Shown here piece by piece: positions 1 to 64,000 of a stretch of DNA of 64,000 bases. This DNA is from Cellulosimicrobium cellulans. GTDB lineage: Bacteria; Actinomycetota; Actinomycetes; Actinomycetales; Cellulomonadaceae. The translations under genes were made by a program, and so were the position numbers. Below the pieces are notes generated by a model. The model worked only from the letters and a program-made list of their open reading frames with translations. It was not told the origin of the DNA and searched no databases. The DNA is taken from contig NZ_JAMXST010000003.1 of NCBI RefSeq assembly GCF_024124905.1, forward strand, positions 558,001-622,000. The letters run 5' to 3'. The number at the start of each line of letters is the position of its first letter. The first letter of the stretch is position 1.

Positions 1-433
1 GCCGGTCGAGGACGATCCGACCCGCCGGCGGGACGCGGTGCGCGTCGGCCGGGGTCAGCCACGCGAGCTCGGCGATCTCGGCGTTCGGTGCCGGCTCGGG
101 CGACCCGGGAGCCGGCTCGGCGTACATGCAGTGCATGCGCACGACCCGCCCGCCGAGGCCGTGCCCGGGCGCCTCGGCGACGAAGCCGGGGCGGACCGAC
201 GTCGGGTCGAGGCGCACCCCCAGCTCCTCGTGGATCTCGCGCACCAGCGCCTCGGCGTCCGACTCGCCGGGCTCGACCTTGCCGCCCGGCATGAAGAAGC
301 GGTCCTTGCCGGTCGTGCGGACGGCGAGCAGGCGCCCGTCGCGGACGTTCACCCAGCCGACGGTGCGCAGCGGCGGCAGGGCGGCGGGCTCGGGGGAGGG
401 CGGGTCGGTGCGGGGGAGGTCGTGCGACGTCAC
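1..433 (-). CDS. NUDIX hydrolase (partial, 3' end outside window)
   Basis: Hydrolyses a nucleoside-diphosphate-linked substrate; the substrate cannot be told from sequence. Reading from a GTG at 433, a beta-strand with GWVNVRDGRLL leads into the NUDIX box at about residues 51-73, where G-x5-E-x7-R-E-x2-E-E-x-G is fully met (GGKVEPGE, REIHEELG). The reading frame stays open to base 1, so the C-terminus lies off the window. No ribosome site stands out, but a CACAGT lies 6 bases before the GTG, so a leaderless transcript is possible. An ATG 16 bases upstream is out of frame. The protein starts with a Pro-rich tail and no signal peptide, so it is cytoplasmic. Family is sure; substrate unknown. 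Confidence 0.88.
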   Translation of the reverse strand, partial: MTSHDLPRTDPPSPEPAALPPLRTVGWVNVRDGRLLAVRTTGKDRFFMPGGKVEPGESDAEALVREIHEELGVRLDPTSVRPGFVAEAPGHGLGGRVVRMHCMYAEPAPGSPEPAPNAEIAELAWLTPADAHRVPPAGRIVLDR

Positions 434-523
434 GCCCCCACTGTGCCATCTCCGGCGCGCCGTCTCCGCGGCGCCGTCCGACCCGGACGGCTCGACGCTG
501 ACGGCTCGACGACGACCGGCACC

Positions 524-565
524 CCCGACGGCGCGTGGCGCACCCAGCAGCCACGCGCCGTCGGG
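524..565. terminator. Hairpin, 16-bp perfect stem
   Basis: Bases 524-539 (CCCGACGGCGCGTGGC) pair perfectly with 550-565 across a 10-base loop. It lies beyond the 3' end of the GH6 gene and upstream of the NUDIX gene. There is no T-tract, so intrinsic termination is uncertain; it may be one of the dispersed palindromes described elsewhere. Confidence 0.5.
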
Positions 566-694
566 CCTGCCCCTCGCGCGGCCCCAGTTCCGGCGAGAGG
601 CGATGGTGCCGGGCCGGGCCCGGCACAGACGATCGTCACACCAACCGGCGAACCGTGCGCGCTGCGCACCCGCGCTAGCCCCCTGGGAAGACGC

Positions 695-749
695 CGAACA
701 CGACATTGCTGCCGTTATCCGGGCGATAACGGCAGCAATGTCGTGTTCG
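695..749. repeat. Family A palindrome, copy 1 (perfect 25-bp arms)
   Basis: Bases 695-719 and 725-749 are perfect inverted copies with a 5-base loop. The outer part reads CGAACACGACATTGCTG and the inner part GCCGTTATC. It starts 33 bases downstream of the GH6 stop codon. The same outer core recurs near 3.9, 41.2, 42.4, 44.8 and 46.8 kb. It could act as a bidirectional terminator or mRNA 3' stabiliser; there is no T-tract. Confidence 0.85.
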
Positions 750-782
750 AGGGCGAGCAGGGTCGTGCTCGACGGCGTCGGG

Positions 783-2126
783 TTACCAGGACGCGTTGCG
801 GGCGAGCTCGAGCGCGACGTCCTGCCACCACTGTCCGGCGGGCGGCCCGCCGTTGCACGACCCGTCACTCTCGCCGGGCAGCTTGACCCAGAGCAGGGCG
901 TCCAGGTGCGTGCCGTCGTCGACCGCGCGTGGCGGGTCGCCCAGCGCGCGACCGCGGGGGTTGCACCACTCACCATTGCTCCCGGTGCCGTTGCGGGACG
1001 TGTCGACGACGAACGACACGTCGCCGCCGAGCAGCGCCGCGACCTGCTCGCCGTACGCGCGCGACTCGGCCGTCGTGCGGTAGTTCGACGTGTTGAGCGC
1101 GAACCCGACGGCGTCGTCGAGGCCCACCTGCTGGAGGCGGGCCGCGGCGGTCGCCGGGCTCAGCCACGCGGAGTGACCCGCGTCGATGTAGACGCGCGCG
1201 CCGGCGTCGGTCAGGATGCGCGCCGCGTCGCGCAGCATGCCGACGCGGTCGCCCTGGCCGGAGCAGTCGCCGAGCTGGGCGAGCGCGTCGGGCTCCAGGA
1301 CGACCCACGGCTCGCCGACGATGCCGGACGCGACCGTCTGGACCCAGCTCCGGTACGCCGCCTCGGCGGTGCCGCCGCCCGAGTGCGAGCCGCAGTCGCG
1401 ACCGGGGATCGCGTAGATCGTCAGGAGCGGCGTCGCTCCCTCGGCCGCGGCGGCGCTCGTGAACGCCGCGACCTTCGCGCGCGACACCTGCGCGTCCGCG
1501 TCGGTGACCCACGTCGACTGGGGCGTGAGCGCGATCTTCGCGAGCAGGTCCCGGTCCGTGCCCGACGCCGCCTGCCAGGCCTCCCACGCCTGGTTCGTCT
1601 CGTCCACGTGGAACGTCACGTCGTCCGGCGTCTCGGGGGGATCGGTGGGGTCCGGCGGGTCGGTGGGGTCGGGTGGGACGTCGCCGCCGCACGCGACGCC
1701 GTCGAGCGTGAAGCTCGCGGGCACGGCCGGGGCGGACGCGGCCGTGCCCACGAGGCCGAACGAGGCGCTGCCGCCCGTGGCGAGCGACGCGTTCCATCCC
1801 ACGTCGCCCACGGTGACCCGGCCGCCGTCGCGCCCGAGCGTGCCGTTCCAGAGCTGGCTGATGCTCTCGCCCGCCGGCAGGTCCCAGGCCAGCTCCCAGC
1901 CTGAGCGCGGGGCGCCGAGGTTCGTGACGGTGACGTCGGCCTGGAAGCCGCCGGACCACGCGCTCGTGATGCGGTAGTCGACCGTGCAGGCCGCGGAGGG
2001 CGCGGCCGCGCGGGTCGTCGCGAGCGCCGCACCGGCGGTCGCCGTGGCGCCCAGCGTCGCGAGGGTCGCGACGGCGGCGACGAGCGTCGCCGCACGGGGT
2101 CGTCGGGTGGGGGAGGTCGGTCTCAT
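783..2126 (-). CDS. Secreted GH6 cellulase with N-terminal CBM2
   Basis: Hydrolyses beta-1,4-glucan outside the cell. The 447-residue protein has a Sec-type signal (twin-Arg-rich start, hydrophobic run to about residue 36), a CBM2 cellulose-binding module (about 46-147, ending LDGVACGG), a short Pro/Thr linker (about 150-170, DPTDPPDPTDPP) and a GH6 catalytic domain. The GH6 marks are PGRDCG (D244) and VVLEPDALAQL, whose D280 matches the family's general acid, plus DAGHSAWL and NTSNYRTT. Endoglucanase versus exoglucanase cannot be settled by eye. It starts at an ATG with GGAG upstream. It is divergent from padR, with a LacI-type operator at 2196-2213 about 70 bases upstream, which suggests sugar-responsive repression. 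Confidence 0.93.
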   Translation of the reverse strand: MRPTSPTRRPRAATLVAAVATLATLGATATAGAALATTRAAAPSAACTVDYRITSAWSGGFQADVTVTNLGAPRSGWELAWDLPAGESISQLWNGTLGRDGGRVTVGDVGWNASLATGGSASFGLVGTAASAPAVPASFTLDGVACGGDVPPDPTDPPDPTDPPETPDDVTFHVDETNQAWEAWQAASGTDRDLLAKIALTPQSTWVTDADAQVSRAKVAAFTSAAAAEGATPLLTIYAIPGRDCGSHSGGGTAEAAYRSWVQTVASGIVGEPWVVLEPDALAQLGDCSGQGDRVGMLRDAARILTDAGARVYIDAGHSAWLSPATAAARLQQVGLDDAVGFALNTSNYRTTAESRAYGEQVAALLGGDVSFVVDTSRNGTGSNGEWCNPRGRALGDPPRAVDDGTHLDALLWVKLPGESDGSCNGGPPAGQWWQDVALELARNASW

Positions 2127-2195
2127 GCTCGGGGCTCCGTCGCCTCGGGGTCAGGACTCCGCCACGGTAGGGACTGTCGGGGAGCGGCCGGGAGG

Positions 2196-2213
2196 GTGCG
2201 AAACGTTTCGCAC
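2196..2213. promoter_or_regulatory. LacI-family operator
   Basis: GTGCGAAACGTTTCGCAC is a perfect 18-bp dyad with the central CG and AAACGTTT core typical of LacI/CcpA-like repressors. It lies between the divergent cellulase and padR genes, nearer the padR start. No lacI-type gene is in the window, so the regulator is encoded elsewhere. It is not the TGGGAGCGCTCCCA box known for CelR. Confidence 0.7.
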
Positions 2214-2262
2214 TGCGGCGCGTCGTGCTCCATAGGTTCGTTGCGAGGGTATGGTCGTCGCC

Positions 2263-2676
2263 ATGGCATCGAGACCGCTCCAGGAACCCGCGTTCCTCGT
2301 CCTGTCCGCGCTCGCGGCCGGTCCGCTGCACGGGTACGGCATCGCGCAGGACGTCGAGTCCAGCTCCGACGGCCGCGTGACGCTGCGCGCCGGGACGCTC
2401 TACGGCGCGATCGACCGGCTCGTCGCCGCCGGGCTCGTCGAGGTCGACCGCGAGGAGGTCGTCGACTCGCGCCTGCGCCGCTACTACCGGCTCACCACGG
2501 AGGGCGGGACGCGCCTCGCCGCAGAGGCCGAGCGTGCCGAGGCCCAGGCGCGCCGCGCGCTCGAACGCCTCGGCGCCCGCCGTCGCGCGACCGCGGTGGC
2601 GCGCGACGGCGTCGCGGCGCGCCCCGCCCGCGGCGTCGCGGGAGGTCTCGCCGACGGCGGGGCGGTGCCGGCATGA
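2263..2676 (+). CDS. PadR family transcriptional regulator
   Basis: Small repressor with a winged-helix DNA-binding domain (residues about 8-85): HGYGI, RAGTLYGAIDRL, GLVEVDREE and YYRLTTEG are the classic PadR blocks. The Arg/Ala-rich tail is disordered. I prefer the ATG at 2263 because TATGGT lies 7 bases upstream, the usual -10 spacing of an actinobacterial leaderless gene. The ATG at 2251, four codons earlier, would have its start inside that -10. It overlaps the next gene by ATGA, so the two are translated together; the membrane protein is the likely target or effector partner, as in other PadR pairs. The ligand is unknown. Confidence 0.88.
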   Translation: MASRPLQEPAFLVLSALAAGPLHGYGIAQDVESSSDGRVTLRAGTLYGAIDRLVAAGLVEVDREEVVDSRLRRYYRLTTEGGTRLAAEAERAEAQARRALERLGARRRATAVARDGVAARPARGVAGGLADGGAVPA

Positions 2677-3836
2677 GCGGGGACCGCGGGGGCCGCCCCG
2701 GTGCGGCGGGCGACGGAGCGACGGCAGCTCCTGCTGCGGCGAGCCCGACGGCGGAGCCCGGCCCGCCGGTGCTCGTCGCACCCGTGCTCGTGCGGGACTA
2801 CCGCCGACTCCTGCGGCTCTTCCCGTACACGTACCGACGGGCGCACGAGGCCGAGATGCTCGGTCACCTGCTCGACGGCGCGCGGCCGGGGCGGTCGCGC
2901 CCGACCCGGGCCGAGCGGTGGGACCTGCTGCGCGCCGCCGCCCGCGAGTGGGCGCTCGCGCCGCTGGGCTCGACGCCGCGGCAGCGGCGGGCGGCGACCG
3001 GGCTGCTGTTCGTGCTGCTCCCGGCGGTGCTCGTGGTCATGGCGGTGCGCGTCCTCGCGTTCGCTGCCGCGATCGTCCGGGCGATGCTCGGCCCGGACGG
3101 CGGCGCGCCGCTCGCGGCGACCGTCCCGACGGCGCCGATGTGGGCCCTGTGGATCGCGGCGGTCGCCCTCACGCTCGTCGGGGCGCGACGCGTCGGCCTC
3201 GTGGTCGCGGTGCTCGCCGCCGGGGCGGGCGTGGCCGCGCTCGTCGGGTCGGTCGCTGCGGGCAGCGCCTATGCCGCGTACCTCGACGCACCGTGGGTCG
3301 TCGGGCTCGTCGCGTACGCGGGGGTGCTCGCCGCGGGACGGACGTGCCGGGTCGGCGCCGAGCCGGTCGCGCTCCGGGCGGCGACGGTCTGGGCCATGGC
3401 GCTGGTCCTCGGCGCCTTCGTCGCGGCGACCTTCGCCGACGCGGCGCACCTCGGGATGCCGTGGTGGTCGGGTGGCGCCCTGGTCTCGTGGACGCTTCAG
3501 GCGCTCGCCGTACCGGTCGTCCTGCTCCTCGGCGTCGCCCTCCTGTGGCGCCGGACGCGCCAGGCGGTCCCGGTGCTCGGCGGTCTCGCGGTCGCCGTGC
3601 TGCTGAGCCGCTCGACCTTCTTCTGGTCCGGCACGGTGAGCATCCAGACGGCGGACCTCGGGAACGTCGTCGGCCTCCTGGCGTTCGCCGCCGCGGCGAC
3701 GCTCGTGCTGCGCTGGGTCGTCAACCGTCTCGACGAGCTCTCCGAGGCGCGCGCCGCGCACGGGGCTCTGCTCGCCGCGACGGGAGAGACGTTGGGGCCG
3801 GACGCGCCGCACCCGGGCGAGCCGACCGCCGTCTGA
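2673..3836 (+). CDS. Polytopic membrane protein, PadR partner
   Basis: A 387-residue protein of unknown function. A soluble head (about residues 1-100) contains DYRRLLRLFPYTYRRAHEAE, a block common in membrane proteins encoded beside PadR genes. It is followed by about eight hydrophobic segments and a short acidic/Ala tail. The start ATG at 2673 overlaps the padR stop codon (ATGA). There is no signal peptide or catalytic motif. Its job is probably tied to a membrane stress or permeability response controlled by PadR, but that is inference from position only. The gene ends 40 bases before a palindromic element that separates it from convergent purB. Confidence 0.82.
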   Translation: MSGDRGGRPGAAGDGATAAPAAASPTAEPGPPVLVAPVLVRDYRRLLRLFPYTYRRAHEAEMLGHLLDGARPGRSRPTRAERWDLLRAAAREWALAPLGSTPRQRRAATGLLFVLLPAVLVVMAVRVLAFAAAIVRAMLGPDGGAPLAATVPTAPMWALWIAAVALTLVGARRVGLVVAVLAAGAGVAALVGSVAAGSAYAAYLDAPWVVGLVAYAGVLAAGRTCRVGAEPVALRAATVWAMALVLGAFVAATFADAAHLGMPWWSGGALVSWTLQALAVPVVLLLGVALLWRRTRQAVPVLGGLAVAVLLSRSTFFWSGTVSIQTADLGNVVGLLAFAAAATLVLRWVVNRLDELSEARAAHGALLAATGETLGPDAPHPGEPTAV

Positions 3837-3875
3837 CACCGGCGCCGCCGAGAACGACGCTGCGCGCTCGCGAGA

Positions 3876-3920
3876 ACGACATGAGGGCCGTTATCTACCG
3901 GATAACGGCCCTCATGTCGT
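3876..3920. repeat. Family A palindrome, copy 2
   Basis: Bases 3876-3895 (ACGACATGAGGGCCGTTATC) and 3901-3920 are perfect inverted copies, 20 bp each, with a 5-base loop. The outer ACGACAT, the inner GCCGTTATC and the loop length match copy 1, while the middle differs. It sits between convergent genes, where a two-way terminator is expected. Confidence 0.82.
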
Positions 3921-3938
3921 GTTCCGCGCGGGGCTGGG

Positions 3939-5426
3939 TCAGTCCAGGTAGGCCGACACCAGGCGGGATGCCAGGCCCGTGTAGGTGGCCGGGGTGAGGT
4001 TCGCGAGGCGCTGGGCTACGTCGTCCGGAAGGCCGAGGCCGGCGACGAACTCGCGCAGGCGCGCGGCGTCGACGCGCTGGCCGCGCGTGAGGTCCTTGAG
4101 GCGCTCGTACGGGTTCTCCATGCCGGGGACGCCCGCGACCGACGCCGCGCGCATCGCCGACTGGATGGGCTCGCCGAGCACCTCCCAGTTCTCGTCGAGG
4201 TCCGCCGCCATGAGGTCGGCGTTCGCGGCGAGGGCCTTGAGGCCGCGGCGCACGTTGTCGATCGCGAGGAGCGAGTGGCCGAACGCGGGGCCGACGTTGC
4301 GCTGCGTCGTCGAGTCCGTGAGGTCGCGCTGGAGGCGCGAGGTGACGAGCGTCGCGCCGAGCGTGTCGAGCAGCGCGGACGAGATCTCGAGGTTCGCCTC
4401 GGCGTTCTCGAACCGGATCGGGTTGACCTTGTGCGGCATGGTCGACGACCCGGTGGCGCCGGGGACGGGGATCTGCGTGAAGAACCCCAGGGAGATGTAG
4501 GTCCACACGTCGGTCGCGAGGTTGTGGAGGATGCGGTTGAACCGCGCGACGTCGGCGTACAGCTCGGCCTGCCAGTCGTGCGACTCGATCTGCGTCGTCA
4601 GCGGGTTCCACGTGAGCCCCAGGCCCTCGACGAAGTGCTTCGACACCGACGGCCAGTCCACGCCCGGCACGGCGACGGTGTGCGCGCCGTACGTGCCCGT
4701 CGCGCCGTTGAGCTTGCCCAGGTACTCGGCCGCGCCGATCCGGCGGAGCTGGCGGCGCAGCCGGTGCGCGAGGACGGCGAGCTCCTTGCCGAGCGTCGTC
4801 GGCGTCGCGGGCTGGCCGTGCGTGCGCGAGAGCATCGGCACGTCCGCGTGCTCGCGCGCCATGTCCGCGAGCTGGTCGGCCAGGGCGGTCGCGGCGGGCA
4901 GCCACACCTGCTCGACGGCGCCGCGCACCATGAGCGCGTACGACAGGTTGTTGACGTCCTCGCTCGTGCACGCGAAGTGCACGAGCTCGCCGACGCCGGG
5001 GAGCACGGTGTCCGCGCCCAGGGCGTCGGGCGCCGCGGCGAGGCGGCGCTTGACGAAGTACTCGACCGCCTTGACGTCGTGCACCGTCTCGCGCTCGATC
5101 GCGGCGAGCTCGGCGATCTCCTCGCCGCCGAACGTCGCGGGGATCTGACGCAGGTACGCGACCTCCGCGTCGGAGAGCTGGGGGGCGCCCGGCACGACCG
5201 GGCGGACCGCGTTCTCGTCGACCGCCTGGACGCCGTTGCACAGCGTGATGAGCCACTCGACCTCGACGTGGACGCGCTCGCGGTTGAGCGCGGCCTCGCT
5301 GAGGTGGTCGACGAGCGGCGCGACGGCCGCGCGGTAGCGCCCGTCGAGCGGGCCGAGCGCGATCGGCGGGGTCACCTCGGCGAGCGACACGCGGGCAGGG
5401 GCGTCTGCGGCAGGGTTCTCGGGCAC
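3939..5426 (-). CDS. purB: Adenylosuccinate lyase
   Basis: Cleaves SAICAR and adenylosuccinate in purine synthesis, in the cytoplasm. At 495 residues it has the full fumarase/aspartase-family fold: IALGPLDGRY at the N-terminus, TSEDVNNLSYAL, SRTHGQPATPTTLGKE with the catalytic His, and the family signature SSTMPHKVNP near residue 325. The length and the PLDGRY start resemble the longer E. coli-type PurB. The start is the GTG at 5426 with GGGAG 11 bases upstream. It stands alone, convergent with the membrane protein and divergent from the WXG-like gene. Confidence 0.95.
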   Translation of the reverse strand: MPENPAADAPARVSLAEVTPPIALGPLDGRYRAAVAPLVDHLSEAALNRERVHVEVEWLITLCNGVQAVDENAVRPVVPGAPQLSDAEVAYLRQIPATFGGEEIAELAAIERETVHDVKAVEYFVKRRLAAAPDALGADTVLPGVGELVHFACTSEDVNNLSYALMVRGAVEQVWLPAATALADQLADMAREHADVPMLSRTHGQPATPTTLGKELAVLAHRLRRQLRRIGAAEYLGKLNGATGTYGAHTVAVPGVDWPSVSKHFVEGLGLTWNPLTTQIESHDWQAELYADVARFNRILHNLATDVWTYISLGFFTQIPVPGATGSSTMPHKVNPIRFENAEANLEISSALLDTLGATLVTSRLQRDLTDSTTQRNVGPAFGHSLLAIDNVRRGLKALAANADLMAADLDENWEVLGEPIQSAMRAASVAGVPGMENPYERLKDLTRGQRVDAARLREFVAGLGLPDDVAQRLANLTPATYTGLASRLVSAYLD

Positions 5427-5621
5427 GCCCCTGATTCTCCCACGCGTGCCCGACGGCGGCCCGCGCCTCCCGCAGTCCGGGCACGCGGTCCTGGGCCGGC
5501 GCGCGATCCGTGGGCGCCGCGCGGTGCGTGGCCGTCCCCAGGGCCGTCTTCCGAGCGGCCCGTCCACAGCGGCGGACGGGGCCGCGGCGTCCGGGCCGAG
5601 GCCCTGCGTACGGTCGCCGCC

Positions 5622-5936
5622 ATGTCCTCCTCGTCGCCCCCGCCGCCCCCGCCGTGCGACGCTGCGCCGTTCGGCGTCTCGCTCGCCCGGGCCCGGGTCC
5701 TCACCGCCCAGGACGACGTCGCGCGGGCCGGTGCCGCGCTCGTCGCGCCGGACCTGCCGTGGGCGGGCCACGCGCGCGCGTCGTACGACGATGCCGCCGC
5801 CGAGCAGCGCGGCGGGCTGCTCCGGCTCGGCATGCTGCTCGACAGCTGCCTCCTGCGCCTCGACGCGCTCACCGTCCTCGCCGAGGCCGAGGTGGCGAGG
5901 ATCCGGGCCGAGCTCGCCGCGGCGGGGTTGCCGTGA
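5622..5936 (+). CDS. WXG100-like small protein
   Basis: A 104-residue, mostly helical protein. After a Ser/Pro-rich start it has two predicted helices joined by LPWAGHARASYDDAAAE, in which W-A-G sits at the hairpin turn as in WXG100/ESX substrates. It has no signal peptide. The start has no ribosome site; TACGGT lies 7-8 bases upstream, so translation is probably leaderless. Its stop overlaps the start of the hydrolase gene (GTGA), so the pair is made together. In known ESX pairs such small partners accompany a larger effector for type VII export. Weak points: the match rests on helix-WxG-helix layout, and no ESX ATPase gene is in view. Confidence 0.6.
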   Translation: MSSSSPPPPPPCDAAPFGVSLARARVLTAQDDVARAGAALVAPDLPWAGHARASYDDAAAEQRGGLLRLGMLLDSCLLRLDALTVLAEAEVARIRAELAAAGLP

Positions 5937-7603
5937 GCGGCCCTCGCCCGGCACCCGTGGTCGTGGTGCGCGGCGGCACGGAGCCGACCGCGGTCGAGAC
6001 GGCGGCGGTCGTCGCGCAGGCGGTGGCGCTCGGCGCGCGGGCGGACCTCGTCGCCGGGACCGTGGCCGCGCTCCGAGCCGCGCGGGACTCCGTGGACGTG
6101 ACGACCGCGAGCCCCACGTCGTTCGCGGGTCGCCTCGCGGCACCGGCGCCCATCCAGGCCGCGTCGGGCTGGGGCGTCCACGCCACGCCGTGCTGGTCGG
6201 CGGAGGTGCGTGCGGCGCGCGCGGCCGCGCTCGAGGCGTTCGACCTCGCGATCGGCCTCGCGCAGGAGCAGGAGCGGGGCCTGCGCGACCTCGCGTCGCG
6301 CCTGCAGCATGCGGTGCGCGTCTACGACGACGCGGACGCCGCGGCGACGGCACTGTGGCAGGACCTCGCGCTCCTCGCCGTCGGGGGCTTCAGCCCGGTC
6401 GGTGCCGCCGCCGCCGGGCTGATCGGCATCCTCTCCCTGGGGACCGTCGGGGTCCTGCACTCGTTCCTGGAGGGTCGTCCGTCCGCGCTGAGGGTCGTCA
6501 CCTCGGGAGAGTCGCTGCACCCTGCCACGATCCGTGCGCTGAGCCGGGCGATCGGCCTGCTCGACGCCGACCGCCCGTGGTACCGGATGCCGACCGTCGG
6601 CAACGGCGCGTCGGTGCTGCGCGGCCTCGCGCAGCCGCTGCGGGACCGCTTCCTGCCCGACCCCGACGTCCGGCTCGTCGACGCGCCACGCGACCTGCCG
6701 ACGCCCACCGACGTGCGGTCCGCGCTCGGCGCCGTGGACGCGCTCGCGACGGACTCGACGCTCAGCGTCCAGCGGATCGTCAAGGACGACGGCACCCCCA
6801 CGTGGGTGGTCGCGATCCCCGGTACGCAGCCCGGCAATCTCCGGTCGGTCTTCACCATGACGTCCAACTACGACCTCATGGACGACGACCCGGCGGTGCG
6901 GGCGCGGGCCGACAGCGCCCGCGCCGTGCTGGAGGCGATGCGACAGGCCGGGATCGGGCCCGACGACGACGTCGTGCTCGTGGGGCACAGCCAGGGCGGC
7001 ATGATCGCCGCGACCGTCGCGGCGGCGACGGTCGGGACGTACTCCGTGCGGCACGTCGTGACGGCGGGCTCGCCCGTCGCCGGCCACGCCCTCCCACCGG
7101 GGGTCAAGGGCACGCACCTCGAGACCCAGGGCGAGGGGATCTCCGACCTCGACGGCGCGGAGAACCGGGCGACGCCCGACAGGGTCACGGTGACGGGGAC
7201 CCTGCCGGCTCCGGGCGGCGGGCCGTCGCTCGAGTGGCCGCACAGCGTGCACTTCCACCAGGAGGTCCTGGACGCCGCCGTCGAGGTGGGCGACCGTGGC
7301 CTCGAGGAGCACCTGGACGACGTCGAGCGGCTGCTCGACGGCCAGGCGGAGGAGCCGCTCGTCTACGAGGCGCGCCTGGTGCCCGACCCGGACACCACGT
7401 TCTGCATCGGGGACCTGGCGGTCCCGCGTTCGCTCACGCCCCCGTGGGCCCCGGGCACGCCGTTCCCGGGCGCGCCGGGGGTGCCGGCGCCGGGGGCGCC
7501 GTCGCCCGCGGTGCCGGGGACCCCGCTCACGGGGAGTCCGGGGGCCGGTCAGCTCACCGCGCCGGGCCCGGACGGCGGGGGAGGCGACGACGACGCGCGG
7601 TAG
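5933..7603 (+). CDS. Large protein with helical N-terminus and alpha/beta-hydrolase domain
   Basis: A 556-residue protein. Residues 1-about 180 are helical and Ala-rich, with a hydrophobic stretch near 155-180 (FSPVGAAAAGLIGILSLG). Residues about 290-470 form an alpha/beta hydrolase with VVAIPGTQPG as oxyanion strand and VLVGHSQGGM as nucleophile elbow (Ser353). A later Asp (SDLDG) and His (WPHSVHFH) may complete the triad. The C-terminal 60 residues are Pro/Gly-rich (GAPGVPAPGAP). The layout recalls the mycobacterial PE-PPE serine hydrolases, in which a helical export domain precedes a GxSxG domain. It starts with GTG overlapping the WXG-like gene. Lipase, esterase or toxin activity cannot be told from sequence. 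Confidence 0.75.
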   Translation: MSGPRPAPVVVVRGGTEPTAVETAAVVAQAVALGARADLVAGTVAALRAARDSVDVTTASPTSFAGRLAAPAPIQAASGWGVHATPCWSAEVRAARAAALEAFDLAIGLAQEQERGLRDLASRLQHAVRVYDDADAAATALWQDLALLAVGGFSPVGAAAAGLIGILSLGTVGVLHSFLEGRPSALRVVTSGESLHPATIRALSRAIGLLDADRPWYRMPTVGNGASVLRGLAQPLRDRFLPDPDVRLVDAPRDLPTPTDVRSALGAVDALATDSTLSVQRIVKDDGTPTWVVAIPGTQPGNLRSVFTMTSNYDLMDDDPAVRARADSARAVLEAMRQAGIGPDDDVVLVGHSQGGMIAATVAAATVGTYSVRHVVTAGSPVAGHALPPGVKGTHLETQGEGISDLDGAENRATPDRVTVTGTLPAPGGGPSLEWPHSVHFHQEVLDAAVEVGDRGLEEHLDDVERLLDGQAEEPLVYEARLVPDPDTTFCIGDLAVPRSLTPPWAPGTPFPGAPGVPAPGAPSPAVPGTPLTGSPGAGQLTAPGPDGGGGDDDAR

Positions 7604-7636
7604 CGGCGCCCGTCCTGCGGACCGAGGCGGCCGGGG

Positions 7637-8026
7637 TCAGCGGTCCTGGGCCCGGGGCACGACGGCCGAGACGGCGAAGTTGATGAGCCCGATGATCAGG
7701 GCCGCGAGCAGGGCCCACCAGAACCCGCCGATGATGCGGATGCCCCAGTCCGTCTGCTCCGTGATCCACGCGGTGAGCATGAGCATGAGCGCGTTGACGA
7801 CGAGCGAGAACAGCCCCAGCGTGAGGATGTAGAGCGGGATGGACAGGATCTGCACGATCGGCTTGATGATCGCGTTCACGAGCGAGTAGAGCAGGGCCAC
7901 CACGAGGATGATGACGACCTGCCCGCCGGCGGTGTCGGACCCGACGATCTGGAAGTGCTCGTCGATGAACAGGCTCGTGAGCCAGATCGCGAGGCCGGTG
8001 ACGAGGACGCGGACGACGAAGCTCAT
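7637..8026 (-). CDS. Phage-holin-family-like four-TM membrane protein
   Basis: A 129-residue protein with four hydrophobic helices: VLVTGLAIWLTSLFI, VVIILVVALLYSLVNAII, LSIPLYILTLGLFSLVVNALML and WWALLAALIIGLINFAVS. The IIKP...L.IPL.ILTLGLF...NALML pattern is that of the widespread phage-holin-family (DUF360/YvlD-like) membrane proteins found in non-phage settings, so the name does not imply lysis. The ATG at 8026 has AGGA 9-10 bases upstream; an ATG three codons earlier is less well placed. It is convergent with the hydrolase gene, 33 bases apart. Function unknown. Confidence 0.8.
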   Translation of the reverse strand: MSFVVRVLVTGLAIWLTSLFIDEHFQIVGSDTAGGQVVIILVVALLYSLVNAIIKPIVQILSIPLYILTLGLFSLVVNALMLMLTAWITEQTDWGIRIIGGFWWALLAALIIGLINFAVSAVVPRAQDR

Positions 8027-8118
8027 ACCGGGCATCCTGCCATCCGGGCGGCGCCCGGGCACGGCGCCGGGCCGCGCCCCGGCGGGACCGCGCCGGGCAG
8101 GTGGCATGATCGAGGACC

Positions 8119-9198
8119 GTGGCCCACGAACCCCGCGTCCCCCTGCGTCCCGCCGTCGCCGCGCTGCCGGCCTACGTCCCCGGGGCCCGTGTCGCCCCGG
8201 GCGCGGCGGCGTTCAAGCTCTCCTCCAACGAGAACCCGTACCCGCCGCTGCCGTCGGTCGTCGCCGCGATCGCCGACGCCGCCGCGGACGTGAACCGCTA
8301 CCCGGACATGTACGCGACCGAGCTCACCGAGGCGCTCGCGGCCGACCTGGGCGTCGGCGCGGACGAGGTCGTGGTGGGCAACGGCTCGGTCGCGGTGCTG
8401 GCGCACGTGCTGCAGACGGTCGTCGAGCCGGGCGACGAGGTCGTGTACCCGTGGCGCTCGTTCGAGGCCTACCCGATCGCTGTCGCGGTCGCGGGCGGCA
8501 CGTCGGTCCAGGTGCCGCTGCGGACCGGGGCGGACGTCGGCCGGCTCGACCTGCCCGCGATGGCCGCGGCGATCACGGAGCGGACGCGCGTCGTGATGGT
8601 GTGCACGCCCAACAACCCGACCGGTCCGGTCGTGCACCGCGAGGAGCTCGACGCGTTCCTCGCGGCGGTGCCGTCGGACGTGCTGGTCGTGCTCGACGAG
8701 GCGTACCTGGAGTTCGTGCGCGACCCCGAGGCCCCGGACGGCCTCGCGGTGTACGCGCAGCACCCGAACGTCGTGCTGCTGCGCACGTTCTCCAAGGCGT
8801 ACGGCCTTGCGGGACTGCGCGTGGGCTACGCCGTCGCGCGCCCGCGGCTCGCGGCGGGGATCCGCGCCGTGTCGACGCCGTTCGGCGTCTCCCACGTCGC
8901 GCAGCGCGCGGCCATCGCGTCGCTCGCGGCGCGCGACGAGCTGCTGCAGCGGGTCGAGCACCTCGTCGCCGACCGCGCGCGCCTCGTCGAGGGCCTGCGC
9001 GACCAGGGCTGGGTGCTGCCGGAGTCGCAGGCGAACTTCGTGTGGTTCGACCTGGGCGAGCGCACCGCGCAGCGCGCCGAGGAGGCGCGCGCCGCCGGGG
9101 CGATCGTGCGCCCGTTCGCGGGCGAGGGGCTGCGCGTGAGCGTCGGCGAGCCGGAGGCGACGGACCTGTTCCTGCGCGTGAGCGCCACCTGGCTCTGA
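8119..9198 (+). CDS. hisC: Histidinol-phosphate / aromatic aminotransferase
   Basis: PLP-dependent class I/II aminotransferase of 359 residues acting on histidinol phosphate and possibly aromatic amino acids. Visible marks are FKLSSNENPYPPLPSV, CTPNNPTGPVV, DEAYLEFV with the PLP Asp, and RTFSKAYGLAGLRVGYA, where K226 is the Schiff-base lysine. It stands apart from other his genes, as the second copy (hisC2/pat) often does in actinobacteria, so a role in phenylalanine/tyrosine synthesis is an equal option. The start is a GTG; GAGGA is only 2 bases away and a -10-like CATGAT is 8 bases upstream, so it may be leaderless. Confidence 0.92.
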   Translation: MAHEPRVPLRPAVAALPAYVPGARVAPGAAAFKLSSNENPYPPLPSVVAAIADAAADVNRYPDMYATELTEALAADLGVGADEVVVGNGSVAVLAHVLQTVVEPGDEVVYPWRSFEAYPIAVAVAGGTSVQVPLRTGADVGRLDLPAMAAAITERTRVVMVCTPNNPTGPVVHREELDAFLAAVPSDVLVVLDEAYLEFVRDPEAPDGLAVYAQHPNVVLLRTFSKAYGLAGLRVGYAVARPRLAAGIRAVSTPFGVSHVAQRAAIASLAARDELLQRVEHLVADRARLVEGLRDQGWVLPESQANFVWFDLGERTAQRAEEARAAGAIVRPFAGEGLRVSVGEPEATDLFLRVSATWL

Positions 9199-9270
9199 GG
9201 CCGTCCGTCCCGGACCCGTGCCGAGCGGTCCCTGTTGCCGGGCGCCGACGGCGCGAGAACACTCGCGAGC

Positions 9271-9537
9271 ATGGACTCCATCGATACCGACCAGCTCGTC
9301 GACGAGTACGGCTGGGCCTTCGGCACGGCCGCGCTGGTCCTCTACGTCGCGGTGGCGGTGATCTTCCTCATCGCCTACATCCGGATCATCCAGAAGGCCG
9401 GCTACTCGGGCTGGTGGATCCTCGTGGGCCTGGTGCCGATCCTCAACGTCGTCATGTTCCTCGTCTTCGCGTTCTCGCGCTGGCCGGTGCTGCGCGAGCG
9501 CGACGCGCTGCGCGCGGGCGGCGCGTACCCGAGGTAG
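9271..9537 (+). CDS. DUF5684-like small membrane protein
   Basis: An 88-residue protein with two transmembrane helices: AALVLYVAVAVIFLIAYIRI and WWILVGLVPILNVVMFLVF. The block KAGYSGWWILVGLVPILN is typical of the DUF5684/signal-peptidase-associated small membrane proteins, in which an amphipathic KAG-x-SGW turn precedes the second helix. Function unknown. The start is the ATG at 9271; an upstream in-frame start at 9235 would add a non-conserved tail. It is followed by a hairpin at 9542-9563. Confidence 0.75.
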   Translation: MDSIDTDQLVDEYGWAFGTAALVLYVAVAVIFLIAYIRIIQKAGYSGWWILVGLVPILNVVMFLVFAFSRWPVLRERDALRAGGAYPR

Positions 9538-9541
9538 GGCG

Positions 9542-9563
9542 GGCCCCCGTCGGCGCGGGGGCC
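9542..9563 (+). terminator. GC-rich hairpin after the DUF5684-like gene
   Basis: GGCCCCCG pairs with CGGGGGCC across a 6-base loop, starting 5 bases after the stop codon. There is no T-tract, which is common for actinobacterial terminators. Confidence 0.55.
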
Positions 9564-9633
9564 GTCCGGTGGGGATTGGAGGATCCCTACAGCCTGTCCC
9601 GGCGGATCTTGGGCGACACGTCGGCAGCCGAAC

Positions 9634-9677
9634 CTACGGTGTCGTAGCCTACGCTTGCGTAGGCTACGGAGACGTAG
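9634..9677. promoter_or_regulatory. Triple tandem operator CTACG-N4-CGTAG
   Basis: Three copies of the dyad CTACG-N4-CGTAG start at 9634, 9649 and 9664, an exact 15-bp period; spacers are gtgt, cttg and gaga. The array ends about 80 bases before the E1-alpha start and must control the keto-acid dehydrogenase operon. The regulator is not encoded nearby. The dyad form suits a TetR- or GntR-type dimer. Confidence 0.8.
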
Positions 9678-9758
9678 GTTCCGACGGCGCCCCGACCGGG
9701 CGCCTCCTGCCCCCGAGCGGGCCGGCCGCACGGCCGGGCCGCACCGAAGGAGAGTCGC

Positions 9759-10964
9759 GTGACCGAGAACGACGCGAGAACCGCCGCGCGGGACGGCGCG
9801 AGCACGCCCCCCGACCTCCCCGACGTCGCGGGCGGTCCCGACGACGCCCCCCTGCTCCAGCTCGTGACGCCGGCCGGATCTCGCGTCACGACCCCCGAGA
9901 CGGACGGCTACCGCGAGCGCGTCGCCCACCTCGACGCCGCGGCCCTGCGCGGCCTCTACCGCGACATGGTGCTCACGCGCCGCTTCGACGACGAGGCGAC
10001 GTCGCTCCAGCGCCAGGGTGAGCTCGGCCTGTTCGCGCAGGCGAAGGGCCAGGAGGCGGCGCAGATCGGCTCCGGCCGTGCGCTCGCCCCGCAGGACTAC
10101 GTGTTCCCGTCCTACCGCGAGCACGGCGTCTCGCACGTGCGCGGCATCGACCCGACGGCGCGCCTGCGCCTGTTCCGCGGGGTCGACCACGGCGGGTGGG
10201 ACCCCACGGAGCACAACGTGCACCTGTACACGCTCGTCATCGGGTCGCACACGCTCCACGCGACCGGGTACGCGATGGGCGTCCAGCGCGACGGCCTCGT
10301 CGGGTCGGGGGACCCGGAGCGCGACACGGCCGTCGTCACGTACTTCGGCGACGGCGCGACGTCGCAGGGGGACGTCAACGAGGCGCTGGTGTTCGCCGCG
10401 GTGAACAACGCGCCCGTCGTCTTCTTCTGCCAGAACAACCAGTGGGCGATCTCCGAGCCGACGACCAAGCAGTCGCGCGTGCCCCTGTACCGCCGCGGTG
10501 GCGGGTTCGGCGTGCCCAGCGTGCGGGTCGACGGCAACGACGTGCTCGCGTGCTACGCCGTGACGGCCGAGGCGCTCGAACGGGCGCGCACGGGCGGCGG
10601 TCCGACGTTCGTCGAGGCGTTCACCTACCGCATGGGCGCGCACACGACGTCGGACGACCCGACCAAGTACCGCTCGCGGGCCCAGGAGGAGTACTGGCGC
10701 CGTCGCGACCCGATCGACCGGCTCGAGAACCTGCTCCGCGCCGAGGACGCGTGGGACGACGCGTTCGCCGCCGACGTCGCGGCCGAGGCCGACGCGCTCG
10801 GCGAGCGGCTGCGCGACGAGGTGCGCGCGCTCGCCGCGCCCGACCCGTCGACCATGTTCGACCACGTCTACGCGACGCCGAACGCCGTGGTCGAGCGCGA
10901 GAAGGCGTGGTTCGCCGACTACCAGCAGTCCTTCGAGGAGCCGGCCGCGGAGGTGGCCCGATGA
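9759..10964 (+). CDS. 2-oxo acid dehydrogenase E1 alpha
   Basis: Alpha subunit of a thiamine-diphosphate decarboxylase that attacks pyruvate or branched-chain 2-oxo acids and passes the acyl group to E2. The 401-residue protein has the TPP/Mg motif [15 protein letters not shown] with [14 protein letters not shown], and the phosphorylation-loop region [16 protein letters not shown]. The N-terminal 45 residues are acidic and disordered. A GTG start follows GAAGGAGAG. It is the first gene of E1a-E1b-E2, with a triple operator upstream. The family split between pyruvate and branched-chain types cannot be made firmly by eye; the separate alpha and beta subunits favour a branched-chain (bkd) type in an actinobacterium. 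Confidence 0.9.
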
Positions 10965-11953
10965 GCGAGAACAAGACCCTGACCCTCGCCCGCGCGATCA
11001 ACGAGGGCCTGCGCCGGTCGCTCGAGACCGACCCGAAGGTCCTGCTCATGGGCGAGGACATCGGCGCGCTCGGCGGCGTGTTCCGCGTGACCGACGGGCT
11101 CCAGAAGGACTTCGGCGAGGACCGCGTCGTCGACACGCCGCTCGCGGAGTCCGGCATCCTCGGCACGGCGATCGGCCTCGCGCTGCGCGGCTACCGGCCG
11201 GTGTGCGAGATCCAGTTCGACGGGTTCATCTTCCCCGCGTACGACCAGATCACCACGCAGCTCGCGAAGATGGGCTACCGCTCGGGCGGGAAGCTCCAGG
11301 TGCCCGTCGTGATCCGCGTGCCGTACGGCGGCGGGATCGGCGCCGTCGAGCACCACAGCGAGAGCCCCGAGGCGCTGTTCGCGCACACCGCCGGGTTGCG
11401 CGTCGTGTCGCCGTCCACGCCGCAGGACGCGTACACGATGATCCAGGAGGCCATCGCCTCGCCCGACCCCGTGCTGTTCTTCGAGCCCAAGGGCCGTTAC
11501 TGGGAGAAGGGCCCCGTCGAGGTCTCCGGCCGCGGCGAGGGCGCGACCGTGCTGGACCGTGCGCGCGTCGTCCGCCCCGGCGCCGACCTGACCCTCGTCG
11601 CGTACGGCCCGACCGTCGCGACCGCGCTCCGCGCCGCCGCGGCGGCCGAGCAGGAGGGACGCAGCGTCGAGGTCGTGGACCTGCGCAGCATCTCCCCGCT
11701 CGACACCGTGACCGTGGTGGAGTCCGTGCGCCGGACCGGGCGCTGCGTCGTCGTGCACGAGGCCCCGGCCTACCTGGGCTCGGGCGCCGAGGTCGCGGCC
11801 CGCGTGACGGAGGAGTGCTTCTACTCGCTCGAGGCGCCGGTGCTGCGCGTCGGCGGCTTCCACACCCCGTACCCCGTCGCCAAGATCGAGCACGACTACC
11901 TGCCGAGCCTCGACCGCGTGCTCGACGCCGTCGACCGCGCGTTCGCGTTCTGA
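10961..11953 (+). CDS. 2-oxo acid dehydrogenase E1 beta
   Basis: Beta subunit of the same E1, 330 residues. Recognisable blocks are [71 protein letters not shown] and the C-terminal half [15 protein letters not shown] and DLRSISPLD. It overlaps the alpha gene by ATGA, so the subunits are made in equal amounts. The HHSES block lines the active site in this family. Confidence 0.92.
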
Positions 11954-12009
11954 CGCGCGTCCGCCGCGACCTCGACAGCGCCGACCGGGACCACCAGGAG
12001 GACCACGCA

Positions 12010-13482
12010 GTGCCCACCTTCGAGAAGTTCAACCTCCCCGACGCGGGCGAGGGCCTCACCGAGGCCGAGATCGTGCAGTGGCACGTCGCCGTCGGTGACG
12101 CCGTGACGGTCAACCAGACGATCGTCGAGATCGAGACGGCCAAGTCGCTCGTCGAGCTCCCGTCGCCGTACACGGGGGTCGTCACGGAGATCCTCGCGCC
12201 CGAGGGGACGACGGTCGAGGTCGGCGTGCCGATCATCGTCGTGGACACCGACCCGTCCGGCACCGCGCCGGCGCCCGCCGCGCCGGCCGGCGTCGTGCCC
12301 GACGGCGCGGACGCGGCTCCCGCTCCTGCCTCGCCCGCCCCGGGTGCCGGGTCGGAGGGCGGGGCGACCGCCGCGGCCTCCGGCTCCGGCTCGGTGCTCG
12401 TGGGATACGGGACGGTCGAGCCGGGTACGGCCCGTCGCCGCCGCCGCGCTCCGGACGCGGCCCCGGCCGCCGCTCCGGTCGTGGCCCCGGCCGCCGCCGT
12501 CCCGGCTCCTGCCCCGGCACCCGCGGCCGTGCCTGCGGCGAGCGCGCCGACGCCCGCCGCCGTCGGGCACGTGCACCTGCCGGTGCTGGCGAAGCCGCCG
12601 GTGCGCAAGCTCGCCAAGGACCTCGGGGTCGACCTCGCCAGCGTCGCCGGCACCGGCCCGGGCGGGATCGTCACGCGCGAGGACGTGCAGGCGTACCACG
12701 AGCAGGCGAAGGCCAAGCCGCTGGCGACGTACGCCGACGACGACCAGCCGTGGCTCGCGTCCGGCGCCGTCACCCCGGACGGCCGCCAGACGCGCGTGCC
12801 CGTGAAGTCGGTGCGCAAGCGCACGGCCGAGGCGATGGTGACGAGCGCGTTCACCGCCCCGCACGTCACGGTGTTCCACACGGTCGACGTCACCAAGACC
12901 ATGCGCCTCGTGCACACCCTGCGCGAGGACCGGGAGTTCGCCGACGTGCGCGTCACCCCGCTGCTCGTCACCGCGAAGGCGCTGCTCCTCGCCGTGCGCC
13001 GCCACCCGGAGATCAACGCGAGCTGGGACGACGCCGCGCAGGAGATCGTCTACAAGCACTACGTGAACCTCGGCATCGCGGCGGCGACGCCGCGCGGACT
13101 CGTCGTGCCGAACATCAAGGACGCGCACCGGCTCGACCTGCACGGCCTCGCAGGCGAGATCGCGGACCTCACCGCGACCGCGCGGGCGGGCCGCACGTCG
13201 CCCGCCGACATGTCCGACGGCACCATCACGATCACGAACGTCGGCGTGTTCGGCATCGACACCGGGACGCCGATCCTCAACCCGGGCGAGGCCGCGATCC
13301 TCGCCTTCGGCGCGATTCGCGAGCAGCCGTGGGTCCACAAGGGCAAGATCAAGAAGCGCTGGGTCACGCAGCTCGCGCTGAGCTTCGACCACCGCCTCGT
13401 CGACGGCGAGCTCGGCGCGCGCGTGCTGGCCGACGTCGCGAAGGTGCTCGAGGACCCGGCGCGCGGCCTCGTCTGGGGCTGA
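12010..13482 (+). CDS. 2-oxo acid dehydrogenase E2 acyltransferase
   Basis: Core acyltransferase of the complex, 490 residues. Order: one lipoyl domain (residues 1-78, lipoyl lysine K45 in IETAKS), a long Ala/Pro-rich swinging linker (about 82-190), a peripheral-subunit-binding domain (about 195-230, [19 protein letters not shown]) and a catalytic domain ending [13 protein letters not shown], with H461 as catalytic His. A GTG start follows AGGAGG. No E3 (dihydrolipoamide dehydrogenase) gene follows, so E3 must be shared from another locus. Inside the linker the sequence is broken by a short RRRRR-containing insert. Confidence 0.93.
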
Positions 13483-13579
13483 GCCCGCGCGGTGCTCCGC
13501 TTGCGGGCACCCGGGGAACGGCGAGCATGGGCCTCGGAGGGGCCGGTGAACCTCACCGGTGTCGTTCGAGGGAGGTCGC

Positions 13580-14068
13580 GTGCGCAGCGCTCAGGGCAGG
13601 GCGGTCCGGCCGACGGCGGGAGCCGGGCCGGGACGCGGGCGCCGGGCTCGGGCGGCGATCCCCACGGGTGCGTTCGTCGGTCTTGCGGCGCTCGGCCTCA
13701 CTGCGTGCGCCGGACCGGGGGCCGCGGACGCCCGGGCCGTCGTCGAGGAGCTCGCCACCGCGGTCGCCGGGGGTGACGGCGCCGCCGCGTGCGCACTCCT
13801 CCTGCCCGACGCCGCGGACGCGCTCGCCGCGGACGAGGGCGAGCCGTGCGCGGACGTGGTCGCCGCGCCCGACGGTCCGCTCGCCGCGCTCGCCGCGGCC
13901 GGGGACGACCTCGTCGTCGAGGACGTCCACCTGGCCGGCCGCCAGGCGCAGGTCGTCACCGCGACCGACACCCTCTTCCTCGCCGTGTCGGGCGACGGCT
14001 GGATCATCACCGCCGCCGGCTGCACCCCGCGCGAGGACCGCCCCTACGACTGCGAGGTCGAGGCATGA
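13580..14068 (+). CDS. Putative lipoprotein
   Basis: A 162-residue exported protein. After an Arg-rich N-region, the hydrophobic stretch TGAFVGLAALGLTAC ends in a lipobox (L-T-A-C), so the mature protein should be lipid-anchored at the outer face of the membrane. The mature part has Cys pairs and a compact alpha+beta look (VVEELATAVAGGDGAAACALL, AVSGDGWIITAAGC), resembling small lipoproteins of unknown role. The GTG at 13580 with GGGAGG just upstream is preferred to the in-frame GTG at 13559. It overlaps the next tiny gene (ATGA), so it heads a three-gene operon. Confidence 0.75.
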   Translation: MRSAQGRAVRPTAGAGPGRGRRARAAIPTGAFVGLAALGLTACAGPGAADARAVVEELATAVAGGDGAAACALLLPDAADALAADEGEPCADVVAAPDGPLAALAAAGDDLVVEDVHLAGRQAQVVTATDTLFLAVSGDGWIITAAGCTPREDRPYDCEVEA

Positions 14069-14157
14069 GGGTCCCGCGGCTGATGTTCTGGGCGACGCTC
14101 GTGCTCGTCGGCGCGGGCCTCGCCGTCACGTTCGTGCTCGCGGCGGTGCACCGATGA
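14065..14157 (+). CDS. 30-residue single-TM peptide
   Basis: Encodes a 30-residue peptide, MRVPRLMFWATLVLVGAGLA followed by a short tail ending AAVHR: two basic residues, one transmembrane helix and a basic end. Its start overlaps the lipoprotein stop codon and its stop overlaps the next start, both by ATGA; such double coupling supports it as a true gene and not a gap. Probable role: assembly or small-subunit partner of the neighbouring membrane protein. This is inferred only from size and coupling. Confidence 0.7.
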   Translation: MRVPRLMFWATLVLVGAGLAVTFVLAAVHR

Positions 14158-14855
14158 GCGCCGGTCCCGGCAAGGGCGGCGTCCTCGGCGGGCTGCGCGC
14201 CAGCTCGCTGAGCCTCTTCTTCGCCGCCGCGTTCCTCGCGTCGCTCGTCGCCCAGGCGGTGAGCGGGGTCGCGGTCTTCAACACGGACCAGCGCGCGGCG
14301 GGGCTGGACCCCGTGACGTTCGGCCAGTACGTGGCGTCGTCGGCGTTCTGGGTCGACGTCACCGAGAACTGGCAGTCCGAGTACCTCCAGTTCCTGCTCT
14401 TCATCACCGCGACCGTGTGGTTCGTGCAGCGCGGCTCGCCCGAGTCGAAGAAGCTCGAGGAGGCCGGCCGCGAGTCCGACGAGGACCAGAAGGTGGGCGA
14501 GCACGCGACGCCCGACTCCTCGGCCTGGGCGCGGGCCGGGGGCTGGCGGCTCGCGGTCTACTCGCGCTCGCTCTCGCTCGTCATGGGCGCGATCTTCCTC
14601 GGCTCGTGGGCGGCGCAGTCGGCGGCGGGCGCCGTCGCGTTCAGCGAGGAGCAGCTGCGCGAGCTCGAGGACCCCGTGCCCTGGACGGAGTACCTCTCGA
14701 TGCCCGACTTCTGGAGCCGGACGTTCCAGAACTGGCAGTCCGAGATGCTGGCGGTCCTGAGCATGGTCGTGCTCGCGATCTACCTGCGCGAGCGCGGGTC
14801 GCCCGAGTCGAAGCCCGTCGGCTCGTCGCACGAGGCGACGGGCGTCGAGGGCTGA
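14154..14855 (+). CDS. DUF6766-like membrane protein with internal duplication
   Basis: A 233-residue protein with four transmembrane helices. It is built as two similar halves: each has a long hydrophobic helix (FFAAAFLASLVAQAVSG; VMGAIFLGSWAAQSAAG), an extracytoplasmic stretch ending in F-x-ENWQSEYLQ or F-QNWQSEMLA, a second helix, and then the same cytoplasmic end RGSPESK. The duplication is clear at the residue level (NWQSE and RGSPESK twice). The charged linker between halves is EESDEDQ-like. Function unknown; other DUF6766 proteins have the same two-half build. It is the last gene of the lipoprotein/peptide operon. Confidence 0.8.
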   Translation: MSAGPGKGGVLGGLRASSLSLFFAAAFLASLVAQAVSGVAVFNTDQRAAGLDPVTFGQYVASSAFWVDVTENWQSEYLQFLLFITATVWFVQRGSPESKKLEEAGRESDEDQKVGEHATPDSSAWARAGGWRLAVYSRSLSLVMGAIFLGSWAAQSAAGAVAFSEEQLRELEDPVPWTEYLSMPDFWSRTFQNWQSEMLAVLSMVVLAIYLRERGSPESKPVGSSHEATGVEG

Positions 14856-14926
14856 CCCCGCGCGGCCGCACGCCGCACCACCTCGCCAACCGCTCACAGC
14901 GGCCCCGCGCTCGGTGTGCGGAAGAC

Positions 14927-14980
14927 CTCACACGGGCTTAACGACGGCCGCGCGCGGGGGAAACACGGCGTTCCTAGCGT
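14927..14980 (+). promoter_or_regulatory. GlnR-type box array and -10 of narK
   Basis: CTCAC, TTAAC, CGCGC and GAAAC follow one another with exactly 6 bases between each, the GlnR a/b-box layout (gTnAC-N6-GaAAC repeated). GAAAC is followed after exactly 10 bases by TAGCGT, a -10 element at 14975-14980. The same array with the same 10-base gap lies before nirB. Known GlnR sites activate nitrate genes under nitrogen limitation. Confidence 0.75.
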
Positions 14981-15016
14981 CCTCGGTACTGACCGGGACC
15001 TGCTGAAGGAGCCGCC

Positions 15017-16525
15017 ATGTCCGCGCCCACGAGCCCCACCACCCACGAGGGTGAGCAGTCCGCAGAGCACCCCTCCGGCACCGCGACCACCACGACCGCC
15101 GCGGCCTCCGCGCCCAGGGCCACGACCGCCGTCGGGCCGACCACCGCCTCGACGGCCGGCCGCACGGCGACCGCCCCGACCCACCGCTCCGGACGCTGGA
15201 TCGACCGCTGGGATCCGGAGGACCCGACGTTCTGGCGCGACGGCGGCCGGAAGGTCGCGACGCGCAACCTGTGGATCTCGGTGTTCGCCGAGTTCCTCGG
15301 GTTCGCGGTGTGGGCCCTGTGGTCGATCGTCGTGCCGCAGCTCCCCGCCGCCGGGTTCACGTTCACCGTCGACCAGCAGTTCTGGCTCATCGCCGTGCCG
15401 AGCCTCGTCGGCGCGACGTTGCGCATCCCGTACACGTTCGCGGTGCCGCTGTTCGGCGGCCGCAACTGGACCGTGGTCTCGGCGCTCCTGCTCCTGCTCC
15501 CGACGGCGGCGCTCGCCGTCGCGGTGCAGGACCCGGGGACGCCGTTCGGGGTCATGCTCGCGGTCGCGGCGCTCGCGGGCTTCGGTGGCGGGAACTTCGC
15601 GTCGTCGATGGCGAACATCTCGTTCTTCTACCCCGAGCGGGAGAAGGGCAAGGCGCTGGGGCTCAACGCCGCGGGCGGCAACCTGGGGACGGCGGTCGTG
15701 CAGCTCGCGGTGCCGCTCGTCATCGTCGCCGGAGCGGGCGTCGCGCTCGAGCGCGCGGGGCTCATGATGATCCCGTTCATCCTGCTCGCGGCGTTCCTCG
15801 CGTGGCGGTTCATGGACAACCTGTCCACCGCGAAGGCCGACCCGAAGTCGTTCGCCGCCGCGACGCGGAACAAGCACACGTGGATCATCTCGTTCCTCTA
15901 CATCGGCACGTTCGGGTCGTTCATCGGGTACGCCGGGGCGTTCCCCCTGCTGCTCACGGGCCAGTTCCCCGAGGTGACGCTGTCGATCGCGTTCCTCGGC
16001 GCGCTCGTCGGCTCGGTCACGCGGCCCCTCGGCGGCGTCATCGCGGACCGGGTGGGCGGCACGCGCGTCACCATCGCGTCGTACGGCGTCATGGCGCTCG
16101 GGGCGTTCGGCGCGATCCAGGCGCTGCGGTCGCACAGCTTCGGCCTGTTCTTCGCCTCCTTCCTCGTCCTGTTCGTCGCGACGGGCATCGGCAACGGCTC
16201 GACCTACCGCATGATCCCCGCCGTCTTCCAGGCGAGCGCCGTCCCGGGCGGCGCGCTCGACGGGCCGACGGCGGTCGACGCCGCCGCTCTCGACGAGGCC
16301 CGGGCCCGCGCGCGCAAGGCCGCGGCGGGGTGCATCGGCATCGCGGGGGCGATCGGGGCGTTCGGCGGGTTCCTCATCCCGCGCGGGTTCGCGGCGTCGA
16401 CGAGCCTCGCCGGCTCGCTCGTCCCGGCCCTGTGGGCGTTCATCGGGATGTACGCCGTCATGGCGGTCGTCGCCTGGGCGGTGTACCTCCGCAAGGGGTC
16501 GGCGCTCGCGTCGGCCGGGATCTGA
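15017..16525 (+). CDS. narK: Nitrate/nitrite transporter (MFS)
   Basis: Imports nitrate across the membrane. It has 502 residues: a disordered Thr/Ala-rich head (1-60), then twelve transmembrane helices. Family marks are RNLWISVFAEFLGFAVWALWS, the nitrate signature regions AALAGFGGGNFASSMANISFFYP and LNAAGGNLGTAVVQL, and GALVGSVTRPLGG-x-IADRVGG. The start ATG has GGAG upstream. It is first in a nitrate operon: the nitrate reductase starts 2 bases after its stop codon. A GlnR-type array lies upstream. The N-terminal head is much longer than usual and may be dispensable. Confidence 0.95.
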   Translation: MSAPTSPTTHEGEQSAEHPSGTATTTTAAASAPRATTAVGPTTASTAGRTATAPTHRSGRWIDRWDPEDPTFWRDGGRKVATRNLWISVFAEFLGFAVWALWSIVVPQLPAAGFTFTVDQQFWLIAVPSLVGATLRIPYTFAVPLFGGRNWTVVSALLLLLPTAALAVAVQDPGTPFGVMLAVAALAGFGGGNFASSMANISFFYPEREKGKALGLNAAGGNLGTAVVQLAVPLVIVAGAGVALERAGLMMIPFILLAAFLAWRFMDNLSTAKADPKSFAAATRNKHTWIISFLYIGTFGSFIGYAGAFPLLLTGQFPEVTLSIAFLGALVGSVTRPLGGVIADRVGGTRVTIASYGVMALGAFGAIQALRSHSFGLFFASFLVLFVATGIGNGSTYRMIPAVFQASAVPGGALDGPTAVDAAALDEARARARKAAAGCIGIAGAIGAFGGFLIPRGFAASTSLAGSLVPALWAFIGMYAVMAVVAWAVYLRKGSALASAGI

Positions 16526-16527
16526 GC

Positions 16528-18783
16528 GTGGACACGCACTGCCCCTACTGCGCGCTCCAGTGCGGCATGTCCCTGACGCCCGGCGCAGGACCGCTCCCGG
16601 TCACCGTCGCCCCGCGCGACTTCCCCACCAACCGGGGTGGGCTGTGCCAGAAGGGCTGGACGAGCGCGACGGTCCTCCGCGCGGCGGACCGGATCACGAC
16701 CCCGCTGCTGCGCGGGAGCGACGACGTACTGCACCCGGCGTCGTGGGACGAGGCGCTGGACGTCGTGGTGGCGGGGATCGCCCGGGTGCAGGCCGAGCAC
16801 GGGCGGGACGCCGTCGCCGTGTTCGGCGGCGGCGGGCTGACGAACGAGAAGGCGTACGCGCTCGGCAAGTTCGCGCGGACGGTCCTGCGCACCGCGAACA
16901 TCGACTACAACGGGCGCTTCTGCATGGCGTCGGCGGCAGCCGGGGCGAACCGGGCGTTCGGCGTCGACCGCGGGCTGCCGTTCCCGCTCGCCGACCTCGG
17001 CGGCGCCGACGCCGTGCTCCTGCTCGGCTCCAACCTCGCCGAGACCATGCCGCCGTCGGTCCAGCACCTCGCGGGCGTGCGCTCGCGCGGCGGGCTCGTC
17101 GTCGTGGACCCGCGCCGCAGCGCCACCGCGGCGCTCACGGGAGAGCCGGCGGGCGTCGTCGGGCAGCGTGCCGTGCCCGACGACGGTCGGTCGCCGGGGC
17201 GGCTGGTCCCGCCTCCGGGTGCGGGGCCGGTGGGCGACCAGGGCGTGCACCTCCAGCCCGTGCCCGGGACCGACCTCGTCGTGCTCCTCGCGCTGCTGCA
17301 CGTCGTGGTCACGGAAGGGCTCGCGGACGCGGAGTACCTCGCCGCGCGCACGTCGGGGTTCGACGACGTCCGGCGCTCCGTCATGGCGTGGTGGCCCGAG
17401 CGCGCGGAGACCGTCTGCGGGGTCCCGGCCGCGCGGCTGCGGCACGTCGCGCGGCTGCTCGCGGCCGCGTCGCCCGCCCACGGCGGCGCGGGCGCGTACG
17501 TGCTGACGGGGCGGGGTGTCGAGCAGTCGTCGCAGGGCACCGCGACGGTGACCGCCGCGATCAACCTCGCGCTCGCGCTCGGCCTGCCGGGACGCGTCGG
17601 CTCCGGGTACGGCGCGATCACCGGCCAGGGGAACGGGCAGGGCGGGCGCGAGCACGGGCAGAAGGCCGACCAGCTCCCGGGCTACCGCAGGATCGACGAC
17701 CCGGCGGCGCGCGCGCACGTCGCGTCCGTGTGGGGCGTGGACCCGGCGACGATCCCCGGTCCGGGGATGCCCGCCGTCAGGCTCCTGCGCGCGCTCGGCG
17801 CCCGGCCCGGACCGGCCGGTGCGCGGACCACCTACGCCGAGGACGGGCGCCCGCGCGCGCTGCTCGTGCACGGGTCGAACGTCGTGGTCAGCGCGCCGGA
17901 CGCGGACCAGGTCGCCGCGAACCTGCGCGCCCTCGACCTGCTCGTGGTGTTCGACCTCGTGCCGTCGGAGACGGCGCTGCTCGCGGACGTCGTGCTGCCG
18001 GTGACGCAGTGGGCCGAGGAGGAGGGCACCATGACGTCGCTCGAGGGGCGGGTCATCCGGCGCCGTCGCGCGGTCGACCCGCCCGGGGAGGCGCGCTCGG
18101 AGCTGTGGATCCTCGCGGAGCTCGCGCGTCGCCTGGGCTCGTCGGTCTCCTTCCCGACGGACCCCGCCGTCGTCTTCGACGAGCTCGCGCGCGCGTCCGC
18201 GGGCGGGGTGGCCGACTACGCGGGGTTGAGCCACGCGCGTCTCGACGCGGACGAGGACGACGGCGGCCCGGGGCTGCACTGGCCGGTGCCCACCGCGGAC
18301 CACCCGGGTACGCCGCGGCTGTTCCTCGACCGGTTCGCGACCCCGGACGGGCGCGCGCGGATGGTCGTGGTCGACCACGTCGGACCGAGCGACGACGTGC
18401 GCGCCGACGCCCCGCTCTACCTCGTCACGGGTCGCGTGCTGCAGCACTACCAGTCGGGCGCGCAGACGCGCCGCGTGCCGGAGCTCGACCGGCTCGTGCC
18501 GGAGCCGTTCGTCGAGCTCCACCCGGTCCTGGGCGTGCGGCTCGGGGTCGACGACGGCGACCGCGCCCGCCTCACGACGCGCCGCGGAGCGATCGAGGCG
18601 GTCGCGCGGTGGTCCGACCGGATCCGCCCGGACACCGTCTTCATGCCCTTCCACTGGAGCGGGGAGGGAAGCGTCAACCGGGTCACCACCGACGCGACCG
18701 ACCCGGTCTCGGGCATGCCCGAGTTCAAGGTGTGCGCCGTGGACGTGCGGCGCGCGTCCACGGCGCAGGAGGTGGTCGCATGA
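16528..18783 (+). CDS. nasC: Assimilatory nitrate reductase catalytic subunit
   Basis: Molybdopterin enzyme that reduces nitrate to nitrite in the cytoplasm. At 751 residues it has the N-terminal 4Fe-4S site CPYC-x2-QC...GLCQKG, FGGGGLTNEKAYALGKFAR, CMASAAAGANRAFG, LLLGSNLAETMPP, and the C-terminal molybdopterin-binding end FMPFHWSGEGSVNRVTTDATDP. The GTG start lies 2 bases after the narK stop. Odd feature: residues about 207-240 form a Gly/Pro-rich insert between VVVDPRRSATAALTG and HLQPVPGTDL, two blocks usually close together. The DNA of this insert holds a 12-bp perfect inverted repeat at 17154-17185. The insert probably loops out on the surface. It overlaps the next gene by ATGA. Confidence 0.93.
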   Translation: MDTHCPYCALQCGMSLTPGAGPLPVTVAPRDFPTNRGGLCQKGWTSATVLRAADRITTPLLRGSDDVLHPASWDEALDVVVAGIARVQAEHGRDAVAVFGGGGLTNEKAYALGKFARTVLRTANIDYNGRFCMASAAAGANRAFGVDRGLPFPLADLGGADAVLLLGSNLAETMPPSVQHLAGVRSRGGLVVVDPRRSATAALTGEPAGVVGQRAVPDDGRSPGRLVPPPGAGPVGDQGVHLQPVPGTDLVVLLALLHVVVTEGLADAEYLAARTSGFDDVRRSVMAWWPERAETVCGVPAARLRHVARLLAAASPAHGGAGAYVLTGRGVEQSSQGTATVTAAINLALALGLPGRVGSGYGAITGQGNGQGGREHGQKADQLPGYRRIDDPAARAHVASVWGVDPATIPGPGMPAVRLLRALGARPGPAGARTTYAEDGRPRALLVHGSNVVVSAPDADQVAANLRALDLLVVFDLVPSETALLADVVLPVTQWAEEEGTMTSLEGRVIRRRRAVDPPGEARSELWILAELARRLGSSVSFPTDPAVVFDELARASAGGVADYAGLSHARLDADEDDGGPGLHWPVPTADHPGTPRLFLDRFATPDGRARMVVVDHVGPSDDVRADAPLYLVTGRVLQHYQSGAQTRRVPELDRLVPEPFVELHPVLGVRLGVDDGDRARLTTRRGAIEAVARWSDRIRPDTVFMPFHWSGEGSVNRVTTDATDPVSGMPEFKVCAVDVRRASTAQEVVA
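17154..17239. repeat. Palindromic insert inside nasC
   Basis: CGTCGTCGGGCA (17154-17165) pairs perfectly with 17174-17185 over an 8-base loop, and GGTCGCC (17189-17195) with GGCGACC (17233-17239). Both fall in the Gly/Pro-rich extra segment of the nitrate reductase and are read in frame. Confidence 0.5.
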
Positions 18784-20606
18784 CGCGCGTCGTCGTGATC
18801 GGCAACGGCATGGTCGGGTCGCGGTTCGCGAGCGACCTCGTGGCGCGCTGCGGGGCGCCCGCGGGGACGTCGGCCGTGGAGGTCACCGTGCTCGGCGCGG
18901 AGGAGTACGCGCCGTACAACCGCGTGCTGCTCAGCGAGGTCGTGGCGGGCAAGGTCGACGTCGCGGCGATCGGCCTGCCGGGGGCGGACGACGCCCGCGT
19001 CACGGTGCGCCGCGGCACCGAGGCCATCGCGATCGACCGGTCCGCGCGCCGCGTCGTCACGGGCGACGGCGCGCACCCGTACGACGTCGTCGTGCTCGCG
19101 ACGGGTGCGGCCGCGCGGGTCCCCGACCTGCCGGGCCTGACGGACCTCCCGGGCGGCCTGCCTCGTGGCGCGCACGCGCTGCGCACGCTCGACGACGCGC
19201 GCGAGATCGTCGCGGCGTCGGTCAACGCGCGGCACGCCGTGGTCGTCGGGGCGGGCGTGCTCGGGCTGGAGGTCGCGTGCGGGCTCGCGCGCCGCGGCGT
19301 CGCGGTGAGCCTCGTGCACGGGGGTGCGAGCGTCATGGACCGCCAGCTCGACCGCGCCGCGGGGGGCGTCGTCGCGCGCGGCCTCGCGGGTCTCGGCGTG
19401 CGGACCTGGACGCGCGCGCGCACCGAGCGCGTCCTCGTGGAGTCGGGTTCCGTGCGCGGGGTGACGCTCCGCGTGCCCGACGGCGGGGCGCCCGCCGGCC
19501 CGTCGGCCCGCCCGGCGGGGGGCGCGGGGGACGACGCGACGCGGCTCGTCGGCATCGAGGCCGACCTGCTCGTGCTCGCGTGCGGCACCGTGCCCGAGGC
19601 CGGGCTCGCGCGTGCGGCGGGCCTCGCGGTCGACCGGGGCGTCGTCGTCGGGCCGGACCTGGCGAGCCCCGACGACCCGCGCGTGTTCGCGATCGGCGAC
19701 TGCGCGCAGCCGCCCGAGGGCGGCACCGGGCTGATCGCGCAGGGCTGGGACCAGTCGCGCCGGCTCGCGGACCACCTCGCGGAGCGGTGCGCGAGGTGGA
19801 CCGACCGGGGCGGCGCGGTGAACCCGGACGCCGCGCAGGGGGCGGCGTCGGGGCGCCCACGGGTCCGCCTGGGGGTCGACGCCGACCGGCCGAGCATGGC
19901 GCTGCGCCTCGCCATGAACGTCGTCGCGCGCCCGCTCGGGGAGCCGCCCGGGCCGTCGGCACCGGGCGTGTCCGGGGTCGCTGCCCACCCTGCCGGTCCC
20001 GGGTCCACGGGTCGTCCGCGCCCTCCTGGTCCCGGGAACCCCGGTGTGGACGAGCGCCCGAGGGCCGGGACCGACGTCGTGCGCGTCAAGGCGGCGGGGC
20101 TGGAGATCGTGACGATGGGCGTGTGCGGCGAGCGGCGGGCGCCCGACCCCGCGCACCGCTCCGTGACGCTGAGCGACCCCGCGTCGGGGCGGCACGTCGA
20201 GGTCGTCGTCGCGGACGGCCTGCTCGTCGGCGTGACGTGCGTCGGCGCGCCCGAGGTGGGCGCGGACCTCACCGCGACGTACACCCGTCGGGTCCCGGTC
20301 CCCGCGGACCCGGCCCACCTGCTGCTGCGCCCTGTCGCGCAGGCCCCCGCGCCGGCGTCGTCCCCGACCCACATGCCCGACCGCACGACCGTCTGCACGT
20401 GCAACGGCGTGACCAAGGGCGACGTCGTCGGGTGCTGGCACGACGGCGCCCGCAGCGTCGACGACGTCGCGCGGGCCACGCGCGCGACGACGGGCTGCGG
20501 GGGCTGCAAGGACGTCGTGTGCGGTCTGGTCGACTGGCTCGCGAAGGCGGACCCGGACCAGCCGAAGAACGAGGCAGCACCGGCGCCGGTCGGCCTCGAC
20601 ACGTGA
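18780..20606 (+). CDS. FAD/NAD(P)H oxidoreductase with C-terminal BFD-type [2Fe-2S] domain
   Basis: Likely feeds electrons from NAD(P)H to the nitrate reductase (NasB-like role). It has 608 residues: FAD-binding VVVIGNGMVGSRFASDL at the start, the YAPYNRVLLSEVVAG block of nitrite/rubredoxin-reductase-type flavoproteins, the NAD site VVVGAGVLGLEVACGLARRG near residue 155, the second FAD motif VFAIGDCAQ, a long Pro/Gly linker (about 388-430), and a C-terminal BFD-like domain, TVCTCNGVTKGD...TTGCGGCK, with four cysteines for a [2Fe-2S] cluster. It starts by ATGA overlap with nasC. Nearest relatives are the N-terminal half of NirB; the siroheme domains are absent. Confidence 0.88.
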   Translation: MTRVVVIGNGMVGSRFASDLVARCGAPAGTSAVEVTVLGAEEYAPYNRVLLSEVVAGKVDVAAIGLPGADDARVTVRRGTEAIAIDRSARRVVTGDGAHPYDVVVLATGAAARVPDLPGLTDLPGGLPRGAHALRTLDDAREIVAASVNARHAVVVGAGVLGLEVACGLARRGVAVSLVHGGASVMDRQLDRAAGGVVARGLAGLGVRTWTRARTERVLVESGSVRGVTLRVPDGGAPAGPSARPAGGAGDDATRLVGIEADLLVLACGTVPEAGLARAAGLAVDRGVVVGPDLASPDDPRVFAIGDCAQPPEGGTGLIAQGWDQSRRLADHLAERCARWTDRGGAVNPDAAQGAASGRPRVRLGVDADRPSMALRLAMNVVARPLGEPPGPSAPGVSGVAAHPAGPGSTGRPRPPGPGNPGVDERPRAGTDVVRVKAAGLEIVTMGVCGERRAPDPAHRSVTLSDPASGRHVEVVVADGLLVGVTCVGAPEVGADLTATYTRRVPVPADPAHLLLRPVAQAPAPASSPTHMPDRTTVCTCNGVTKGDVVGCWHDGARSVDDVARATRATTGCGGCKDVVCGLVDWLAKADPDQPKNEAAPAPVGLDT

Positions 20607-20670
20607 GATCGGCGGGCCTCGTCGAGATCGGCAGTCACGATCGCCGATCTCGGCACGACCTGCCGATCTC
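20605..20670. repeat. Family B palindrome (GAGATCGGC type), nas-nir gap
   Basis: Bases 20605-20634 and 20641-20670 form imperfect inverted arms of 30 bases with a 6-base loop. The unit GAGATCGGC occurs twice in each arm. The left arm starts within the stop codon of the flavoprotein gene. It is a likely terminator between the nas operon and the nirB promoter, and is a relative of the GAGATCGACCC element near 25.4 kb. Confidence 0.75.
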
Positions 20671-20720
20671 GCCCCGCTCCGCCGACCTCACACGGCGGTG
20701 CGGCGCCGGGTGAGAACACC

Positions 20721-20774
20721 GTTACGGACGGGCAACGGACGGGGCACGGCCGCGAAACCGCCCGTCCGTAGCGT
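20721..20774 (+). promoter_or_regulatory. GlnR-type box array and -10 of nirB
   Basis: GTTAC-N6-GCAAC-N6-GGCAC-N6-GAAAC occupies 20721-20758: four half-sites at exact 11-base steps, the strongest GlnR-like site in the window. TAGCGT (20769-20774) follows GAAAC after exactly 10 bases, as at narK. The two promoters also share an ACCTCACACGG block upstream. Confidence 0.82.
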
Positions 20775-20850
20775 CGTCAGCACCGTCCCGGGAGCCCTCG
20801 TCGGACCCGCGGGCGGGTGACCGATCCGCCCGACGCCCCAGGAGCCCGAC

Positions 20851-23583
20851 GTGACCGGACCTCAGACCGATCCCGCCCCCGCGCACAGCGCTCCCGCCGC
20901 CCCCCGGCACCTCGTCGTCGTCGGCGGCGGCATGGTCGCCCAGCGGCTCGTCGAGGCGCTGCGTGCCCGCGACACCGCTGGCGTATGGCGCGTCTCGCTC
21001 TTCGCCGAGGAGCCGCGCAAGCCGTACGACCGCGTCGCCCTGACGAGCTACTTCTCGGCCCGCGACGCCGAGGAGCTCACGCTCGGCGACCCGGCCCTGT
21101 GGGACGACCCGCTCGTCACGCTGCACCGCGACTGCGCGGTGACGTCGATCGACCGCGACGCGCAGACCGTCACCGACCGCCTCGGGCGGGTGCACGCCTA
21201 CGACGAGCTCGTCCTCGCGACGGGGTCGAGCGCCGCGATGCCGCCCATCCCGGGCAACGACCTCCCGGGCGTGTTCGTCTACCGCACGATCGACGACGTC
21301 GCGGCCCTGCGCGGGTGGGTCGAGGAGAAGCGTCGGCACGCGACGACCGAGGGTGGCTGGGAGCGCCCCGTCCGCGGCGCGGTGATCGGCGGCGGCCTCC
21401 TGGGCCTCGAGGCGGCGGGCGCGCTCAAGGCGCTCGGCGCGCAGGCCACCGTCATCCAGTTCGGCACGCACCTGATGGACGCGCAGATCGACCTCGGCGG
21501 CGGCGAGGCGCTCAAGCGCCTCATCAACGGCATGGGCATCGCGGTCCGCTGCAGCACCGGGACCCAGGAGATGAAGGTCTCCCGGAAGACCGGCCACGTG
21601 GGCCGGCTCGACTTCGCCGACGGCGGCCGGCTCGACGTGGACGTCGTCGTCGTCGCGACGGGCGTTCGGCCCCGCGACGAGCTCGCGCGCGCGGCGGGGC
21701 TCGCGATCGGGGAGCGCGGGGGCGCCGTCGTCGACCTCGCGTGCCGCACCGAGGACGAGCACGTGTGGGCCGTGGGCGAGGTCGCGTGCATCGAGGGTCG
21801 GTGCATCGGCCTGGTCGCGCCGGGCTACGCGATGGCAGAGGTCGTCGCGGACCGCCTGCTCGGCGGCGAGGCGACGTTCCCGGGCGCGGACACGGCGACC
21901 AAGCTCAAGCTGCAGGGGGTCGACGTCGCGAGCTTCGGCGACGCGTTCGCCCGCACCGAGGGCGCGATGGAGCTCGTGTGGGCCGACCCGGTCGCGGGCG
22001 TCTACAAGAAGCTCGTGCTGTCCGACGACGCGCGCACGCTCCTGGGCGGCGTGTTCGTCGGGGACGCCGCGCCGTACGCGTCGCTGCGGCCGATGCTCGG
22101 CACGGAGCTCCCGGGCGACCCGGGGGTGTTCCTGCTGCCCGAGGGTTCCGGGGGCAGGGCGCCGAGCCTCGAGCTCCCCGACGACGCCACGGTCTGCTCG
22201 TGCAACAACGTCAGCGCGGGCACGATCCGCGGCGCGGTCACCGAGCACGGGTGCACCGAGCTCGCGGGCGTCAAGGCGTGCACGCGCGCGGGGACGAGCT
22301 GCGGGTCGTGCCTGCCGCTCGTCAAGAAGATCACGACGACCGAGCTCGCCCGTGCCGGCGTCGAGGTCTCGAACGCGCTGTGCGAGCACTTCGACCTCTC
22401 CCGTGCGCAGCTCTTCGACGCCGTGCGCGTCGCGGACCTGCACACGTTCAGCGAGATCGTCGGGCGGTTCGGTCGTGTACCGGAACCTGTGACGGACACC
22501 CACGGCGCCGTGCTCGTCCGCGACGCCGGGCGCGGCTGCGACATCTGCAAGCCCACGATCGCGTCGATCCTCGCGTCGCTCGGCAACGGCCACATCCTCG
22601 ACGGCGAGCAGGCGACGCTCCAGGACACCAACGACCACGTCATGGCGAACATGCAGAAGGACGGCACGTACTCCGTCGTCCCGCGCATCCCCGGCGGCGA
22701 GATCACGCCCGACGGGCTGCTCGTCATCGGCCAGGTCGCCAAGGACTTCGGGCTCTACACGAAGATCACGGGCGGACAGCGCATCGACATGTTCGGCGCT
22801 CGCATCGAGCAGCTCCCGCACATCTGGCGCCGGCTCGTGGAGCACGGGTTCGAGTCGGGGCACGCGTACGGCAAGTCCCTGCGCACGGTGAAGTCGTGCG
22901 TCGGGTCCACGTGGTGCCGGTTCGGCGTGCAGGACTCGGTGGGCATGGCCGTCGAGCTCGAGCTGCGCTACCGCGGGCTGCGCTCGCCCCACAAGCTCAA
23001 GCTCGGCGTCTCCGGGTGCGCGCGCGAGTGCGCCGAGGCGCGCGGCAAGGACGTCGGCGTCATCGCGACGGACAAGGGCTGGAACGTGTACGTCGGCGGC
23101 AACGGCGGGTTCACGCCCCGGCACGCGCAGCTCCTCGCCGAGGACCTGGACGACGAGGCGCTCGTCCGGACCATCGACCGCTTCCTCATGTACTACGTCC
23201 GCACGGCCGACCGCCTTCAGCGCACGGCCGCGTGGGTCGAGGACTACGAGGGCGGCCTCGACGCGATCCGCGAGGTGATCGTGGAGGACTCGCTCGGCCT
23301 CGGCGCCGACCTCGACGCCGCGATGGCCCGCCACGTCGGCGACTACGAGGACGAGTGGCGCGCGGTCCTCGAGGACCCGGAGAAGCTGCGTCGCTTCGGC
23401 TCGTTCGTCAACGCGCCCGCCGAGCCCGACCCCGACCTCGCGTACGTCACCGAGCGCGGCCAGATCCGGCCCGCGACGGCGGACGAGCGCGCCGCCCTGG
23501 AGGAGGCCCGTGCCGCGGGTCTCGCCACCGTCCCCGCCGGCCCCGTGGTGATCGCCGGCACGACCCTGGAGGTCCGTCGATGA
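20851..23583 (+). CDS. nirB: Assimilatory nitrite reductase, large subunit
   Basis: Reduces nitrite to ammonium with NAD(P)H, in the cytoplasm. It has 910 residues: FAD site LVVVGGGMVAQRLVEAL, KPYDRVALTSYFSARDAEEL, NAD site AVIGGGLLGLEAAGALKALG, a BFD-type Fe-S site CSCNNVSAG...CGSCLP near residues 449-490, a further CDICKP, then the sulfite/nitrite reductase ferredoxin-like half and the siroheme/4Fe-4S site with C683-x5-C689 and C723-x3-C727 (SGCARECAEARGKDVG). A GTG start follows CAGGAG. It overlaps nirD by ATGA. The C-terminal tail of about 60 residues is longer than in E. coli NirB. Confidence 0.96.
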   Translation: MTGPQTDPAPAHSAPAAPRHLVVVGGGMVAQRLVEALRARDTAGVWRVSLFAEEPRKPYDRVALTSYFSARDAEELTLGDPALWDDPLVTLHRDCAVTSIDRDAQTVTDRLGRVHAYDELVLATGSSAAMPPIPGNDLPGVFVYRTIDDVAALRGWVEEKRRHATTEGGWERPVRGAVIGGGLLGLEAAGALKALGAQATVIQFGTHLMDAQIDLGGGEALKRLINGMGIAVRCSTGTQEMKVSRKTGHVGRLDFADGGRLDVDVVVVATGVRPRDELARAAGLAIGERGGAVVDLACRTEDEHVWAVGEVACIEGRCIGLVAPGYAMAEVVADRLLGGEATFPGADTATKLKLQGVDVASFGDAFARTEGAMELVWADPVAGVYKKLVLSDDARTLLGGVFVGDAAPYASLRPMLGTELPGDPGVFLLPEGSGGRAPSLELPDDATVCSCNNVSAGTIRGAVTEHGCTELAGVKACTRAGTSCGSCLPLVKKITTTELARAGVEVSNALCEHFDLSRAQLFDAVRVADLHTFSEIVGRFGRVPEPVTDTHGAVLVRDAGRGCDICKPTIASILASLGNGHILDGEQATLQDTNDHVMANMQKDGTYSVVPRIPGGEITPDGLLVIGQVAKDFGLYTKITGGQRIDMFGARIEQLPHIWRRLVEHGFESGHAYGKSLRTVKSCVGSTWCRFGVQDSVGMAVELELRYRGLRSPHKLKLGVSGCARECAEARGKDVGVIATDKGWNVYVGGNGGFTPRHAQLLAEDLDDEALVRTIDRFLMYYVRTADRLQRTAAWVEDYEGGLDAIREVIVEDSLGLGADLDAAMARHVGDYEDEWRAVLEDPEKLRRFGSFVNAPAEPDPDLAYVTERGQIRPATADERAALEEARAAGLATVPAGPVVIAGTTLEVRR

Positions 23584-24038
23584 GCGTCGTGTCCGCAGAG
23601 CAGGCCGTGCCCCCCGGGGAGACGGCCACGTCGGCGACCACGGAGTGGGAGCGGGTGTGCCTGCTGCGCGACCTCCTCGTCGAGCGCGGCGTCGCCGCCC
23701 TCGTGGGCGGGGTGCAGGTCGCCCTCTTCCGCCTCCCCGACGACACGGTGCGCGTCGTGCAGCAGCGTGACCCGTTCTCGGGGGCGAACGTCATGTCGCG
23801 CGGGATCGTCGGGACGCGCGGCGGCGTCCCGACCGTCGCCGGGCCCATGTACAAGCAGGTCTTCGACCTCGCGACCGGGCGCTGCCTCGAGGCCGCCGGG
23901 TACGTGCCCGTCCAGGGCCTCGCCCCGGACCTGGCGACGTGGCCCGCCGAGGTGCGCGACGGCGTCGTGCACGTGGGGACGCGCCCCCTCGCCGCCGCGG
24001 ACCCCACGGCCGACGATGCCTCGGACGGTGCGCCGTGA
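23580..24038 (+). CDS. nirD: Nitrite reductase, small subunit
   Basis: Small Rieske-like-fold partner of NirB, 152 residues. WERVCLLRDLLVERGVAALV and VALFRLPDDTVRVVQQRDPFSGANVMSRGIVG, then PMYKQVFDLATGRCLE and VRDGVVHV, are the NirD blocks. The usual Rieske Cys/His ligands are absent, as is normal for NirD. It overlaps nirB (ATGA) and cysG (GTGA). Confidence 0.94.
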   Translation: MSVVSAEQAVPPGETATSATTEWERVCLLRDLLVERGVAALVGGVQVALFRLPDDTVRVVQQRDPFSGANVMSRGIVGTRGGVPTVAGPMYKQVFDLATGRCLEAAGYVPVQGLAPDLATWPAEVRDGVVHVGTRPLAAADPTADDASDGAP

Positions 24039-25393
24039 CGACGCTCCTGGGCCTCGACCTCGCCGGGCGCACGGTCCTCGTCGCGGGCGGCGGGCCCGTC
24101 GCCGCCCGCCGCGCCCGGGCGATGGCCGACGACGGCGCGCACGTCCGCGTCGTCGCGCCGCAGGTCTGCGAGGACCTGCGCGACCTCGTCGCGGCCTCGC
24201 TGAGTGCGGGGTATCTGTCGTCGATCCGTCCTCGGGACGACAGACACCCCGCACCCGGCGGAGGGGGCGTCACCTGGGCGCCGCGCGAGGTGCGCGAGTC
24301 CGACGTCGAGGACGCGTGGCTCGTGCTCGCGGCGACGGACGACTCGGGGACCAACCGCGACGTCGCCGCGTGGGCGGCCGCGCGCCGCACCTGGTGCGTC
24401 AACGCCGGGGCCGCGCACGAGGGCACCGCGCGCACGCCTGCGACGACCCACAGCGGCGACGTGCTCGTCGGGGTCGTCACGGACGTCCCCGCGGCGCACC
24501 TGTCGCCGGACCGCCGCGCTCGGGCGCGACGAGCGGCTGACGGCGCGGCCGAGCGGCGCGGCGCGGACCCGCGGCGGGCGCGTGCGGTGCGCGACGCGAT
24601 CGCCGAGCACCTGCGCTCCGGCGGCGCCGACCAGCGGCGGCACCGGCCGGCCGACGGCGGGCTCGGGCGCGTGACGCTCGTCGGTGGCGGACCGGGCGCC
24701 GTCGACCTGCTCACCCTCCGGGGGCGCCGGGCGCTCGCGGAGGCGGACGTCGTCGTCGCGGACCGGCTCGGGCCGGGCGACGTGCTCGACGAGCTCGCGC
24801 CCGGTGTCGAGGTGATCGACGTCGGCAAGACGCCCGGCAACCACCCGGTGCCGCAGCACGAGATCAACGCGATCCTCGTGGAGCAGGCGCAGCGCGGACG
24901 GCGCGTCGTGCGGCTCAAGGGCGGCGACCCGTTCGTCTACGGGCGCGGCGGCGAGGAGGTGATCGCGTGCCGCGAGGCGGGCGTGCCGGTCGACGTCGTG
25001 CCAGGGGTGTCCAGCGCGCTGAGCGTCCCGGCGCTCGCGGGCATCCCGCTCACGCACCGGGGGACGGTCGCCGCGTTCCACGTGACCAGCGGGCACGACG
25101 GGCTCGACGCCGCCGCGCTGGCCGGGGTGCGCGACCGCACGGCTACGCTGGTGGTCCTCATGGGTGTCTCGCAGCTCGCACGCATCACGGCCCAGGCCCT
25201 CGGCGCCGGGGCCGACCCCGCGATGCCCGTCGCGATCGTGGAGAGCGGCTCGACGCCGCACCAGCGCGTCACGCGGGCCCCGCTCGGCGAGATCGTGGCG
25301 CACGCCGCCCAGGCAGGTGTCCGCCCCCCGGCGATCATCGTCATGGGAGACGTCGCCGCCGAGGGACGGCTCGACCCGGCGACGGTCGCGTGA
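24035..25393 (+). CDS. cysG: Siroheme synthase: precorrin-2 dehydrogenase plus uroporphyrinogen-III methyltransferase
   Basis: Makes the siroheme precursor for NirB. It has 452 residues. The N-terminal part (1-about 200) has the NAD motif VLVAGGGPVAARRARAM and LAATDDSGTNRDVAAWA (precorrin-2 dehydrogenase); the C-terminal part (about 210-452) has VTLVGGGPGAVDLLTLRG, VIDVGKTPGNHPVPQHEIN, VRLKGGDPFVYGRGGEE and VVPGVSSALSVPALAGIP of SUMT. Ferrochelatase is supplied by the chelatase gene downstream. Odd feature: residues about 57-74 (LSSIRPRDDRHPAP) are encoded by a long palindrome at 24204-24254 placed in frame between beta-strands of the NAD domain. GTG start, GTGA overlap with nirD. Confidence 0.93.
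   Translation: MTTLLGLDLAGRTVLVAGGGPVAARRARAMADDGAHVRVVAPQVCEDLRDLVAASLSAGYLSSIRPRDDRHPAPGGGGVTWAPREVRESDVEDAWLVLAATDDSGTNRDVAAWAAARRTWCVNAGAAHEGTARTPATTHSGDVLVGVVTDVPAAHLSPDRRARARRAADGAAERRGADPRRARAVRDAIAEHLRSGGADQRRHRPADGGLGRVTLVGGGPGAVDLLTLRGRRALAEADVVVADRLGPGDVLDELAPGVEVIDVGKTPGNHPVPQHEINAILVEQAQRGRRVVRLKGGDPFVYGRGGEEVIACREAGVPVDVVPGVSSALSVPALAGIPLTHRGTVAAFHVTSGHDGLDAAALAGVRDRTATLVVLMGVSQLARITAQALGAGADPAMPVAIVESGSTPHQRVTRAPLGEIVAHAAQAGVRPPAIIVMGDVAAEGRLDPATVA
24204..24254. repeat. Palindrome inside the cysG coding region
   Basis: Bases 24204-24222 (GTGCGGGGTATCTGTCGTC) pair with 24236-24254 with a single mismatch across a 13-base loop. It is read through in frame and adds about 17 residues to the dehydrogenase domain. 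Arm and loop size match the intergenic palindromes, but the sequence is its own type. Confidence 0.8.
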
Positions 25394-26604
25394 CCGGCAG
25401 CACTGAGATCGACCCGCCCGTCGCGACGTCGACCCACGGAGGGTCGATCTCGGACGCTCGGGTCGATCTCGCGTCCGACCCTGGCGTCGACCGCCCCGCC
25501 CTCGGCCAGGTCATGGCCGGCTGCACCGTGCTCGTCACGGCCGACCGCCGCAAGAGCGAGCTCGCCGCCGCCCTCCAGCGCCGGGGTGCCGAGGTCCGCC
25601 ACGCGCCCGCACTGAGCATGATCCCGCACGCCGACGACGAGCAGCTCCTCGCGGGGACGCGCGACCTCGTCGAGCACCCGCCGGACGTCGTCGTCGTGAC
25701 GACCGGCATCGGCTTCCGCTCGTGGGTCGAGGCCGCCGACGCGCACGGCCTCGCCGACCGCCTGCTCGAGGTGCTCGCCGACGCGCGGATCGTCGCGCGC
25801 GGGCCCAAGGCGCGCGGCGCGATCCAGGCCGCCGGGCTCACGGCCGACTGGGTCGCCGAGTCCGAGACCTCGGCGGAGATCGCCGACGTGCTGCTCGGCG
25901 AGGGCGTCGCCGGGCTGCGCATCGCCGTCCAGCACCACGGCGCCGGGGCCGACGGCCTCGACGTCGTCTTCGCCGAGGCCGGTGCCGAGGTCGCGAGCCT
26001 CGTCGTCTACCGCTGGGGGCCGCCGCCCGACCCCGAGGCGCTGCGCGCGTCCGTCGAGGCCGCGGCCGTCGGGGAGATCGACGCCGTCGTGTTCACCTCC
26101 GCGCCCGGCGCCGAGGCGTGGCTGAGCGCGGCCGAGGAGCACGGCGTGGGCCGCCTCGTCGTGTCGCGGTTCCAGGACGGGTCCATGGTCGCGGCGGCCG
26201 TCGGGCCGATCACCGCGAAGCCGCTGGAGCACCGCGGGGTCACGCCGCTCCAGCCCGAGCGCGGGCGGCTCGGTGCCCTCGTGCGCACGCTCGTCGCGCA
26301 CTACGAGCAGGCCGAGACCGTCGCGCTCGCGACCGTCGCCGGCGCGCTCCAGATCCGCTCGCGCGTCGCCGTGCTCGACGGCGAGGTGCTGCCCCTCTCG
26401 CCCAGCAGCCTCGAGGTGCTGCGCCTCCTCGCCGCGCGCCGCGGCGAGGTCGTCACGCGCGACGACGTGCTCGACGTCCTGCCCGGCGACTCGCGCGACC
26501 CCCACGCGGCCGAGGTCGCCGTCGCGCGCCTGCGCGAGGCGACCGGCCGGCGCGACCTCGTCAAGACCGTCGTCAAGCGCGGATATCGATTGGAGCTCGC
26601 ATGA
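25390..26604 (+). CDS. Uroporphyrinogen-III synthase fused to an OmpR-type winged helix
   Basis: The 404-residue protein joins a HemD-like domain (about 42-300: VLVTADRRKSELAAALQRRG, VVVTTGIGFRSWVEAA, VVFTSAPGAEAWLSAAEE) to a C-terminal DNA-binding winged helix (about 318-404: LDGEVLPLSPSSLEVLRLLA, VVTRDDVLDVL, VKTVVKRGYRLEL). Similar fusions lie beside nitrate genes in mycobacteria (Rv0260c type). It may make uroporphyrinogen III for siroheme, regulate the block, or both. Two starts are possible: GTG 25390 (GTGA overlap like all neighbours) or ATG 25513. The first 41 codons of the longer form are a family B palindrome, so the true start may have shifted. Confidence 0.82.
   Translation: MTGSTEIDPPVATSTHGGSISDARVDLASDPGVDRPALGQVMAGCTVLVTADRRKSELAAALQRRGAEVRHAPALSMIPHADDEQLLAGTRDLVEHPPDVVVVTTGIGFRSWVEAADAHGLADRLLEVLADARIVARGPKARGAIQAAGLTADWVAESETSAEIADVLLGEGVAGLRIAVQHHGAGADGLDVVFAEAGAEVASLVVYRWGPPPDPEALRASVEAAAVGEIDAVVFTSAPGAEAWLSAAEEHGVGRLVVSRFQDGSMVAAAVGPITAKPLEHRGVTPLQPERGRLGALVRTLVAHYEQAETVALATVAGALQIRSRVAVLDGEVLPLSPSSLEVLRLLAARRGEVVTRDDVLDVLPGDSRDPHAAEVAVARLREATGRRDLVKTVVKRGYRLELA
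25405..25470. repeat. Family B palindrome (GAGATCGACCC type)
   Basis: GAGATCGACCC at 25405-25415 is inverted as GGGTCGATCTC at 25441-25451 and again at 25460-25470, with an inner GTCGACCC/GGGTCGAT dyad. It lies between cysG and the conserved part of the UROS gene, and is coding if the GTG at 25390 is used. Confidence 0.75.
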
Positions 26605-27503
26605 GCGCGGAGAGCCCGGCCTTCTTCGGAGGCGCTGTCCCGTCGGAAGCGTCGCCCGGCTCGGGGGCGTCGTCCGACACCGGGCCGGAGGTCGCCGACG
26701 GCGGGACGCTCGGCGCCGCGCCCGTGCTGATCGGCTGCTCGCACGGCACGAGCGACCTCACCGGCCGCGACGTGATCCGTGCGCTCCTCGACGACGTGCG
26801 CGCCGCGCGCCCCGACCTCGACGTCCGCGAGGCGTTCGTCGACGTGCAGCAGCCCGAGGTCGCGGACGTCGTGACGTCGGTCGTCGCCCCGTCCGCGGCG
26901 ACGGACGACCCGCGACGCTCCGCGACGAGCACTGCCGACGGCTCCGTGGTCGACGGCGCGCGGCCGGGCGACGCGGTCGTCGTGCCGCTGCTGCTCTCCG
27001 GCGGGTTCCACGTGAGCGTCGACGTCGCGGCGGCGGTCGAGGACCGCGGCCCTGGGAGCGGACGGGCCGCGGCAGGCACGCCGCTCGGCCCCGACCCGCG
27101 CCTCGCGGACCTCCTCGCCGAGCGGCTGGCGGAGGCCGGGCTGCGCCCGGGCGACGCCGTCGTGATCGCCGCCGCGGGGTCCAGCCGGCCCGGCGCCGCG
27201 CGTGACGTCGAGGAGCTCGCCGCACGGCTCCGCGAGCGCGTCCCCCACTCCGTCACGGTGGGCTACGGCGCCATGGCCGCACCGTCCGTGCCCGACGCCG
27301 TCGCCGCCGCCCGCGCCGACCTCGCCCCGGGCGCGCGCGTCGTCGTCGCGGCCTACCTGCTCGCGCCGGGCTTCTTCTACGACCGCGTCCTCGAGGCGGG
27401 CGGCGACGTCGTCACCGCCCCGCTGGCCCCCGACCCCCGGCTCACCGAGATCGTCCTCGACCGCTACACCACCGCCGCGGCGACCCTCGCCGCGCCGAGA
27501 TAG
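26601..27503 (+). CDS. Sirohydrochlorin chelatase (CbiX/SirB-like)
   Basis: Inserts iron into sirohydrochlorin, the last step of siroheme synthesis (cobalt is possible for CbiX relatives). The 300-residue, two-lobed protein has VLIGCSHGTSDLTGRDVIRAL with the metal-binding His of lobe one, VVVPLLLSGGFHVSVDVAAAV, VVIAAAGSSRPGA in lobe two and VVVAAYLLAPGFFYDRVLEAGG. A Ser/Ala-rich stretch of about 25 residues (TDDPRRSATSTADGS) interrupts lobe one before VVVPLL, and the N-terminal 38 residues are disordered. It starts by ATGA overlap with the UROS gene and ends the operon; a composite palindrome follows. Confidence 0.88.
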   Translation: MSAESPAFFGGAVPSEASPGSGASSDTGPEVADGGTLGAAPVLIGCSHGTSDLTGRDVIRALLDDVRAARPDLDVREAFVDVQQPEVADVVTSVVAPSAATDDPRRSATSTADGSVVDGARPGDAVVVPLLLSGGFHVSVDVAAAVEDRGPGSGRAAAGTPLGPDPRLADLLAERLAEAGLRPGDAVVIAAAGSSRPGAARDVEELAARLRERVPHSVTVGYGAMAAPSVPDAVAAARADLAPGARVVVAAYLLAPGFFYDRVLEAGGDVVTAPLAPDPRLTEIVLDRYTTAAATLAAPR

Positions 27504-27530
27504 CACCCGGGCCCCGCCCATGAAGACCCC

Positions 27531-27651
27531 CGGTCCAGCGAGGTAGAGCCCTGGTCGATCGAGGGAGAACCAGGGCACTACCTCGCGGGACCAGGGCTCT
27601 ACTTGAACGGACCAGGGCTGTACCTCGCCGGACCACCGTTCTCCCTCGATC
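27531..27651. repeat. Composite palindrome of nested GACCAGGGC units
   Basis: About 120 bases are made of inverted and direct copies. The left part (GTCCAGCGAGGTAGAGCC then CTGGTC) is inverted twice on the right (GACCAGGGCTCTACTTG; GACCAGGGCTGTACCTCG), and GATCGAGGGAGAACC is inverted as GTTCTCCCTCGATC at the far end. It lies between the convergent chelatase and MFS genes. Confidence 0.82.
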
Positions 27652-27662
27652 CGAGCGGGGGC

Positions 27663-29168
27663 CTACCTCGTGAGGGTCGGGCGGGTGCGGGGGGCGAGGA
27701 GGGCGACGCCGGCGGCGAGCAGCACCGTGACGCCGAAGCAGACGACGTACGACGCGAGGCCGAGCGTCGGGTGCAGGGCCCACAGGAGCGACCCGGTGAC
27801 GGCGAGCGCGGTGGCGGCCGCGACGGCGTCGGAGACCTGGAGCGCGGAGGAGTTGGCACCCTGCTCCGCCACGGGCGAGAGCTCGAGCGTCAGCACCGAC
27901 AGGGTCGGGTGGGTCATGCCCATGCCGAGGCCGGCGAGGGTCCACGCGACCATGCCGACGACGGGCGGCACGGCGGTCCACGCGAGCAGCGCCGCGCCGC
28001 CGATGCCGAGCGCGACGAGCGTCCCGCCGAGGCGCACGTAGTCGGCGTGCCGGAGCCCCCACGTCGCGCGGCCGCGCAGCCAGGACCCGGTCGACCAGCC
28101 GACGGCGCCGAACGTGAGCACCGCGCCGGCGAGCGACGGCGCGAGCCCGCGCTCGTGGGAGAGCAGGAGCGGGAGCAGCACCTCGGCGCCGGTGAACGCG
28201 GCGGCGACGAGCCCGCGGATCGCGATGACGCTCGGCAGGCCGCGCGCGGCGCGGGTCGTGCCCGGGGGCAGGAGCCGCGGGACGGCGAGCGCGACGGCCG
28301 CGAGCGACGCGACGAGGAGAGCGGCGAGCCCGAGCCCGCGGAGCTGGCCCGCGTAGTTGAGCGCCCCGATCCCGACGGCGGCCACGACGGCCCAGGCGAG
28401 CGACGCCTGGCGCGCGGTCCGGTCGAGAGGTGACTCGGCGTCGTCGGTCCCGTCCGGAGGGACGTCCTCCGACGGGGCGGAGACGTCGTCGGACGCCGGG
28501 GACGCGGCGTCGTCGGGGGCCGAGCCGCGGGCGGCGCGCATCCCCGGGCGCATGAGGATCAGCGCCGGGACGGCGAGCACCGGGACCGCGAGGAAGACCC
28601 AGCGCCAGCCGACGTGCTCGACGACGAGCCCCGCGATGGCCGGGCCGACGATCGACGGGACGACCCACGCGGCGGCGAACGCGGCGAAGACCTTCGGCCG
28701 TCGGTCGGTGGGGAACACGCGTGCCACGAGCACGTAGAGCGCGACGATGTACAGGCCCGTCCCGACGCCCTGGAGCACGCGGCCCGCGACGAGGACGAGC
28801 ATGTCCTGCGCGAGTCCCGCCACCAGCAGGCCCGCGAGGAAGAGCCCGATGCCGGTCCACAGGGGCGTCGTCGGGCCGGCACGGTCGCTCCAGCGGCCCG
28901 ACGCGACCATCCCGACGACGCTCGACGCGAGCGACGCGGCGAACGCGAGCGTGTAGAGGGTGAGGCCGTCGAGCTCGACGGCGACGGTCGGCATGGCGGT
29001 CGCGACGGCGAGCGCCTCGAACGCGCCGAGGAACACGAACGCGACCATGCCGAACAGGACGGTGCGCTGAGTCCCGGGGGCGAGCGCCGCGCCGGCCGCG
29101 GGTACGGCGGGGGCGTCGGGGGTGCCGTACGTCGGCGCGTCGGCGTCGGTGCGGGGCTCCGCCGTCAT
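27663..29168 (-). CDS. MFS drug-type efflux transporter
   Basis: A 501-residue proton-driven exporter of the EmrB/QacA-like (DHA2) kind with about 14 hydrophobic segments. ALAVATAMPTVAVELDG at helix 1, GRWSDRAGPTTPLWTG (motif A) and GRVLQGVGTGLYIVALYVLV (motif B/C region with the conserved Arg) are clear. A long charged cytoplasmic loop (about 195-245, DDAASPASDDVSAPSEDV) lies in mid-protein. It overlaps the oxidoreductase gene by ATGA and is co-transcribed with it. Given the SoxR box upstream of that gene, redox-cycling compounds are the likely cargo; this is inference. Confidence 0.88.
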   Translation of the reverse strand: MTAEPRTDADAPTYGTPDAPAVPAAGAALAPGTQRTVLFGMVAFVFLGAFEALAVATAMPTVAVELDGLTLYTLAFAASLASSVVGMVASGRWSDRAGPTTPLWTGIGLFLAGLLVAGLAQDMLVLVAGRVLQGVGTGLYIVALYVLVARVFPTDRRPKVFAAFAAAWVVPSIVGPAIAGLVVEHVGWRWVFLAVPVLAVPALILMRPGMRAARGSAPDDAASPASDDVSAPSEDVPPDGTDDAESPLDRTARQASLAWAVVAAVGIGALNYAGQLRGLGLAALLVASLAAVALAVPRLLPPGTTRAARGLPSVIAIRGLVAAAFTGAEVLLPLLLSHERGLAPSLAGAVLTFGAVGWSTGSWLRGRATWGLRHADYVRLGGTLVALGIGGAALLAWTAVPPVVGMVAWTLAGLGMGMTHPTLSVLTLELSPVAEQGANSSALQVSDAVAAATALAVTGSLLWALHPTLGLASYVVCFGVTVLLAAGVALLAPRTRPTLTR

Positions 29169-30205
29169 ACGAGAACGACCTTTCCGGTGGTGGCGCGCGC
29201 TTCGAGCTCACGGTGGGCGCGCGCTGCCTCCGCGAGGGGTACCTGGTGCGTGACGACGTGCCACGTCCCGTCCGCCGCGAGCGCGAGCGCGCGCTCCTGC
29301 AGGTCGAACAGGTCTCCCCAGGGTCGGGCCTGGGGTCCCACGGCCCACCGTACGTCCCGCGCGACCGCTCCCGCACCGGGATTCGGGACGTTCCCGGCGC
29401 CGTGGTCGACGTCACCGGCGCGGTTCGGTGCGCCCGAGGACCACCCGAAGAGCACGAGACGCGCGTCGGGGGCGAGGAGCGTCGCGGCCTCCGCGCCTGC
29501 GTCCCCGCCCACGCCGTCGAGCAGGACGGTCGCCCCGTCGGGGGAGTGCTGCCCGACGGCGGCCCGCGCCTCGTCGAGCCAGCCCTCGGCCCGGTAGTCG
29601 ATCACGACGAGCCGCTCGGCGTGCGGCTCCCGACCGAGCCCGCGGACGAGCGCGACCTTCTCCGGGCCGCCGGCGAGCGCGACGACCCGTGCGCCGATCG
29701 CGAGCGCGCTCTGCACGAGGAGCGTGCCGAGCCCGCCGGCCGCGGCCGTGACGAGCACGGTGTCGGTCGCGCCGAGCTCGGCGAGGTCGAGGATGCCGAC
29801 GGCGGTGCGGCCGGTCCCGATCATCGCGATCGCGTCGGGCGCCGTGACGTGGTCGGGGATCCGGTGCAGCAGCGCGACGGGGACGGTGGCGAGCCGCGCG
29901 TACCCGCCGCCGTCGGGCGTGGCGCCGAGGTGGGCCGCGACGCGACGCCCGCGCCACGCCGCGTCGACCCCGGGCCCGACGGCCTCCACGACCCCGGCGA
30001 CCTCGCGTCCCGGGATCGTGGGCAAGGCGGGCAGCGGGAGCGGGCCGCCCGCCGCCTCGCCCCGACGCAGGGTGGTGTCGAGCAGGTGGACGCCGTGCGC
30101 CCGGACGGCGACGAGGACCTCGCCGGGTCCGGGGACGGGGTCGGGGACCTGGTCGAGGACGAGGTTCTCGGGCGGTCCGAACGCGTGCAGGCGGATGGCG
30201 TCCAC
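29165..30205 (-). CDS. Zinc-independent MDR quinone-oxidoreductase-like protein
   Basis: A 346-residue medium-chain dehydrogenase/reductase, likely an NADPH:quinone reductase. It has the GroES-like N-half (IRLHAFGPPENLVL, VLVAVRAHGVHLLDTTLRRG, TIPGREVAGVVEAVGPGV) and the nucleotide site VLVTAAAGGLGTLLVQSA near residue 150. The catalytic-zinc Cys and the structural Cys cluster of alcohol dehydrogenases are missing, which fits the quinone-reductase branch. It leads the operon with the MFS pump and faces soxR across a 149-bp gap holding a SoxR box. Quinone reductases are known SoxR targets in streptomycetes. Confidence 0.88.
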   Translation of the reverse strand: MDAIRLHAFGPPENLVLDQVPDPVPGPGEVLVAVRAHGVHLLDTTLRRGEAAGGPLPLPALPTIPGREVAGVVEAVGPGVDAAWRGRRVAAHLGATPDGGGYARLATVPVALLHRIPDHVTAPDAIAMIGTGRTAVGILDLAELGATDTVLVTAAAGGLGTLLVQSALAIGARVVALAGGPEKVALVRGLGREPHAERLVVIDYRAEGWLDEARAAVGQHSPDGATVLLDGVGGDAGAEAATLLAPDARLVLFGWSSGAPNRAGDVDHGAGNVPNPGAGAVARDVRWAVGPQARPWGDLFDLQERALALAADGTWHVVTHQVPLAEAARAHRELEARATTGKVVLV

Positions 30206-30286
30206 GGGTGTGCTCCCTCAGTGGCGACGGGCCGCGCCGGAGCGGCGGCACGCGACCCGGTCCGGGCGCGCCCTGCTAGTCTCGAA

Positions 30287-30304
30287 CCTCAACAAATGTT
30301 GAGG
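30287..30304. promoter_or_regulatory. SoxR box
   Basis: CCTCAACAAATGTTGAGG is a perfect 18-bp dyad with the CCTCAA / TTGAGG ends of known SoxR sites. It lies between soxR (51 bases upstream of its start) and the divergent reductase-pump operon (82 bases upstream of its start). Confidence 0.85.
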
Positions 30305-30354
30305 TCAAGCAGTCCGCCGCGAGCCGCGCGGCGGCCGTCCGGCGAGGAGCCCGC

Positions 30355-30825
30355 GTGCCCGACGACGTCCCGTCCCCGAGCGACGAGCTCACCGTCGGCC
30401 AGCTCGCCGCGCGCAGCGGCGTCGCCGTGTCCGCGCTGCACTTCTACGAGCGCGAGGGGCTCATCACGAGCCGCCGGACCCCCGGCAACCAGCGGCGCTT
30501 CGCGCGCGAGACGCTGCGCCGGGTCGCGTTCGTGCGCGCGTCCCAGCGCGTCGGCATCCCGCTCGCGCGCATCCGCGCCGCGCTCGCGACGCTGCCCGGC
30601 GACCGCACGCCGACGGCCAAGGACTGGCACCGCCTCTCAGCGGGATGGCACGCCGACCTCGACGCGCGCATCGAGCAACTCACGCGGCTGCGCGACCACC
30701 TCACGGACTGCATCGGCTGCGGGTGCCTGTCGCTGCGCAAGTGCGTCCTCGTCAACCCGCACGACGCGCTCGCCGACGAGGGCCCCGGCCCGCGGACCCT
30801 GCTCGTGGACGGGATCGAGGACTGA
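30355..30825 (+). CDS. soxR: Redox-sensing MerR regulator SoxR
   Basis: A 156-residue [2Fe-2S] regulator. The MerR winged helix comes first (LTVGQLAARSGVAVSALHFYEREGL in pieces; RRTPGNQRRFARETLRRVAFV), then the dimer helix, then the cluster site C-x2-C-x-C-x5-C (CIGCGCLSLRKC) that binds [2Fe-2S] and senses redox-cycling agents. The GTG start is read from the track of conservation; the first 11 residues are disordered. A canonical SoxR box lies upstream between it and the divergent reductase/pump operon, so it probably controls both. Confidence 0.95.
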   Translation: MPDDVPSPSDELTVGQLAARSGVAVSALHFYEREGLITSRRTPGNQRRFARETLRRVAFVRASQRVGIPLARIRAALATLPGDRTPTAKDWHRLSAGWHADLDARIEQLTRLRDHLTDCIGCGCLSLRKCVLVNPHDALADEGPGPRTLLVDGIED

Positions 30826-30829
30826 GGCG

Positions 30830-31552
30830 TCAGGCCGGCGCGAGCAGGGACCCGAAGCTCGTGCGGCGGCGCAGCGCGAACCCGAGCCGCTCGTACACGG
30901 CGATCGCGCCGGTGTTCTCGGCCGCGGCGTGCAGGAACGCGCGGTCGCCCCGCTCCTGCACGTGGAACGCGACGTCGCGGACGAGGCGTGACGCGAGGCC
31001 GCGTCCCCGGTGCGCGGGGTCGGTCGTCACGGCGCTGATCTCCGTCCAGCCTGCGGGGTGCAGGCGCTCGCCCGCCATCGCGACGAGCCGGCCGGCGTCG
31101 TCCCGGAACCCGACGTAGCGCCCGAGCAGGTAGGTGCGCGCCTCGAACGGCCCCGGCCGGCTGCGCTCGACGAGCGCGAGCATGTCCGGCACGTCGGCCG
31201 CGCCGAGCACGACCGCCTCCGGGTCGGGGCGGGTGACCAGGCGCTCGGTCTCGACGAGCTGGACCCCCTCCACGCGGGCCTCGAGCGTCCAGCCCGTCGG
31301 CAGGTCGACGCCCTGGGGCGGCGCCGAGAAGCGTCCGCCCGGCCCGACGAGCGTGGCGATCGCGTCCCACACCCCGGGCTCGTCCCACGAGCGCACGCCC
31401 GTGATGGGCGAGACGTCGGCCGGGTAGCGCCGCGCGAGGTCGTCGCCCTCGGCGAGGTGCGCGTGGGCGCCGGTGAGGGCGCTCCACGACGGGTTGTCCA
31501 GGGCGGCGTCGTCGACGCCGGTGGCGCCGGTCTGCGTGCTCGTCGCGGTCAT
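30830..31552 (-). CDS. GNAT family N-acetyltransferase
   Basis: A 240-residue acetyl-CoA-dependent transferase. The GNAT fold is in the C-terminal half: YVGFRDDAGRLVAMAGERLH, EISAVTTDPAHRGRGLASRLVRDVAF with the R-x2-G-x-G/A pyrophosphate loop (HRGRGLA), and NTGAIAVYERLGFALRRRTSF. The N-terminal 100 residues resemble the substrate half of two-domain (FR47-like) members. Substrate unknown. The ATG start has AGGAG upstream. It is convergent with soxR, only 4 bases apart. Confidence 0.88.
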   Translation of the reverse strand: MTATSTQTGATGVDDAALDNPSWSALTGAHAHLAEGDDLARRYPADVSPITGVRSWDEPGVWDAIATLVGPGGRFSAPPQGVDLPTGWTLEARVEGVQLVETERLVTRPDPEAVVLGAADVPDMLALVERSRPGPFEARTYLLGRYVGFRDDAGRLVAMAGERLHPAGWTEISAVTTDPAHRGRGLASRLVRDVAFHVQERGDRAFLHAAAENTGAIAVYERLGFALRRRTSFGSLLAPA

Positions 31553-31661
31553 CGTGCTCCTCCTCGCCCGGTCGCCCGGGTGCGTGCCGTCGTCACGGTC
31601 GTCCGACCGTGCGTCTCCTCCGGGGCGAACGCTCGCGGGCGCGCGCCTCTTCCAGGTGCGC

Positions 31662-32297
31662 TCAGCCCTCCCACCGGTCCCGGTGGACGACCTCCGCGAG
31701 GGGCCGACGGCGCGGCTCGGACCAGCGCCCGCGAGCCGGGTAGCCGAGCGGGACCAGGCCCATCGTCAGGGCGTCGTCGGGCAGGCCGAGCAGCGCGGCG
31801 ACGTCGGTCTCGCGGACCGTGTGGAAGGTCGTGAGCGTCGTCCCCAGGCCGTAGGCCCGGGCGGCGAGCACGAGGTTCTGCACCGCGCCGTAGATCGAGG
31901 CGCCGAGCCGGGGGTCCGTCGAGCCCGCCGCGTCCCGCAGCACCGGTACGACCCACACCGGTGCCTCCTCCAGGTGCAGGGCCAGGTGCTCGACGGCGCG
32001 GAAGCCCGCGTCGCTCACGCCCGCGTCGTCGGTCGCGGCTCCGAGGACGGCGTCGCGCCGGTCTCCGTACGCGGCACGCCATCCCTCGCGGTACCACTCG
32101 GCGATCTGCGCCTTGGTCGCCGGGTCCCGCACGACGACCCACGCCCACTGCTGGCGGTTGCCCCCGCTGGGGCCGCGGACCGCGGCGTCGAGGATCGCGT
32201 CGAGCACGTCGTCCGGCACCGGGTCCGGCGCGAGGTAGCGGCGCGACGGCGTCGAGTGGAGCGCTCGAAGGACGGTCAGATCCTCAGGTGTGGTCAC
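31662..32297 (-). CDS. Nitroreductase family flavoprotein
   Basis: A 211-residue FMN enzyme. RALHSTPSRRYLAPDPVPDDVL (split in two blocks), VRGPSGGNRQQWAWVVVRDP with the FMN-binding Ser/Asn, and the late AARAYGLGTTLTTFHTVRE and VPLGYPARGRW are nitroreductase marks. It probably reduces quinones, nitro compounds or flavins with NAD(P)H; the substrate cannot be told. The start is the GTG at 32297. It sits 109 bases upstream of the GNAT gene on the same strand and may be co-transcribed with it. Confidence 0.88.
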   Translation of the reverse strand: MTTPEDLTVLRALHSTPSRRYLAPDPVPDDVLDAILDAAVRGPSGGNRQQWAWVVVRDPATKAQIAEWYREGWRAAYGDRRDAVLGAATDDAGVSDAGFRAVEHLALHLEEAPVWVVPVLRDAAGSTDPRLGASIYGAVQNLVLAARAYGLGTTLTTFHTVRETDVAALLGLPDDALTMGLVPLGYPARGRWSEPRRRPLAEVVHRDRWEG

Positions 32298-32454
32298 GGT
32301 CGCCGAGGGTACGGGCCACCGTCCGGCGCGCTCGCGGGTCCCGGCCGCCGTCTCGCAGGGTGGTCACGCCTGCGGCACGTCCTGGTCCACGGGCCTCGGA
32401 CGGGGGAGCGGGTGGTCACGGAACGGCTGCCCACCCGCGGGGGGCCGGGGCCGC

Positions 32455-33498
32455 TCACCAGTTCTTGGTGCCGCTCCCGCTGCCGTCTCCCGGGTCGCTG
32501 CCGGTCCCGGGCTGGTCGCCGTAGAGGTCGCGGTACTCCTGCTCGAGCCGCTCCTGCTCCTCGCGCGCCTCCGAGCCCTGCTGCTGGAGCTCCTCCTGGC
32601 GCTGCTGCTCCTCGCGCTCGGCCTGGCTCTGCTGGCCCTCGCCCTCCGAGCCCTCGCCGCCCGAGGCCTCCGACTGCTCGTCGCCCTCGGAGCCCTCGCC
32701 CTCCTGCGTGTCCCCGCCGCCCTCGTTCTCCGGCTGCGAGTCCTGCGCCTGCTGCTGCTTGTCCTGGAGGCGCTGCTGCGCGGCCTCGTTCTGCTCCTCC
32801 TGCTCGGGCGTCTGCTCGGACTCCCCGCAGTCGGGCCAGCCGCGGATCTGCTCGGCCGTCGCGTACTCCTGCTCGGCGTACTCGTACCAGTCCTGGACGT
32901 CCTGGCGCAGCTCCTCCGGGTCGGGCTCCTCGCTCCCGTCGCCGTACGGGTCGAGGACCTCCTCGTCGTACGGCATCCCCGCGTCGCGGGCGGCGATCGC
33001 CTCCTCGACGAGCGCGAGCTCGGCCGCCTTGCCCTCCGCGTACGCCATGTCGCCGTCGCCCTGGATCTCGTACGCGAGCGACAGGTTCGTCTGGATCATG
33101 CAGCGTTCCTCGGGGCTCTCGTGCTCCGCGAGGTCGTACGCGCGGTCGAGGGACGTGATCGCGTCGTACAGCGCCCACGAGTCCTCGGACCGGGCGAGCG
33201 CCGTCCCGTGGTTGTAGTGCGCCTTCCACGGCTCGACGATGTTGAGGACCCGCTGGATCCCGTAGTAGTCCGCCGCGGTCGTCGCCTCCCCGGCCTCGTA
33301 GCGGTCCTTGGCCGTCGCGGCGATCGGCGCGAGGAGAGCCAGCTTGACCCCGAGGACGACGAGCGCGAGCACGACGGGCAGCGTCCCGACGAGCCACCAG
33401 GTGCGCCGGCGCAGCCGCGCGGCGCGCAGGGCCGCGACACCCGTCGGGCGCGGCTTCCGCCGCCCCGTCGGGGGCGTCGGGGGAGAGGGCCAGGTCAT
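32455..33498 (-). CDS. TPR-like membrane protein with Gln/Glu-rich tail (BatB/C-like)
   Basis: A 347-residue protein. A basic N-region is followed by one transmembrane helix (WWLVGTLPVVLALVVLGVKLALL), a helical repeat segment (about 70-175: YEAGEATTAADYYGIQRVLN, AHYNHGTALARSEDSWALYDA, CMIQTNLSLAYEIQGD) resembling TPRs, and a 150-residue tail rich in Gln, Glu and Ser with a long coiled-coil-like run. Its start overlaps the upstream VWA gene (ATGA type). It is the last gene of the MoxR/VWA operon, the place usually held by a TPR protein in Bat clusters. Confidence 0.8.
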   Translation of the reverse strand: MTWPSPPTPPTGRRKPRPTGVAALRAARLRRRTWWLVGTLPVVLALVVLGVKLALLAPIAATAKDRYEAGEATTAADYYGIQRVLNIVEPWKAHYNHGTALARSEDSWALYDAITSLDRAYDLAEHESPEERCMIQTNLSLAYEIQGDGDMAYAEGKAAELALVEEAIAARDAGMPYDEEVLDPYGDGSEEPDPEELRQDVQDWYEYAEQEYATAEQIRGWPDCGESEQTPEQEEQNEAAQQRLQDKQQQAQDSQPENEGGGDTQEGEGSEGDEQSEASGGEGSEGEGQQSQAEREEQQRQEELQQQGSEAREEQERLEQEYRDLYGDQPGTGSDPGDGSGSGTKNW

Positions 33499-34679
33499 CG
33501 ACGCACCTCCACCCGGTCCGCCGTGGGGGTGCCCGACGGCGACCGGTCGCCGTCGCCGTGCGCGCCCGGTTCCCCAGCGCCCGGGCCGGGCGCGGGTCCG
33601 CCGGTCGCCGACGCCCGGGCCGTCGTCGGGCGCACGAGCGAGCGGCTGGCCGAGCGCGACCAGAACCACGCCTCCAGGCCGAGCAGCGCGACCAGCGCGA
33701 GCGCGAACGGCCAGACGACGGGGCGGTACGCCGTGACGTCGCGCCGGCCGTCGGCCGCGACCTGCTGCGGGTCGACGCCCGCGACGAGCGACGCCGTCTC
33801 CGACGGCTCCTGCCGGTGCACGTACGGGACGCCGAGCTGGTCCGCGAGCGTGGTGAGCGACTCCTCGTCGAGCACGGACAGCGCCTCCACGGGCTCGCCG
33901 TCCTCGCTCGGCTGCGACCAGTCGATGATGTACTCCGCCTCCTCGGGCTCGACGTCGGGGTCGTACTCCTTCATCCGGCCGCCCTCGGCGGTGCCGTAGC
34001 CGAGCACGGCGCCGCCGTCGACGAGCGGCGCCAGGTCGGCGAACGACCGCGGCTCGCCCTCCGCCGTCTGCTCGCCGTCGCTGAGGAAGAAGACGAGGCG
34101 CACGTTCGCCGGGTGCTGCTCGGCGGACCCCTGGAGCGCGGAGCGCAGCTCGTCGAGGGGCCGGTCGGTGAGGGAGCCCTGCGAGTACCGCGTGATCTCG
34201 CGGTGGAACGTGTCGGCCCACGACGTGATCGCGCGCGCGTCGGTCGTCAGGGGGAGCTGGCGCGAGGCCTGCGAGTCGAACGAGATGATCGAGTACCGGG
34301 CGCCGGGGATCGCCTCGGTGAGGCTCCTGATGTCGTGCCGCACGCCGTCGAGCCGCTCCTGGCCGCCCTCGGGCCCGTAGTCCTCGGCCGCCATGGACCC
34401 GGTGCGGTCGACGACGAAGAACATGTCGACGTTCGCGACCGACGTGTCGCGGTCCGTCGACGCGACCGACGGCGCGAGCCCGATGATCCCGAGCAGGACC
34501 ACCGCTCCGGCGCGGCGCAGCCAGGCCGCGCGCGGCGCGCCCGGGCGCGGGGCGCCGTCGGGCCCGGGGCGCCCCGCCACGACCGCCTGCCACACCGCGA
34601 GGCCGAGCAGGGGCAGGACGAGCAGCGCGAGCGCCCACACGGGCACGAGCGGCTGGAGGGTCAGCCCGGCGAGGTTCAT
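33495..34679 (-). CDS. VWA-domain membrane protein (Bat-like) 1
   Basis: A 394-residue protein with an N-terminal transmembrane pair (LVPVWALALLVLPLLGLAVW; AGAVVLLGIIGLAPSVAS), an outward-facing VWA domain (about 80-260) and a third helix near 320 (VWPFALALVALLGLEAWFW). The metal-ion site starts FFVVDRTGSMAAED, so it reads D-R-T-G-S in place of the usual D-x-S-x-S: one Ser is Thr-shifted but metal binding is still plausible. FFLSDGEQTAEGE supplies the later Asp. The Ser/Gly/Pro tail is disordered. It starts 7 bases after the other VWA gene. Confidence 0.85.
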   Translation of the reverse strand: MNLAGLTLQPLVPVWALALLVLPLLGLAVWQAVVAGRPGPDGAPRPGAPRAAWLRRAGAVVLLGIIGLAPSVASTDRDTSVANVDMFFVVDRTGSMAAEDYGPEGGQERLDGVRHDIRSLTEAIPGARYSIISFDSQASRQLPLTTDARAITSWADTFHREITRYSQGSLTDRPLDELRSALQGSAEQHPANVRLVFFLSDGEQTAEGEPRSFADLAPLVDGGAVLGYGTAEGGRMKEYDPDVEPEEAEYIIDWSQPSEDGEPVEALSVLDEESLTTLADQLGVPYVHRQEPSETASLVAGVDPQQVAADGRRDVTAYRPVVWPFALALVALLGLEAWFWSRSASRSLVRPTTARASATGGPAPGPGAGEPGAHGDGDRSPSGTPTADRVEVRR

Positions 34680-34686
34680 CGGTCCG

Positions 34687-35781
34687 TCACTCCTTCACCC
34701 GCCACGCGACCACGAGCAGCAGCGCGACGCCGAGGACCGCGACGAGGAACCAGCCCGCGGGCCGGTCCGTGACGATCACCTCGGGCGACGCGTCGAGCTC
34801 GACCGCCTGCTGCGCGACGACGTCGTCCACCATGCCCTGCACCGCGGCCGGGTCGTCGGCGAGGAAGTAGAGCCCGCCGCCGTCCTCGACCGTGCTGCGG
34901 TACTCGCTCTCCTCCGGGGTGCCCTCGTAGCGCTGCGACCCGCCGAAGATCCCGTGCAGCGTGATGTCGCGCGACGCGACGAGGTCGGCGGCCTGGGGGA
35001 GCGTGTAGATCGGCTCGCCCGAGACGTAGTTGTCGGTCGCGAGGATGATCGAGCGCGAGCGCTCCGTGTCCTCCGCGTCGAACTGGAGGGCGCAGCTCGC
35101 GAGCCCGTCGCCGATGAGGCTCGCACCGGAGAGGTTCGCCGTCGTCCCGGCGGTGAACTGCGCGTACTCGAGGATCTCCGCGTCGTCCGACCCACCGGTG
35201 TAGTCGAACGTCGACGGGTCCTTGTCGAGCGCGTCGATGCCGCCCTGGAGCTCCTCCTGCACGAGCGTGTAGTCGTCCGTGAGGGGGAAGACCGTGCGCG
35301 ACGACGAGTTGAAGATCGACAGCGCGATCCGCTCGCCCTCGAAGTTGTCCACGAGCTCCTGGAACACCTTGAGCACGGCGCCGTCGTACTCGATCATCGA
35401 GCCCGACACGTCCAGGCACAGCACGATGTCGCGCGTGCCGAGGCGGTCGACGACGACGTCCGTCTCGACCGGGCGTGCCGCGACGGCGCCCGCCCCGACG
35501 ACGGCGACGAGCAGCCCCGCCGCCGTGAGCCCCTGCAGCACGCGGTAGCGCCGCACCCACGCGGCGAACGCCGGCACGCGCGCGAGGTAGTCGGAGTTCG
35601 CCACCCAGAGCACGTCGGCGTCGGCGTCACGTCTCCGGCGGTGCCGGGCGAGCCACCAGGCGACCACGCCGGCGGCGAGCACGGCGACGACGAGCACGCC
35701 CCACAGCCACGGCCACAGGATGGACGCGCCCTGGGGACCGGGCACGACGGCGGTGCTCGTCGCGAGCGCGTGCCTCACCAT
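34687..35781 (-). CDS. VWA-domain membrane protein (Bat-like) 2
   Basis: A 364-residue protein with two N-terminal helices (ILWPWLWGVLVVAVLAAGVVAWWLA split; VLQGLTAAGLLVAVVGAGAVAA), a VWA domain with a full MIDAS (VLCLDVSGSM, D-x-S-x-S; later ASLIGDGLASC; LATDNYVSGEP) and a C-terminal helix (GWFLVAVLGVALLLVVAW). The VWA faces out of the cell. It overlaps the upstream gene by 7 bases. VWA pairs of this kind work with MoxR ATPases in assembly or stress functions; the substrate is unknown. Confidence 0.88.
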   Translation of the reverse strand: MVRHALATSTAVVPGPQGASILWPWLWGVLVVAVLAAGVVAWWLARHRRRRDADADVLWVANSDYLARVPAFAAWVRRYRVLQGLTAAGLLVAVVGAGAVAARPVETDVVVDRLGTRDIVLCLDVSGSMIEYDGAVLKVFQELVDNFEGERIALSIFNSSSRTVFPLTDDYTLVQEELQGGIDALDKDPSTFDYTGGSDDAEILEYAQFTAGTTANLSGASLIGDGLASCALQFDAEDTERSRSIILATDNYVSGEPIYTLPQAADLVASRDITLHGIFGGSQRYEGTPEESEYRSTVEDGGGLYFLADDPAAVQGMVDDVVAQQAVELDASPEVIVTDRPAGWFLVAVLGVALLLVVAWRVKE

Positions 35782-36278
35782 CCGCGCACCACCGATCGGG
35801 CACGGTCGATCGAGTCCTCCGCGTCGGTCGCGCGCGCGGCGGGGTCGTTGTCGTGGTCCGCGAACGACGGCCGGTAGTACCGCGCGATGACCTGCGTGAG
35901 GCGTCCCGCCTCGCCGATCTGCTGGATCTCCGAGAGCGTCATGGACGACGCGTCCTGCCCGAGCCGACCGGTCGCGAAACCCCGCATCTCGGCCGAGAGC
36001 GCGAGGTGCAGCGCGCGCTCGTCGAGCTCGCCCGCGCGGAAGCGTTCCGCGACGACGTCGAGGCGTCGCTCGTACTCGGCGCGCAGCGAGGCGTACGGGT
36101 CGTAGGGGCCGGTGGGGAGCCGGGGCGCGGGGGGTGGCACGGCCTTCTCCGCCGCGCTCGCGCGCGTCAGCCAGATCACGAGGAACACGACGGCGGCCGC
36201 CGCGAGGATCAGCACGATCCCCAGGACGGTCCACCACCCCGAGTAGCCCACGGGGTCGACGAGCTCATCGACGGGCAC
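35775..36278 (-). CDS. Single-TM protein of the MoxR/VWA operon
   Basis: A 167-residue protein: a short outer end, one transmembrane helix (WWTVLGIVLILAAAAVVFLV), then a cytoplasmic helical domain with YDPYASLRAEYERRLDVVAERFRAGELDERALHLALSAEMR in pieces, resembling the DUF4381/BatD-region proteins that sit between DUF58 and VWA genes. The start GTG (36278) lies inside the end of the DUF58 gene (14-base overlap). Function unknown, probably a scaffold. Confidence 0.72.
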   Translation of the reverse strand: MPVDELVDPVGYSGWWTVLGIVLILAAAAVVFLVIWLTRASAAEKAVPPPAPRLPTGPYDPYASLRAEYERRLDVVAERFRAGELDERALHLALSAEMRGFATGRLGQDASSMTLSEIQQIGEAGRLTQVIARYYRPSFADHDNDPAARATDAEDSIDRARSVVRGW

Positions 36279-37167
36279 GCTTCTGCCTCCCCAGGAGTTC
36301 GACGAACCGCTGCACGACGTCGTCCGACCCCTCGACGAGCACGCCCTCGACCTGGAGCGCGCGCAGGCGCTCCGCGACCTCGGCCCGCCGCGCGGCGAGG
36401 GCCTGGGCCGCGGACGCGGCGAGCGCGGCCCGGCCGCGCAGAAACGCCGGCAGGCGCAGCGTCCCGTCCACGTCCGCGACCTCGCCCGTGGCGTGCGGCC
36501 CCGCACCCGCGCCGACGGGGGACAGGTCCGCGATCTGGACGACCATGACCTCGTGGCGCACGCGCAACGACCGCAGGAGCTGCTCGTGCTCGGCTCCCGG
36601 GCGCGCCTCGTCGGTCACGACCACGACCAGCGAGCGGCGCCGGAACGCGGACCGGGCGCGGTCGAGCGGGCGCGCGAGGTCGCTCGCGGGCGCGTCGGGC
36701 CGCCACAGGTCCTCCACCGTGCGCAGCAGCACCTCGAGGTCCTGCGTGCTCGCGCGGGGCGGGAGCTGGACGAGCCGCCGGGCGTCGCCCGCGACGAGCG
36801 CGACACGGTCGCCCCGGTCGCGCGCGAGGTACGCGACGAGCGCGCAGCAGAAGCTCGCGATCTCCGCCTTGGTCTCGCCGCTCGGGGCGGTCGCGCCCAT
36901 CGTGCGGCCGGTGTCGACCACGAGCACGAGGTTGAGGTTCGACTCGCGCACGAACCGGCGGATGATCGGGAGCCCCGCGCGCGCCGACGACTTCCAGTCG
37001 ATGTCGCCGACGTCCTCGCCGGGCGCGTACAGGTGCAGGTCGTCGAAGTCCTGGCCGTGCCCCTTGAAGACCGACCGGTGCCGTCCCTCGAGCAGGCCGG
37101 ACGCCCGGCGCGCGACCGGGAGGTCGAGCCGGGCCCGGACCTGGGCGAGACGGGAGACGTCGGGCAC
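36265..37167 (-). CDS. DUF58 domain protein
   Basis: A 300-residue cytoplasmic protein. GRHRSVFKGHGQDFDDLHLY, APGEDVGDIDWKSSARAG and PIIRRFVRESNLNLVLVVDTGRTM are the DUF58 signature followed by a VWA-like strand with DTGRT in place of a strict MIDAS. It belongs beside MoxR in nearly all such operons. The start is the GTG at 37167, 32 bases after moxR. Confidence 0.92.
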   Translation of the reverse strand: MPDVSRLAQVRARLDLPVARRASGLLEGRHRSVFKGHGQDFDDLHLYAPGEDVGDIDWKSSARAGLPIIRRFVRESNLNLVLVVDTGRTMGATAPSGETKAEIASFCCALVAYLARDRGDRVALVAGDARRLVQLPPRASTQDLEVLLRTVEDLWRPDAPASDLARPLDRARSAFRRRSLVVVVTDEARPGAEHEQLLRSLRVRHEVMVVQIADLSPVGAGAGPHATGEVADVDGTLRLPAFLRGRAALAASAAQALAARRAEVAERLRALQVEGVLVEGSDDVVQRFVELLGRQKRARR

Positions 37168-37199
37168 GTGGTGCTCTCTCGAGACGGTGAGGGGGACGC

Positions 37200-38198
37200 T
37201 CAGGGCGTGGGGACGGCGTCGAACACCGCGTCCACGAGCTGCTCCGGCGGCACGTTGTTGGCGAGCGCGTCGAACGTGCGCACCAGGCGGTGCCGCAGCA
37301 CCGAGTAGCGCACGGCCTTGATGTCGTCCGGGATGACGTACGCGCGGCCCGCCAGGATCGCGAGCGCCTGGCCCACGCGCATGAGCGCGATGCCGCCGCG
37401 CGGCGACGCGCCCACGCGCACGTGACGGTCGAGCCCGGGGATCGGGCGCGGGCCGGACAGCCGCGTCGTGTTGATGAGGTCGACGACGTACCGCTTGATC
37501 GAGTCGTCCACGTACACGTCGTCCACGAGGCCGCGCAGGAAGCGGACGTCGTCGAGCGAGATCGGCTGCGCGGTGAGGGGCTGCGTCATCTGCCCGGTCG
37601 CGATGCGCTGGAGGATCTCGAGCTCCTGCGGCGGCGTCGGGTAGGTGAGCACCTCCTTCATGAGGAAGCGGTCCATCTGGGCCTCGGGCAGCACGTAGGT
37701 GCCCTCCTCCTCGATGGGGTTCTGCGTCGCGAGGACCATGAACGGGTCGGGCAGCGAGAAGTTCTCGCCCCCGATGGACGTCTGCTTCTCCTGCATCGCC
37801 TCGAGCATCGCCGACTGCGTCTTGGCCGAGGAGCGGTTGATCTCGTCGAGCAGCACGACGTTGGCGTGCACCGGGCCGAGCTGGGTCGTGAACTCGCCGG
37901 TCGCGTAGTTGAAGATCTGCGTGCCGACGATGTCGTTCGGCATGAGGTCCGGCGTGCACTGGATGCGGTGGAACGAGCCGTCGACCGCGGCCGCGAGCGT
38001 CTGCGCCGCCGTCGTCTTGGCGAGCCCCGGCACCGACTCGAGCAGGATGTGGCCGCCCGCGAGGAGGGAGCTGACCAGCGCCGTGCGCAGCGCGTCCTGG
38101 CCCACGACGCGCTGGTCGAAGACCTGGCCGACGCGCTTGAGCAGGTGGCTCGCGCGGTCGAGGTCCTGCGTCGAGATGCTGCCGTGCCCTGCGGCCAT
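37200..38198 (-). CDS. MoxR family AAA+ ATPase
   Basis: A 332-residue chaperone-like ATPase. Walker A is LLESVPGLAKTTAAQTLA (G-x4-K-T), Walker B VVLLDEINRSSAKTQ, followed by ATQNPIEEEGTYVLPEAQMDRF with sensor 1 and the MoxR signature, and sensor 2 region SPRGGIALMRVGQA. It heads the operon MoxR - DUF58 - TM protein - VWA - VWA - TPR. The ATG has GGAGG upstream. In other systems MoxR/VWA pairs fold or insert metal into partner enzymes; here the partner is not visible. Confidence 0.95.
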   Translation of the reverse strand: MAAGHGSISTQDLDRASHLLKRVGQVFDQRVVGQDALRTALVSSLLAGGHILLESVPGLAKTTAAQTLAAAVDGSFHRIQCTPDLMPNDIVGTQIFNYATGEFTTQLGPVHANVVLLDEINRSSAKTQSAMLEAMQEKQTSIGGENFSLPDPFMVLATQNPIEEEGTYVLPEAQMDRFLMKEVLTYPTPPQELEILQRIATGQMTQPLTAQPISLDDVRFLRGLVDDVYVDDSIKRYVVDLINTTRLSGPRPIPGLDRHVRVGASPRGGIALMRVGQALAILAGRAYVIPDDIKAVRYSVLRHRLVRTFDALANNVPPEQLVDAVFDAVPTP

Positions 38199-38448
38199 CG
38201 ATCGTCCTCCGGGTCGTGCGTGGTCGTGCGGGTGTGGTCCCGTGCGCGGCCGGAGGGGTGTGGACGGTGCGTCGCGAGCCCCCGGCGAACCCGGCCCAGT
38301 ATGCCAGCGCGGCCCGCGTCGGACCGGGCGTCGTCCACAGGTCCGGGTGGGGAGAGGTCCCCACCGGGGAGGGCTCGGACCTTCCCCACCGGGGGGCGTC
38401 CGCGCGCTCGTCGGGAATGTCGGGCGAGCGTCGCGGGGTTGGCCCGGC

Positions 38449-38964
38449 ATGAGCCACGACGCCGTCGGGACGACCGACGCCACCGCCACCGCCCTGTCCA
38501 CCCCCACCGGCACCGCCCTCGACCGCCTCGGCGAGCCCGCGCTCCTCGCGCTCGTCGCCGCCCGCCGCCAGGGCGTGCTCGCCACGGTCAAGAAGGACGG
38601 GCGCCCCCAGCTCTCCAACGTCCTCTACGCGTGGGACCCCGACGCGGGCGTCGCGCGCGTCTCCGTCACCGCCGACCGTGCCAAGACCCGCAACGCCGCG
38701 CGCGACCCGCGCGTCTCGCTCCAGGTGAGCGCCGAGGACTTCTGGAGCTACGCCGTCGTCGAGGGGGACGCGGAGCTGAGCGCCGTCGCGCTCGACCCGC
38801 ACGACGACGCCGCCGACGAGCTCGTCGAGACGTTCCGCGCCGCCTCCGGGAGCGAGCACCCCGACTGGGAGGAGTTCCGGCGCGCGATGGTCGCCGACCG
38901 CCGTCAGGTGCTGCGCCTGCGCGCGACGCGGGTCTACGGGATGGCGCGGCTGCCGCGACCGTGA
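38449..38964 (+). CDS. PPOX-class F420-dependent oxidoreductase
   Basis: A 171-residue split-barrel flavin/deazaflavin protein. LVAARRQGVLATVKKDGRPQLSNVLYAWD, RVSVTADRAKTRNAARDPRVSLQVSAEDFWSYAVVEGDAEL (each shown by its blocks) are typical of the F420-binding branch of the family. It probably reduces an unknown small molecule. It is divergent from moxR across a 250-bp gap that shows only short GC hairpins. F420 rather than FMN is inferred from family likeness. Confidence 0.85.
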   Translation: MSHDAVGTTDATATALSTPTGTALDRLGEPALLALVAARRQGVLATVKKDGRPQLSNVLYAWDPDAGVARVSVTADRAKTRNAARDPRVSLQVSAEDFWSYAVVEGDAELSAVALDPHDDAADELVETFRAASGSEHPDWEEFRRAMVADRRQVLRLRATRVYGMARLPRP

Positions 38965-39032
38965 GGCGGCCGTGAGAGCGGTCGTCCACAGGCGATGACC
39001 GGAGGGGTCCGCGCGCTCGATACCCTGGTCCG

Positions 39033-41186
39033 GTGACCACGACTGCCCTGCGCCGCGCGCCGTCGGACGCCCGACCCGCGAACCCGTGGTGGCTCGTCCT
39101 CGCCGGACCGTTCGCCGTCGTCGTCGCCGTCGTCGCGGTGCTCGCCGCCGGCGCGTTCTCGGCCGCGTTCACCGTCCCCGCCGGCTTCCCCGACCCGGGC
39201 GCGCTCGCGCGCCTCGGCACCCCGGTCGTCACGGTCCTCACCGAGCTCGCCGTCGCGCTGACGCTCGGCTCGCTCGTCCTCGCGGCGTGCGTGCTGCCCG
39301 CCGGGACGCCCGTGCGCAAGGCGCTCGGGGTCGCGGGCGCGTCGGCCGCGACGTGGGCGGTGCTGTCGGTCGCGCAGGTCGTGCTGCGCTACTCCTCGAT
39401 CTCGAGCACGCCGATCACGGGCCCGACGTTCGGCGACCAGCTCGGCCTCTTCGTCTCGCAGGTCAGCCTGGGCCGCAACTACCTCGCGATCATCGTCGTC
39501 GCGGCGCTGACGTCCGCCGCGGCGCTCGCCGTGCGCGGCGCCACGGGAGCCATGTGGACGGCCGCCCTCGCGCTCGTCGCGATCGCGATGCAGGCCAACA
39601 CGGGCCACGCGGCCGGCGCCGTGAGCCACGAGCTCGCCGTCTCGTCGATGTTCCTCCACCTGGCCGGCGCGGCGCTCTGGGTCGGTGGCCTGGGGACGCT
39701 CGCCGTCGTGCGCGTGCGCGGCGGGCTGGGACGTGCGGACTTCGCGGCGTCCGTCGCGCGGTACTCCGCGATCGCGCTGTGGTGCTACGTCGCCGTCGCC
39801 GTCTCGGGCATCGCGAACGCGAGCATCCGGGTCGACACGCTCGCGGGCCTCACCACCGACTACGGCATCCTCCTGCTCACCAAGCTCGCGCTGCTGCTGG
39901 TCCTCGGCGCCGTGGGCTTCGCGCACCGCGAGCTCGTCGTGCGGCGGCTCTCCGGCCCGACGGCGGTCGCGCGGCCGAGCGGCGACCGTGCGTCGTCGAA
40001 GGGCTCGTCGACGGCCGCTGCCAAGGGCTCGTCGAAGGGCTCGTCGGGCAAGGCAGCGAAGGGGGCGACGTCGTCCGGGGGTGCGAAGGGCGCCGCGGCG
40101 GAGGGCACGCGGTGGCTGTTCTGGCGCCTCGTCGCGGTCGAGCTCGCGATCATGGGTGCGGTGTCCGGGGTCGCCGTCGCGCTCGGGTCGACCGCGCCGC
40201 CGGTGCCGCAGGAGGAGCCGCTCGACACCTCCGCCGCATACCAGGTGACGGGGCACGCGCTGCCGCCGGAGCCGACGCTCGCGCGCTGGTTCACCGAGTG
40301 GCGCTGGGACCTGCTGCCCGCGTTCGCGTGCGTCGCGGCGCTCGTCGTCTACCTGCGGTGGGTGCGCCGCCTCGCGAAGCGCGGCGACTCCTGGTCGGTG
40401 GGCCGCACGGTCTCGTGGTGCGTCGGCATCCTCGTCCTCTTCTGGGTGACGTCGGGCGGGCCGGCCATGTACGGGCACGTGCTGTTCAGCGCGCACATGG
40501 TCCAGCACATGATCCTCGCGATGGTCGTGCCGATCTTCCTCGTGCTCGCGGCGCCCGTGACGCTGCTCCTGCGGGCGGTGCCGCCGCGCAAGGACGGGTC
40601 GCGCGGCCCGCGCGAGTGGGTGCTCGCCATCGTGACGTCGCGCGTGGGCCAGTTCTTCGCGAACCCGATCGTCGCCGCCGTGAACTTCGCCGGCTCGATG
40701 ATCGTCTTCTACTACACGCCCGCGTTCGAGTACGCCCTGACGACGTACGCCGGGCACCTCGCGATGCTCGCGCACTTCACGCTCGCGGGGTACCTGTTCG
40801 CCAACGCGCTCGTCGGGATCGACCCCGGTCCGCACCGCCCGCCCTACCCGCAGCGCCTGCTCCTGCTCTTCGCGACCATGGCGTTCCACGCGTTCTTCGG
40901 CGTCGCGCTGACGTCGGGCGAGGTGCTGCTCGTGCCCGAGTGGTTCGGTCTGCTCGGCCGCGAGTGGGGCCCGAGCGCGATCGCCGACCAGCAGCGCGGC
41001 GGCGGCGTGGCCTGGGGCATCGGCGAGCTCCCGACGCTCATCCTCGCCATCGTCGTCGCGGTCATGTGGACGCGCTCCGACGAGCGCGAGGCCAAGCGTC
41101 GGGACCGCCAGGCCGACCGCGACGGCGACGCCGAGCTCCAGGAGTACAACGCGATGCTCGCGGAGATGTCGAAGCGCGACGACTGA
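39033..41186 (+). CDS. CopD-CtaG fusion copper membrane protein
   Basis: A 717-residue polytopic protein. The N-terminal half (about 1-310) has the CopD-type copper-resistance fold (HELAVSSMFLHLAGAALWVGG, with His in helices). A Ser/Lys/Gly-rich hinge (about 315-360) follows. The C-terminal half (about 410-680) is caa3-type CtaG (GPAMYGHVLFSAHMVQHMIL, PVTLLLRAVPPRK, YAGHLAMLAHFTLAGYLF), rich in His/Met. It likely moves copper across the membrane or delivers it to cytochrome oxidase. The start GTG follows TACCCT by 6 bases with no ribosome site, so it is probably leaderless. Confidence 0.9.
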   Translation: MTTTALRRAPSDARPANPWWLVLAGPFAVVVAVVAVLAAGAFSAAFTVPAGFPDPGALARLGTPVVTVLTELAVALTLGSLVLAACVLPAGTPVRKALGVAGASAATWAVLSVAQVVLRYSSISSTPITGPTFGDQLGLFVSQVSLGRNYLAIIVVAALTSAAALAVRGATGAMWTAALALVAIAMQANTGHAAGAVSHELAVSSMFLHLAGAALWVGGLGTLAVVRVRGGLGRADFAASVARYSAIALWCYVAVAVSGIANASIRVDTLAGLTTDYGILLLTKLALLLVLGAVGFAHRELVVRRLSGPTAVARPSGDRASSKGSSTAAAKGSSKGSSGKAAKGATSSGGAKGAAAEGTRWLFWRLVAVELAIMGAVSGVAVALGSTAPPVPQEEPLDTSAAYQVTGHALPPEPTLARWFTEWRWDLLPAFACVAALVVYLRWVRRLAKRGDSWSVGRTVSWCVGILVLFWVTSGGPAMYGHVLFSAHMVQHMILAMVVPIFLVLAAPVTLLLRAVPPRKDGSRGPREWVLAIVTSRVGQFFANPIVAAVNFAGSMIVFYYTPAFEYALTTYAGHLAMLAHFTLAGYLFANALVGIDPGPHRPPYPQRLLLLFATMAFHAFFGVALTSGEVLLVPEWFGLLGREWGPSAIADQQRGGGVAWGIGELPTLILAIVVAVMWTRSDEREAKRRDRQADRDGDAELQEYNAMLAEMSKRDD

Positions 41187-41203
41187 CCCCACCCCCTACC
41201 CGC

Positions 41204-41258
41204 CGAACACGACGTTGCTGGCGTTCTCGGGCCGATCACGACAGCAACCTCGCGTTCG
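41204..41258. repeat. Family A palindrome, copy 3
   Basis: Bases 41204-41224 (CGAACACGACGTTGCTGGCG) pair with 41238-41258 with three mismatches over a 13-base loop. The stop codon of the next minus-strand gene lies at 41236-41238, so its last codons are read from this repeat. Confidence 0.8.
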
Positions 41259-42306
41259 ACGGCGCGGAGCCTCGTGCTCGATCGAGGTGGCGACGCAGCG
41301 AGGTCGTCATGCGACCCGGTCGGCTCGTCCCGGGCTGCGTCAGGTCCCGACCCGTGAAGCGGAGGACCTCCACCCCGCCGTGCGTCACGAGCGCGTTCTG
41401 ACGCGAGCGGTCGCGGAGGAGCGCGTCGGGCGAGCCGTGGACGTCCGTGCCGTCCATCTCGCCGATCAGCCACCGCCCTCGGGGCAGCCGCCACCCGAGA
41501 TCTCCACGCCCGACGAACGCGCCGTCGTCGACCACCTCGACCTGGAGGTCGTCGGGTGCCAGCCCGACGTCCGCGCACTCGAGGCGAGCGAACGTCTCGA
41601 GCGGTGACTCGGACCGTGCGTCCGCCTCGGCCCACCAGGCGTGCGTCCGCGCGACACCCCGCCGCCCACGGGCCAGGTCGTGGGCGCGAGCCAGGCCTTC
41701 GGCGTCGAGGAGCCCGAGATGGCCGACGCTGTCCATCGCCGCGACGGCGCGCCGCCGACCCATCTCGGGGACTGCCTGGGCCAGCGCCCAGTCAGGGCTC
41801 GCGACGTAGCGGCCGTCGACCTGGACGACGGTCATCCCGTCGTCGAATTGGCGCAGCCGGATCCCGTCGCGCGGCAGCGCTCCCCGTGCCCCGGGGAGCG
41901 TCGCCTGCGGCACGACGCCCGTGCTGATCCCCTGGACACCGAGCAGGACGAGCGCGCACGGTCCGACGGCGATCGCCTCGGGTCCGTACGCGAGGAGCGC
42001 GAGCCAGGCGGCGCGGCGCCGACGGTGGTCGTGCACCCGGGGGTCCGACGGCGCGAACAGCCCCGGCGTCGCCTCGAACACCCCTCGCGTGGGTCGGCGC
42101 CAGCGGCCCTGGTCGACGAGTCGCGAGCGGCGGTTCGCGTTCACACCGTGCGCGTCGCACTGCGAGGCGGAGACGAGCCCGGCCTGACGCTCGGCGAGGA
42201 CGAGGAGCTCGGTCGGGACCGTGGTCAGTGTGCGCACCTCCGGATCTGACCAGAGACGCGCCCGGCCGCGCACCGGCGGGATGCGCAGGCTGTGGACAGC
42301 GATCAC
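41236..42306 (-). CDS. AbiEi-like antitoxin-domain / DUF559-like nuclease-fold protein
   Basis: A 356-residue protein with an N-terminal winged helix of the AbiEi type (LLVLAERQAGLVSASQCDAH, RSRLVDQGRWRRPTRGVF), a middle domain (LLAYGPEAIAVGPCALVLLG) and a C-terminal restriction-fold (DUF559/Vsr-like) domain with E in SPLETFARLE, D in GRGDLGW, E/D in LIGEMDGTDVHG and EVLRFTGRDL. Such proteins occur singly in many actinobacteria; no AbiEii toxin gene is adjacent. The last eight residues come from palindrome copy 3. The GTG at 42306 is tentative; a GTG at about 42236 has GGAG right before it. Confidence 0.75.
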   Translation of the reverse strand: MIAVHSLRIPPVRGRARLWSDPEVRTLTTVPTELLVLAERQAGLVSASQCDAHGVNANRRSRLVDQGRWRRPTRGVFEATPGLFAPSDPRVHDHRRRRAAWLALLAYGPEAIAVGPCALVLLGVQGISTGVVPQATLPGARGALPRDGIRLRQFDDGMTVVQVDGRYVASPDWALAQAVPEMGRRRAVAAMDSVGHLGLLDAEGLARAHDLARGRRGVARTHAWWAEADARSESPLETFARLECADVGLAPDDLQVEVVDDGAFVGRGDLGWRLPRGRWLIGEMDGTDVHGSPDALLRDRSRQNALVTHGGVEVLRFTGRDLTQPGTSRPGRMTTSLRRHLDRARGSAPSNARLLS

Positions 42307-42409
42307 GGAACGGGCCCTGTGGACGGCCCCGTTCCGCGTACCCCAGGACGACAGCCCGAGCTCTCGGCGCGCGCGGGCGCCCCGACCACGACCTTGCGCG
42401 GTGTCGAGG

Positions 42410-42454
42410 ACGAGGTTGCTGTCGTTCTAGGCCCCAGAACGACAGCAACCTCGT
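42410..42454. repeat. Family A palindrome, copy 4
   Basis: Bases 42410-42428 (ACGAGGTTGCTGTCGTTCT) and 42436-42454 are perfect inverted copies, 19 bp, over a 7-base loop, with looser pairing outside. It lies between two divergent gene starts, so it is not a 3'-end terminator here. Confidence 0.85.
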
Positions 42455-42511
42455 GTTCGGCAAGGTCGGGGTGGGGGCGAGGGAGGGTCGCTGCCGTGAT
42501 AGGACGTACGG

Positions 42512-44803
42512 GTGAGTAACGACGCCGCCATGCCCGGTACCTCCGACTCGTCCGCGAATCCGTTCCACGACCTCGACCAGTACCTCGCGATCCCGCGGGT
42601 CGGGGGGCTGGCGCTGTCGCCCGACGGGGCGCGCCTGGTCACGACCGTCCAGACCCTCGACCCGCAGCGCACGGGGTACCGGACGGCGCTGTGGGAGGTG
42701 GACCCCGCGGGCCACGCCCCGGCGCGTCGGCTCACGCGCAGCACCCAGGGCGAGTCGAGCGCGACGTTCACGGGGGCGGGCGACGTCCTGTTCACGTCCG
42801 CCCGCCCCGACCCGGACGGCGGTTCCGACGACGACCCGAAGGCCGCGCTGTGGCTGCTCCCGGCGACGGGCGGCGAGGCGCGCGTCGTCGCGACGGCGCC
42901 CGCGGGCGTGAGCGGCCCGCTCGCCGCGGCGGACGCACCGGTGGTCTCGGTCGCGGCGAAGGTGCTGCCGAGCGCGCGCGACCTGGCGCACGACGCCGAG
43001 CTCCGCGCCGCGCGCAAGGACGCCAAGGTCGCGGCGATCCTCCACAGCGCGTACCCCGTGCGCCAGTGGGACCACGACCGCGGCCCGGACGAGGCGCACC
43101 GGTTCGTCGGCGACCTCACGGCCCTCGTCGACGAGCCCGCCCACCCGCTCCCCGCACCGGCCGACGACGCCGGGTCCGACGGCACCGACGCGCCCCACGA
43201 CCCCCGGCTCCTCGACCTGCGCGACGTGGCCCGCGGCGTCGGGCAGGCGTCCGCGCCGGGCCGCGCGCTGCACGACCACTCCGCAGACCTCTCCGCCGAC
43301 GGCACGACCCTCGTCACGACGTGGCAGGTCGCCGGCCCGGGGCCGCAGGTGCGCAACACGCTCGTCGCGATCGACACCGCGACGGGCGCGCGCCGCACGC
43401 TCGTCGACGAGCCGAGCGCGGAGGCGCACTGGCCGCGCATCTCGCCGGACGGAGCGTGGGTCGCGTTCGTGCGCGAGACGATCTCGACGCCGCACCAGGC
43501 GCCGGAGGAGAGCCTCGCCGTCGTGCCGCTGCACGCGCCCGACGGGCCTGCCGGCGCGGGCGTCGACCACGACGACTCCGCGACGACACGCGCCGAGAAC
43601 CACGCGACCCCGCGCACGCTCGTGCCGCACTGGGACCGCTGGCCGACGTCGCTGCGCTGGCTCCCCGACGGCTCGGGCCTGCTCGTCACGGCCGACGACG
43701 ACGGCCGCGGGCCGGTCTTCCTCGTCGCCTTCTCCCCGGACGGCGCGGCGGAGAACGGCACCGCCGAGCGCGTGACGAGCGACGACGCCGTCTTCACGGA
43801 CGTGCAGGTCGCGCCCGACGGGCGCACGGCGTACGCGCTGCGGACGAGCTACCTCGAGCCGTCGCACCCGGTGCGCATCGACGTCGGGGCGTTCCTCGAC
43901 TCCGGTGCGGCGGGCGGCCGCACCCCGGTGCCCGCGACGCCGTTGCGCGGGCCGGTCGCGACGCCCGACCTCCCGGGCACGCTCGTCGACGTCGAGACCG
44001 CCGCGGCCGACGACGTGCGCGTGCGCGGCTGGCTCGCGCTGCCGCACGGTGCGTCCGCGGAGAACCCGGCCCCGCTGCTGCTGTGGATCCACGGCGGCCC
44101 GCTCGGTTCGTGGAACGCGTGGAGCTGGCGCTGGAACCCGTGGCTGATGGTCGCGCGCGGGTACGCGGTGCTGCTGCCGGACCCGGCGCTCTCGACCGGG
44201 TACGGGCAGGACTTCGTGCAGCGCGGGTGGGGCGCGTGGGGCAAGGCCCCGTACACGGACCTGCTCGCGATCACGGACGCCGTGGAGGCGCGCCCGGAGG
44301 TCGACGCGTCGCGGACGGCCGCGATGGGTGGCTCGTTCGGCGGGTACATGGCGAACTGGGTCGCGGGCCACACGGACCGCTTCCGCGCGATCGTCACGCA
44401 CGCGAGCCTGTGGGCGCTCGACCAGTTCGGCCCGACGACCGACCACGCGTACTACTGGGCGCGCGAGATGACGCCGGAGATGGCGCTGGAGAACAGCCCG
44501 CACCGGTTCGTCCAGGACATCGTCACGCCGATGCTCGTCATCCACGGCGACAAGGACTACCGGGTGCCGATCGGCGAGGGCCTGCGGCTCTGGTACGAGC
44601 TGCTCGACTCGTCCGGCCTGCCCGCCGGGCCCGACGGCGAGACCGTGCACCGGTTCCTGTTCTACCCGGACGAGAACCACTGGATCCTCCAGCCGCAGCA
44701 CGCGAAGGTCTGGTACCAGGTCGTGCTCGCGTTCCTCGCGGAGCACGTGCTCGGCGCCACCCCGGGCGAGGACGACGCGGCGCTGCCGACGACGCTCGGC
44801 TGA
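42512..44803 (+). CDS. S9 family peptidase (prolyl-oligopeptidase type)
   Basis: A 763-residue peptidase with a seven-blade propeller-like N-half (about 20-480; ISPDGAWVAFV, LPDGSGLLVTAD) and an alpha/beta hydrolase C-half (about 500-763). The triad is S608 in GGSFGGYM, D682 in GDKDYRVP and H723 in ENHWILQPQH. GGPLGSWNAWSW lines the oxyanion hole. Without a signal peptide it is cytoplasmic and trims short peptides. The GTG start follows TAGGAC by 6 bases (possible leaderless -10) with no stronger site. Palindromic repeats flank both sides of the gene. Confidence 0.93.
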   Translation: MSNDAAMPGTSDSSANPFHDLDQYLAIPRVGGLALSPDGARLVTTVQTLDPQRTGYRTALWEVDPAGHAPARRLTRSTQGESSATFTGAGDVLFTSARPDPDGGSDDDPKAALWLLPATGGEARVVATAPAGVSGPLAAADAPVVSVAAKVLPSARDLAHDAELRAARKDAKVAAILHSAYPVRQWDHDRGPDEAHRFVGDLTALVDEPAHPLPAPADDAGSDGTDAPHDPRLLDLRDVARGVGQASAPGRALHDHSADLSADGTTLVTTWQVAGPGPQVRNTLVAIDTATGARRTLVDEPSAEAHWPRISPDGAWVAFVRETISTPHQAPEESLAVVPLHAPDGPAGAGVDHDDSATTRAENHATPRTLVPHWDRWPTSLRWLPDGSGLLVTADDDGRGPVFLVAFSPDGAAENGTAERVTSDDAVFTDVQVAPDGRTAYALRTSYLEPSHPVRIDVGAFLDSGAAGGRTPVPATPLRGPVATPDLPGTLVDVETAAADDVRVRGWLALPHGASAENPAPLLLWIHGGPLGSWNAWSWRWNPWLMVARGYAVLLPDPALSTGYGQDFVQRGWGAWGKAPYTDLLAITDAVEARPEVDASRTAAMGGSFGGYMANWVAGHTDRFRAIVTHASLWALDQFGPTTDHAYYWAREMTPEMALENSPHRFVQDIVTPMLVIHGDKDYRVPIGEGLRLWYELLDSSGLPAGPDGETVHRFLFYPDENHWILQPQHAKVWYQVVLAFLAEHVLGATPGEDDAALPTTLG

Positions 44804-44826
44804 GCACGAGGTAGCCCGCACGCGAC

Positions 44827-44873
44827 CACGAGGTTGCTGTCGTGATCGGCTCGATGACGACAGCGACCTCGTG
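44827..44873. repeat. Family A palindrome, copy 5
   Basis: Bases 44827-44843 (CACGAGGTTGCTGTCGT) pair with 44857-44873 with one mismatch over a 13-base loop. It sits between convergent peptidase and sigma-factor genes. Confidence 0.82.
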
Positions 44874-44899
44874 CTCGACGCCGGTGATCCGCGGGGCGG

Positions 44900-46207
44900 T
44901 CACGGGAGGGTGCGGAGGCGGGCCGCGCGGAGCGTGAGGTAGTCGCGCTCCGCGGGGCTCGGCGTCGCCGCCGCGGCGGCGACGTACTGCCCGACGGCGG
45001 CCCGCGTCTCGCCCGCCCGCTCCAGCAGGTGCGCGCGCACCGCCGGCAGGCGGTGGCTCGTCGCGAGCGCGCCGTCGAGGCCGTCGAGGAGGGCGAGGCC
45101 CGCGCGCGGGCCGTCGACCATCGCGACCGCGACCGCGCGGTTGAGCGTGACGTGCGGGCTCGGGTCGAGGCGCTCCAGCACCGAGTACAGCGCCAGGACC
45201 CGTTCCCAGTCGGTCGCGTCCGTGCTCGGTGCCTGCGCGTGCAGCGCCGCGACCGCGGCCTGCACCTGGTACGACCCGACGAGACCGTGGCGGAGCGTCG
45301 CGGTGACGATCCGGACGCCCTCGACGATCTCCGCGTGGTCCCAGCGCGTGCGGTCCTGGTCGGCGAGCGGCACGAGCTCCCCCCGCGGACCGGTCCGGGC
45401 GTCGCGACGGGCGTCCGTGAGGAGCATGAGCGCGAGCAGCCCGCCGACCTCCGGGTCGTCCGGCAGCAGCGCGTGCACCGTCCGGGCCAGCCGGATCGCC
45501 TCGCCCGACAGGTCCGCGCGCCGCAGCAGCGGCCCCGAGGTCGCCGTGTGCCCCTCGGTGAACACGACGTAGAGGACGCGCAGCACGGCGGCGAGCCGCG
45601 CGTCCCACTCGCCCGGACCCGGGGTCGCGAACGGGCGGTCGAGCGCGGCGAGGCGCCGCCTCGCGCGCGTGAGGCGCTGCGTCATGGTCGCCTCGGGGAC
45701 GCCGAACGCGCGGGCGATCTCCGCCGTCGTGAGCCCGCCGACGGTCCGCAGCGTCAGCGCGACGGCGCTCGCGGGCGGCAGGTCGGGGTGGCAGCAGAGG
45801 AAGAAGAGGGTGAGCGAGTCGTCGACGTCGATCGCCCGCCCCGCCGCGCCCGGCCCGCCGCCGGGCGCGGCGGACCGGGCGGCGGACGAGGCCTCGCCCC
45901 CGAGGCCTGCGGGGGCGAGGCCCGCCGAGTCCGGGTCGCGCCGCGCGGTCGTCTCCTCCCGGCGGCGCCGCGCGACGTCGGCCCGGACGGTGTCCACGAG
46001 CCGCCGCTCCGCGACGCGCACGAGCCAGGCCCGCGGGTCGTCGGGGAGCCCGTCCGCCGGCCAGCGGGTCGCGGCCGCGAGCAACGCCTCCTGGAGCGCG
46101 TCCTCGGCGTCGGCGAGGTCGCCGCAGCGCCGCACCAGGAGGCCGAGGACGCGCGGGCGGAGGTCCCGCAGCAGGTCCTCCACCGGCTCGGGGGCCGTGG
46201 CGGTCAC
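44900..46207 (-). CDS. ECF42-type RNA polymerase sigma factor
   Basis: A 435-residue sigma factor with a long C-terminal extension. Region 2 is DAEDALQEALLAAATRWPADG with PRAWLVRVAERRLVDTVR; region 4 is LTLRTVGGLTTAEIARAFGVPEATMTQRLTRARRRLAALD. Beyond residue about 200 is the TPR-like SnoaL-free extension typical of ECF42 (LYVVFTEGHTATSGPLLRRADL, DRTRWDHAEIVEGV). ECF42 factors act without an anti-sigma and need this tail. It starts with GTG 7 bases after the DGPF gene, the standard ECF42 arrangement. Confidence 0.92.
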   Translation of the reverse strand: MTATAPEPVEDLLRDLRPRVLGLLVRRCGDLADAEDALQEALLAAATRWPADGLPDDPRAWLVRVAERRLVDTVRADVARRRREETTARRDPDSAGLAPAGLGGEASSAARSAAPGGGPGAAGRAIDVDDSLTLFFLCCHPDLPPASAVALTLRTVGGLTTAEIARAFGVPEATMTQRLTRARRRLAALDRPFATPGPGEWDARLAAVLRVLYVVFTEGHTATSGPLLRRADLSGEAIRLARTVHALLPDDPEVGGLLALMLLTDARRDARTGPRGELVPLADQDRTRWDHAEIVEGVRIVTATLRHGLVGSYQVQAAVAALHAQAPSTDATDWERVLALYSVLERLDPSPHVTLNRAVAVAMVDGPRAGLALLDGLDGALATSHRLPAVRAHLLERAGETRAAVGQYVAAAAATPSPAERDYLTLRAARLRTLP

Positions 46208-46214
46208 GTGGCGG

Positions 46215-46616
46215 TCACTGCTCGGACGCGGGCGCGCTCATGACCTGGCGGACCTCGATGTACTCGCCGATCGGGGCGCCTCCTGGGCCGGGCGCGGCCG
46301 ACGCCTGCGCCGCGATCTCGACCGCGCGGTCCTGGCTGTCGACGTCGACGATCCAGTAGCCCGCGAGGAACTCCTTCGACTCGGGGAACGGGCCGTCGGT
46401 GACGACCGGGGCCGTGCGGCCGTCGGACGTGACGACGAGCGCCTGGTCCGGACCGGCCAGCCCCTGGGCGTCGACGAGCTCGCCCGACGCGGCGAGCTGC
46501 TCGCCGAGCGCGCGCTGGAACGCGATGTGCGCCTCGACGTCCTCCGGTGCCCACTCGTGGATCGGGAGGTCGCAGTGCGCCGCCTGCGTGTACGTCTTCA
46601 CCAGCATGTACCTCAT
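46215..46616 (-). CDS. DGPF/YCII-domain protein, ECF42 partner
   Basis: A 133-residue protein of the YCII-related fold. The namesake DGPF motif stands in VVTDGPFPESKEFLAGYWIV, followed by the conserved D-x-D and E-x-R-x2 segments. It heads the operon with the ECF42 gene. DGPF proteins are usual targets and neighbours of ECF42 factors; their activity is unsettled. The ATG has GGAAGGA upstream, and a CRP-type site lies about 96 bases upstream. Confidence 0.93.
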   Translation of the reverse strand: MRYMLVKTYTQAAHCDLPIHEWAPEDVEAHIAFQRALGEQLAASGELVDAQGLAGPDQALVVTSDGRTAPVVTDGPFPESKEFLAGYWIVDVDSQDRAVEIAAQASAAPGPGGAPIGEYIEVRQVMSAPASEQ

Positions 46617-46711
46617 GGTCCGTTCCTTCCGTCGGTCGGCGCTCCGTCGGCGCCGTCACGAGGAGGTCGGAGCCGACGGCCCGCTCCCGACACGTCTCGG
46701 TCGTGGGTCCG

Positions 46712-46727
46712 TGTGAACTGGATCACA
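46712..46727. promoter_or_regulatory. CRP/GlxR-type operator
   Basis: TGTGAACTGGATCACA fits TGTGA-N6-TCACA exactly, the binding site of cAMP receptor-type regulators (GlxR in corynebacteria). It lies upstream of the DGPF-ECF42 operon. Confidence 0.78.
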
Positions 46728-46789
46728 CCACAGTCACCCTGGTCGTGACGAGCGTCGGCGAGCCTGCCGAGTGCGACGTACCGCGCTGT

Positions 46790-46844
46790 CGAGCACGACG
46801 TCGCTGTCGCGAGGGGCCGTATTCCGACAGCAACGTCGTGCTCG
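46790..46844. repeat. Family A palindrome, copy 6
   Basis: Bases 46790-46809 (CGAGCACGACGTCGCTGTCG) pair with 46825-46844 with one mismatch over a 15-base loop. It starts 5 bases beyond the stop codon of the downstream-reading ECF sigma gene. Confidence 0.83.
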
Positions 46845-46849
46845 GCGGG

Positions 46850-47416
46850 TCACGCGTGGGCGCGGAGCTGGGCCAGGCCGCGGCGCGCGTGGCTCTTGAC
46901 CGTGCCGAGCGGGAGGCCGGTCTCGGCCGCGACCTGGGCGTGCGTGCGGCCCTGCGCGTACACGAGGCGCACCACGCGCCGCCGCTCCGGGGACAAGCGG
47001 CGCAGCGAGCCCTCCAGGTCGACGCGAGCGACGACGTCGTCGGCCGGGTCGCGGACGACCGTCACGGGCCGGCCGCGCGAGGCCGCCTCGCGGCGTCGTG
47101 CCTCGCGTGCGCGGTCCGTCAGGAGGTCTGCGGCGACGTGGCGCGCGATACCGAGCAGCCAGACGGGAAGGTCGCCCCGCGCCGGGTCGAACCGGTCGCG
47201 CGAGCGCCACGCGGCGAGGAAGACGAGCTGGGTGGCGTCGTCGGTGTCGGCCGGGTCGCCCAGGCGCCGGGCGACGACCGCGCGGACGAGCGGCGCCCAG
47301 CGCGCGTACGCGGCGCGGAGGTCGAACGGGCGGTCGCCGTCGAGGGCGCCGGGCGCGCGCTCGCCCCGCCTCGCGCCCTGCTCGGCGCGGGGGAGACGTG
47401 CCACGGTCCCGACCAT
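46850..47416 (-). CDS. ECF-type RNA polymerase sigma factor
   Basis: A 188-residue sigma-70 family factor. Region 2 has DTDDATQLVFLAAWRSRDRF and region 4 RVVRLVYAQGRTHAQVAAETGLPLGTVKSHARRGLAQLR, with the regions joined by an Arg-rich linker (RREAASRGR). No anti-sigma gene adjoins it. The ATG at 47416 has a weak GGTGA upstream; nearby in-frame starts cannot be excluded. Its promoter class is unknown. Confidence 0.9.
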   Translation of the reverse strand: MVGTVARLPRAEQGARRGERAPGALDGDRPFDLRAAYARWAPLVRAVVARRLGDPADTDDATQLVFLAAWRSRDRFDPARGDLPVWLLGIARHVAADLLTDRAREARRREAASRGRPVTVVRDPADDVVARVDLEGSLRRLSPERRRVVRLVYAQGRTHAQVAAETGLPLGTVKSHARRGLAQLRAHA

Positions 47417-47540
47417 CGCGTCACCGGTCCTCGTCGTCCTCCTCCCAGTGTCCGACGCCGCGGCGCGGGACGCGAGGTCGCGCGGCGCGGCGGGGCGGGA
47501 ACGGCGGCGGCGGTGGCGGGCGGCCGCGGTCAGGCGGGCG

Positions 47541-47729
47541 TCAGCGGTGCACCGGGCGGCGCTGGTGGACGTGCCGGTCGTGCACGGCCTTGCCGAGCTC
47601 GTAGATCGAGCCGACGAGGATCGCGGTGATGACGAGCGCACCGAAGATCAGGAACCACTGCGACATGCCGTTCCCGATCCCCGTGACGCCGATCGTCCCG
47701 CCGGATCCGGCAGCGAGCGACGCGAACAT
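47541..47729 (-). CDS. Small single-TM protein
   Basis: A 62-residue protein with one helix, SQWFLIFGALVITAILVGSI, a Gly-rich N-part and a His/Arg-rich tail (HDRHVHQRRPVH). A very strong ribosome site, GGGAGGAGG, stands 4 bases ahead of the ATG. I do not recognise a family. The His tail could bind metal. Confidence 0.7.
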   Translation of the reverse strand: MFASLAAGSGGTIGVTGIGNGMSQWFLIFGALVITAILVGSIYELGKAVHDRHVHQRRPVHR

Positions 47730-47831
47730 GGCGACCTCCTCCCGAGGGGGCGGACGTGCCCTCTCGTCCGGGGTTCGCCCGCGGGCCCTCGGACGGATGC
47801 GCTCGCGCGGTCCGGACCCGGCGGTCGCGCG

Positions 47832-48038
47832 TCAGGCGACGGTGGACGGGAGCGGGGCGAAGGCCGCGCGCCAGCGGCGCACGAGGCGGCGGTCGGCCGC
47901 ACCCCGGGCCGCGGCCCACGCGCAGTGCTGGGTCGTCTCGCGGTGCTCCAGCAGGGCGTCGCGGTCGTGCTCGAGGGCCCAGAGCAGGGCCGTGCGCACC
48001 TCGGTGCGCGAAGGGGCGGAGGGCAGGGTGTCGTGCAT
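47832..48038 (-). CDS. Short hypothetical protein
   Basis: A 68-residue protein, mostly helical (EVRTALLWALEHDRDALLEH; RRLVRRWRAAFAPL). No signal or membrane part. The ribosome site is weak (GAGACGG). No known family is seen; the gene call rests on frame, codon use and position. Confidence 0.45.
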   Translation of the reverse strand: MHDTLPSAPSRTEVRTALLWALEHDRDALLEHRETTQHCAWAAARGAADRRLVRRWRAAFAPLPSTVA

Positions 48039-48157
48039 GGTCCGTCTCGTCGTCGGTCGGTCTTCGGGCGGCCGGATGACCGCTTTCACCCGACAAGACG
48101 GCACAAGTCGCCGTCCGTGACGCGAGTTCGGTGACTTTTTTCCGGAGAACGTGTGAT

Positions 48158-48194
48158 GCCGGTCGCACGGGTGGGTCCCTCCCGTGCGACCGGC
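48158..48194 (-). terminator. Hairpin after the hydrolase gene, 14-bp perfect stem
   Basis: GCCGGTCGCACGGG (48158-48171) pairs with CCCGTGCGACCGGC (48181-48194) over a 9-base loop, 35 bases beyond the hydrolase stop codon. An A6 run lies a further 20 bases along. A likely terminator. Confidence 0.65.
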
Positions 48195-48228
48195 TCACGA
48201 CCAGCCGCTGCGCTGGGTGGGGCGTCGG

Positions 48229-48966
48229 TCAGGAGACCGCGGCGACCAGCGCGGCCGCGAGGTCGCGCGGGCGCGAGAACATGGGCCAGTGCCCGGTCGG
48301 CAGGTCGACGTAGGTGAGGTCCGTGAGCTCGCCCAGCTCGGTGTGCAGGGGCGGGCCGGGGTGGGCGAGCTCGGCGAGCACGGCGGAGGGGATCGAGGAG
48401 CAGATCGCGGTCGTCGGGACGTGCAGGCGTTCCGGGTTCGTCACGTGCACCGGGCCGCGCGCGACCGGGCCGGGCGTCGGCACCGCGCGCTCGCGGAACC
48501 GTGCGAGCGCGTCGTCGTCCAGGCCGTCGAGGCTCGACCCGTCCTCGGCCAGCACCTCCCAGCCCGGCAGCGGGACCTCGGCCGCGTCCGCCGGGAGGTC
48601 GGGCGAGAGGGCCGCACCGTCGACCAGGGGGCCGGTGTCGACGTACACGATCCGCTCGATCCGGGCCGGGTCGCGGTCGGCGACCTGCTGCACGACGGGC
48701 CCGCCGCCGCTGTGGCCGACGAGCGCGACCCGGCCGTCGAGCCCGGCGACGAGCCGCGCGACGGCGTCCACGTGGTCGTCGCGCGTGACGCGGGCCCGGT
48801 CCTGTGCGGTTGCACCGGGCTCCAGCCCGGGGAGGGTCACGGCGTGCGGCACGAGGCCGGCGGCTTCGAGGTGGGGGACGACGTCGTCCCACGCCCACGC
48901 GCCCAGCCAGAAGCCGGGGACGAGGACGACGTGGACGGGCGGTTCCGGCGTGTCGTGGTTGCTCAT
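48229..48966 (-). CDS. Alpha/beta hydrolase (esterase-like)
   Basis: A 245-residue cytoplasmic hydrolase. HVVLVPGFWLGAWAWDDVV gives the oxyanion strand, VALVGHSGGGPVVQQ the nucleophile elbow (Ser in GHSGG), and LPTGHWPMFSRP the catalytic His. Family resemblance is to hydrolases with the PGFWLGAW start, which act on esters. The ATG at 48966 is read just downstream of a strong dyad at 48987-49010. Confidence 0.9.
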   Translation of the reverse strand: MSNHDTPEPPVHVVLVPGFWLGAWAWDDVVPHLEAAGLVPHAVTLPGLEPGATAQDRARVTRDDHVDAVARLVAGLDGRVALVGHSGGGPVVQQVADRDPARIERIVYVDTGPLVDGAALSPDLPADAAEVPLPGWEVLAEDGSSLDGLDDDALARFRERAVPTPGPVARGPVHVTNPERLHVPTTAICSSIPSAVLAELAHPGPPLHTELGELTDLTYVDLPTGHWPMFSRPRDLAAALVAAVS

Positions 48967-49403
48967 GAGCTCACCCTGGCAGCACGTCGGTGACAGCCGC
49001 CTGTCACCGATCTCGGCGACGAGGTCGGGGAGTCGCGGTCGACCCTCGCGACCCGTGCGGAGGTTTGTTAGTCTCCCTTTCGAACGGCGCCATCGGCAGC
49101 CTCGATCCTGCGTGCCGTCGTTCCCGGGGGAATTCAGGCCCTTTCTCGGCATGCCAAGAAATGCCTCTTCGCGACGCATTCTCGCGGTATTTCTCCCCGG
49201 CGAATTCCACTGGCATTCGAGCGGTTCGTCCCGGTATGTTCGTCCTGCCCCACCCAAGGATGGGCTGGTCGGGTCGTTGAACGCACAGGCGCCCGGGAAG
49301 ACACCCATCCCGACATTCTCGGTCGCCGCCGCACGCCACGAGCGACGTGCGACACGCCGGCCATGTTCGCGTTGCGTCCGCCGCACAGGCTGGAGATTTC
49401 GCC
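48967..49403. other. 437-bp gene-free region, low GC for this window
   Basis: It holds the dyad at 48987-49010. From about 49060 the base composition falls clearly below that of the neighbours (GAATTC twice, AAATGCC, ATTTCTC). Inverted pairs include GGCAT-N8-ATGCC near 49149-49166 and GGAATTC/GAATTCC at about 49130 and 49203. A frame opening at ATG 49151 (MPRNASSRRILAVFLPGEF...) has no good ribosome site and poor codon use. It may be a structured leader of the glycosyltransferase operon, or foreign DNA. Confidence 0.6.
48987..49010. promoter_or_regulatory. Palindromic operator before the hydrolase gene
   Basis: TCGGTGACAG and CTGTCACCGA are inverted copies around a CCGC centre, 21 bases upstream of the hydrolase start. 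It has the form of a TetR- or MarR-type site; the regulator is not adjacent. Confidence 0.65.
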
Positions 49404-50366
49404 ATGACCATCGAGATCAGTGTCGTCATTCCTACGTACAACCGCGCACGGCTGCTCCACCACACCCTCGACGCGCTCCGACGTCAGACGCTCGCCGCCG
49501 ACCGGTTCGAGGTCGTGGTCGTCGACGACGGCGGGAGCGACGACGCGGAGGACGTCGTGCGCTCGTTCGCCGACGACCTCGACGTCAAGTACTACTGGCA
49601 GGAGGACGCCGGGTTCCGCGCCGGGAAGGCCCGGAACATCGGCACCGCCATCGCCTCGGGGACGTACGTCGTCTACGTCGACACGGGCGTCCTGCTCGGG
49701 TCGCGCACGCTCGAGACCCACCTGGAGATCCACGGCCGCGCGACCTACCCGACCGTGGTCGTCGGCTACGTGTACGGGTTCGAGTTCGACGCGGCGGCGC
49801 TCGACGCGCTCGCCGGCGGCCTCGACCACCAGGACGCCGACGCGACGATCGACCTCCTCCACGAGCGCGGTGCGTTCGACGTCCGTGAGAAGCAGTACCA
49901 GGAGCTCGGCGAGATCATCGCGGGCTGGCCCGCCCCGTTCGACATCTTCTGGACCTGCCACGCCTCGGCCGAGCGCGAGGAGGTCCTCGCAGCGGGCATG
50001 TTCGACGAGTCGTTCACGAGCTGGGGAGGCGAAGACGTCGACCTCGGCGTCCGCCTTTTCCAGCGCAACAACCTGTTCGTCATGGAGCGCACCGCGAGGT
50101 CGTTCCACTGGCCGCACGACAAGGAGGTGGAGGACCTGCGGGAGTCGTCCGCCAACGCCGCGGACCGGATCCACGAGAAGTACGGGCTGTGGGTCACCAG
50201 CTTCTACGGCAAGGATCTCCAGGACGAGAAGTACTCGCTCAACAAGGTCATCCGGATCTTCACCGGCAACGGCGCCCAGGGCACCAAGCCGTCGACCGGC
50301 ACGACCGGCACCGCCGAAGCGACCGATGCGGCCGGCGCGACCCGCGGCACCCCGGGGGCGCGCTGA
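49404..50366 (+). CDS. Family 2 glycosyltransferase
   Basis: A 320-residue inverting sugar transferase. The GT-A fold shows ISVVIPTYNRARLLHHTLDA, VVVVDDGGSDD and GFRAGKARNIG with YVVYVDTGVLL as the metal site (D-x-D replaced by VDTG), and DESFTSWGGEDVDLGVRLF as the ED-containing acceptor site of galactosyltransferase-7C type. The acceptor is unknown. The ATG at 49404 has TGGAGA 7 bases upstream; an in-frame start 19 codons earlier lies in the odd leader. The Thr/Ala-rich tail is disordered. It is first in a three-gene operon with an acyltransferase and a MATE pump. Confidence 0.9.
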   Translation: MTIEISVVIPTYNRARLLHHTLDALRRQTLAADRFEVVVVDDGGSDDAEDVVRSFADDLDVKYYWQEDAGFRAGKARNIGTAIASGTYVVYVDTGVLLGSRTLETHLEIHGRATYPTVVVGYVYGFEFDAAALDALAGGLDHQDADATIDLLHERGAFDVREKQYQELGEIIAGWPAPFDIFWTCHASAEREEVLAAGMFDESFTSWGGEDVDLGVRLFQRNNLFVMERTARSFHWPHDKEVEDLRESSANAADRIHEKYGLWVTSFYGKDLQDEKYSLNKVIRIFTGNGAQGTKPSTGTTGTAEATDAAGATRGTPGAR

Positions 50367-51013
50367 TGGTCGCGCTCTACGACAACGAGTACCCCTGCCG
50401 CCCGGACTGGCCCGTGGCCGGCACGGTCACCGAGGCGCTGCGGGCGCACGGGGTCGACGTCGGGGACGGCACGAGCTTCGTCGGCGTCCCGCGCGTCGCG
50501 TTCACCCAGGTCGCGGACTCGGAGGACGGTCCCCGCGCCCTGCGCCGCGACGACTTCCGGGGCGCGATCCGGATCGGTGCCCGCTGCTACGTCGAGTCGA
50601 CCGTCAACCCGGCGTTCCACAGCCAGCCGGTGAAATTGAGCTCGATCAAGGTCGCGGACCGGGACGCCGGGCGCATCGAGGTCGGCGACGACGTCGTGCT
50701 CCAGGGTGTCGCGATCGTCGCGTACGAGCACGTGGAGATCGGCGACGGCGTGATGTTCGGCCCTCTGGTCACGATCATGGACAGCAGCGGGCACCCGTTG
50801 CGCGACCGGGGCGGCGCGCGCGAGGCCGCCCGGATCACGTCGGCACCCGTGCGCGTCGGCGACGGCGCGTGGGTCGGGACCGGGGCGACGATCCTCAAGG
50901 GGGTCGAGATCGGCGAGGGGGGCGTCGTCGGCGCCCAGAGCGTGGTCTACGAGTCCGTCCCCGCCGGTGCCGTCGTCGTGGGCAACCCGGCGCGCGTCGT
51001 CAAGCAGCTGTGA
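50366..51013 (+). CDS. Left-handed beta-helix (hexapeptide) acyltransferase
   Basis: A 215-residue O-/N-acyltransferase-like protein. Hexapeptide repeats run from about residue 65 to 210 (IRIGARCYVESTVNP, IEVGDDVVLQGVAIVA, VEIGDGVMFGPLVTIM, VRVGDGAWVGTGATILKG, VEIGEGGVVGAQSVV, VVVGNPARVVKQ). DSSGHP supplies the catalytic His. It probably acetylates the sugar product of the glycosyltransferase. It starts by a TGATG overlap with that gene. The first 60 residues differ from common WbbJ-type enzymes. Confidence 0.88.
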   Translation: MVALYDNEYPCRPDWPVAGTVTEALRAHGVDVGDGTSFVGVPRVAFTQVADSEDGPRALRRDDFRGAIRIGARCYVESTVNPAFHSQPVKLSSIKVADRDAGRIEVGDDVVLQGVAIVAYEHVEIGDGVMFGPLVTIMDSSGHPLRDRGGAREAARITSAPVRVGDGAWVGTGATILKGVEIGEGGVVGAQSVVYESVPAGAVVVGNPARVVKQL

Positions 51014-52443
51014 CGGGCGCCCGCCGCGCGGGCGGTGCGACGGCCCCGCGGCCCGGGCGGCTCCTCGGGCGGGTGCGCCGCGCGCTCCCGGGCGCGGCAC
51101 TGCGCCAGGTGCTGGGCGTCGCGGTGCCGGTGACCGCGCAGACGATCTTCTTCTCCAGCAAGGGGATCGTCGACGCGGCGATGCTCGGGTCGCAGTCCGA
51201 GGTGGACGTCGCGGCGATCGGTCTCGCCGCGCGGGCCATGTTCGTCGCGTCGATGTTCGTCGTCGGGCTGTCCGTGGGCGCCGCCCAGCTCGGCGCGCAG
51301 ATCTGGGGCGGCGACGGGCCGGGACGGGACGCGGCGTTCCGCCGGACTGTGTGGCTCGGGTGGGTGGTCTCGACCGCGGCGGGCTCGCTGGTGACCGTCC
51401 TGTTCCTCGCGTTCCCGCGCGAGGTCATGGCGCTGGGGACGGACTCCCCGGAGGTCGCCGAGCGGGGTGCGGGGTTCCTGCGACTCGTGAGCGCGACGTA
51501 CGTGCTCCTCGCGTACACCACGAGCATCAGCGCCGGGCTGCGCGTTATGGGCCGGGCGTCCGTCGGGATGCTGTACGCGGGCCTCGGGGTGCTGCTGAAC
51601 GTCGGCCTCAACGCCGTGCTCATCTCCGGGCTCTGGGGGTTCCCGGCCCTGGGCATCACCGGGGCGGCGTACGGGACGCTGGTGAGCGCGTGCGTCGAGA
51701 CCCTGCTGCTCGCCCTGCACCTGCGCTGGGGGCGGCGCCTGCTGGGCGCGTTCCCGCGCGCGGACCTCGCCGGGATCCGGCGTGACGACGTGCACGCCCT
51801 CGTCCGGCTCGCGGTCCCCGCCGCGGTCAACAGCACCCTCTGGGCGCTGGGTGTCTTCGCGTTCTACGCGATCGTCGGGGGGATGGGCGTCCACAGCGCG
51901 ACGGCGCTCGCGATCCTCTCGCCCGTCGAGTCCCTGTCGCTGGCGTTCTCCGTGGGACTCGCGAACGGGACCGCGGTCCTGCTGGGCGCGCGCCTCGGGG
52001 CCGGCGCGTTCGACGAGGCGTACGCGCTCGCCCGGTCGCTGGTCCTCGTGAGTGCCGTCGCCGGAGCGGTCACGGGTCTCGGGGTGTGGCTGCTCGAACG
52101 CCCGGTCCTCGGCCTCTTCCCGGGGGTGTCGCCGGAGAGCCTGGCTCTCACGGGCGAGCTCTTCGACGTCATGGTCGTCGGGTTCGTCCTCAAGAGCGTC
52201 GCGATGACGCTCGTTATGGGCGTCCTGCGATCGGGCGGCGAGGCGCGGTTCTGTCTCCTCCTGGACGTCGTGGCGCAGTGGGTGCTGCTCCTGCCTCTCG
52301 CCGCGCTCCTGCGGTTCGTCGTGGACGCGGAGCCCGTCCACGTGTTCGCGCTCCTCCTCATCGAGGAGACGTTCCGGATCGTCGTCGCGGTGCGCCGCGT
52401 GCGGTCCCGGCGGTGGGTCGTGTCGCTCGTGCCGGCGGCATGA
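51010..52443 (+). CDS. MATE family exporter
   Basis: A 477-residue multidrug/toxic-compound exporter with twelve helices. VAVPVTAQTIFFSSKGIVDAAMLG opens helix 1, with the second half starting VRLAVPAAVNSTLWALGVFAFYA. It starts by GTGA overlap with the acyltransferase. With the two upstream enzymes it forms what looks like a make-modify-export set for a small glycosylated compound; the aglycone enzyme is missing, so the product may be a sugar or an intake from elsewhere. Confidence 0.9.
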   Translation: MTGARRAGGATAPRPGRLLGRVRRALPGAALRQVLGVAVPVTAQTIFFSSKGIVDAAMLGSQSEVDVAAIGLAARAMFVASMFVVGLSVGAAQLGAQIWGGDGPGRDAAFRRTVWLGWVVSTAAGSLVTVLFLAFPREVMALGTDSPEVAERGAGFLRLVSATYVLLAYTTSISAGLRVMGRASVGMLYAGLGVLLNVGLNAVLISGLWGFPALGITGAAYGTLVSACVETLLLALHLRWGRRLLGAFPRADLAGIRRDDVHALVRLAVPAAVNSTLWALGVFAFYAIVGGMGVHSATALAILSPVESLSLAFSVGLANGTAVLLGARLGAGAFDEAYALARSLVLVSAVAGAVTGLGVWLLERPVLGLFPGVSPESLALTGELFDVMVVGFVLKSVAMTLVMGVLRSGGEARFCLLLDVVAQWVLLLPLAALLRFVVDAEPVHVFALLLIEETFRIVVAVRRVRSRRWVVSLVPAA

Positions 52444-52558
52444 GCCGCCGGTGCCGGAGGGGGCGGGGCGGGCCGGTCGGGAGCGTCCGGCCGTCCGACG
52501 ACGGACCGGGTGACGCGGTGGGTGCCGGGCGGGCAGGATCGGGCGGGGGAGGAACGGC

Positions 52559-53431
52559 ATGAACAGGACCGAGCGGCTCTACGCGCTCGCCGAGGAGCTG
52601 CGCCGTGCGGGGCGCACGGGCACGACGGGCCCGCGCCTCGCGGCGGCGCTCGAGGTGAGCGAGCGGACGATCAAGCGCGACGTCGCCGCGCTGCAGCAGG
52701 CGGGGCTGACGATCTGGGCGCAGGCGGGACCCGGGGGCGGCTACGTGCTCGACCCGAGCGCGTCCCTGCCGCCGGTGAACTTCACGCCCGGCCAGGCCGT
52801 CGCCGTCGCGGTCGCGCTCGCGACGCTCCCGCCGGGCAGCCCGTTCGCGGTCGACGCGCTCGCCGCGCGGGGCAAGGTGTGGGACGCGCTCGCGGCCGGC
52901 GACCGGGCGCGGGCCGAGGCGCTCGCCGCGCGCGTGTGGGTGCGGCACGACGCGGGCTCCGCGCCGCTCGAGCCCTCCGCATCGGCGGTGGGCGGAGGCT
53001 CCGGCACGACGGCGTTCCCGCCCGACGCCGCACCGCGAGCCGGTGCGTCGCCGGGTCGTGTCGCCCGGGCCGGTGACGACGCCGCGTCGCACGGCGCGGA
53101 CGGCGGCGGGGACGTCGTCGGGCGCGCCCGCTCGCACCTCGGGGTGCTGCGCGCGGTCGAGCAGGCGCTGGCCGGGTCGCGCGTGCTCGCGATCCGCTAC
53201 CGGGACGGCCGCGGCGCGACCTCGGCGCGCCGGGTCGAGCCCGTGCTGCTCGCGCACACCGACGGTCGCTGGTACCTCGTCGCGTGGTGCCGGTCGCGCG
53301 AGGCGATCCGCTGGTTCCGGCTGTCGCGCGTCGAGCGCGCGGACCTCACCGCCCAGACGTACGCGCCCCGCCCGGTCGAGGACGTCGGCGAGCCGCCCGC
53401 CGGCGCGGCGGCGGTCTACGACCCTGCCTGA
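52559..53431 (+). CDS. YafY-type HTH/WYL transcriptional regulator
   Basis: A 290-residue regulator. The N-terminal HTH is RLYALAEELRRAGRTGTTGPRLAAALEVSERTIKRDVAAL (in pieces), the second block GGGYVLDPSASLPPVNFTPGQAVAV, then the WYL-type domain with HTDGRWYLVAWCRSREAIRWFRLSRVE. The W-Y-L and Arg residues that bind ligand are present. The middle (about 135-190) is a low-complexity Ala/Gly stretch. The ATG has GGGGGAGGAA upstream. Targets unknown; the downstream VOC gene faces it. Confidence 0.9.
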   Translation: MNRTERLYALAEELRRAGRTGTTGPRLAAALEVSERTIKRDVAALQQAGLTIWAQAGPGGGYVLDPSASLPPVNFTPGQAVAVAVALATLPPGSPFAVDALAARGKVWDALAAGDRARAEALAARVWVRHDAGSAPLEPSASAVGGGSGTTAFPPDAAPRAGASPGRVARAGDDAASHGADGGGDVVGRARSHLGVLRAVEQALAGSRVLAIRYRDGRGATSARRVEPVLLAHTDGRWYLVAWCRSREAIRWFRLSRVERADLTAQTYAPRPVEDVGEPPAGAAAVYDPA

Positions 53432-53464
53432 CCCCGACCGCGGACGCCGCTCGGCGGTGGGCCG

Positions 53465-53830
53465 TCAGTCCCCGCGCAGGACGCAGAACTCGTTGCCCTC
53501 CACGTCGGCCAGGACGACGAACGTCTCCTGCTCGCTCTGGCCGACGTCGACGCGGCGCGCGCCGAGCCCTTCCAGCCGTGCGACGTCGGCCGCCTGGGTG
53601 GACGACGAGAAGTCGAGGTGCACGCGGTTCTTCACCGCCTTGCCCTCGGGGACCCGCTGGAAGACGAGGCTCGGCGGCCCGAGGACCGTCTCGCCGTCGC
53701 GTGGGTAGAGCACGGCCTCGCCGTGCGGTCCGGTCTCGCGCCCCGTCCAGCCGAGCGCGGCCTGCCAGAAGTCCGCCACGACGGCGGGGTCGGCGCAGTC
53801 GACCACGGCGCCGCTGAAGGTGAGTGTCAT
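53465..53830 (-). CDS. VOC (glyoxalase-like) protein
   Basis: A 121-residue vicinal-oxygen-chelate fold protein. FSGAVVDCADPAVVADFWQAALGW, VHLDFSSSTQAADVARLEGLGA and FVVLADVEGNEFCVLRG are the paired beta-alpha-beta blocks; the C-terminal E-F-C-V-L ends as in glyoxalase-like enzymes of the actinobacterial DUF-type. Substrate unknown. The ATG is at 53830. It is convergent with the WYL gene. Confidence 0.88.
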   Translation of the reverse strand: MTLTFSGAVVDCADPAVVADFWQAALGWTGRETGPHGEAVLYPRDGETVLGPPSLVFQRVPEGKAVKNRVHLDFSSSTQAADVARLEGLGARRVDVGQSEQETFVVLADVEGNEFCVLRGD

Positions 53831-53889
53831 GCCGCCAGTGTGACGTGCGCCACCCACAGGGCCATCGTGTCGACCCGACGGGTGCGGCG

Positions 53890-54594
53890 TCAGGCCGCCT
53901 CGGGATCCGGCTCGACGAGGCGGCCGACGAGCGCGGGCAGCCAGTCCGCGGCCTGCGCGCGCCGCACGGCGTCCTCGCCGTCGGGGCTGAGGAACGCGTC
54001 CCTCGCCGCGGAGGTGTAGGCGCTGATGAGGACGCGGGTGGCGGCCGGGGCGTCGATCGCGAAGCGCATCCCGACGCTCGTGAGCACGCGCGTGAGGATG
54101 TCCGCGAGCTCCGTACGGAACGACTCCTCCTGGTCCGCGAACCGGGCGGCGACCTGCGGGTCGCGCAGCGCGAGCAGCTCGAGCTCCGCGCTCATGAGGC
54201 ACCACCGGCGCTCGTCGCGCGGGTCGGCCATGACGGCCGCGACGATCGTGGCGATCGCCTCGGGGGCGATGACGCCGTCGCGCACCGGGTCGTCCGGCAG
54301 GTGCTCGACGGCGGCCTCCAGGCTCCGCATCCGCATCCGGATCTCGCGCTCGGTGAGGGCGAGGAACAGCGACTCCTTGGTGTCGAAGTTCGAGTAGAAC
54401 GCGCCGCGCGTGAAGCCCGCCGCCTCGCACACGGCCTCGATCGACGTGCCGTTGATGCCGTGCTCGGCGAACAGCCCGTAGGCGGCGTCGAGCAGGCGCT
54501 CACGGGTGCGCTCGCGGCGGGGGGAGAGGGGGGTCTCGCTCTCCGCGCCGCGGTCGACTCGGGTCGGGTCGAGGTCGGTGGTCACGCCGGACAT
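53890..54594 (-). CDS. TetR family repressor of the MMPL/YhgE operon
   Basis: A 234-residue repressor. The HTH is RERLLDAAYGLFAEHGINGTSIEAVCEAAGFTRGAFYSNFDTKESLFLALTE (in pieces), with a C-terminal ligand domain (RRWCLMSAELELLAL). It is divergent from the MMPL/YhgE pair, with three tandem dyads between, so it should repress both the pair and itself. Ligand unknown, likely a lipid or hydrophobic drug. Confidence 0.92.
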   Translation of the reverse strand: MSGVTTDLDPTRVDRGAESETPLSPRRERTRERLLDAAYGLFAEHGINGTSIEAVCEAAGFTRGAFYSNFDTKESLFLALTEREIRMRMRSLEAAVEHLPDDPVRDGVIAPEAIATIVAAVMADPRDERRWCLMSAELELLALRDPQVAARFADQEESFRTELADILTRVLTSVGMRFAIDAPAATRVLISAYTSAARDAFLSPDGEDAVRRAQAADWLPALVGRLVEPDPEAA

Positions 54595-54636
54595 GCTCCC
54601 ACTGTCGGACGGGCCGTCCGCACCGGGCGGCCTTGC

Positions 54637-54686
54637 GATACATGAGTGTATCCGATACGGTCGCGTATCGGATACAGCGGCGTATC
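54637..54686. promoter_or_regulatory. Triple tandem operator GATAC-N6-GTATC
   Basis: Three copies of GATAC-N6-GTATC start at 54637, 54654 and 54671, an exact 17-bp period, with spacers atgagt, ggtcgc and agcggc. It lies between tetR and the MMPL start and is the likely TetR site cluster. The central repeat pair gives a larger palindrome at 54647-54676. Confidence 0.88.
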
Positions 54687-54722
54687 CTGAAATCCGTCTG
54701 CACTCTCCTCGGGAGGCCGCTC

Positions 54723-57700
54723 GTGTCCTCAGCGCTGTACTCGCTCGGCCGCTGGGCGGTCGGGGCGCGCCGGCTCGTCCTCGCCGCGTGGCTCGGGATC
54801 CTCGTCCTCGCGGGCGCGCTCGCCGGCCTCGTCGGCCAGGGGCTCGACGACGAGGTGACCATCCCCGGCACCGAGTCCCAGGCCGCGCTCGACCGCCTGG
54901 CGGCGACGTTCCCGCAGGTCAGCGGCGCCTCCGCGCAGGTCGTCGTCGTCGCCCCCGACGGCTCGACCATCGAGGACGACGCGGTCCGCGGCCCCGTCGC
55001 GGACGCGGTGGCCGCGCTCGGCGACGTGGACGGCGTCGCCGCCGTGACGTCGCCCTACGACGACACCATGACCGCGTCGATCAGCGACGACGGCGTCGCG
55101 ACGCTCATGACGGTCCAGCTCGACGAGAGCCAGAGCGAGGTCACCGACACCACGAAGGATGCGCTCGGTGACGTCGTCGACGACCTCGCCGCGGCCCTGC
55201 CCGACGGCGCGCAGGCCGCGCTCGGCGGCCAGCTCTTCAGCACCGAGTTCCCGACCCTCACCGTCACCGAGGCGCTCGGCCTCCTCGTCGCGCTCGTCGT
55301 GCTCGTCCTCACGTTCGGCTCGTTCGTCGCGGCCGGGCTGCCGCTCCTCAACGCCGTCGTCGGGGTCGGCGTGAGCATGGGGTTGCTGTTCGCCGCGACC
55401 GCCGTCGCGCAGATCAACTCCACGACCCCGATGCTCGCCGTCATGCTCGGCCTCGCCGTCGGCATCGACTACGCGCTCTTCATCGTGTCCCGGCACCGCG
55501 ACGAGCTCGCCGCCGGGCTGAGCGTCGAGGAGGCCGCCGCCCGCTCCGTCGCGACCGCCGGCTCCGCGGTCATCTTCGCCGGCCTCACCGTGATGATCGC
55601 GCTCGTCGGCCTCGGCGTCGCCGGCATCCCGTTCCTCACCGTCATGGGCGTCGCCGCCGCCGTCGGCGTCGGCCTCGCGGTCCTCGTGTCGATCACGCTC
55701 CTCCCCGCGATGCTGGGCTTCGCCGGCGAGCGGCTCCGCCCGAAGGCTCCGCGCCGTCGTGGGCGTGGGCGACGGCGTGCGGGTGCGGCGTCGTCGGACC
55801 TCGACGAGACGACGAGGCGACGGACCGGACGAGCGGCGGGGGCGGGCTCGGATGCGACAGGGCGTCAAGCCGCGCTCGTGAACCCCCGCCCGGAAGACCA
55901 GGGTGACGGCGCGGCAGCCCCGAGCACCGAGGGCGCCCCCGCCGCGGACCCCACCCGGGACGTCTCCGACCCGACCACGACCGCGCACCGCAACCGGTTC
56001 TTCGCCGGGTGGGTGCGGACCGTCACGCGGGTCCCGCTGCTGACGATCGGTCTCGTCGTGGCGGCGATCGTGCTGCTGACGCTGCCGGCGCGGGACCTGC
56101 AGCTCGCGCTGCCCGACGCGGGGACGCTGCCCGAGGACAACCAGGCGCGCGTCACGTACGACCTGGTGTCCGAGCACTTCGGGCCCGGCTTCAACGGGCC
56201 GCTCATTGTCACCGGGACGATCGTCACGTCGACGGACCCGGTGGGGCTCATGGACGACCTGGGCGACGAGATCGCGGGCCTGCCGGGCGTCGCGGACGTG
56301 CCGCTCTCCACGCCCAACCTCACCGCGGACACGGGCATCGTCCAGGTCGTGCCGACGGGCGCGCCGGACTCGGAGGAGACCAAGGACCTCGTCACGGAGA
56401 TCCGCGCGCAGCACGACCACTTCCTCGACGAGTACGGCGTGGACCTCGCGGTCACGGGCTTCACGGCGGTGGGGATCGACGTGTCCGCCAAGCTCGGGGC
56501 GGCGTTGCTGCCGTTCGCGTTCGTCGTCGTGGGCCTGTCGCTCGTGCTGCTGACCATGGTGTTCCGGTCGATCGCGGTGCCGATCAAGGCGACGCTCGGC
56601 TACCTGTTCTCGGTCGGCGCGGCGTTCGGCGTCGTGACGCTCGTGTTCGAGCACGGGTTGCTCGCCGACGCGCTGCACGTGACACGGCTCGGGCCCGTCA
56701 TCTCGTTCATGCCGATCGTCCTCATGGGCGTGCTGTTCGGCCTCGCGATGGACTACGAGGTGTTCCTCGTCGCGCGCATCCGGGAGGACTACGTCCACTC
56801 CGGGAAGGCGCGGCGCTCGATCTTCACGGGGTTCCAGGCGTCGGCGAAGGTCGTCACCGCGGCCGCCGTCATCATGTTCGCCGTGTTCGTCGCGTTCGTG
56901 CCCGAGGGCGACATGAGCCTCAAGCCCATCGCGCTCGGGCTCGCGGTCGGCGTCCTCGTCGACGCGTTCGTCGTGCGCATGACGCTTGTGCCGGCCGTGC
57001 TCGCGATGCTCGGCGACAAGGCGTGGTGGATGCCGCGCTGGCTCGACCGCGTGCTCCCCTCGTTCGACGTCGAGGGCGAGGGGCTGTCCAAGGAGCTCGC
57101 GCTCGCGGACTGGCCGGAGCCCGGCAGCACGGACGCCGTCGTCGCGCACGACCTCGTGGTCGCCGGGGCGCACGGCCCCCTCGCGGAGCCGGTCACGGTC
57201 CGCGTGCCCGACGGCGGGTCGCTCGTCGTGCACGGGACGTCGCCCGCGGCGGTGTCCGGCGTCGTGCTGGCGCTCGCCGGGCGGCTCAGGCCGGCCGCCG
57301 GGGCCCTCAAGGTGACGGGCCTCGTCCTGCCCGAGCGCGCGCTGAGCGTGCGTCGCCGCGTCGCGCTCGTCGACCTCGCGGCCGACGTCGCGGCCCTGCC
57401 CGGCGACGCTCCCGCGCCCGCCGCGCACCGCGTGCCCGCGGCGTCGAGCGTCGCCGCGCTGCTGCGCGAGGGCCCGCGGCTGCTCGCCGTCGTGGGGACC
57501 GACGCCGTCACGTCGCCCGCGGAGCGGGCGGCGCTGGCCGACGTGCTCGGGCAGGCCACCGCGAGCGGCACGGCGGTCGTCCTGGGTGCCGTCGGACCCG
57601 CGCCCACGGACCTCGCCCCGCCCAGGACGCAGGTGCTCGACCTGCACGCTCCCGACCCCGCCCCCACGGTGCCCGCCCCCACCGACCCGGCGTCCGTCGT

Positions 57701-57731
57701 CGGCCCGCGCACCGAGGAGGTGCCCGCATGA
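54723..57731 (+). CDS. MMPL transporter with C-terminal degenerate ABC-ATPase-like domain
   Basis: A 1002-residue RND/MMPL-superfamily exporter. Two sets of helices each follow a periplasmic-type loop; MLGLAVGIDYALFIVSRHRDEL and FGLAMDYEVFLVARIREDYVHSG are the paired family motifs. A 90-residue Arg-rich cytoplasmic linker lies at about 345-430. Beyond about residue 800 is an extra domain like an ABC nucleotide-binding domain (VVAHDLVVAGAHGPLAEPVTV, RLRPAAGALKVTGL), but its P-loop reads GTSPAAVSGV with no Lys, so it cannot bind ATP in the usual way. The GTG start has GGGAGG upstream. It overlaps the YhgE gene by ATGA. Confidence 0.9.
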   Translation: MSSALYSLGRWAVGARRLVLAAWLGILVLAGALAGLVGQGLDDEVTIPGTESQAALDRLAATFPQVSGASAQVVVVAPDGSTIEDDAVRGPVADAVAALGDVDGVAAVTSPYDDTMTASISDDGVATLMTVQLDESQSEVTDTTKDALGDVVDDLAAALPDGAQAALGGQLFSTEFPTLTVTEALGLLVALVVLVLTFGSFVAAGLPLLNAVVGVGVSMGLLFAATAVAQINSTTPMLAVMLGLAVGIDYALFIVSRHRDELAAGLSVEEAAARSVATAGSAVIFAGLTVMIALVGLGVAGIPFLTVMGVAAAVGVGLAVLVSITLLPAMLGFAGERLRPKAPRRRGRGRRRAGAASSDLDETTRRRTGRAAGAGSDATGRQAALVNPRPEDQGDGAAAPSTEGAPAADPTRDVSDPTTTAHRNRFFAGWVRTVTRVPLLTIGLVVAAIVLLTLPARDLQLALPDAGTLPEDNQARVTYDLVSEHFGPGFNGPLIVTGTIVTSTDPVGLMDDLGDEIAGLPGVADVPLSTPNLTADTGIVQVVPTGAPDSEETKDLVTEIRAQHDHFLDEYGVDLAVTGFTAVGIDVSAKLGAALLPFAFVVVGLSLVLLTMVFRSIAVPIKATLGYLFSVGAAFGVVTLVFEHGLLADALHVTRLGPVISFMPIVLMGVLFGLAMDYEVFLVARIREDYVHSGKARRSIFTGFQASAKVVTAAAVIMFAVFVAFVPEGDMSLKPIALGLAVGVLVDAFVVRMTLVPAVLAMLGDKAWWMPRWLDRVLPSFDVEGEGLSKELALADWPEPGSTDAVVAHDLVVAGAHGPLAEPVTVRVPDGGSLVVHGTSPAAVSGVVLALAGRLRPAAGALKVTGLVLPERALSVRRRVALVDLAADVAALPGDAPAPAAHRVPAASSVAALLREGPRLLAVVGTDAVTSPAERAALADVLGQATASGTAVVLGAVGPAPTDLAPPRTQVLDLHAPDPAPTVPAPTDPASVVGPRTEEVPA

Positions 57732-60052
57732 GCGTCTTCCCGCCCGACACGGCGCAGACCGGACCGACCACCCCGGGCGCGCCGGCGCCTGCCCGCGCCC
57801 GGACCCGGGTCGACGCGCGACGCGTGTGGACCGTGGCCGCGGCCGTCGCGCTCCCGCTCGCCGTGCTCGGCCTGCTCCTGTGGGCGCTGTGGAACCCGCA
57901 GGAGCGCCTCGACACCGTGCAGGCGGCGGTCGTCAACCTCGACGAGCCCGTGGAGGTCGACGGCCAGACCGTCCCCCTCGGGCGCCAGCTCACGGCGGGG
58001 CTGGTGAGCGGCGGCGCGGCGTCGACGGACACCGGTCCGGTCGCCGTCCAGCCCGACGCCGGCACGACGAACTACGACTGGGTCGTCACCGACGCCGCCG
58101 ACGCCGCGTCCGGGCTGGCCGACGGCACGTACTCCGCCGTCGTGACCATCCCGGAGGACTTCTCCGCTGCGGCCACGTCGTTCGGCGGCGACGCGTCCGA
58201 CGCGACGCAGGCCACGCTGACGGTCGAGACGGCACCCGGCGGGCGCGTCGTGGACGAGGCGCTCGCGCGCATCGTCACGACCACCGCGACCTCGGTGCTC
58301 GGCACGACGCTGACCGAGAACTACGTCGACGGCGTGCTCGTCGGCTTCACGACCCTGAACGAGCAGCTCGGCGAGGCCGCGGACGGCGCCGACCAGCTCG
58401 CGGACGGCGCGTCCCAGGCGGACGACGGCGCGACGCGGCTCGCGTCCGGCGCGGGCGAGCTCGCGACCGGCGCCGGGGAGCTCGCGTCCGGGGTCGGCGA
58501 GCTCGGCTCGGGCGCCGACCGGCTCGCGTCCGGCGCCGGTGACCTGGCGAGCGGGGCGCAGGGCGTCGCGACGGGATCGAGCCAGGTCGCGGACGGCGTC
58601 GCGCAGTCGTCCACGGGCGCGGGCTCGCTCGCCACCGGCGCGCAGGGGCTGGCCGACGGCGTCGCGGCGGTCTCGACCGGCGTGTCCGACCTCGCGACCG
58701 GGCTCGGCACGCTCGACGCCTCGATCTCTGCCGTTCCCCTTCCCGACGGCGGGTCGACGTCGCTCCCGTCGCTCGGGACCAGCCTCGCGACGGGGTCACG
58801 GGACGTCGCCGGCGGCCTCGCGCAGGTCGTCGCCGGGATCGAGCAGCAGAAGGTCCAGGCGGGGTGCGCGGCGGCCCCGACGTCGCCCGCGTGCGTGGCG
58901 CTCGACCAGCAGCTCGCCGCGCTGCGACCGCTCGCGGTGGGCGCGGCGGAGGTCGCGGCGGGGAACGCCGCCCTCGCCGGGGTGCCGTCGGGCGCGGACG
59001 GGCCCACCGGGCTGTACGCGCTCGCGGCCGGGGTCGACCAGGCCGCGCAGGGCGCGGACCGGCTCGCGACCGGGGCGGCGCAGGCCGCCACCGGCGCGAC
59101 GGGCGTGGCTGGGGGCGCGCGCGACCTCTCGACGGGGCTCGGGCAGCTCGCCGGCGGTGCGGACCAGGTGGCCGACGGCGCCGCCCGGCTCGCCGGAGGC
59201 GCGGGCGCGCTGTCGTCGGGGGCGGACGGCCTCGCGACCGGCGTCGGGGCGCTCGGGACGGGAGCCGACCAGCTCGCCACGGGGACGCAGGAGCTCGCGA
59301 CGGGCGCGGGCGACCTCGCGGGCGGCGTCGCGCAGCTCGCGGACGGGACGAGCGAGCTCGCCCAGGGCCTCGGCGACGCGACGGAGCAGATCCCCTCGTA
59401 CACGGACGCCGAGCGCGAGAACCTCTCCGCGGTCGTCGCGGACCCGGTGGCCGCTCCGGGCGTCGAGGACCTCGGCACCGGGTCGACCGGCCCGCTGTTC
59501 GCCGTCCTCGCCCTGTGGCTCGGCGCGCTCGCGATCTTCGTCGCGTTCCCGCCCGTGCCCGCGAAGCTGCTCGGGTCGACCCGGACCGCGGGGCGGCTCG
59601 CGCTCGCCGCGCTCGCGCTGCCGGCGGGGATCGCCGCCGCGACGGGCCTCGTGGTCGGCGGCGTCCTCGCCGCGGTCGAGGGAGCGAACGTGGGCGGCTG
59701 GGTCGGCCTGCTCGCGGCTGGGGCGCTCGCCTCGGTGGTCTTCGTCGCGCTCAACCAGGCGCTCGCCGCCCTGCTCGGGAACGTGGGGCGGGCGATCAGC
59801 CTGCTCGTCGCGGTCCTGCTCGTCGCGACCGGCATCGTCGCGACCGTCCCGGCCGCGCTCACCGGGCTGCGCGACCTGCTGCCCGTGGGCTCGGCGCTCC
59901 GCCTGCTCACGTCGATCGTCGACCCGGGCGCGGCCGGGGGAGCGGGTGACGCCGTCGCGCTGGTGCTCTGGGGCCTCGCGTCCGTCGCGGTGACGACGCT
60001 CGTCGTCGCCCGCCGCCGGTCGGTCCGCGTCGAGCAGCTGCTCCGGGCCTGA
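57728..60052 (+). CDS. YhgE/Pip-family membrane protein
   Basis: A 774-residue membrane protein partner of the MMPL pump. One N-terminal helix (VWTVAAAVALPLAVLGLLLWAL), then a large outer region whose centre (about 215-560) repeats heptads such as GAGELATGAGELASG and GADQLATGTQELATG, giving a long coiled rod; then about five C-terminal helices from residue about 590. YhgE proteins link membrane transport to the cell surface. Operon with the MMPL gene and control by TetR. The substrate is unknown. Confidence 0.9.
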   Translation: MSVFPPDTAQTGPTTPGAPAPARARTRVDARRVWTVAAAVALPLAVLGLLLWALWNPQERLDTVQAAVVNLDEPVEVDGQTVPLGRQLTAGLVSGGAASTDTGPVAVQPDAGTTNYDWVVTDAADAASGLADGTYSAVVTIPEDFSAAATSFGGDASDATQATLTVETAPGGRVVDEALARIVTTTATSVLGTTLTENYVDGVLVGFTTLNEQLGEAADGADQLADGASQADDGATRLASGAGELATGAGELASGVGELGSGADRLASGAGDLASGAQGVATGSSQVADGVAQSSTGAGSLATGAQGLADGVAAVSTGVSDLATGLGTLDASISAVPLPDGGSTSLPSLGTSLATGSRDVAGGLAQVVAGIEQQKVQAGCAAAPTSPACVALDQQLAALRPLAVGAAEVAAGNAALAGVPSGADGPTGLYALAAGVDQAAQGADRLATGAAQAATGATGVAGGARDLSTGLGQLAGGADQVADGAARLAGGAGALSSGADGLATGVGALGTGADQLATGTQELATGAGDLAGGVAQLADGTSELAQGLGDATEQIPSYTDAERENLSAVVADPVAAPGVEDLGTGSTGPLFAVLALWLGALAIFVAFPPVPAKLLGSTRTAGRLALAALALPAGIAAATGLVVGGVLAAVEGANVGGWVGLLAAGALASVVFVALNQALAALLGNVGRAISLLVAVLLVATGIVATVPAALTGLRDLLPVGSALRLLTSIVDPGAAGGAGDAVALVLWGLASVAVTTLVVARRRSVRVEQLLRA

Positions 60053-60097
60053 GCCGGGTCTGGTGCCGAGTGCCGTGGGCGCGAGAGGATGCCTCGC

Positions 60098-60424
60098 ATG
60101 ACGCACGGGGGCACGGCAGCAGGACGACGGCGGACCGAGCGCGCGGGGCGCCTCGCGAGGGCGCTGGGGGTCGTCGCAGCAGTCGTCGGTACGGCTCTGC
60201 TCGTCGCGTGGGCGAACCGGTGGTACGTCGCGGAGATGTTCGCGCGCTCCGCGGGCGCGCCGGACGGCGCCGACTGGTGGTACGTCTACGACCGCCTGCG
60301 CCAGGCGCACGTGACCCTCGTCGCGGCGGTCGTCGCGCTCGGCGTCGCCGGGCTCCTGTGGGCCGTCGGCCGCCGGGCGAGGAGCCCGCGGCCGGGACCG
60401 GCCGTCGAGGCGCCGGGAGCCTGA
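60098..60424 (+). CDS. Small two-TM membrane protein
   Basis: A 108-residue protein. Two helices (ALGVVAAVVGTALLVAWANR; VTLVAAVVALGVAGLLWAVG) flank a loop with WYVAEMFARSAGAPDGADWW. The ATG at 60098 is preferred: GAGAGG lies 9 bases upstream, whereas an ATG at 60089 adjoins it. Function unknown; no clear family. Confidence 0.68.
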   Translation: MTHGGTAAGRRRTERAGRLARALGVVAAVVGTALLVAWANRWYVAEMFARSAGAPDGADWWYVYDRLRQAHVTLVAAVVALGVAGLLWAVGRRARSPRPGPAVEAPGA

Positions 60425-60545
60425 TCCCGCCGCGTCGCCGTCTGCGTCGGCGTGGCGCGGTGCGGGTGTGGGCGGCGGCCGTCAGACTCGCTCGGCAGGA
60501 CGCGGACGGCGGGAGCCGTCCGTCGGGCGAGGGGACGGTGCACCG

Positions 60546-61634
60546 ATGGACCAGCAGAAGGCACGGGAGATCAAGTCGCAGCTCGCGGACTACGCGCGCG
60601 AGCTCGCGGAGCGGTCGGGGCTGCCGGGCCGGTCGGACACGGAGATCGAGGCGCGCGACGTGCCCGACGCTGCGGACGTCGTGCGCGCGCCCACCCTCGC
60701 GATCGGCCTCGCCCCGCACGACGACGGCGGGTACGCCATCGCGGTCCGGTACCGGCTGGGCGTGCCCACCGCGCGCAGCATCGCGCGCAAGGTCGCCTCG
60801 GAGGCGGGGGACACGGTCGACGTGCGACGCACGGGGCGGATCCGGCCCCTCGCCGCGGCGCCGGGTTCGGGGCGTGCGGGCGCCGACGGACCGGGCCTGC
60901 GCCCGCCGGTCGTCACGGCGTACGCGACCGGCGAGACCGGCCGGGTCCGGCCGCTGCGTCCCGGGGTCTCGATCGCCCACGTGGACGTCACCGCGGGGAC
61001 GCTCGGCGCGTTCGTGCGGGTCGCCGAGCCGCCCGTGGCGGGCGCGGACGCCGCGTCGGTCTACGCGCTCTCGAACTGGCACGTGCTCGCGGGGTCGCCG
61101 TCCGCCCGGGTCGGGGACGTCGTCGTGCAGCCCGGCCCCGCCGACGGCGGCAGCGCGCCGGACGACCGCGTCGGGACCCTCGCCGCGCTCGTCCCGCTGG
61201 AGGCGGGCGTCACGCAGACCGTCGACGCCGCCGTCGCGCTCCTCGACGACCCGACCGTGGACCCGGAGTACCCCGTCGGCCGGATCACGGAGACCGCGGT
61301 CGCGCTCGGCGGTGAGGCGGTCGGGAAGTCCGGCCGGACCACCGGCGTCACGACAGGGCGCGTCACGGCGATCGAGCTCGACGACGTCGTGGTGGGCTAC
61401 GGCGACGGCCTCGGCGCGCTGCGGTTCGACGACCAGATCGAGGTCGAGTCGACGGGCGACGGGCCGTTCTCGCGCGGCGGCGACTCCGGGTCGCTCGTGT
61501 ACCGCGAGGACGGGGTCGCGCTGGGGCTGTTGTTCGCGGGGTCGGAGACGGGCGGCGCGAACGGCACGGGGCTCACGTACTGCAACCCGATCGGGACCGT
61601 CCTCGAGCGGCTGGGCGCGACGCTGCTCGGGTGA
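60546..61634 (+). CDS. Cytoplasmic trypsin-like serine protease
   Basis: A 362-residue S1-fold peptidase without signal peptide. Residues 1-about 130 form a helix followed by a beta-rich part (KAREIKSQLADYARELAE; LAIGLAPHDDGGYAIAVRYR). The catalytic region shows SNWHVLAG (H179), TVDAAVALLDD (D227) and GGDSGSLVYREDG (S314), all in order. The primary pocket is open, so the cleavage preference is unclear. The ATG has GAGGGGA upstream. Its N-terminal region resembles the next small gene, so the domain may regulate activity or bind the target. Confidence 0.85.
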   Translation: MDQQKAREIKSQLADYARELAERSGLPGRSDTEIEARDVPDAADVVRAPTLAIGLAPHDDGGYAIAVRYRLGVPTARSIARKVASEAGDTVDVRRTGRIRPLAAAPGSGRAGADGPGLRPPVVTAYATGETGRVRPLRPGVSIAHVDVTAGTLGAFVRVAEPPVAGADAASVYALSNWHVLAGSPSARVGDVVVQPGPADGGSAPDDRVGTLAALVPLEAGVTQTVDAAVALLDDPTVDPEYPVGRITETAVALGGEAVGKSGRTTGVTTGRVTAIELDDVVVGYGDGLGALRFDDQIEVESTGDGPFSRGGDSGSLVYREDGVALGLLFAGSETGGANGTGLTYCNPIGTVLERLGATLLG

Positions 61635-61710
61635 CGCCGCCCGGCACGGACTCCCGGCCCTGCCGCGAACGCCCCGACGGGCGCACAATGAGGTCGGGAG
61701 GTGGTTCGCC

Positions 61711-61971
61711 GTGGCGACCCTCGAACGAGCCCGCGAGGCCAAGGCCGCGCTCCGCGACGAGCTCGCGGGCCTCGACGGAGTGACCGGCGTCGGGATCGCC
61801 CGTGCCGACGCGTCGGGCGCGCCAGGGCGCGGCCCGCGGGCGCAGGACGTCGTCGACGACTGGCTGCTGCGCGTGAACGTGACCTCGGACGACGTCGACG
61901 TCCCCGAGACCGTCGACGGCGTGGAGGTCGAGGTACGCGTCGTCGGGGACGTCACGGCGTCGCGCGTCTGA
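61711..61971 (+). CDS. Standalone relative of the protease N-terminal domain
   Basis: An 86-residue protein: one amphipathic helix (LERAREAKAALRDELAGL) and then strands VTGVGIARAD, WLLRVNVTSDD and VEVEVRVVGDV. The same order (AREIKSQL helix, LAIGLAPHDD, AIAVRYR, VDVRRTGR) forms the N-terminus of the protease upstream. It may act as inhibitor or adaptor. The GTG has GGGAGG 9 bases upstream. It is not a fragment, as it has its own start and ribosome site. Confidence 0.72.
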   Translation: MATLERAREAKAALRDELAGLDGVTGVGIARADASGAPGRGPRAQDVVDDWLLRVNVTSDDVDVPETVDGVEVEVRVVGDVTASRV

Positions 61972-62084
61972 ACCCCGCGACGGCCGCGCGGGAGGGCCGG
62001 GGACGTCGCCACCCACGCCGCGGCCCGGCGCCGCCCCGTGGGCGGCACCGGGCCCGTGCTCACCGGGTCGACGTGCTCACCGGG

Positions 62085-62357
62085 TCACGACGCGCGGGCG
62101 TAGCGGGTGGGGTCGGCGTCGAAGAGGGGGCCGCACGACGAGCAGCACAGCCAGTAGCGGACGCCCTCGTGGTCACGGACGAGCCCGGCCGCCTCGGCGT
62201 GCGCCTTGACGGTCGTGCTGCCGGGCATGACGGGGCACTCGGCGAGGTCGTCGTCCGGCACGGAGCCGACCGAGGGTGCGGCGTGCGCGTGACAGGCGCC
62301 GGCCGGCTCGGGGCGGGCGTCGTCGTGCGGCGGGGCGTCGTCGTGGTGGTGGCACAT
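62085..62357 (-). CDS. His-rich YHS-like metal-binding protein
   Basis: A 90-residue protein. The N-terminus is His/Asp-rich (MCHHHDDAPPHDD) and can bind metal; the C-terminal part is a YHS-like domain (CPVMPGSTTVKAHAEAAGLV; GVRYWLCCSSCGPLFDADP) with Cys-x2-Cys. It lies 26 bases behind copA on the same strand, so it is likely a copper chaperone or donor. The ATG starts at 62357. Confidence 0.8.
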   Translation of the reverse strand: MCHHHDDAPPHDDARPEPAGACHAHAAPSVGSVPDDDLAECPVMPGSTTVKAHAEAAGLVRDHEGVRYWLCCSSCGPLFDADPTRYARAS

Positions 62358-62383
62358 GCGGGTCCTCCTGAGGGTCGGGACGG

Positions 62384-64000
62384 TCAGACGCCGGCGAGCT
62401 GCGCGGCCGGCGTGGTCGGGGTGGTGGCCGTCGGGTCCGGGCTCGTGGCCCGGCTCCGGAACGACCGCAGGCGCAGGCTGTTGCCCACGACGAAGACGCT
62501 GGAGAACGCCATCGCGGCGCCGGCGAGCATGGGGTTGAGCAGGCCGAGCGCGGCCAGCGGGATCGCGGCGACGTTGTAGGCGAACGCCCAGAAGAGGTTC
62601 ACCTTGATCGTGCCGAGGGTCCGGCGTGACAGGCGGATCGCGTCGGCCGCGGAGCGCAGGTCGCCCCGCACGAGGGTGATGTCGGCGGCCTCGATCGCGA
62701 CGTCCGTCCCGGTCCCCATGGCGAGGCCCAGGTCCGCCTGGGCCAGAGCGGCGGCGTCGTTCACGCCGTCGCCGACCATCGCGACGACCTTGCCCTCGCC
62801 CTGGAGGCGGCTGACGACGTCGACCTTGTCGCGCGGCATGACCTCCGCGATCACCTCGTCGATGCCCACCTCGGCCGCGATCCGGCGTGCGACGGTCGCG
62901 TTGTCCCCGGTGAGGAGCACCGGGGTGAGGCCGAGTGCGCGGAGCTGGCGGATCGCCTCGGCGCTCGTGGGCTTGACCGCGTCGGCCACCACGAGGACGC
63001 CGCGGGCGCGCCCGTCCCAGCCGACGACGACGGCGGTGCCGCCCTGCTCCTCGGCGCGGGCCTTGGCGTCGGCGAGGTCGCGCGGGAGGTGCTGCGCCCA
63101 CTCGGCGAGGAGCGACTCGCGGCCGACGAGCACGGCGTGCCCGTCCACGACGCCCTGCACGCCCTTGCCCTCGACGTTGGTGAACTCCGCGGGCACGGGG
63201 AGCGGGCCCACCTCCTGGGCGGCGCCCCGGGCGATCGCCCGGGCGACCGGGTGTTCCGAGGCGTCCTCGAGCGCCCCGGCGAGGCGCAGGAGCTCGGCGC
63301 GGTCGACACCGGTGCCCGTGACGACGTCGGTCAGCGTCATGACGCCCGTCGTCACGGTCCCTGTCTTGTCGAGCACGACGGTGTCCACGGTCCGGGTGGA
63401 CTCCAGCACCTCGGGTCCCTTGATGAGGACGCCCATCTGGGCTCCGCGGCCCGTCCCGACGAGCAGCGCCGTCGGGGTGGCGAGACCGAGCGCGCACGGG
63501 CACGCGATGATGAGCACCGCGACGGCGGCGGTGAACGCGGCCGAGGCCGGCGCGCCGGCGCCGAGCCACGCGCCGAGGGTGCCGACGGCGATCGCGATGG
63601 CGACGGGGACGAAGACGGCCGAGACGCGGTCGGCCAGCCGCTGGACCTGGGCCTTGCCGGACTGCGCGTCCTCGACGAGGCGGGCCATCTGCGCGAGCTG
63701 GGTGTCGCCGCCGACGCGCGTCGCGCGCACGACGAGCCGCCCGCCCGCGTTGACGGTCGCACCGGTGACGGCGTCGCCCTCGCCCACCTCGACGGGCACG
63801 GACTCGCCCGTGAGCATCGAGGCGTCGACGGCGGACGTGCCGGCCACGACCGTGCCGTCCGTCGCGATCTTCTCGCCGGGGCGCACGACGAACTCGTCGC
63901 CCACGGCGAGCTCCGAGATCGGGACGCGGGTCTCGGCGCCGTCGCGCAGCACCGCCACGTCCTTGGCGCCGAGCTCGAGCAGGGCGCGCAGCGCGGCGCC
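62384..64000 (-). CDS. copA: Copper-exporting P-type ATPase (partial, 5' end outside window)
   Basis: Type IB metal-pumping ATPase in the membrane. Within the window, 539 residues run from the actuator domain ([20 protein letters not shown]) through the membrane metal site [18 protein letters not shown] (C-P-C), the phosphorylation site [12 protein letters not shown], the ATP site ([10 protein letters not shown], with the HP pair) and the hinge [22 protein letters not shown], to the last helices. CPC plus HP points to Cu(I). The frame is open to base 64000, so the N-terminal metal-binding domains lie outside. The His-rich YHS gene follows in the same operon. Confidence 0.96.

Follow-up and report, generated by a model that had tools for sequence, protein, structure and literature searches.

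The window analysed here, a stretch of DNA 64,000 nucleotides in length, carries six long inverted repeats with related arms. The usual view of short intergenic palindromes is that they are either terminators, which are conserved but unrelated to each other, or mobile REP/MITE elements, which are related but not conserved in place. Those described below are related to each other yet mostly keep their places, with local exchange of their content. The original prediction viewed them as a spreading REP/MITE-like palindrome that also serves as a terminator, an interpretation that as a whole is partly supported.

Architecture, copy number, and genomic context

All six inverted repeats lie where they had been predicted, and they are copies of one fixed-size 83-bp element. 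Their positions and those of the genes used as anchors are as follows, with gene calls made here and in other genera by a purpose-written codon-usage finder rather than a standard annotator.

692..774, + strand: element copy 1, 83 bp, palindrome 696-748, third box on the right, CM match of 97.7 bits; 8 nt from the 3' end of a GH6 cellulase gene
3846..3928, - strand: element copy 2, palindrome 3872-3924, in the convergent gap between a gene at 2769-3836 (+) and purB at 3939-5390 (-)
3939..5390, - strand: purB (adenylosuccinate lyase), the anchor for copy 2, present in 28 of 28 genomes searched
41201..41283, + strand: element copy 3, palindrome 41205-41257, flanked by a CtaG/CopD gene and gene X
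41236..42306, - strand: gene X, with an N-terminal AbiEi_4 domain (Pfam E 1.2e-6), between copies 3 and 4
42380..42462, - strand: element copy 4, palindrome 42406-42458, between the divergent starts of gene X and the S9 peptidase gene
42512..44803, + strand: S9 (prolyl oligopeptidase family) gene, the anchor for copies 3-5, present in 17 of 17 genomes of the genus
44798..44880, - strand: element copy 5, palindrome 44824-44876, between the convergent S9 peptidase gene and a sigma-factor-like gene
46765..46847, - strand: element copy 6, palindrome 46791-46843, just 3' of a sigma-factor gene at 46850-47416 (-)

Structurally, each unit consists of a 53-nt palindrome (24+5+24), a 14-nt spacer, and the arm end repeated for a third time. 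The consensus reads GARCACGA, eight variable nucleotides, TCGTTMTC, a 5-nt loop, the mirror image of this arm, the 14-nt spacer, and the third box. The palindromes were correctly recognized in the original prediction, but the variable sizes given there (arms of 17-25 bp, loops of 5-15) are not upheld because all copies fit the 24+5+24 layout, and the third box had been missed.

The fixed dimensions are evident in a 1.26-Mb sample of the same genome, which comprises the 64-kb window and 60 stretches of 20 kb. Exact half-site pairs (GARCACGA/TCGTGYTC) peak in this sample at spans of 53 nt (33 pairs) and 75 nt (18 pairs), with every other span from 20 to 399 nt remaining below 3. The 75-nt peak is produced by the third box, located 22 nt past the right arm on a single side only. 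This box is present on the chosen side in 42 of 49 copies and on the mirror side in one, where the side was picked by a score that itself includes the third box. Under a simple terminator model, this feature has no role.

A scan for the consensus combined with pairing yielded 46 matches in the 1.26 Mb versus none in dinucleotide-Markov sequence of equal length. Similarly, an ab initio scan for hairpins of any kind found 133 in 1.264 Mb, a length that counts 2 kb twice, compared to a single one in 400 kb of Markov sequence. A chance origin of the palindromes is excluded. The arms covary within the genome's own family, with two-sided changes at 13 of the 24 pairs and 117 cells altered on both arms versus 46 in shuffles. 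The mean predicted fold energy of the hairpins is approximately -35 kcal/mol, and a CGTC tetranucleotide sits just before one arm in many copies. No Rfam match above the gathering score was found within the window, and no description of the element was found in open PubMed Central texts.

The family is indeed dispersed and, as anticipated, far exceeds ten copies: genome-wide searches give at least 76 distinct loci in this genome and likewise in a complete genome of the same species (G098). All 17 Cellulosimicrobium genomes carry the element, with 24 to at least 30 matches each when both strands are counted. Across the order the distribution is patchy (11 of 198 genomes at E 1e-6, the own genome included). 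Copies are clustered, with 21 gaps shorter than 5 kb where 5.7 are expected, and in G098 they crowd certain regions and are nearly missing at 0.9-2.5 Mb. A role as a chromosome-organising site of the ori or ter domain was considered and rejected, because dnaA at 2.82 Mb in G098 places the element-poor stretch on one arm only, which does not fit a symmetric function.

The predicted preference for gene ends and convergent gaps was borne out. Among 48 copies, 66 of the 96 adjoining gene ends are 3' ends and 30 are 5' ends. Most of these 3' ends (52/66) lie within 60 nt of the palindrome, and the median distance from stop codon to palindrome is 29 nt. Convergent gaps hold 23 of the 48 copies, whereas 88 of 592 background gaps of at least 60 nt are convergent (Fisher p 3e-7); gaps between divergent starts hold four or five copies. 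Within the window, copies 2, 3, and 5 are in convergent contexts and copies 1 and 6 in tandem contexts, and the gene finder agrees with the earlier placement of copy 4 between divergent starts. In tandem contexts the orientation of the element relative to transcription is random (9 same, 11 opposite).

These placements suggest that the elements function as terminators, although not of the canonical intrinsic type, which is ruled out because neither side carries a T tract (25/490 and 35/490 bases are T in the 10 nt after the arm). Rather, they combine a stable hairpin with a nearby stop codon and no U tract, as is characteristic of 'I-shaped' terminators. RNA-sense mismatches in tandem contexts comprise 10 G-U and 19 A-C combinations, with many of the latter from one box position. 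G-U is thus not favoured over A-C, and the counts are no demonstration of selection at the RNA level. Some copies are mismatched at the base of the arm and, at purB, the same mismatch recurs across species, indicating that pairing at the base need not be perfect.

Conservation in place and exchange of inner sequence

Most copies occupy the same places in related species. In a second species (G049), 29 of 33 testable copies from the own genome (G000) are present at the orthologous place, and the reciprocal comparison finds 32 of 35 in place; all have the same orientation in both directions. In a third species (G065), 23 of 32 testable copies are in place, while 8 or 9 of the 32 are missing and a single copy is flipped, which reveals that some turnover exists. 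This conservation and the distance between copies do not support the active spreading proposed for the family. The closest pair among 49 sampled copies (of at least 76 loci) shares only 75 of 83 positions, and there are no recent near-identical copies in this sample. Also, the Y1 (RAYT/IS200-like) transposase domain PF01797 was found in none of eight genomes; in a control, the same search gave matches in 5 of 14 known genomes. No target duplication was seen by eye at the printed empty sites, which often lack the adjoining spacer as well. In other words, copies of the element are not visibly jumping.

At the 3' end of purB, a palindrome with the same box ends occupies the site in all 15 Cellulosimicrobium loci that could be read, and four of seven genomes from another genus have an A-like palindrome there. 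Across species, the inner pairs at this site change on both sides at 12 of the 24 pairs, amounting to 62 cells versus 22 in shuffles. In its count of pair types the site does not clearly exceed shuffles, 83 of 500 of which reach the observed value. The right box is retained in most species while the inside switches.

At 13 of the 31 sites shared by G000 and G049, a coordinated switch of type has affected the inner modules in the two arms. The identity of switched elements to their orthologs is 57.1/83, equivalent to that between unrelated copies (57.5/83), whereas unswitched elements retain 73.8/83. All 13 switched elements of G049 are closer to another G049 copy than to the ortholog, and none of the 18 unswitched elements are. 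The flanks remain orthologous: those of 1.2 kb are alike at switched and unswitched sites (92.5% and 92.3% identity), and the likeness of the adjacent 35-nt flanks is nearly as high at switched sites (0.73/0.67) as at unswitched sites (0.78/0.72). In the comparison of G065 with G049, 11 of 11 switched elements are closer to a paralog; for G000 with G065, this is true of just four of seven.

Because the sites had been sorted by inner type, identity was re-measured outside the two inner 8-mers. Here switched sites retain 51.3 of 67 positions, unswitched sites 59.2, and unrelated copies 48.1, with switched sites exceeding the median unrelated copy in 10 of 13 cases. This residual likeness to the ortholog implies that the whole unit is not always replaced. 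By region, the spacer and outer boxes of the 13 switched pairs are nearly as unlike as those of unrelated copies. Joint exchange in place of the inner modules of the two arms is seen at many shared sites and results in species dialects. The inner hexamer is TTGCTG or TTGGTG in 32 of 39 copies of G049; in G000, TGAGGG (14/50) and TTGCTG (9/50) are seen.

Explanations for a related family that mostly stays in place

We favour the reading, at a probability of roughly 0.6, that these sequences are two-way gene-end hairpins lacking a U tract, which drift as species dialects through conversion-like exchange. Each hairpin would end or protect transcripts arriving from either side, acting either as a two-way I-shaped terminator or as a barrier to 3' exonucleases following Rho-dependent termination. 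The exchange might occur by ectopic gene conversion or by template switching between hairpins for which the conserved boxes serve as anchors, presumably with tracts of varying length, and it would make copies within a genome alike with no new insertions. We infer conversion from the sequence patterns, not from a traced donor. More speculatively, and with considerably less confidence, a dedicated rewriting process might use the inner sequence of a given gene-end element to overwrite others genome-wide. Its driver would be either the palindromes, through hairpin-anchored template switching, or a trans-acting enzyme that reads the conserved boxes, and the signals of a species would drift together as a dialect while positions and mostly orientations stay fixed.

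Copies that are related, mostly keep their places, and exchange content locally make it possible to test, as is seldom the case, how dispersed 83-bp repeats in bacteria can evolve in concert when neither visible transposition nor an uptake signal is involved. For high-GC actinobacteria, in which little is understood of termination, the family also supplies a well-delimited collection of putative two-way gene-end signals that includes naturally occurring variants at orthologous positions.

Among the alternatives, the best-placed is a DNA-level protein site that relieves supercoiling between convergent genes, by analogy to BIME-like sites for gyrase or a nucleoid protein, and we regard it as rather unlikely. 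The 22-bp spacing of the second and third boxes is close to two helical turns, and such a site would be in keeping with the preference for convergent gaps, the random orientation relative to transcription, and the lack of an RNA wobble preference. However, the inner variable bases covary between the arms, and a protein reading the boxes in double-stranded DNA would not need them to.

Also unlikely is that the elements are mobile, of the REP/MITE type, spreading by transposition and either tolerated at gene ends or later co-opted there. Their number, their clustering, their patchy occurrence in the order, and the gains or losses of sites between species would fit such an origin. Against this stand the retention of most testable copies in place and nearly always in the same orientation, the distance separating even the closest sampled pair, the lack of a Y1 transposase in the eight genomes, and the printed empty sites, at which no target duplication was seen by eye, though their adjoining spacer is often missing. 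Of the REP/MITE likeness, the dispersed multi-copy family stands, whereas the stem size of REPs, a Y1 transposase in the eight genomes, and near-identical copies among the 49 sampled were not found. A REP/RAYT system is ruled out by stem size and by the transposase search in these eight genomes.

We consider it quite improbable that the elements are recombination sites or cassette boundaries, where inverted pairs let the enclosed gene flip or be exchanged. This idea arises from gene X, whose flanking copies 3 and 4 are inverted partners. By blastn, the gene is opposite in 5 of 13 other loci with a match (G065, G112, G134, G106, and G124), and the flagged inversion boundaries between G000 and G065 are copies 3 and 4 only. 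Moreover, gene X is absent at this site from two genomes: G129, where a single degenerate element remains (by eye), and G088, which has one element. However, this is the single such locus seen, and in G134, G106, and G124 the scan finds no element there, with degenerate look-alikes recognized only by eye. The G065 gene is a divergent allele (73% nt identity), and it may therefore have been replaced in inverted form instead of flipping. Ordinary homologous recombination between inverted repeats would also be enough.

There is similarly little to recommend ordinary gene-end hairpins that are alike merely through composition and selection for stable stems. Their positions near stop codons are conserved, and U-less I-shaped terminators near stop codons are described in mycobacteria in the available part of one report (PMC12288462). 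The original prediction held that strict conservation in place across genera would argue for ordinary terminators; by that standard the conservation points to a gene-end function, but the inner exchange speaks against ordinary ones, which would not exchange inner sequence in place. Identical words and exact spans at unrelated loci, a third box at fixed distance, the absence of matches in Markov sequence, and paralog-like exchange at orthologous sites largely refute this account as a full explanation.

Finally, it is highly improbable that the elements are DNA uptake sequences with a second role as terminators, of the kind known from Neisseria and Pasteurellaceae. Such sequences share with these elements genome-wide words, inverted pairs at gene ends, and species dialects (cf. 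the available part of PMC1852404), but in samples of two genomes the box and inner words show no enrichment outside the elements (for example GAACACGA, 121 observed versus 114.2 expected; GTTGCTG, 37 versus 37.2), which refutes this reading at the level of solitary-site enrichment. 

Comparison with known systems

Several known systems resemble the 83-bp element in part. Integron attC sites are imperfect palindromes with paired boxes and variable inner spacers, an arrangement similar to that seen here, although the present copies were not seen to form an array behind an integrase. Dialects of uptake sequences between species have reportedly been published. As portrayed in the accessible portion of PMC1852404, uptake-sequence terminators likewise involve a repeated word, inverted pairs at gene ends, and species dialects; unlike those, the elements here have no solitary-word enrichment and no T tail. 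The stem-loop repeat families catalogued in 40 genomes are also intergenic with a shared secondary structure, and the part of that catalogue available (PMC2267715) mentions no Cellulosimicrobium family and no exchange in place.

REP sequences, as far as the available part of PMC3733652 describes them, are 20-40 bp elements tagged with GTAG or CGTC, the tag being unpaired at one end. The CGTC type has stems of 8-9 bp with AT at the first positions, a CCA-like tail, and no dedicated transposase. In common with REP/BIME sequences, our elements are dispersed palindromes located mainly downstream of genes and between convergent genes. They further resemble the CGTC type in that many copies have CGTC before one arm and in that a search of eight genomes found no Y1 transposase. 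However, they differ from REPs in their 24-bp stems, in the 53-nt palindrome within an 83-bp unit, in the third box, in the lack of a CCA-like tail, and in places that are mostly conserved between species.

A further likeness is to the I-shaped terminators of actinobacteria, defined in the available part of PMC12288462 as stable hairpins lacking a U tract shortly after the stop codon. The elements described here share the stable hairpin, the missing U tract, and the position close past the stop codon, but unlike I-shaped terminators they form one sequence family with a fixed 24+5+24 layout and a third box.

Element anatomy, copy number and taxonomic spread

The window (G000:C4:558001-622000) belongs to a genome of 4.67 Mb in 10 contigs. 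The six inverted repeats originally predicted here are borne out, and every one matches a single common frame. Spans of 53 and 75 nt are the sole pairing distances of exact half-sites in 1.26 Mb of this genome. The left half of the aligned element consists of CGCC, box 1 (GARCACGA), eight variable nucleotides, TCGTTMTC and a 5-nt loop, and the right half of GAKAACGA, eight variable nucleotides and box 2 (TCGTGYTC). Approximately 14 GACGGCG-rich nucleotides then lead to box 3 (TCGTGBTC) and GGCG. Box 3 is present in 42 of the 49 sampled copies and, because it lies on one side, gives the palindrome a direction. The variable 8-mers are unlike between copies, yet mutually paired in most. In an alignment of 44 of the 49 copies, both sides change in 13 of 24 arm pairs, and the covariation score is 0.294 versus 0.114 in shuffles. 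In the G000 sample, GATAACGAC is found 23 times, always within elements.

A covariance model built from these 44 copies identifies at least 76 distinct loci in the genome (from at least 150 matches, both strands counted), above the limit of about ten copies in the original prediction. Only two of them lie on contig C2 (1.09 Mb), from which 100 kb of sequence was read. The complete same-species genome G098 yields 148 matches and likewise at least 76 distinct loci, including a weak one (E 0.0085). Its region C1 0.9-2.5 Mb (1.6 Mb) holds only two of these, and elements elsewhere are clustered, with 21 gaps below 5 kb versus 5.7 expected.

At E 0.01, 122 of the 150 genomes in the family sample match. 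Each of the 17 genomes of the genus has from 24 to at least 30 matches (both strands counted), and two other genera (one g11 genome listed and seven g23 genomes) have from 29 to at least 30. In the order sample, searched with a tighter cutoff of E 1e-6, matches occur in 11 of 198 genomes, spread over six families. A strict palindrome pattern searched in a named genome collection finds Cellulosimicrobium only, in eight stretches (five in C. funkei U11, three in C. cellulans NBRC 15516). Fifteen copies from seven genomes outside the genus, drawn from those matching in the family and order samples, all form palindromes by eye with words of their own, such as GAGCAAGC-CTCAGGGG in G286; ten are convergent, five tandem and none divergent. 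The third box is visible by eye in the g23 and g11 copies and was not seen in those from G286, G177, G072, G021 and G323. The gene-end palindromes of similar size, with their own words, in genomes of other families of the order (L194-L197 in G286, L201-L202 in G177) suggest that dialects are a wider phenomenon.

Other repeat families occur in the same genome. Family B is a second dispersed palindrome, CGAACCCGGGGTCGCTCC..., whose span is exactly 56 nt (for example L001:16923-16978). It occurs at 33 places in 1.26 Mb, versus about five for adjacent spans, and in varied contexts: 10 tandem, 14 within called genes, five convergent and four divergent. Family C, at window 27514-27631, comprises GCGAGGTAGAGCCCTGGT units in both orientations with a 21-nt period; 1.26 Mb contain 53 clusters with 110 unit matches in all. 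Family E, at window 20588-20691, has inverted GAGATCGGC units with direct copies spaced 19 nt. Family D consists of GAGAAGTGGCC palindromes (L047 near 18199, L006 near 9281) with a span of 42 in three of three pairs.

Genomic position and conservation in place

The 49 sampled elements comprise 23 in convergent, 20 in tandem and five in divergent contexts plus one at a stretch edge, from a sample in which many stretches were picked for hits in an earlier pattern search, so that element densities are not readable from it and context counts are less affected. If in-gene copies are counted apart, these become 23 convergent, 18 tandem, four divergent, three inside called genes and one edge. Background gaps of at least 60 nt number 88 convergent, 336 tandem and 168 divergent, and elements occupy 21 of the 80 convergent gaps that measure 60-400 nt. 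Adjoining gene ends are 66 3' versus 30 5', of which 52 and eight, respectively, lie within 60 nt. In tandem contexts, element orientation is independent of transcription (nine same, 11 opposite).

Sites were compared by their 1.2-kb flanks against 800 kb of a second Cellulosimicrobium species (G049, ~92% identical), using 50 elements because one extra arises on joining neighbouring stretches. For seventeen, the G049 sequence used contains no orthologous site. Among the other 33, 29 are at the same place and in the same orientation, one is weak and three are absent. Conversely, 32 of 39 G049 elements are present in G000, all in the same orientation, with three absent and four outside the comparison. 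Against 738 kb of a third species (G065), 23 are present, all with orientation kept, 18 fall outside the comparison and nine are scored absent, one of which is actually present with a one-base deletion. Of 28 G065 elements, 24 are present in G000, one is absent and three are outside the comparison; 23 of the 24 keep their orientation and one is inverted relative to both G000 and G049. The original prediction of a REP/MITE-like spreading palindrome at gene ends thus holds for the family and its location, but spreading is not visible and the elements are mostly fixed in place.

At the 3' end of purB, a box-ended palindrome follows the stop codon in all 15 readable loci of the genus; a sixteenth (G142) is in pieces and was left out. 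Four of seven g23 genomes have a similar palindrome there, and three have unrelated ones, of which two (62 and 64 nt) belong to one type and the third to another. In two g23 genomes this site carries the palindrome GCCGAGAAGTGAG..., whose end resembles family D. Elsewhere, the purB end has a 61-nt palindrome (G072), a 40-nt hairpin (G037) or a weak hairpin (G064); no palindrome was found there in G021, and the G011 locus was not readable.

A second anchor lies in the window:
41201..41283, copy 3 of the element
41236..42306 (-), gene X, with an AbiEi_4 domain
42380..42462, copy 4, inverted relative to copy 3
42512..44803 (+), S9 peptidase gene

In 14 of the 17 genomes of the genus, the scan located one or more elements near the S9 peptidase gene; it found none there in G134, G106 and G124. 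Just upstream of 42512 is a conserved GTGATAGGACGTAC stretch, exact in 13 of the 15 loci shown, which may be the promoter of a leaderless S9 peptidase gene. Gene X, between copies 3 and 4 (41201-42462), has the opposite orientation in five of 13 other matching loci (G065, G112, G134, G106, G124); at the G134, G106 and G124 loci the scan found no element, and look-alikes were seen by eye only. The comparison with G065 flags an inversion boundary at copies 3 and 4 only. The allele of gene X in G065 is divergent (73% nt) and lies between elements of a different type, so this arrangement may reflect inverted replacement of the whole cassette. Gene X is missing in G088, which has one element at the site, and in G129, which has one degenerate element.

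Exchange of inner sequence

Comparison of orthologous sites indicates that the inner sequence of the elements is exchanged in place, with positions mostly fixed. The inner 8-mers sort into TGAGGG-like, TTGCTG-like and other types, and the type is switched at 13 of 31 shared sites between G000 and G049, seven of 23 between G000 and G065, and 11 of 23 between G065 and G049. (The pairing rule used here is simpler than the flank comparison and gives 31 rather than 29 G000-G049 pairs.) Orientation is kept in all 31. Species also differ in dialect: TTGCTG or TTGGTG occurs in 32 of 39 G049 copies, whereas TGAGGG and TTGCTG occur in 14 and nine of 50 copies in G000 and in seven and six of 28 in G065.

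Between G000 and G049, switched orthologs share 57.1 of 83 positions, as against 57.5 for unrelated copies and 73.8 for unswitched orthologs, a drop that is partly by construction because sites were sorted by inner type. The G049 element is nearer another fetched G049 copy than its ortholog at 13 of 13 switched and none of 18 unswitched sites. The corresponding counts are 11 of 11 versus three of 12 for G065-G049 and, more weakly, four of seven versus one of 16 for G000-G065. The 1.2-kb flanks are equally alike at switched and unswitched sites, and the neighbouring 35 nt nearly so.

The exchange is of variable extent and not always of the whole unit, given the likeness left outside the 8-mers; the reading of exchange in place does not depend on whole-unit replacement. 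Identity over these 67 nt is 51.3 at switched sites, 59.2 at unswitched sites and 48.1 between unrelated copies, and 10 of 13 switched sites exceed the median unrelated copy. As judged from these alignments, exchange always takes the inner modules of both arms and often extends further, though not always to the whole unit. At purB, the inside switches and the right box CGTTCTCG is mostly retained. In an alignment of 14 genus and four g23 sequences (leaving out G134, whose palindrome is longer, and loci with unrelated palindromes), only two of 144 inner cells are unpaired, and therefore the arms change together.

Possible mechanism and comparison with known systems

The exchange would be explained most economically, we infer, by ectopic conversion, or by hairpins switching template with one another, the boxes serving as short homology. 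RNA-sense wobble is not favoured (10 G-U versus 19 A-C in 20 tandem copies), and for this reason pairing may be maintained at the DNA level, for instance through conversion or the formation of cruciforms.

Several known identities were rejected. An uptake sequence is disfavoured since, in samples of two genomes, the words are not enriched as solitary sites outside elements. Nor does the family look like a recently active MITE, as the 49 sampled copies include no near-identical pair. A REP/RAYT system is opposed by 24-bp stems and by a search of eight genomes that found no Y1 transposase. No description of the element was found in open PubMed Central. A canonical terminator does not fit, as no T tract follows the hairpin. 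Location, symmetry and stability suggest that the elements may end or cap transcripts arriving from either side. In mycobacteria, hairpins without a U tract near stop codons have been regarded as I-shaped terminators, a view that is disputed (PMC12288462).
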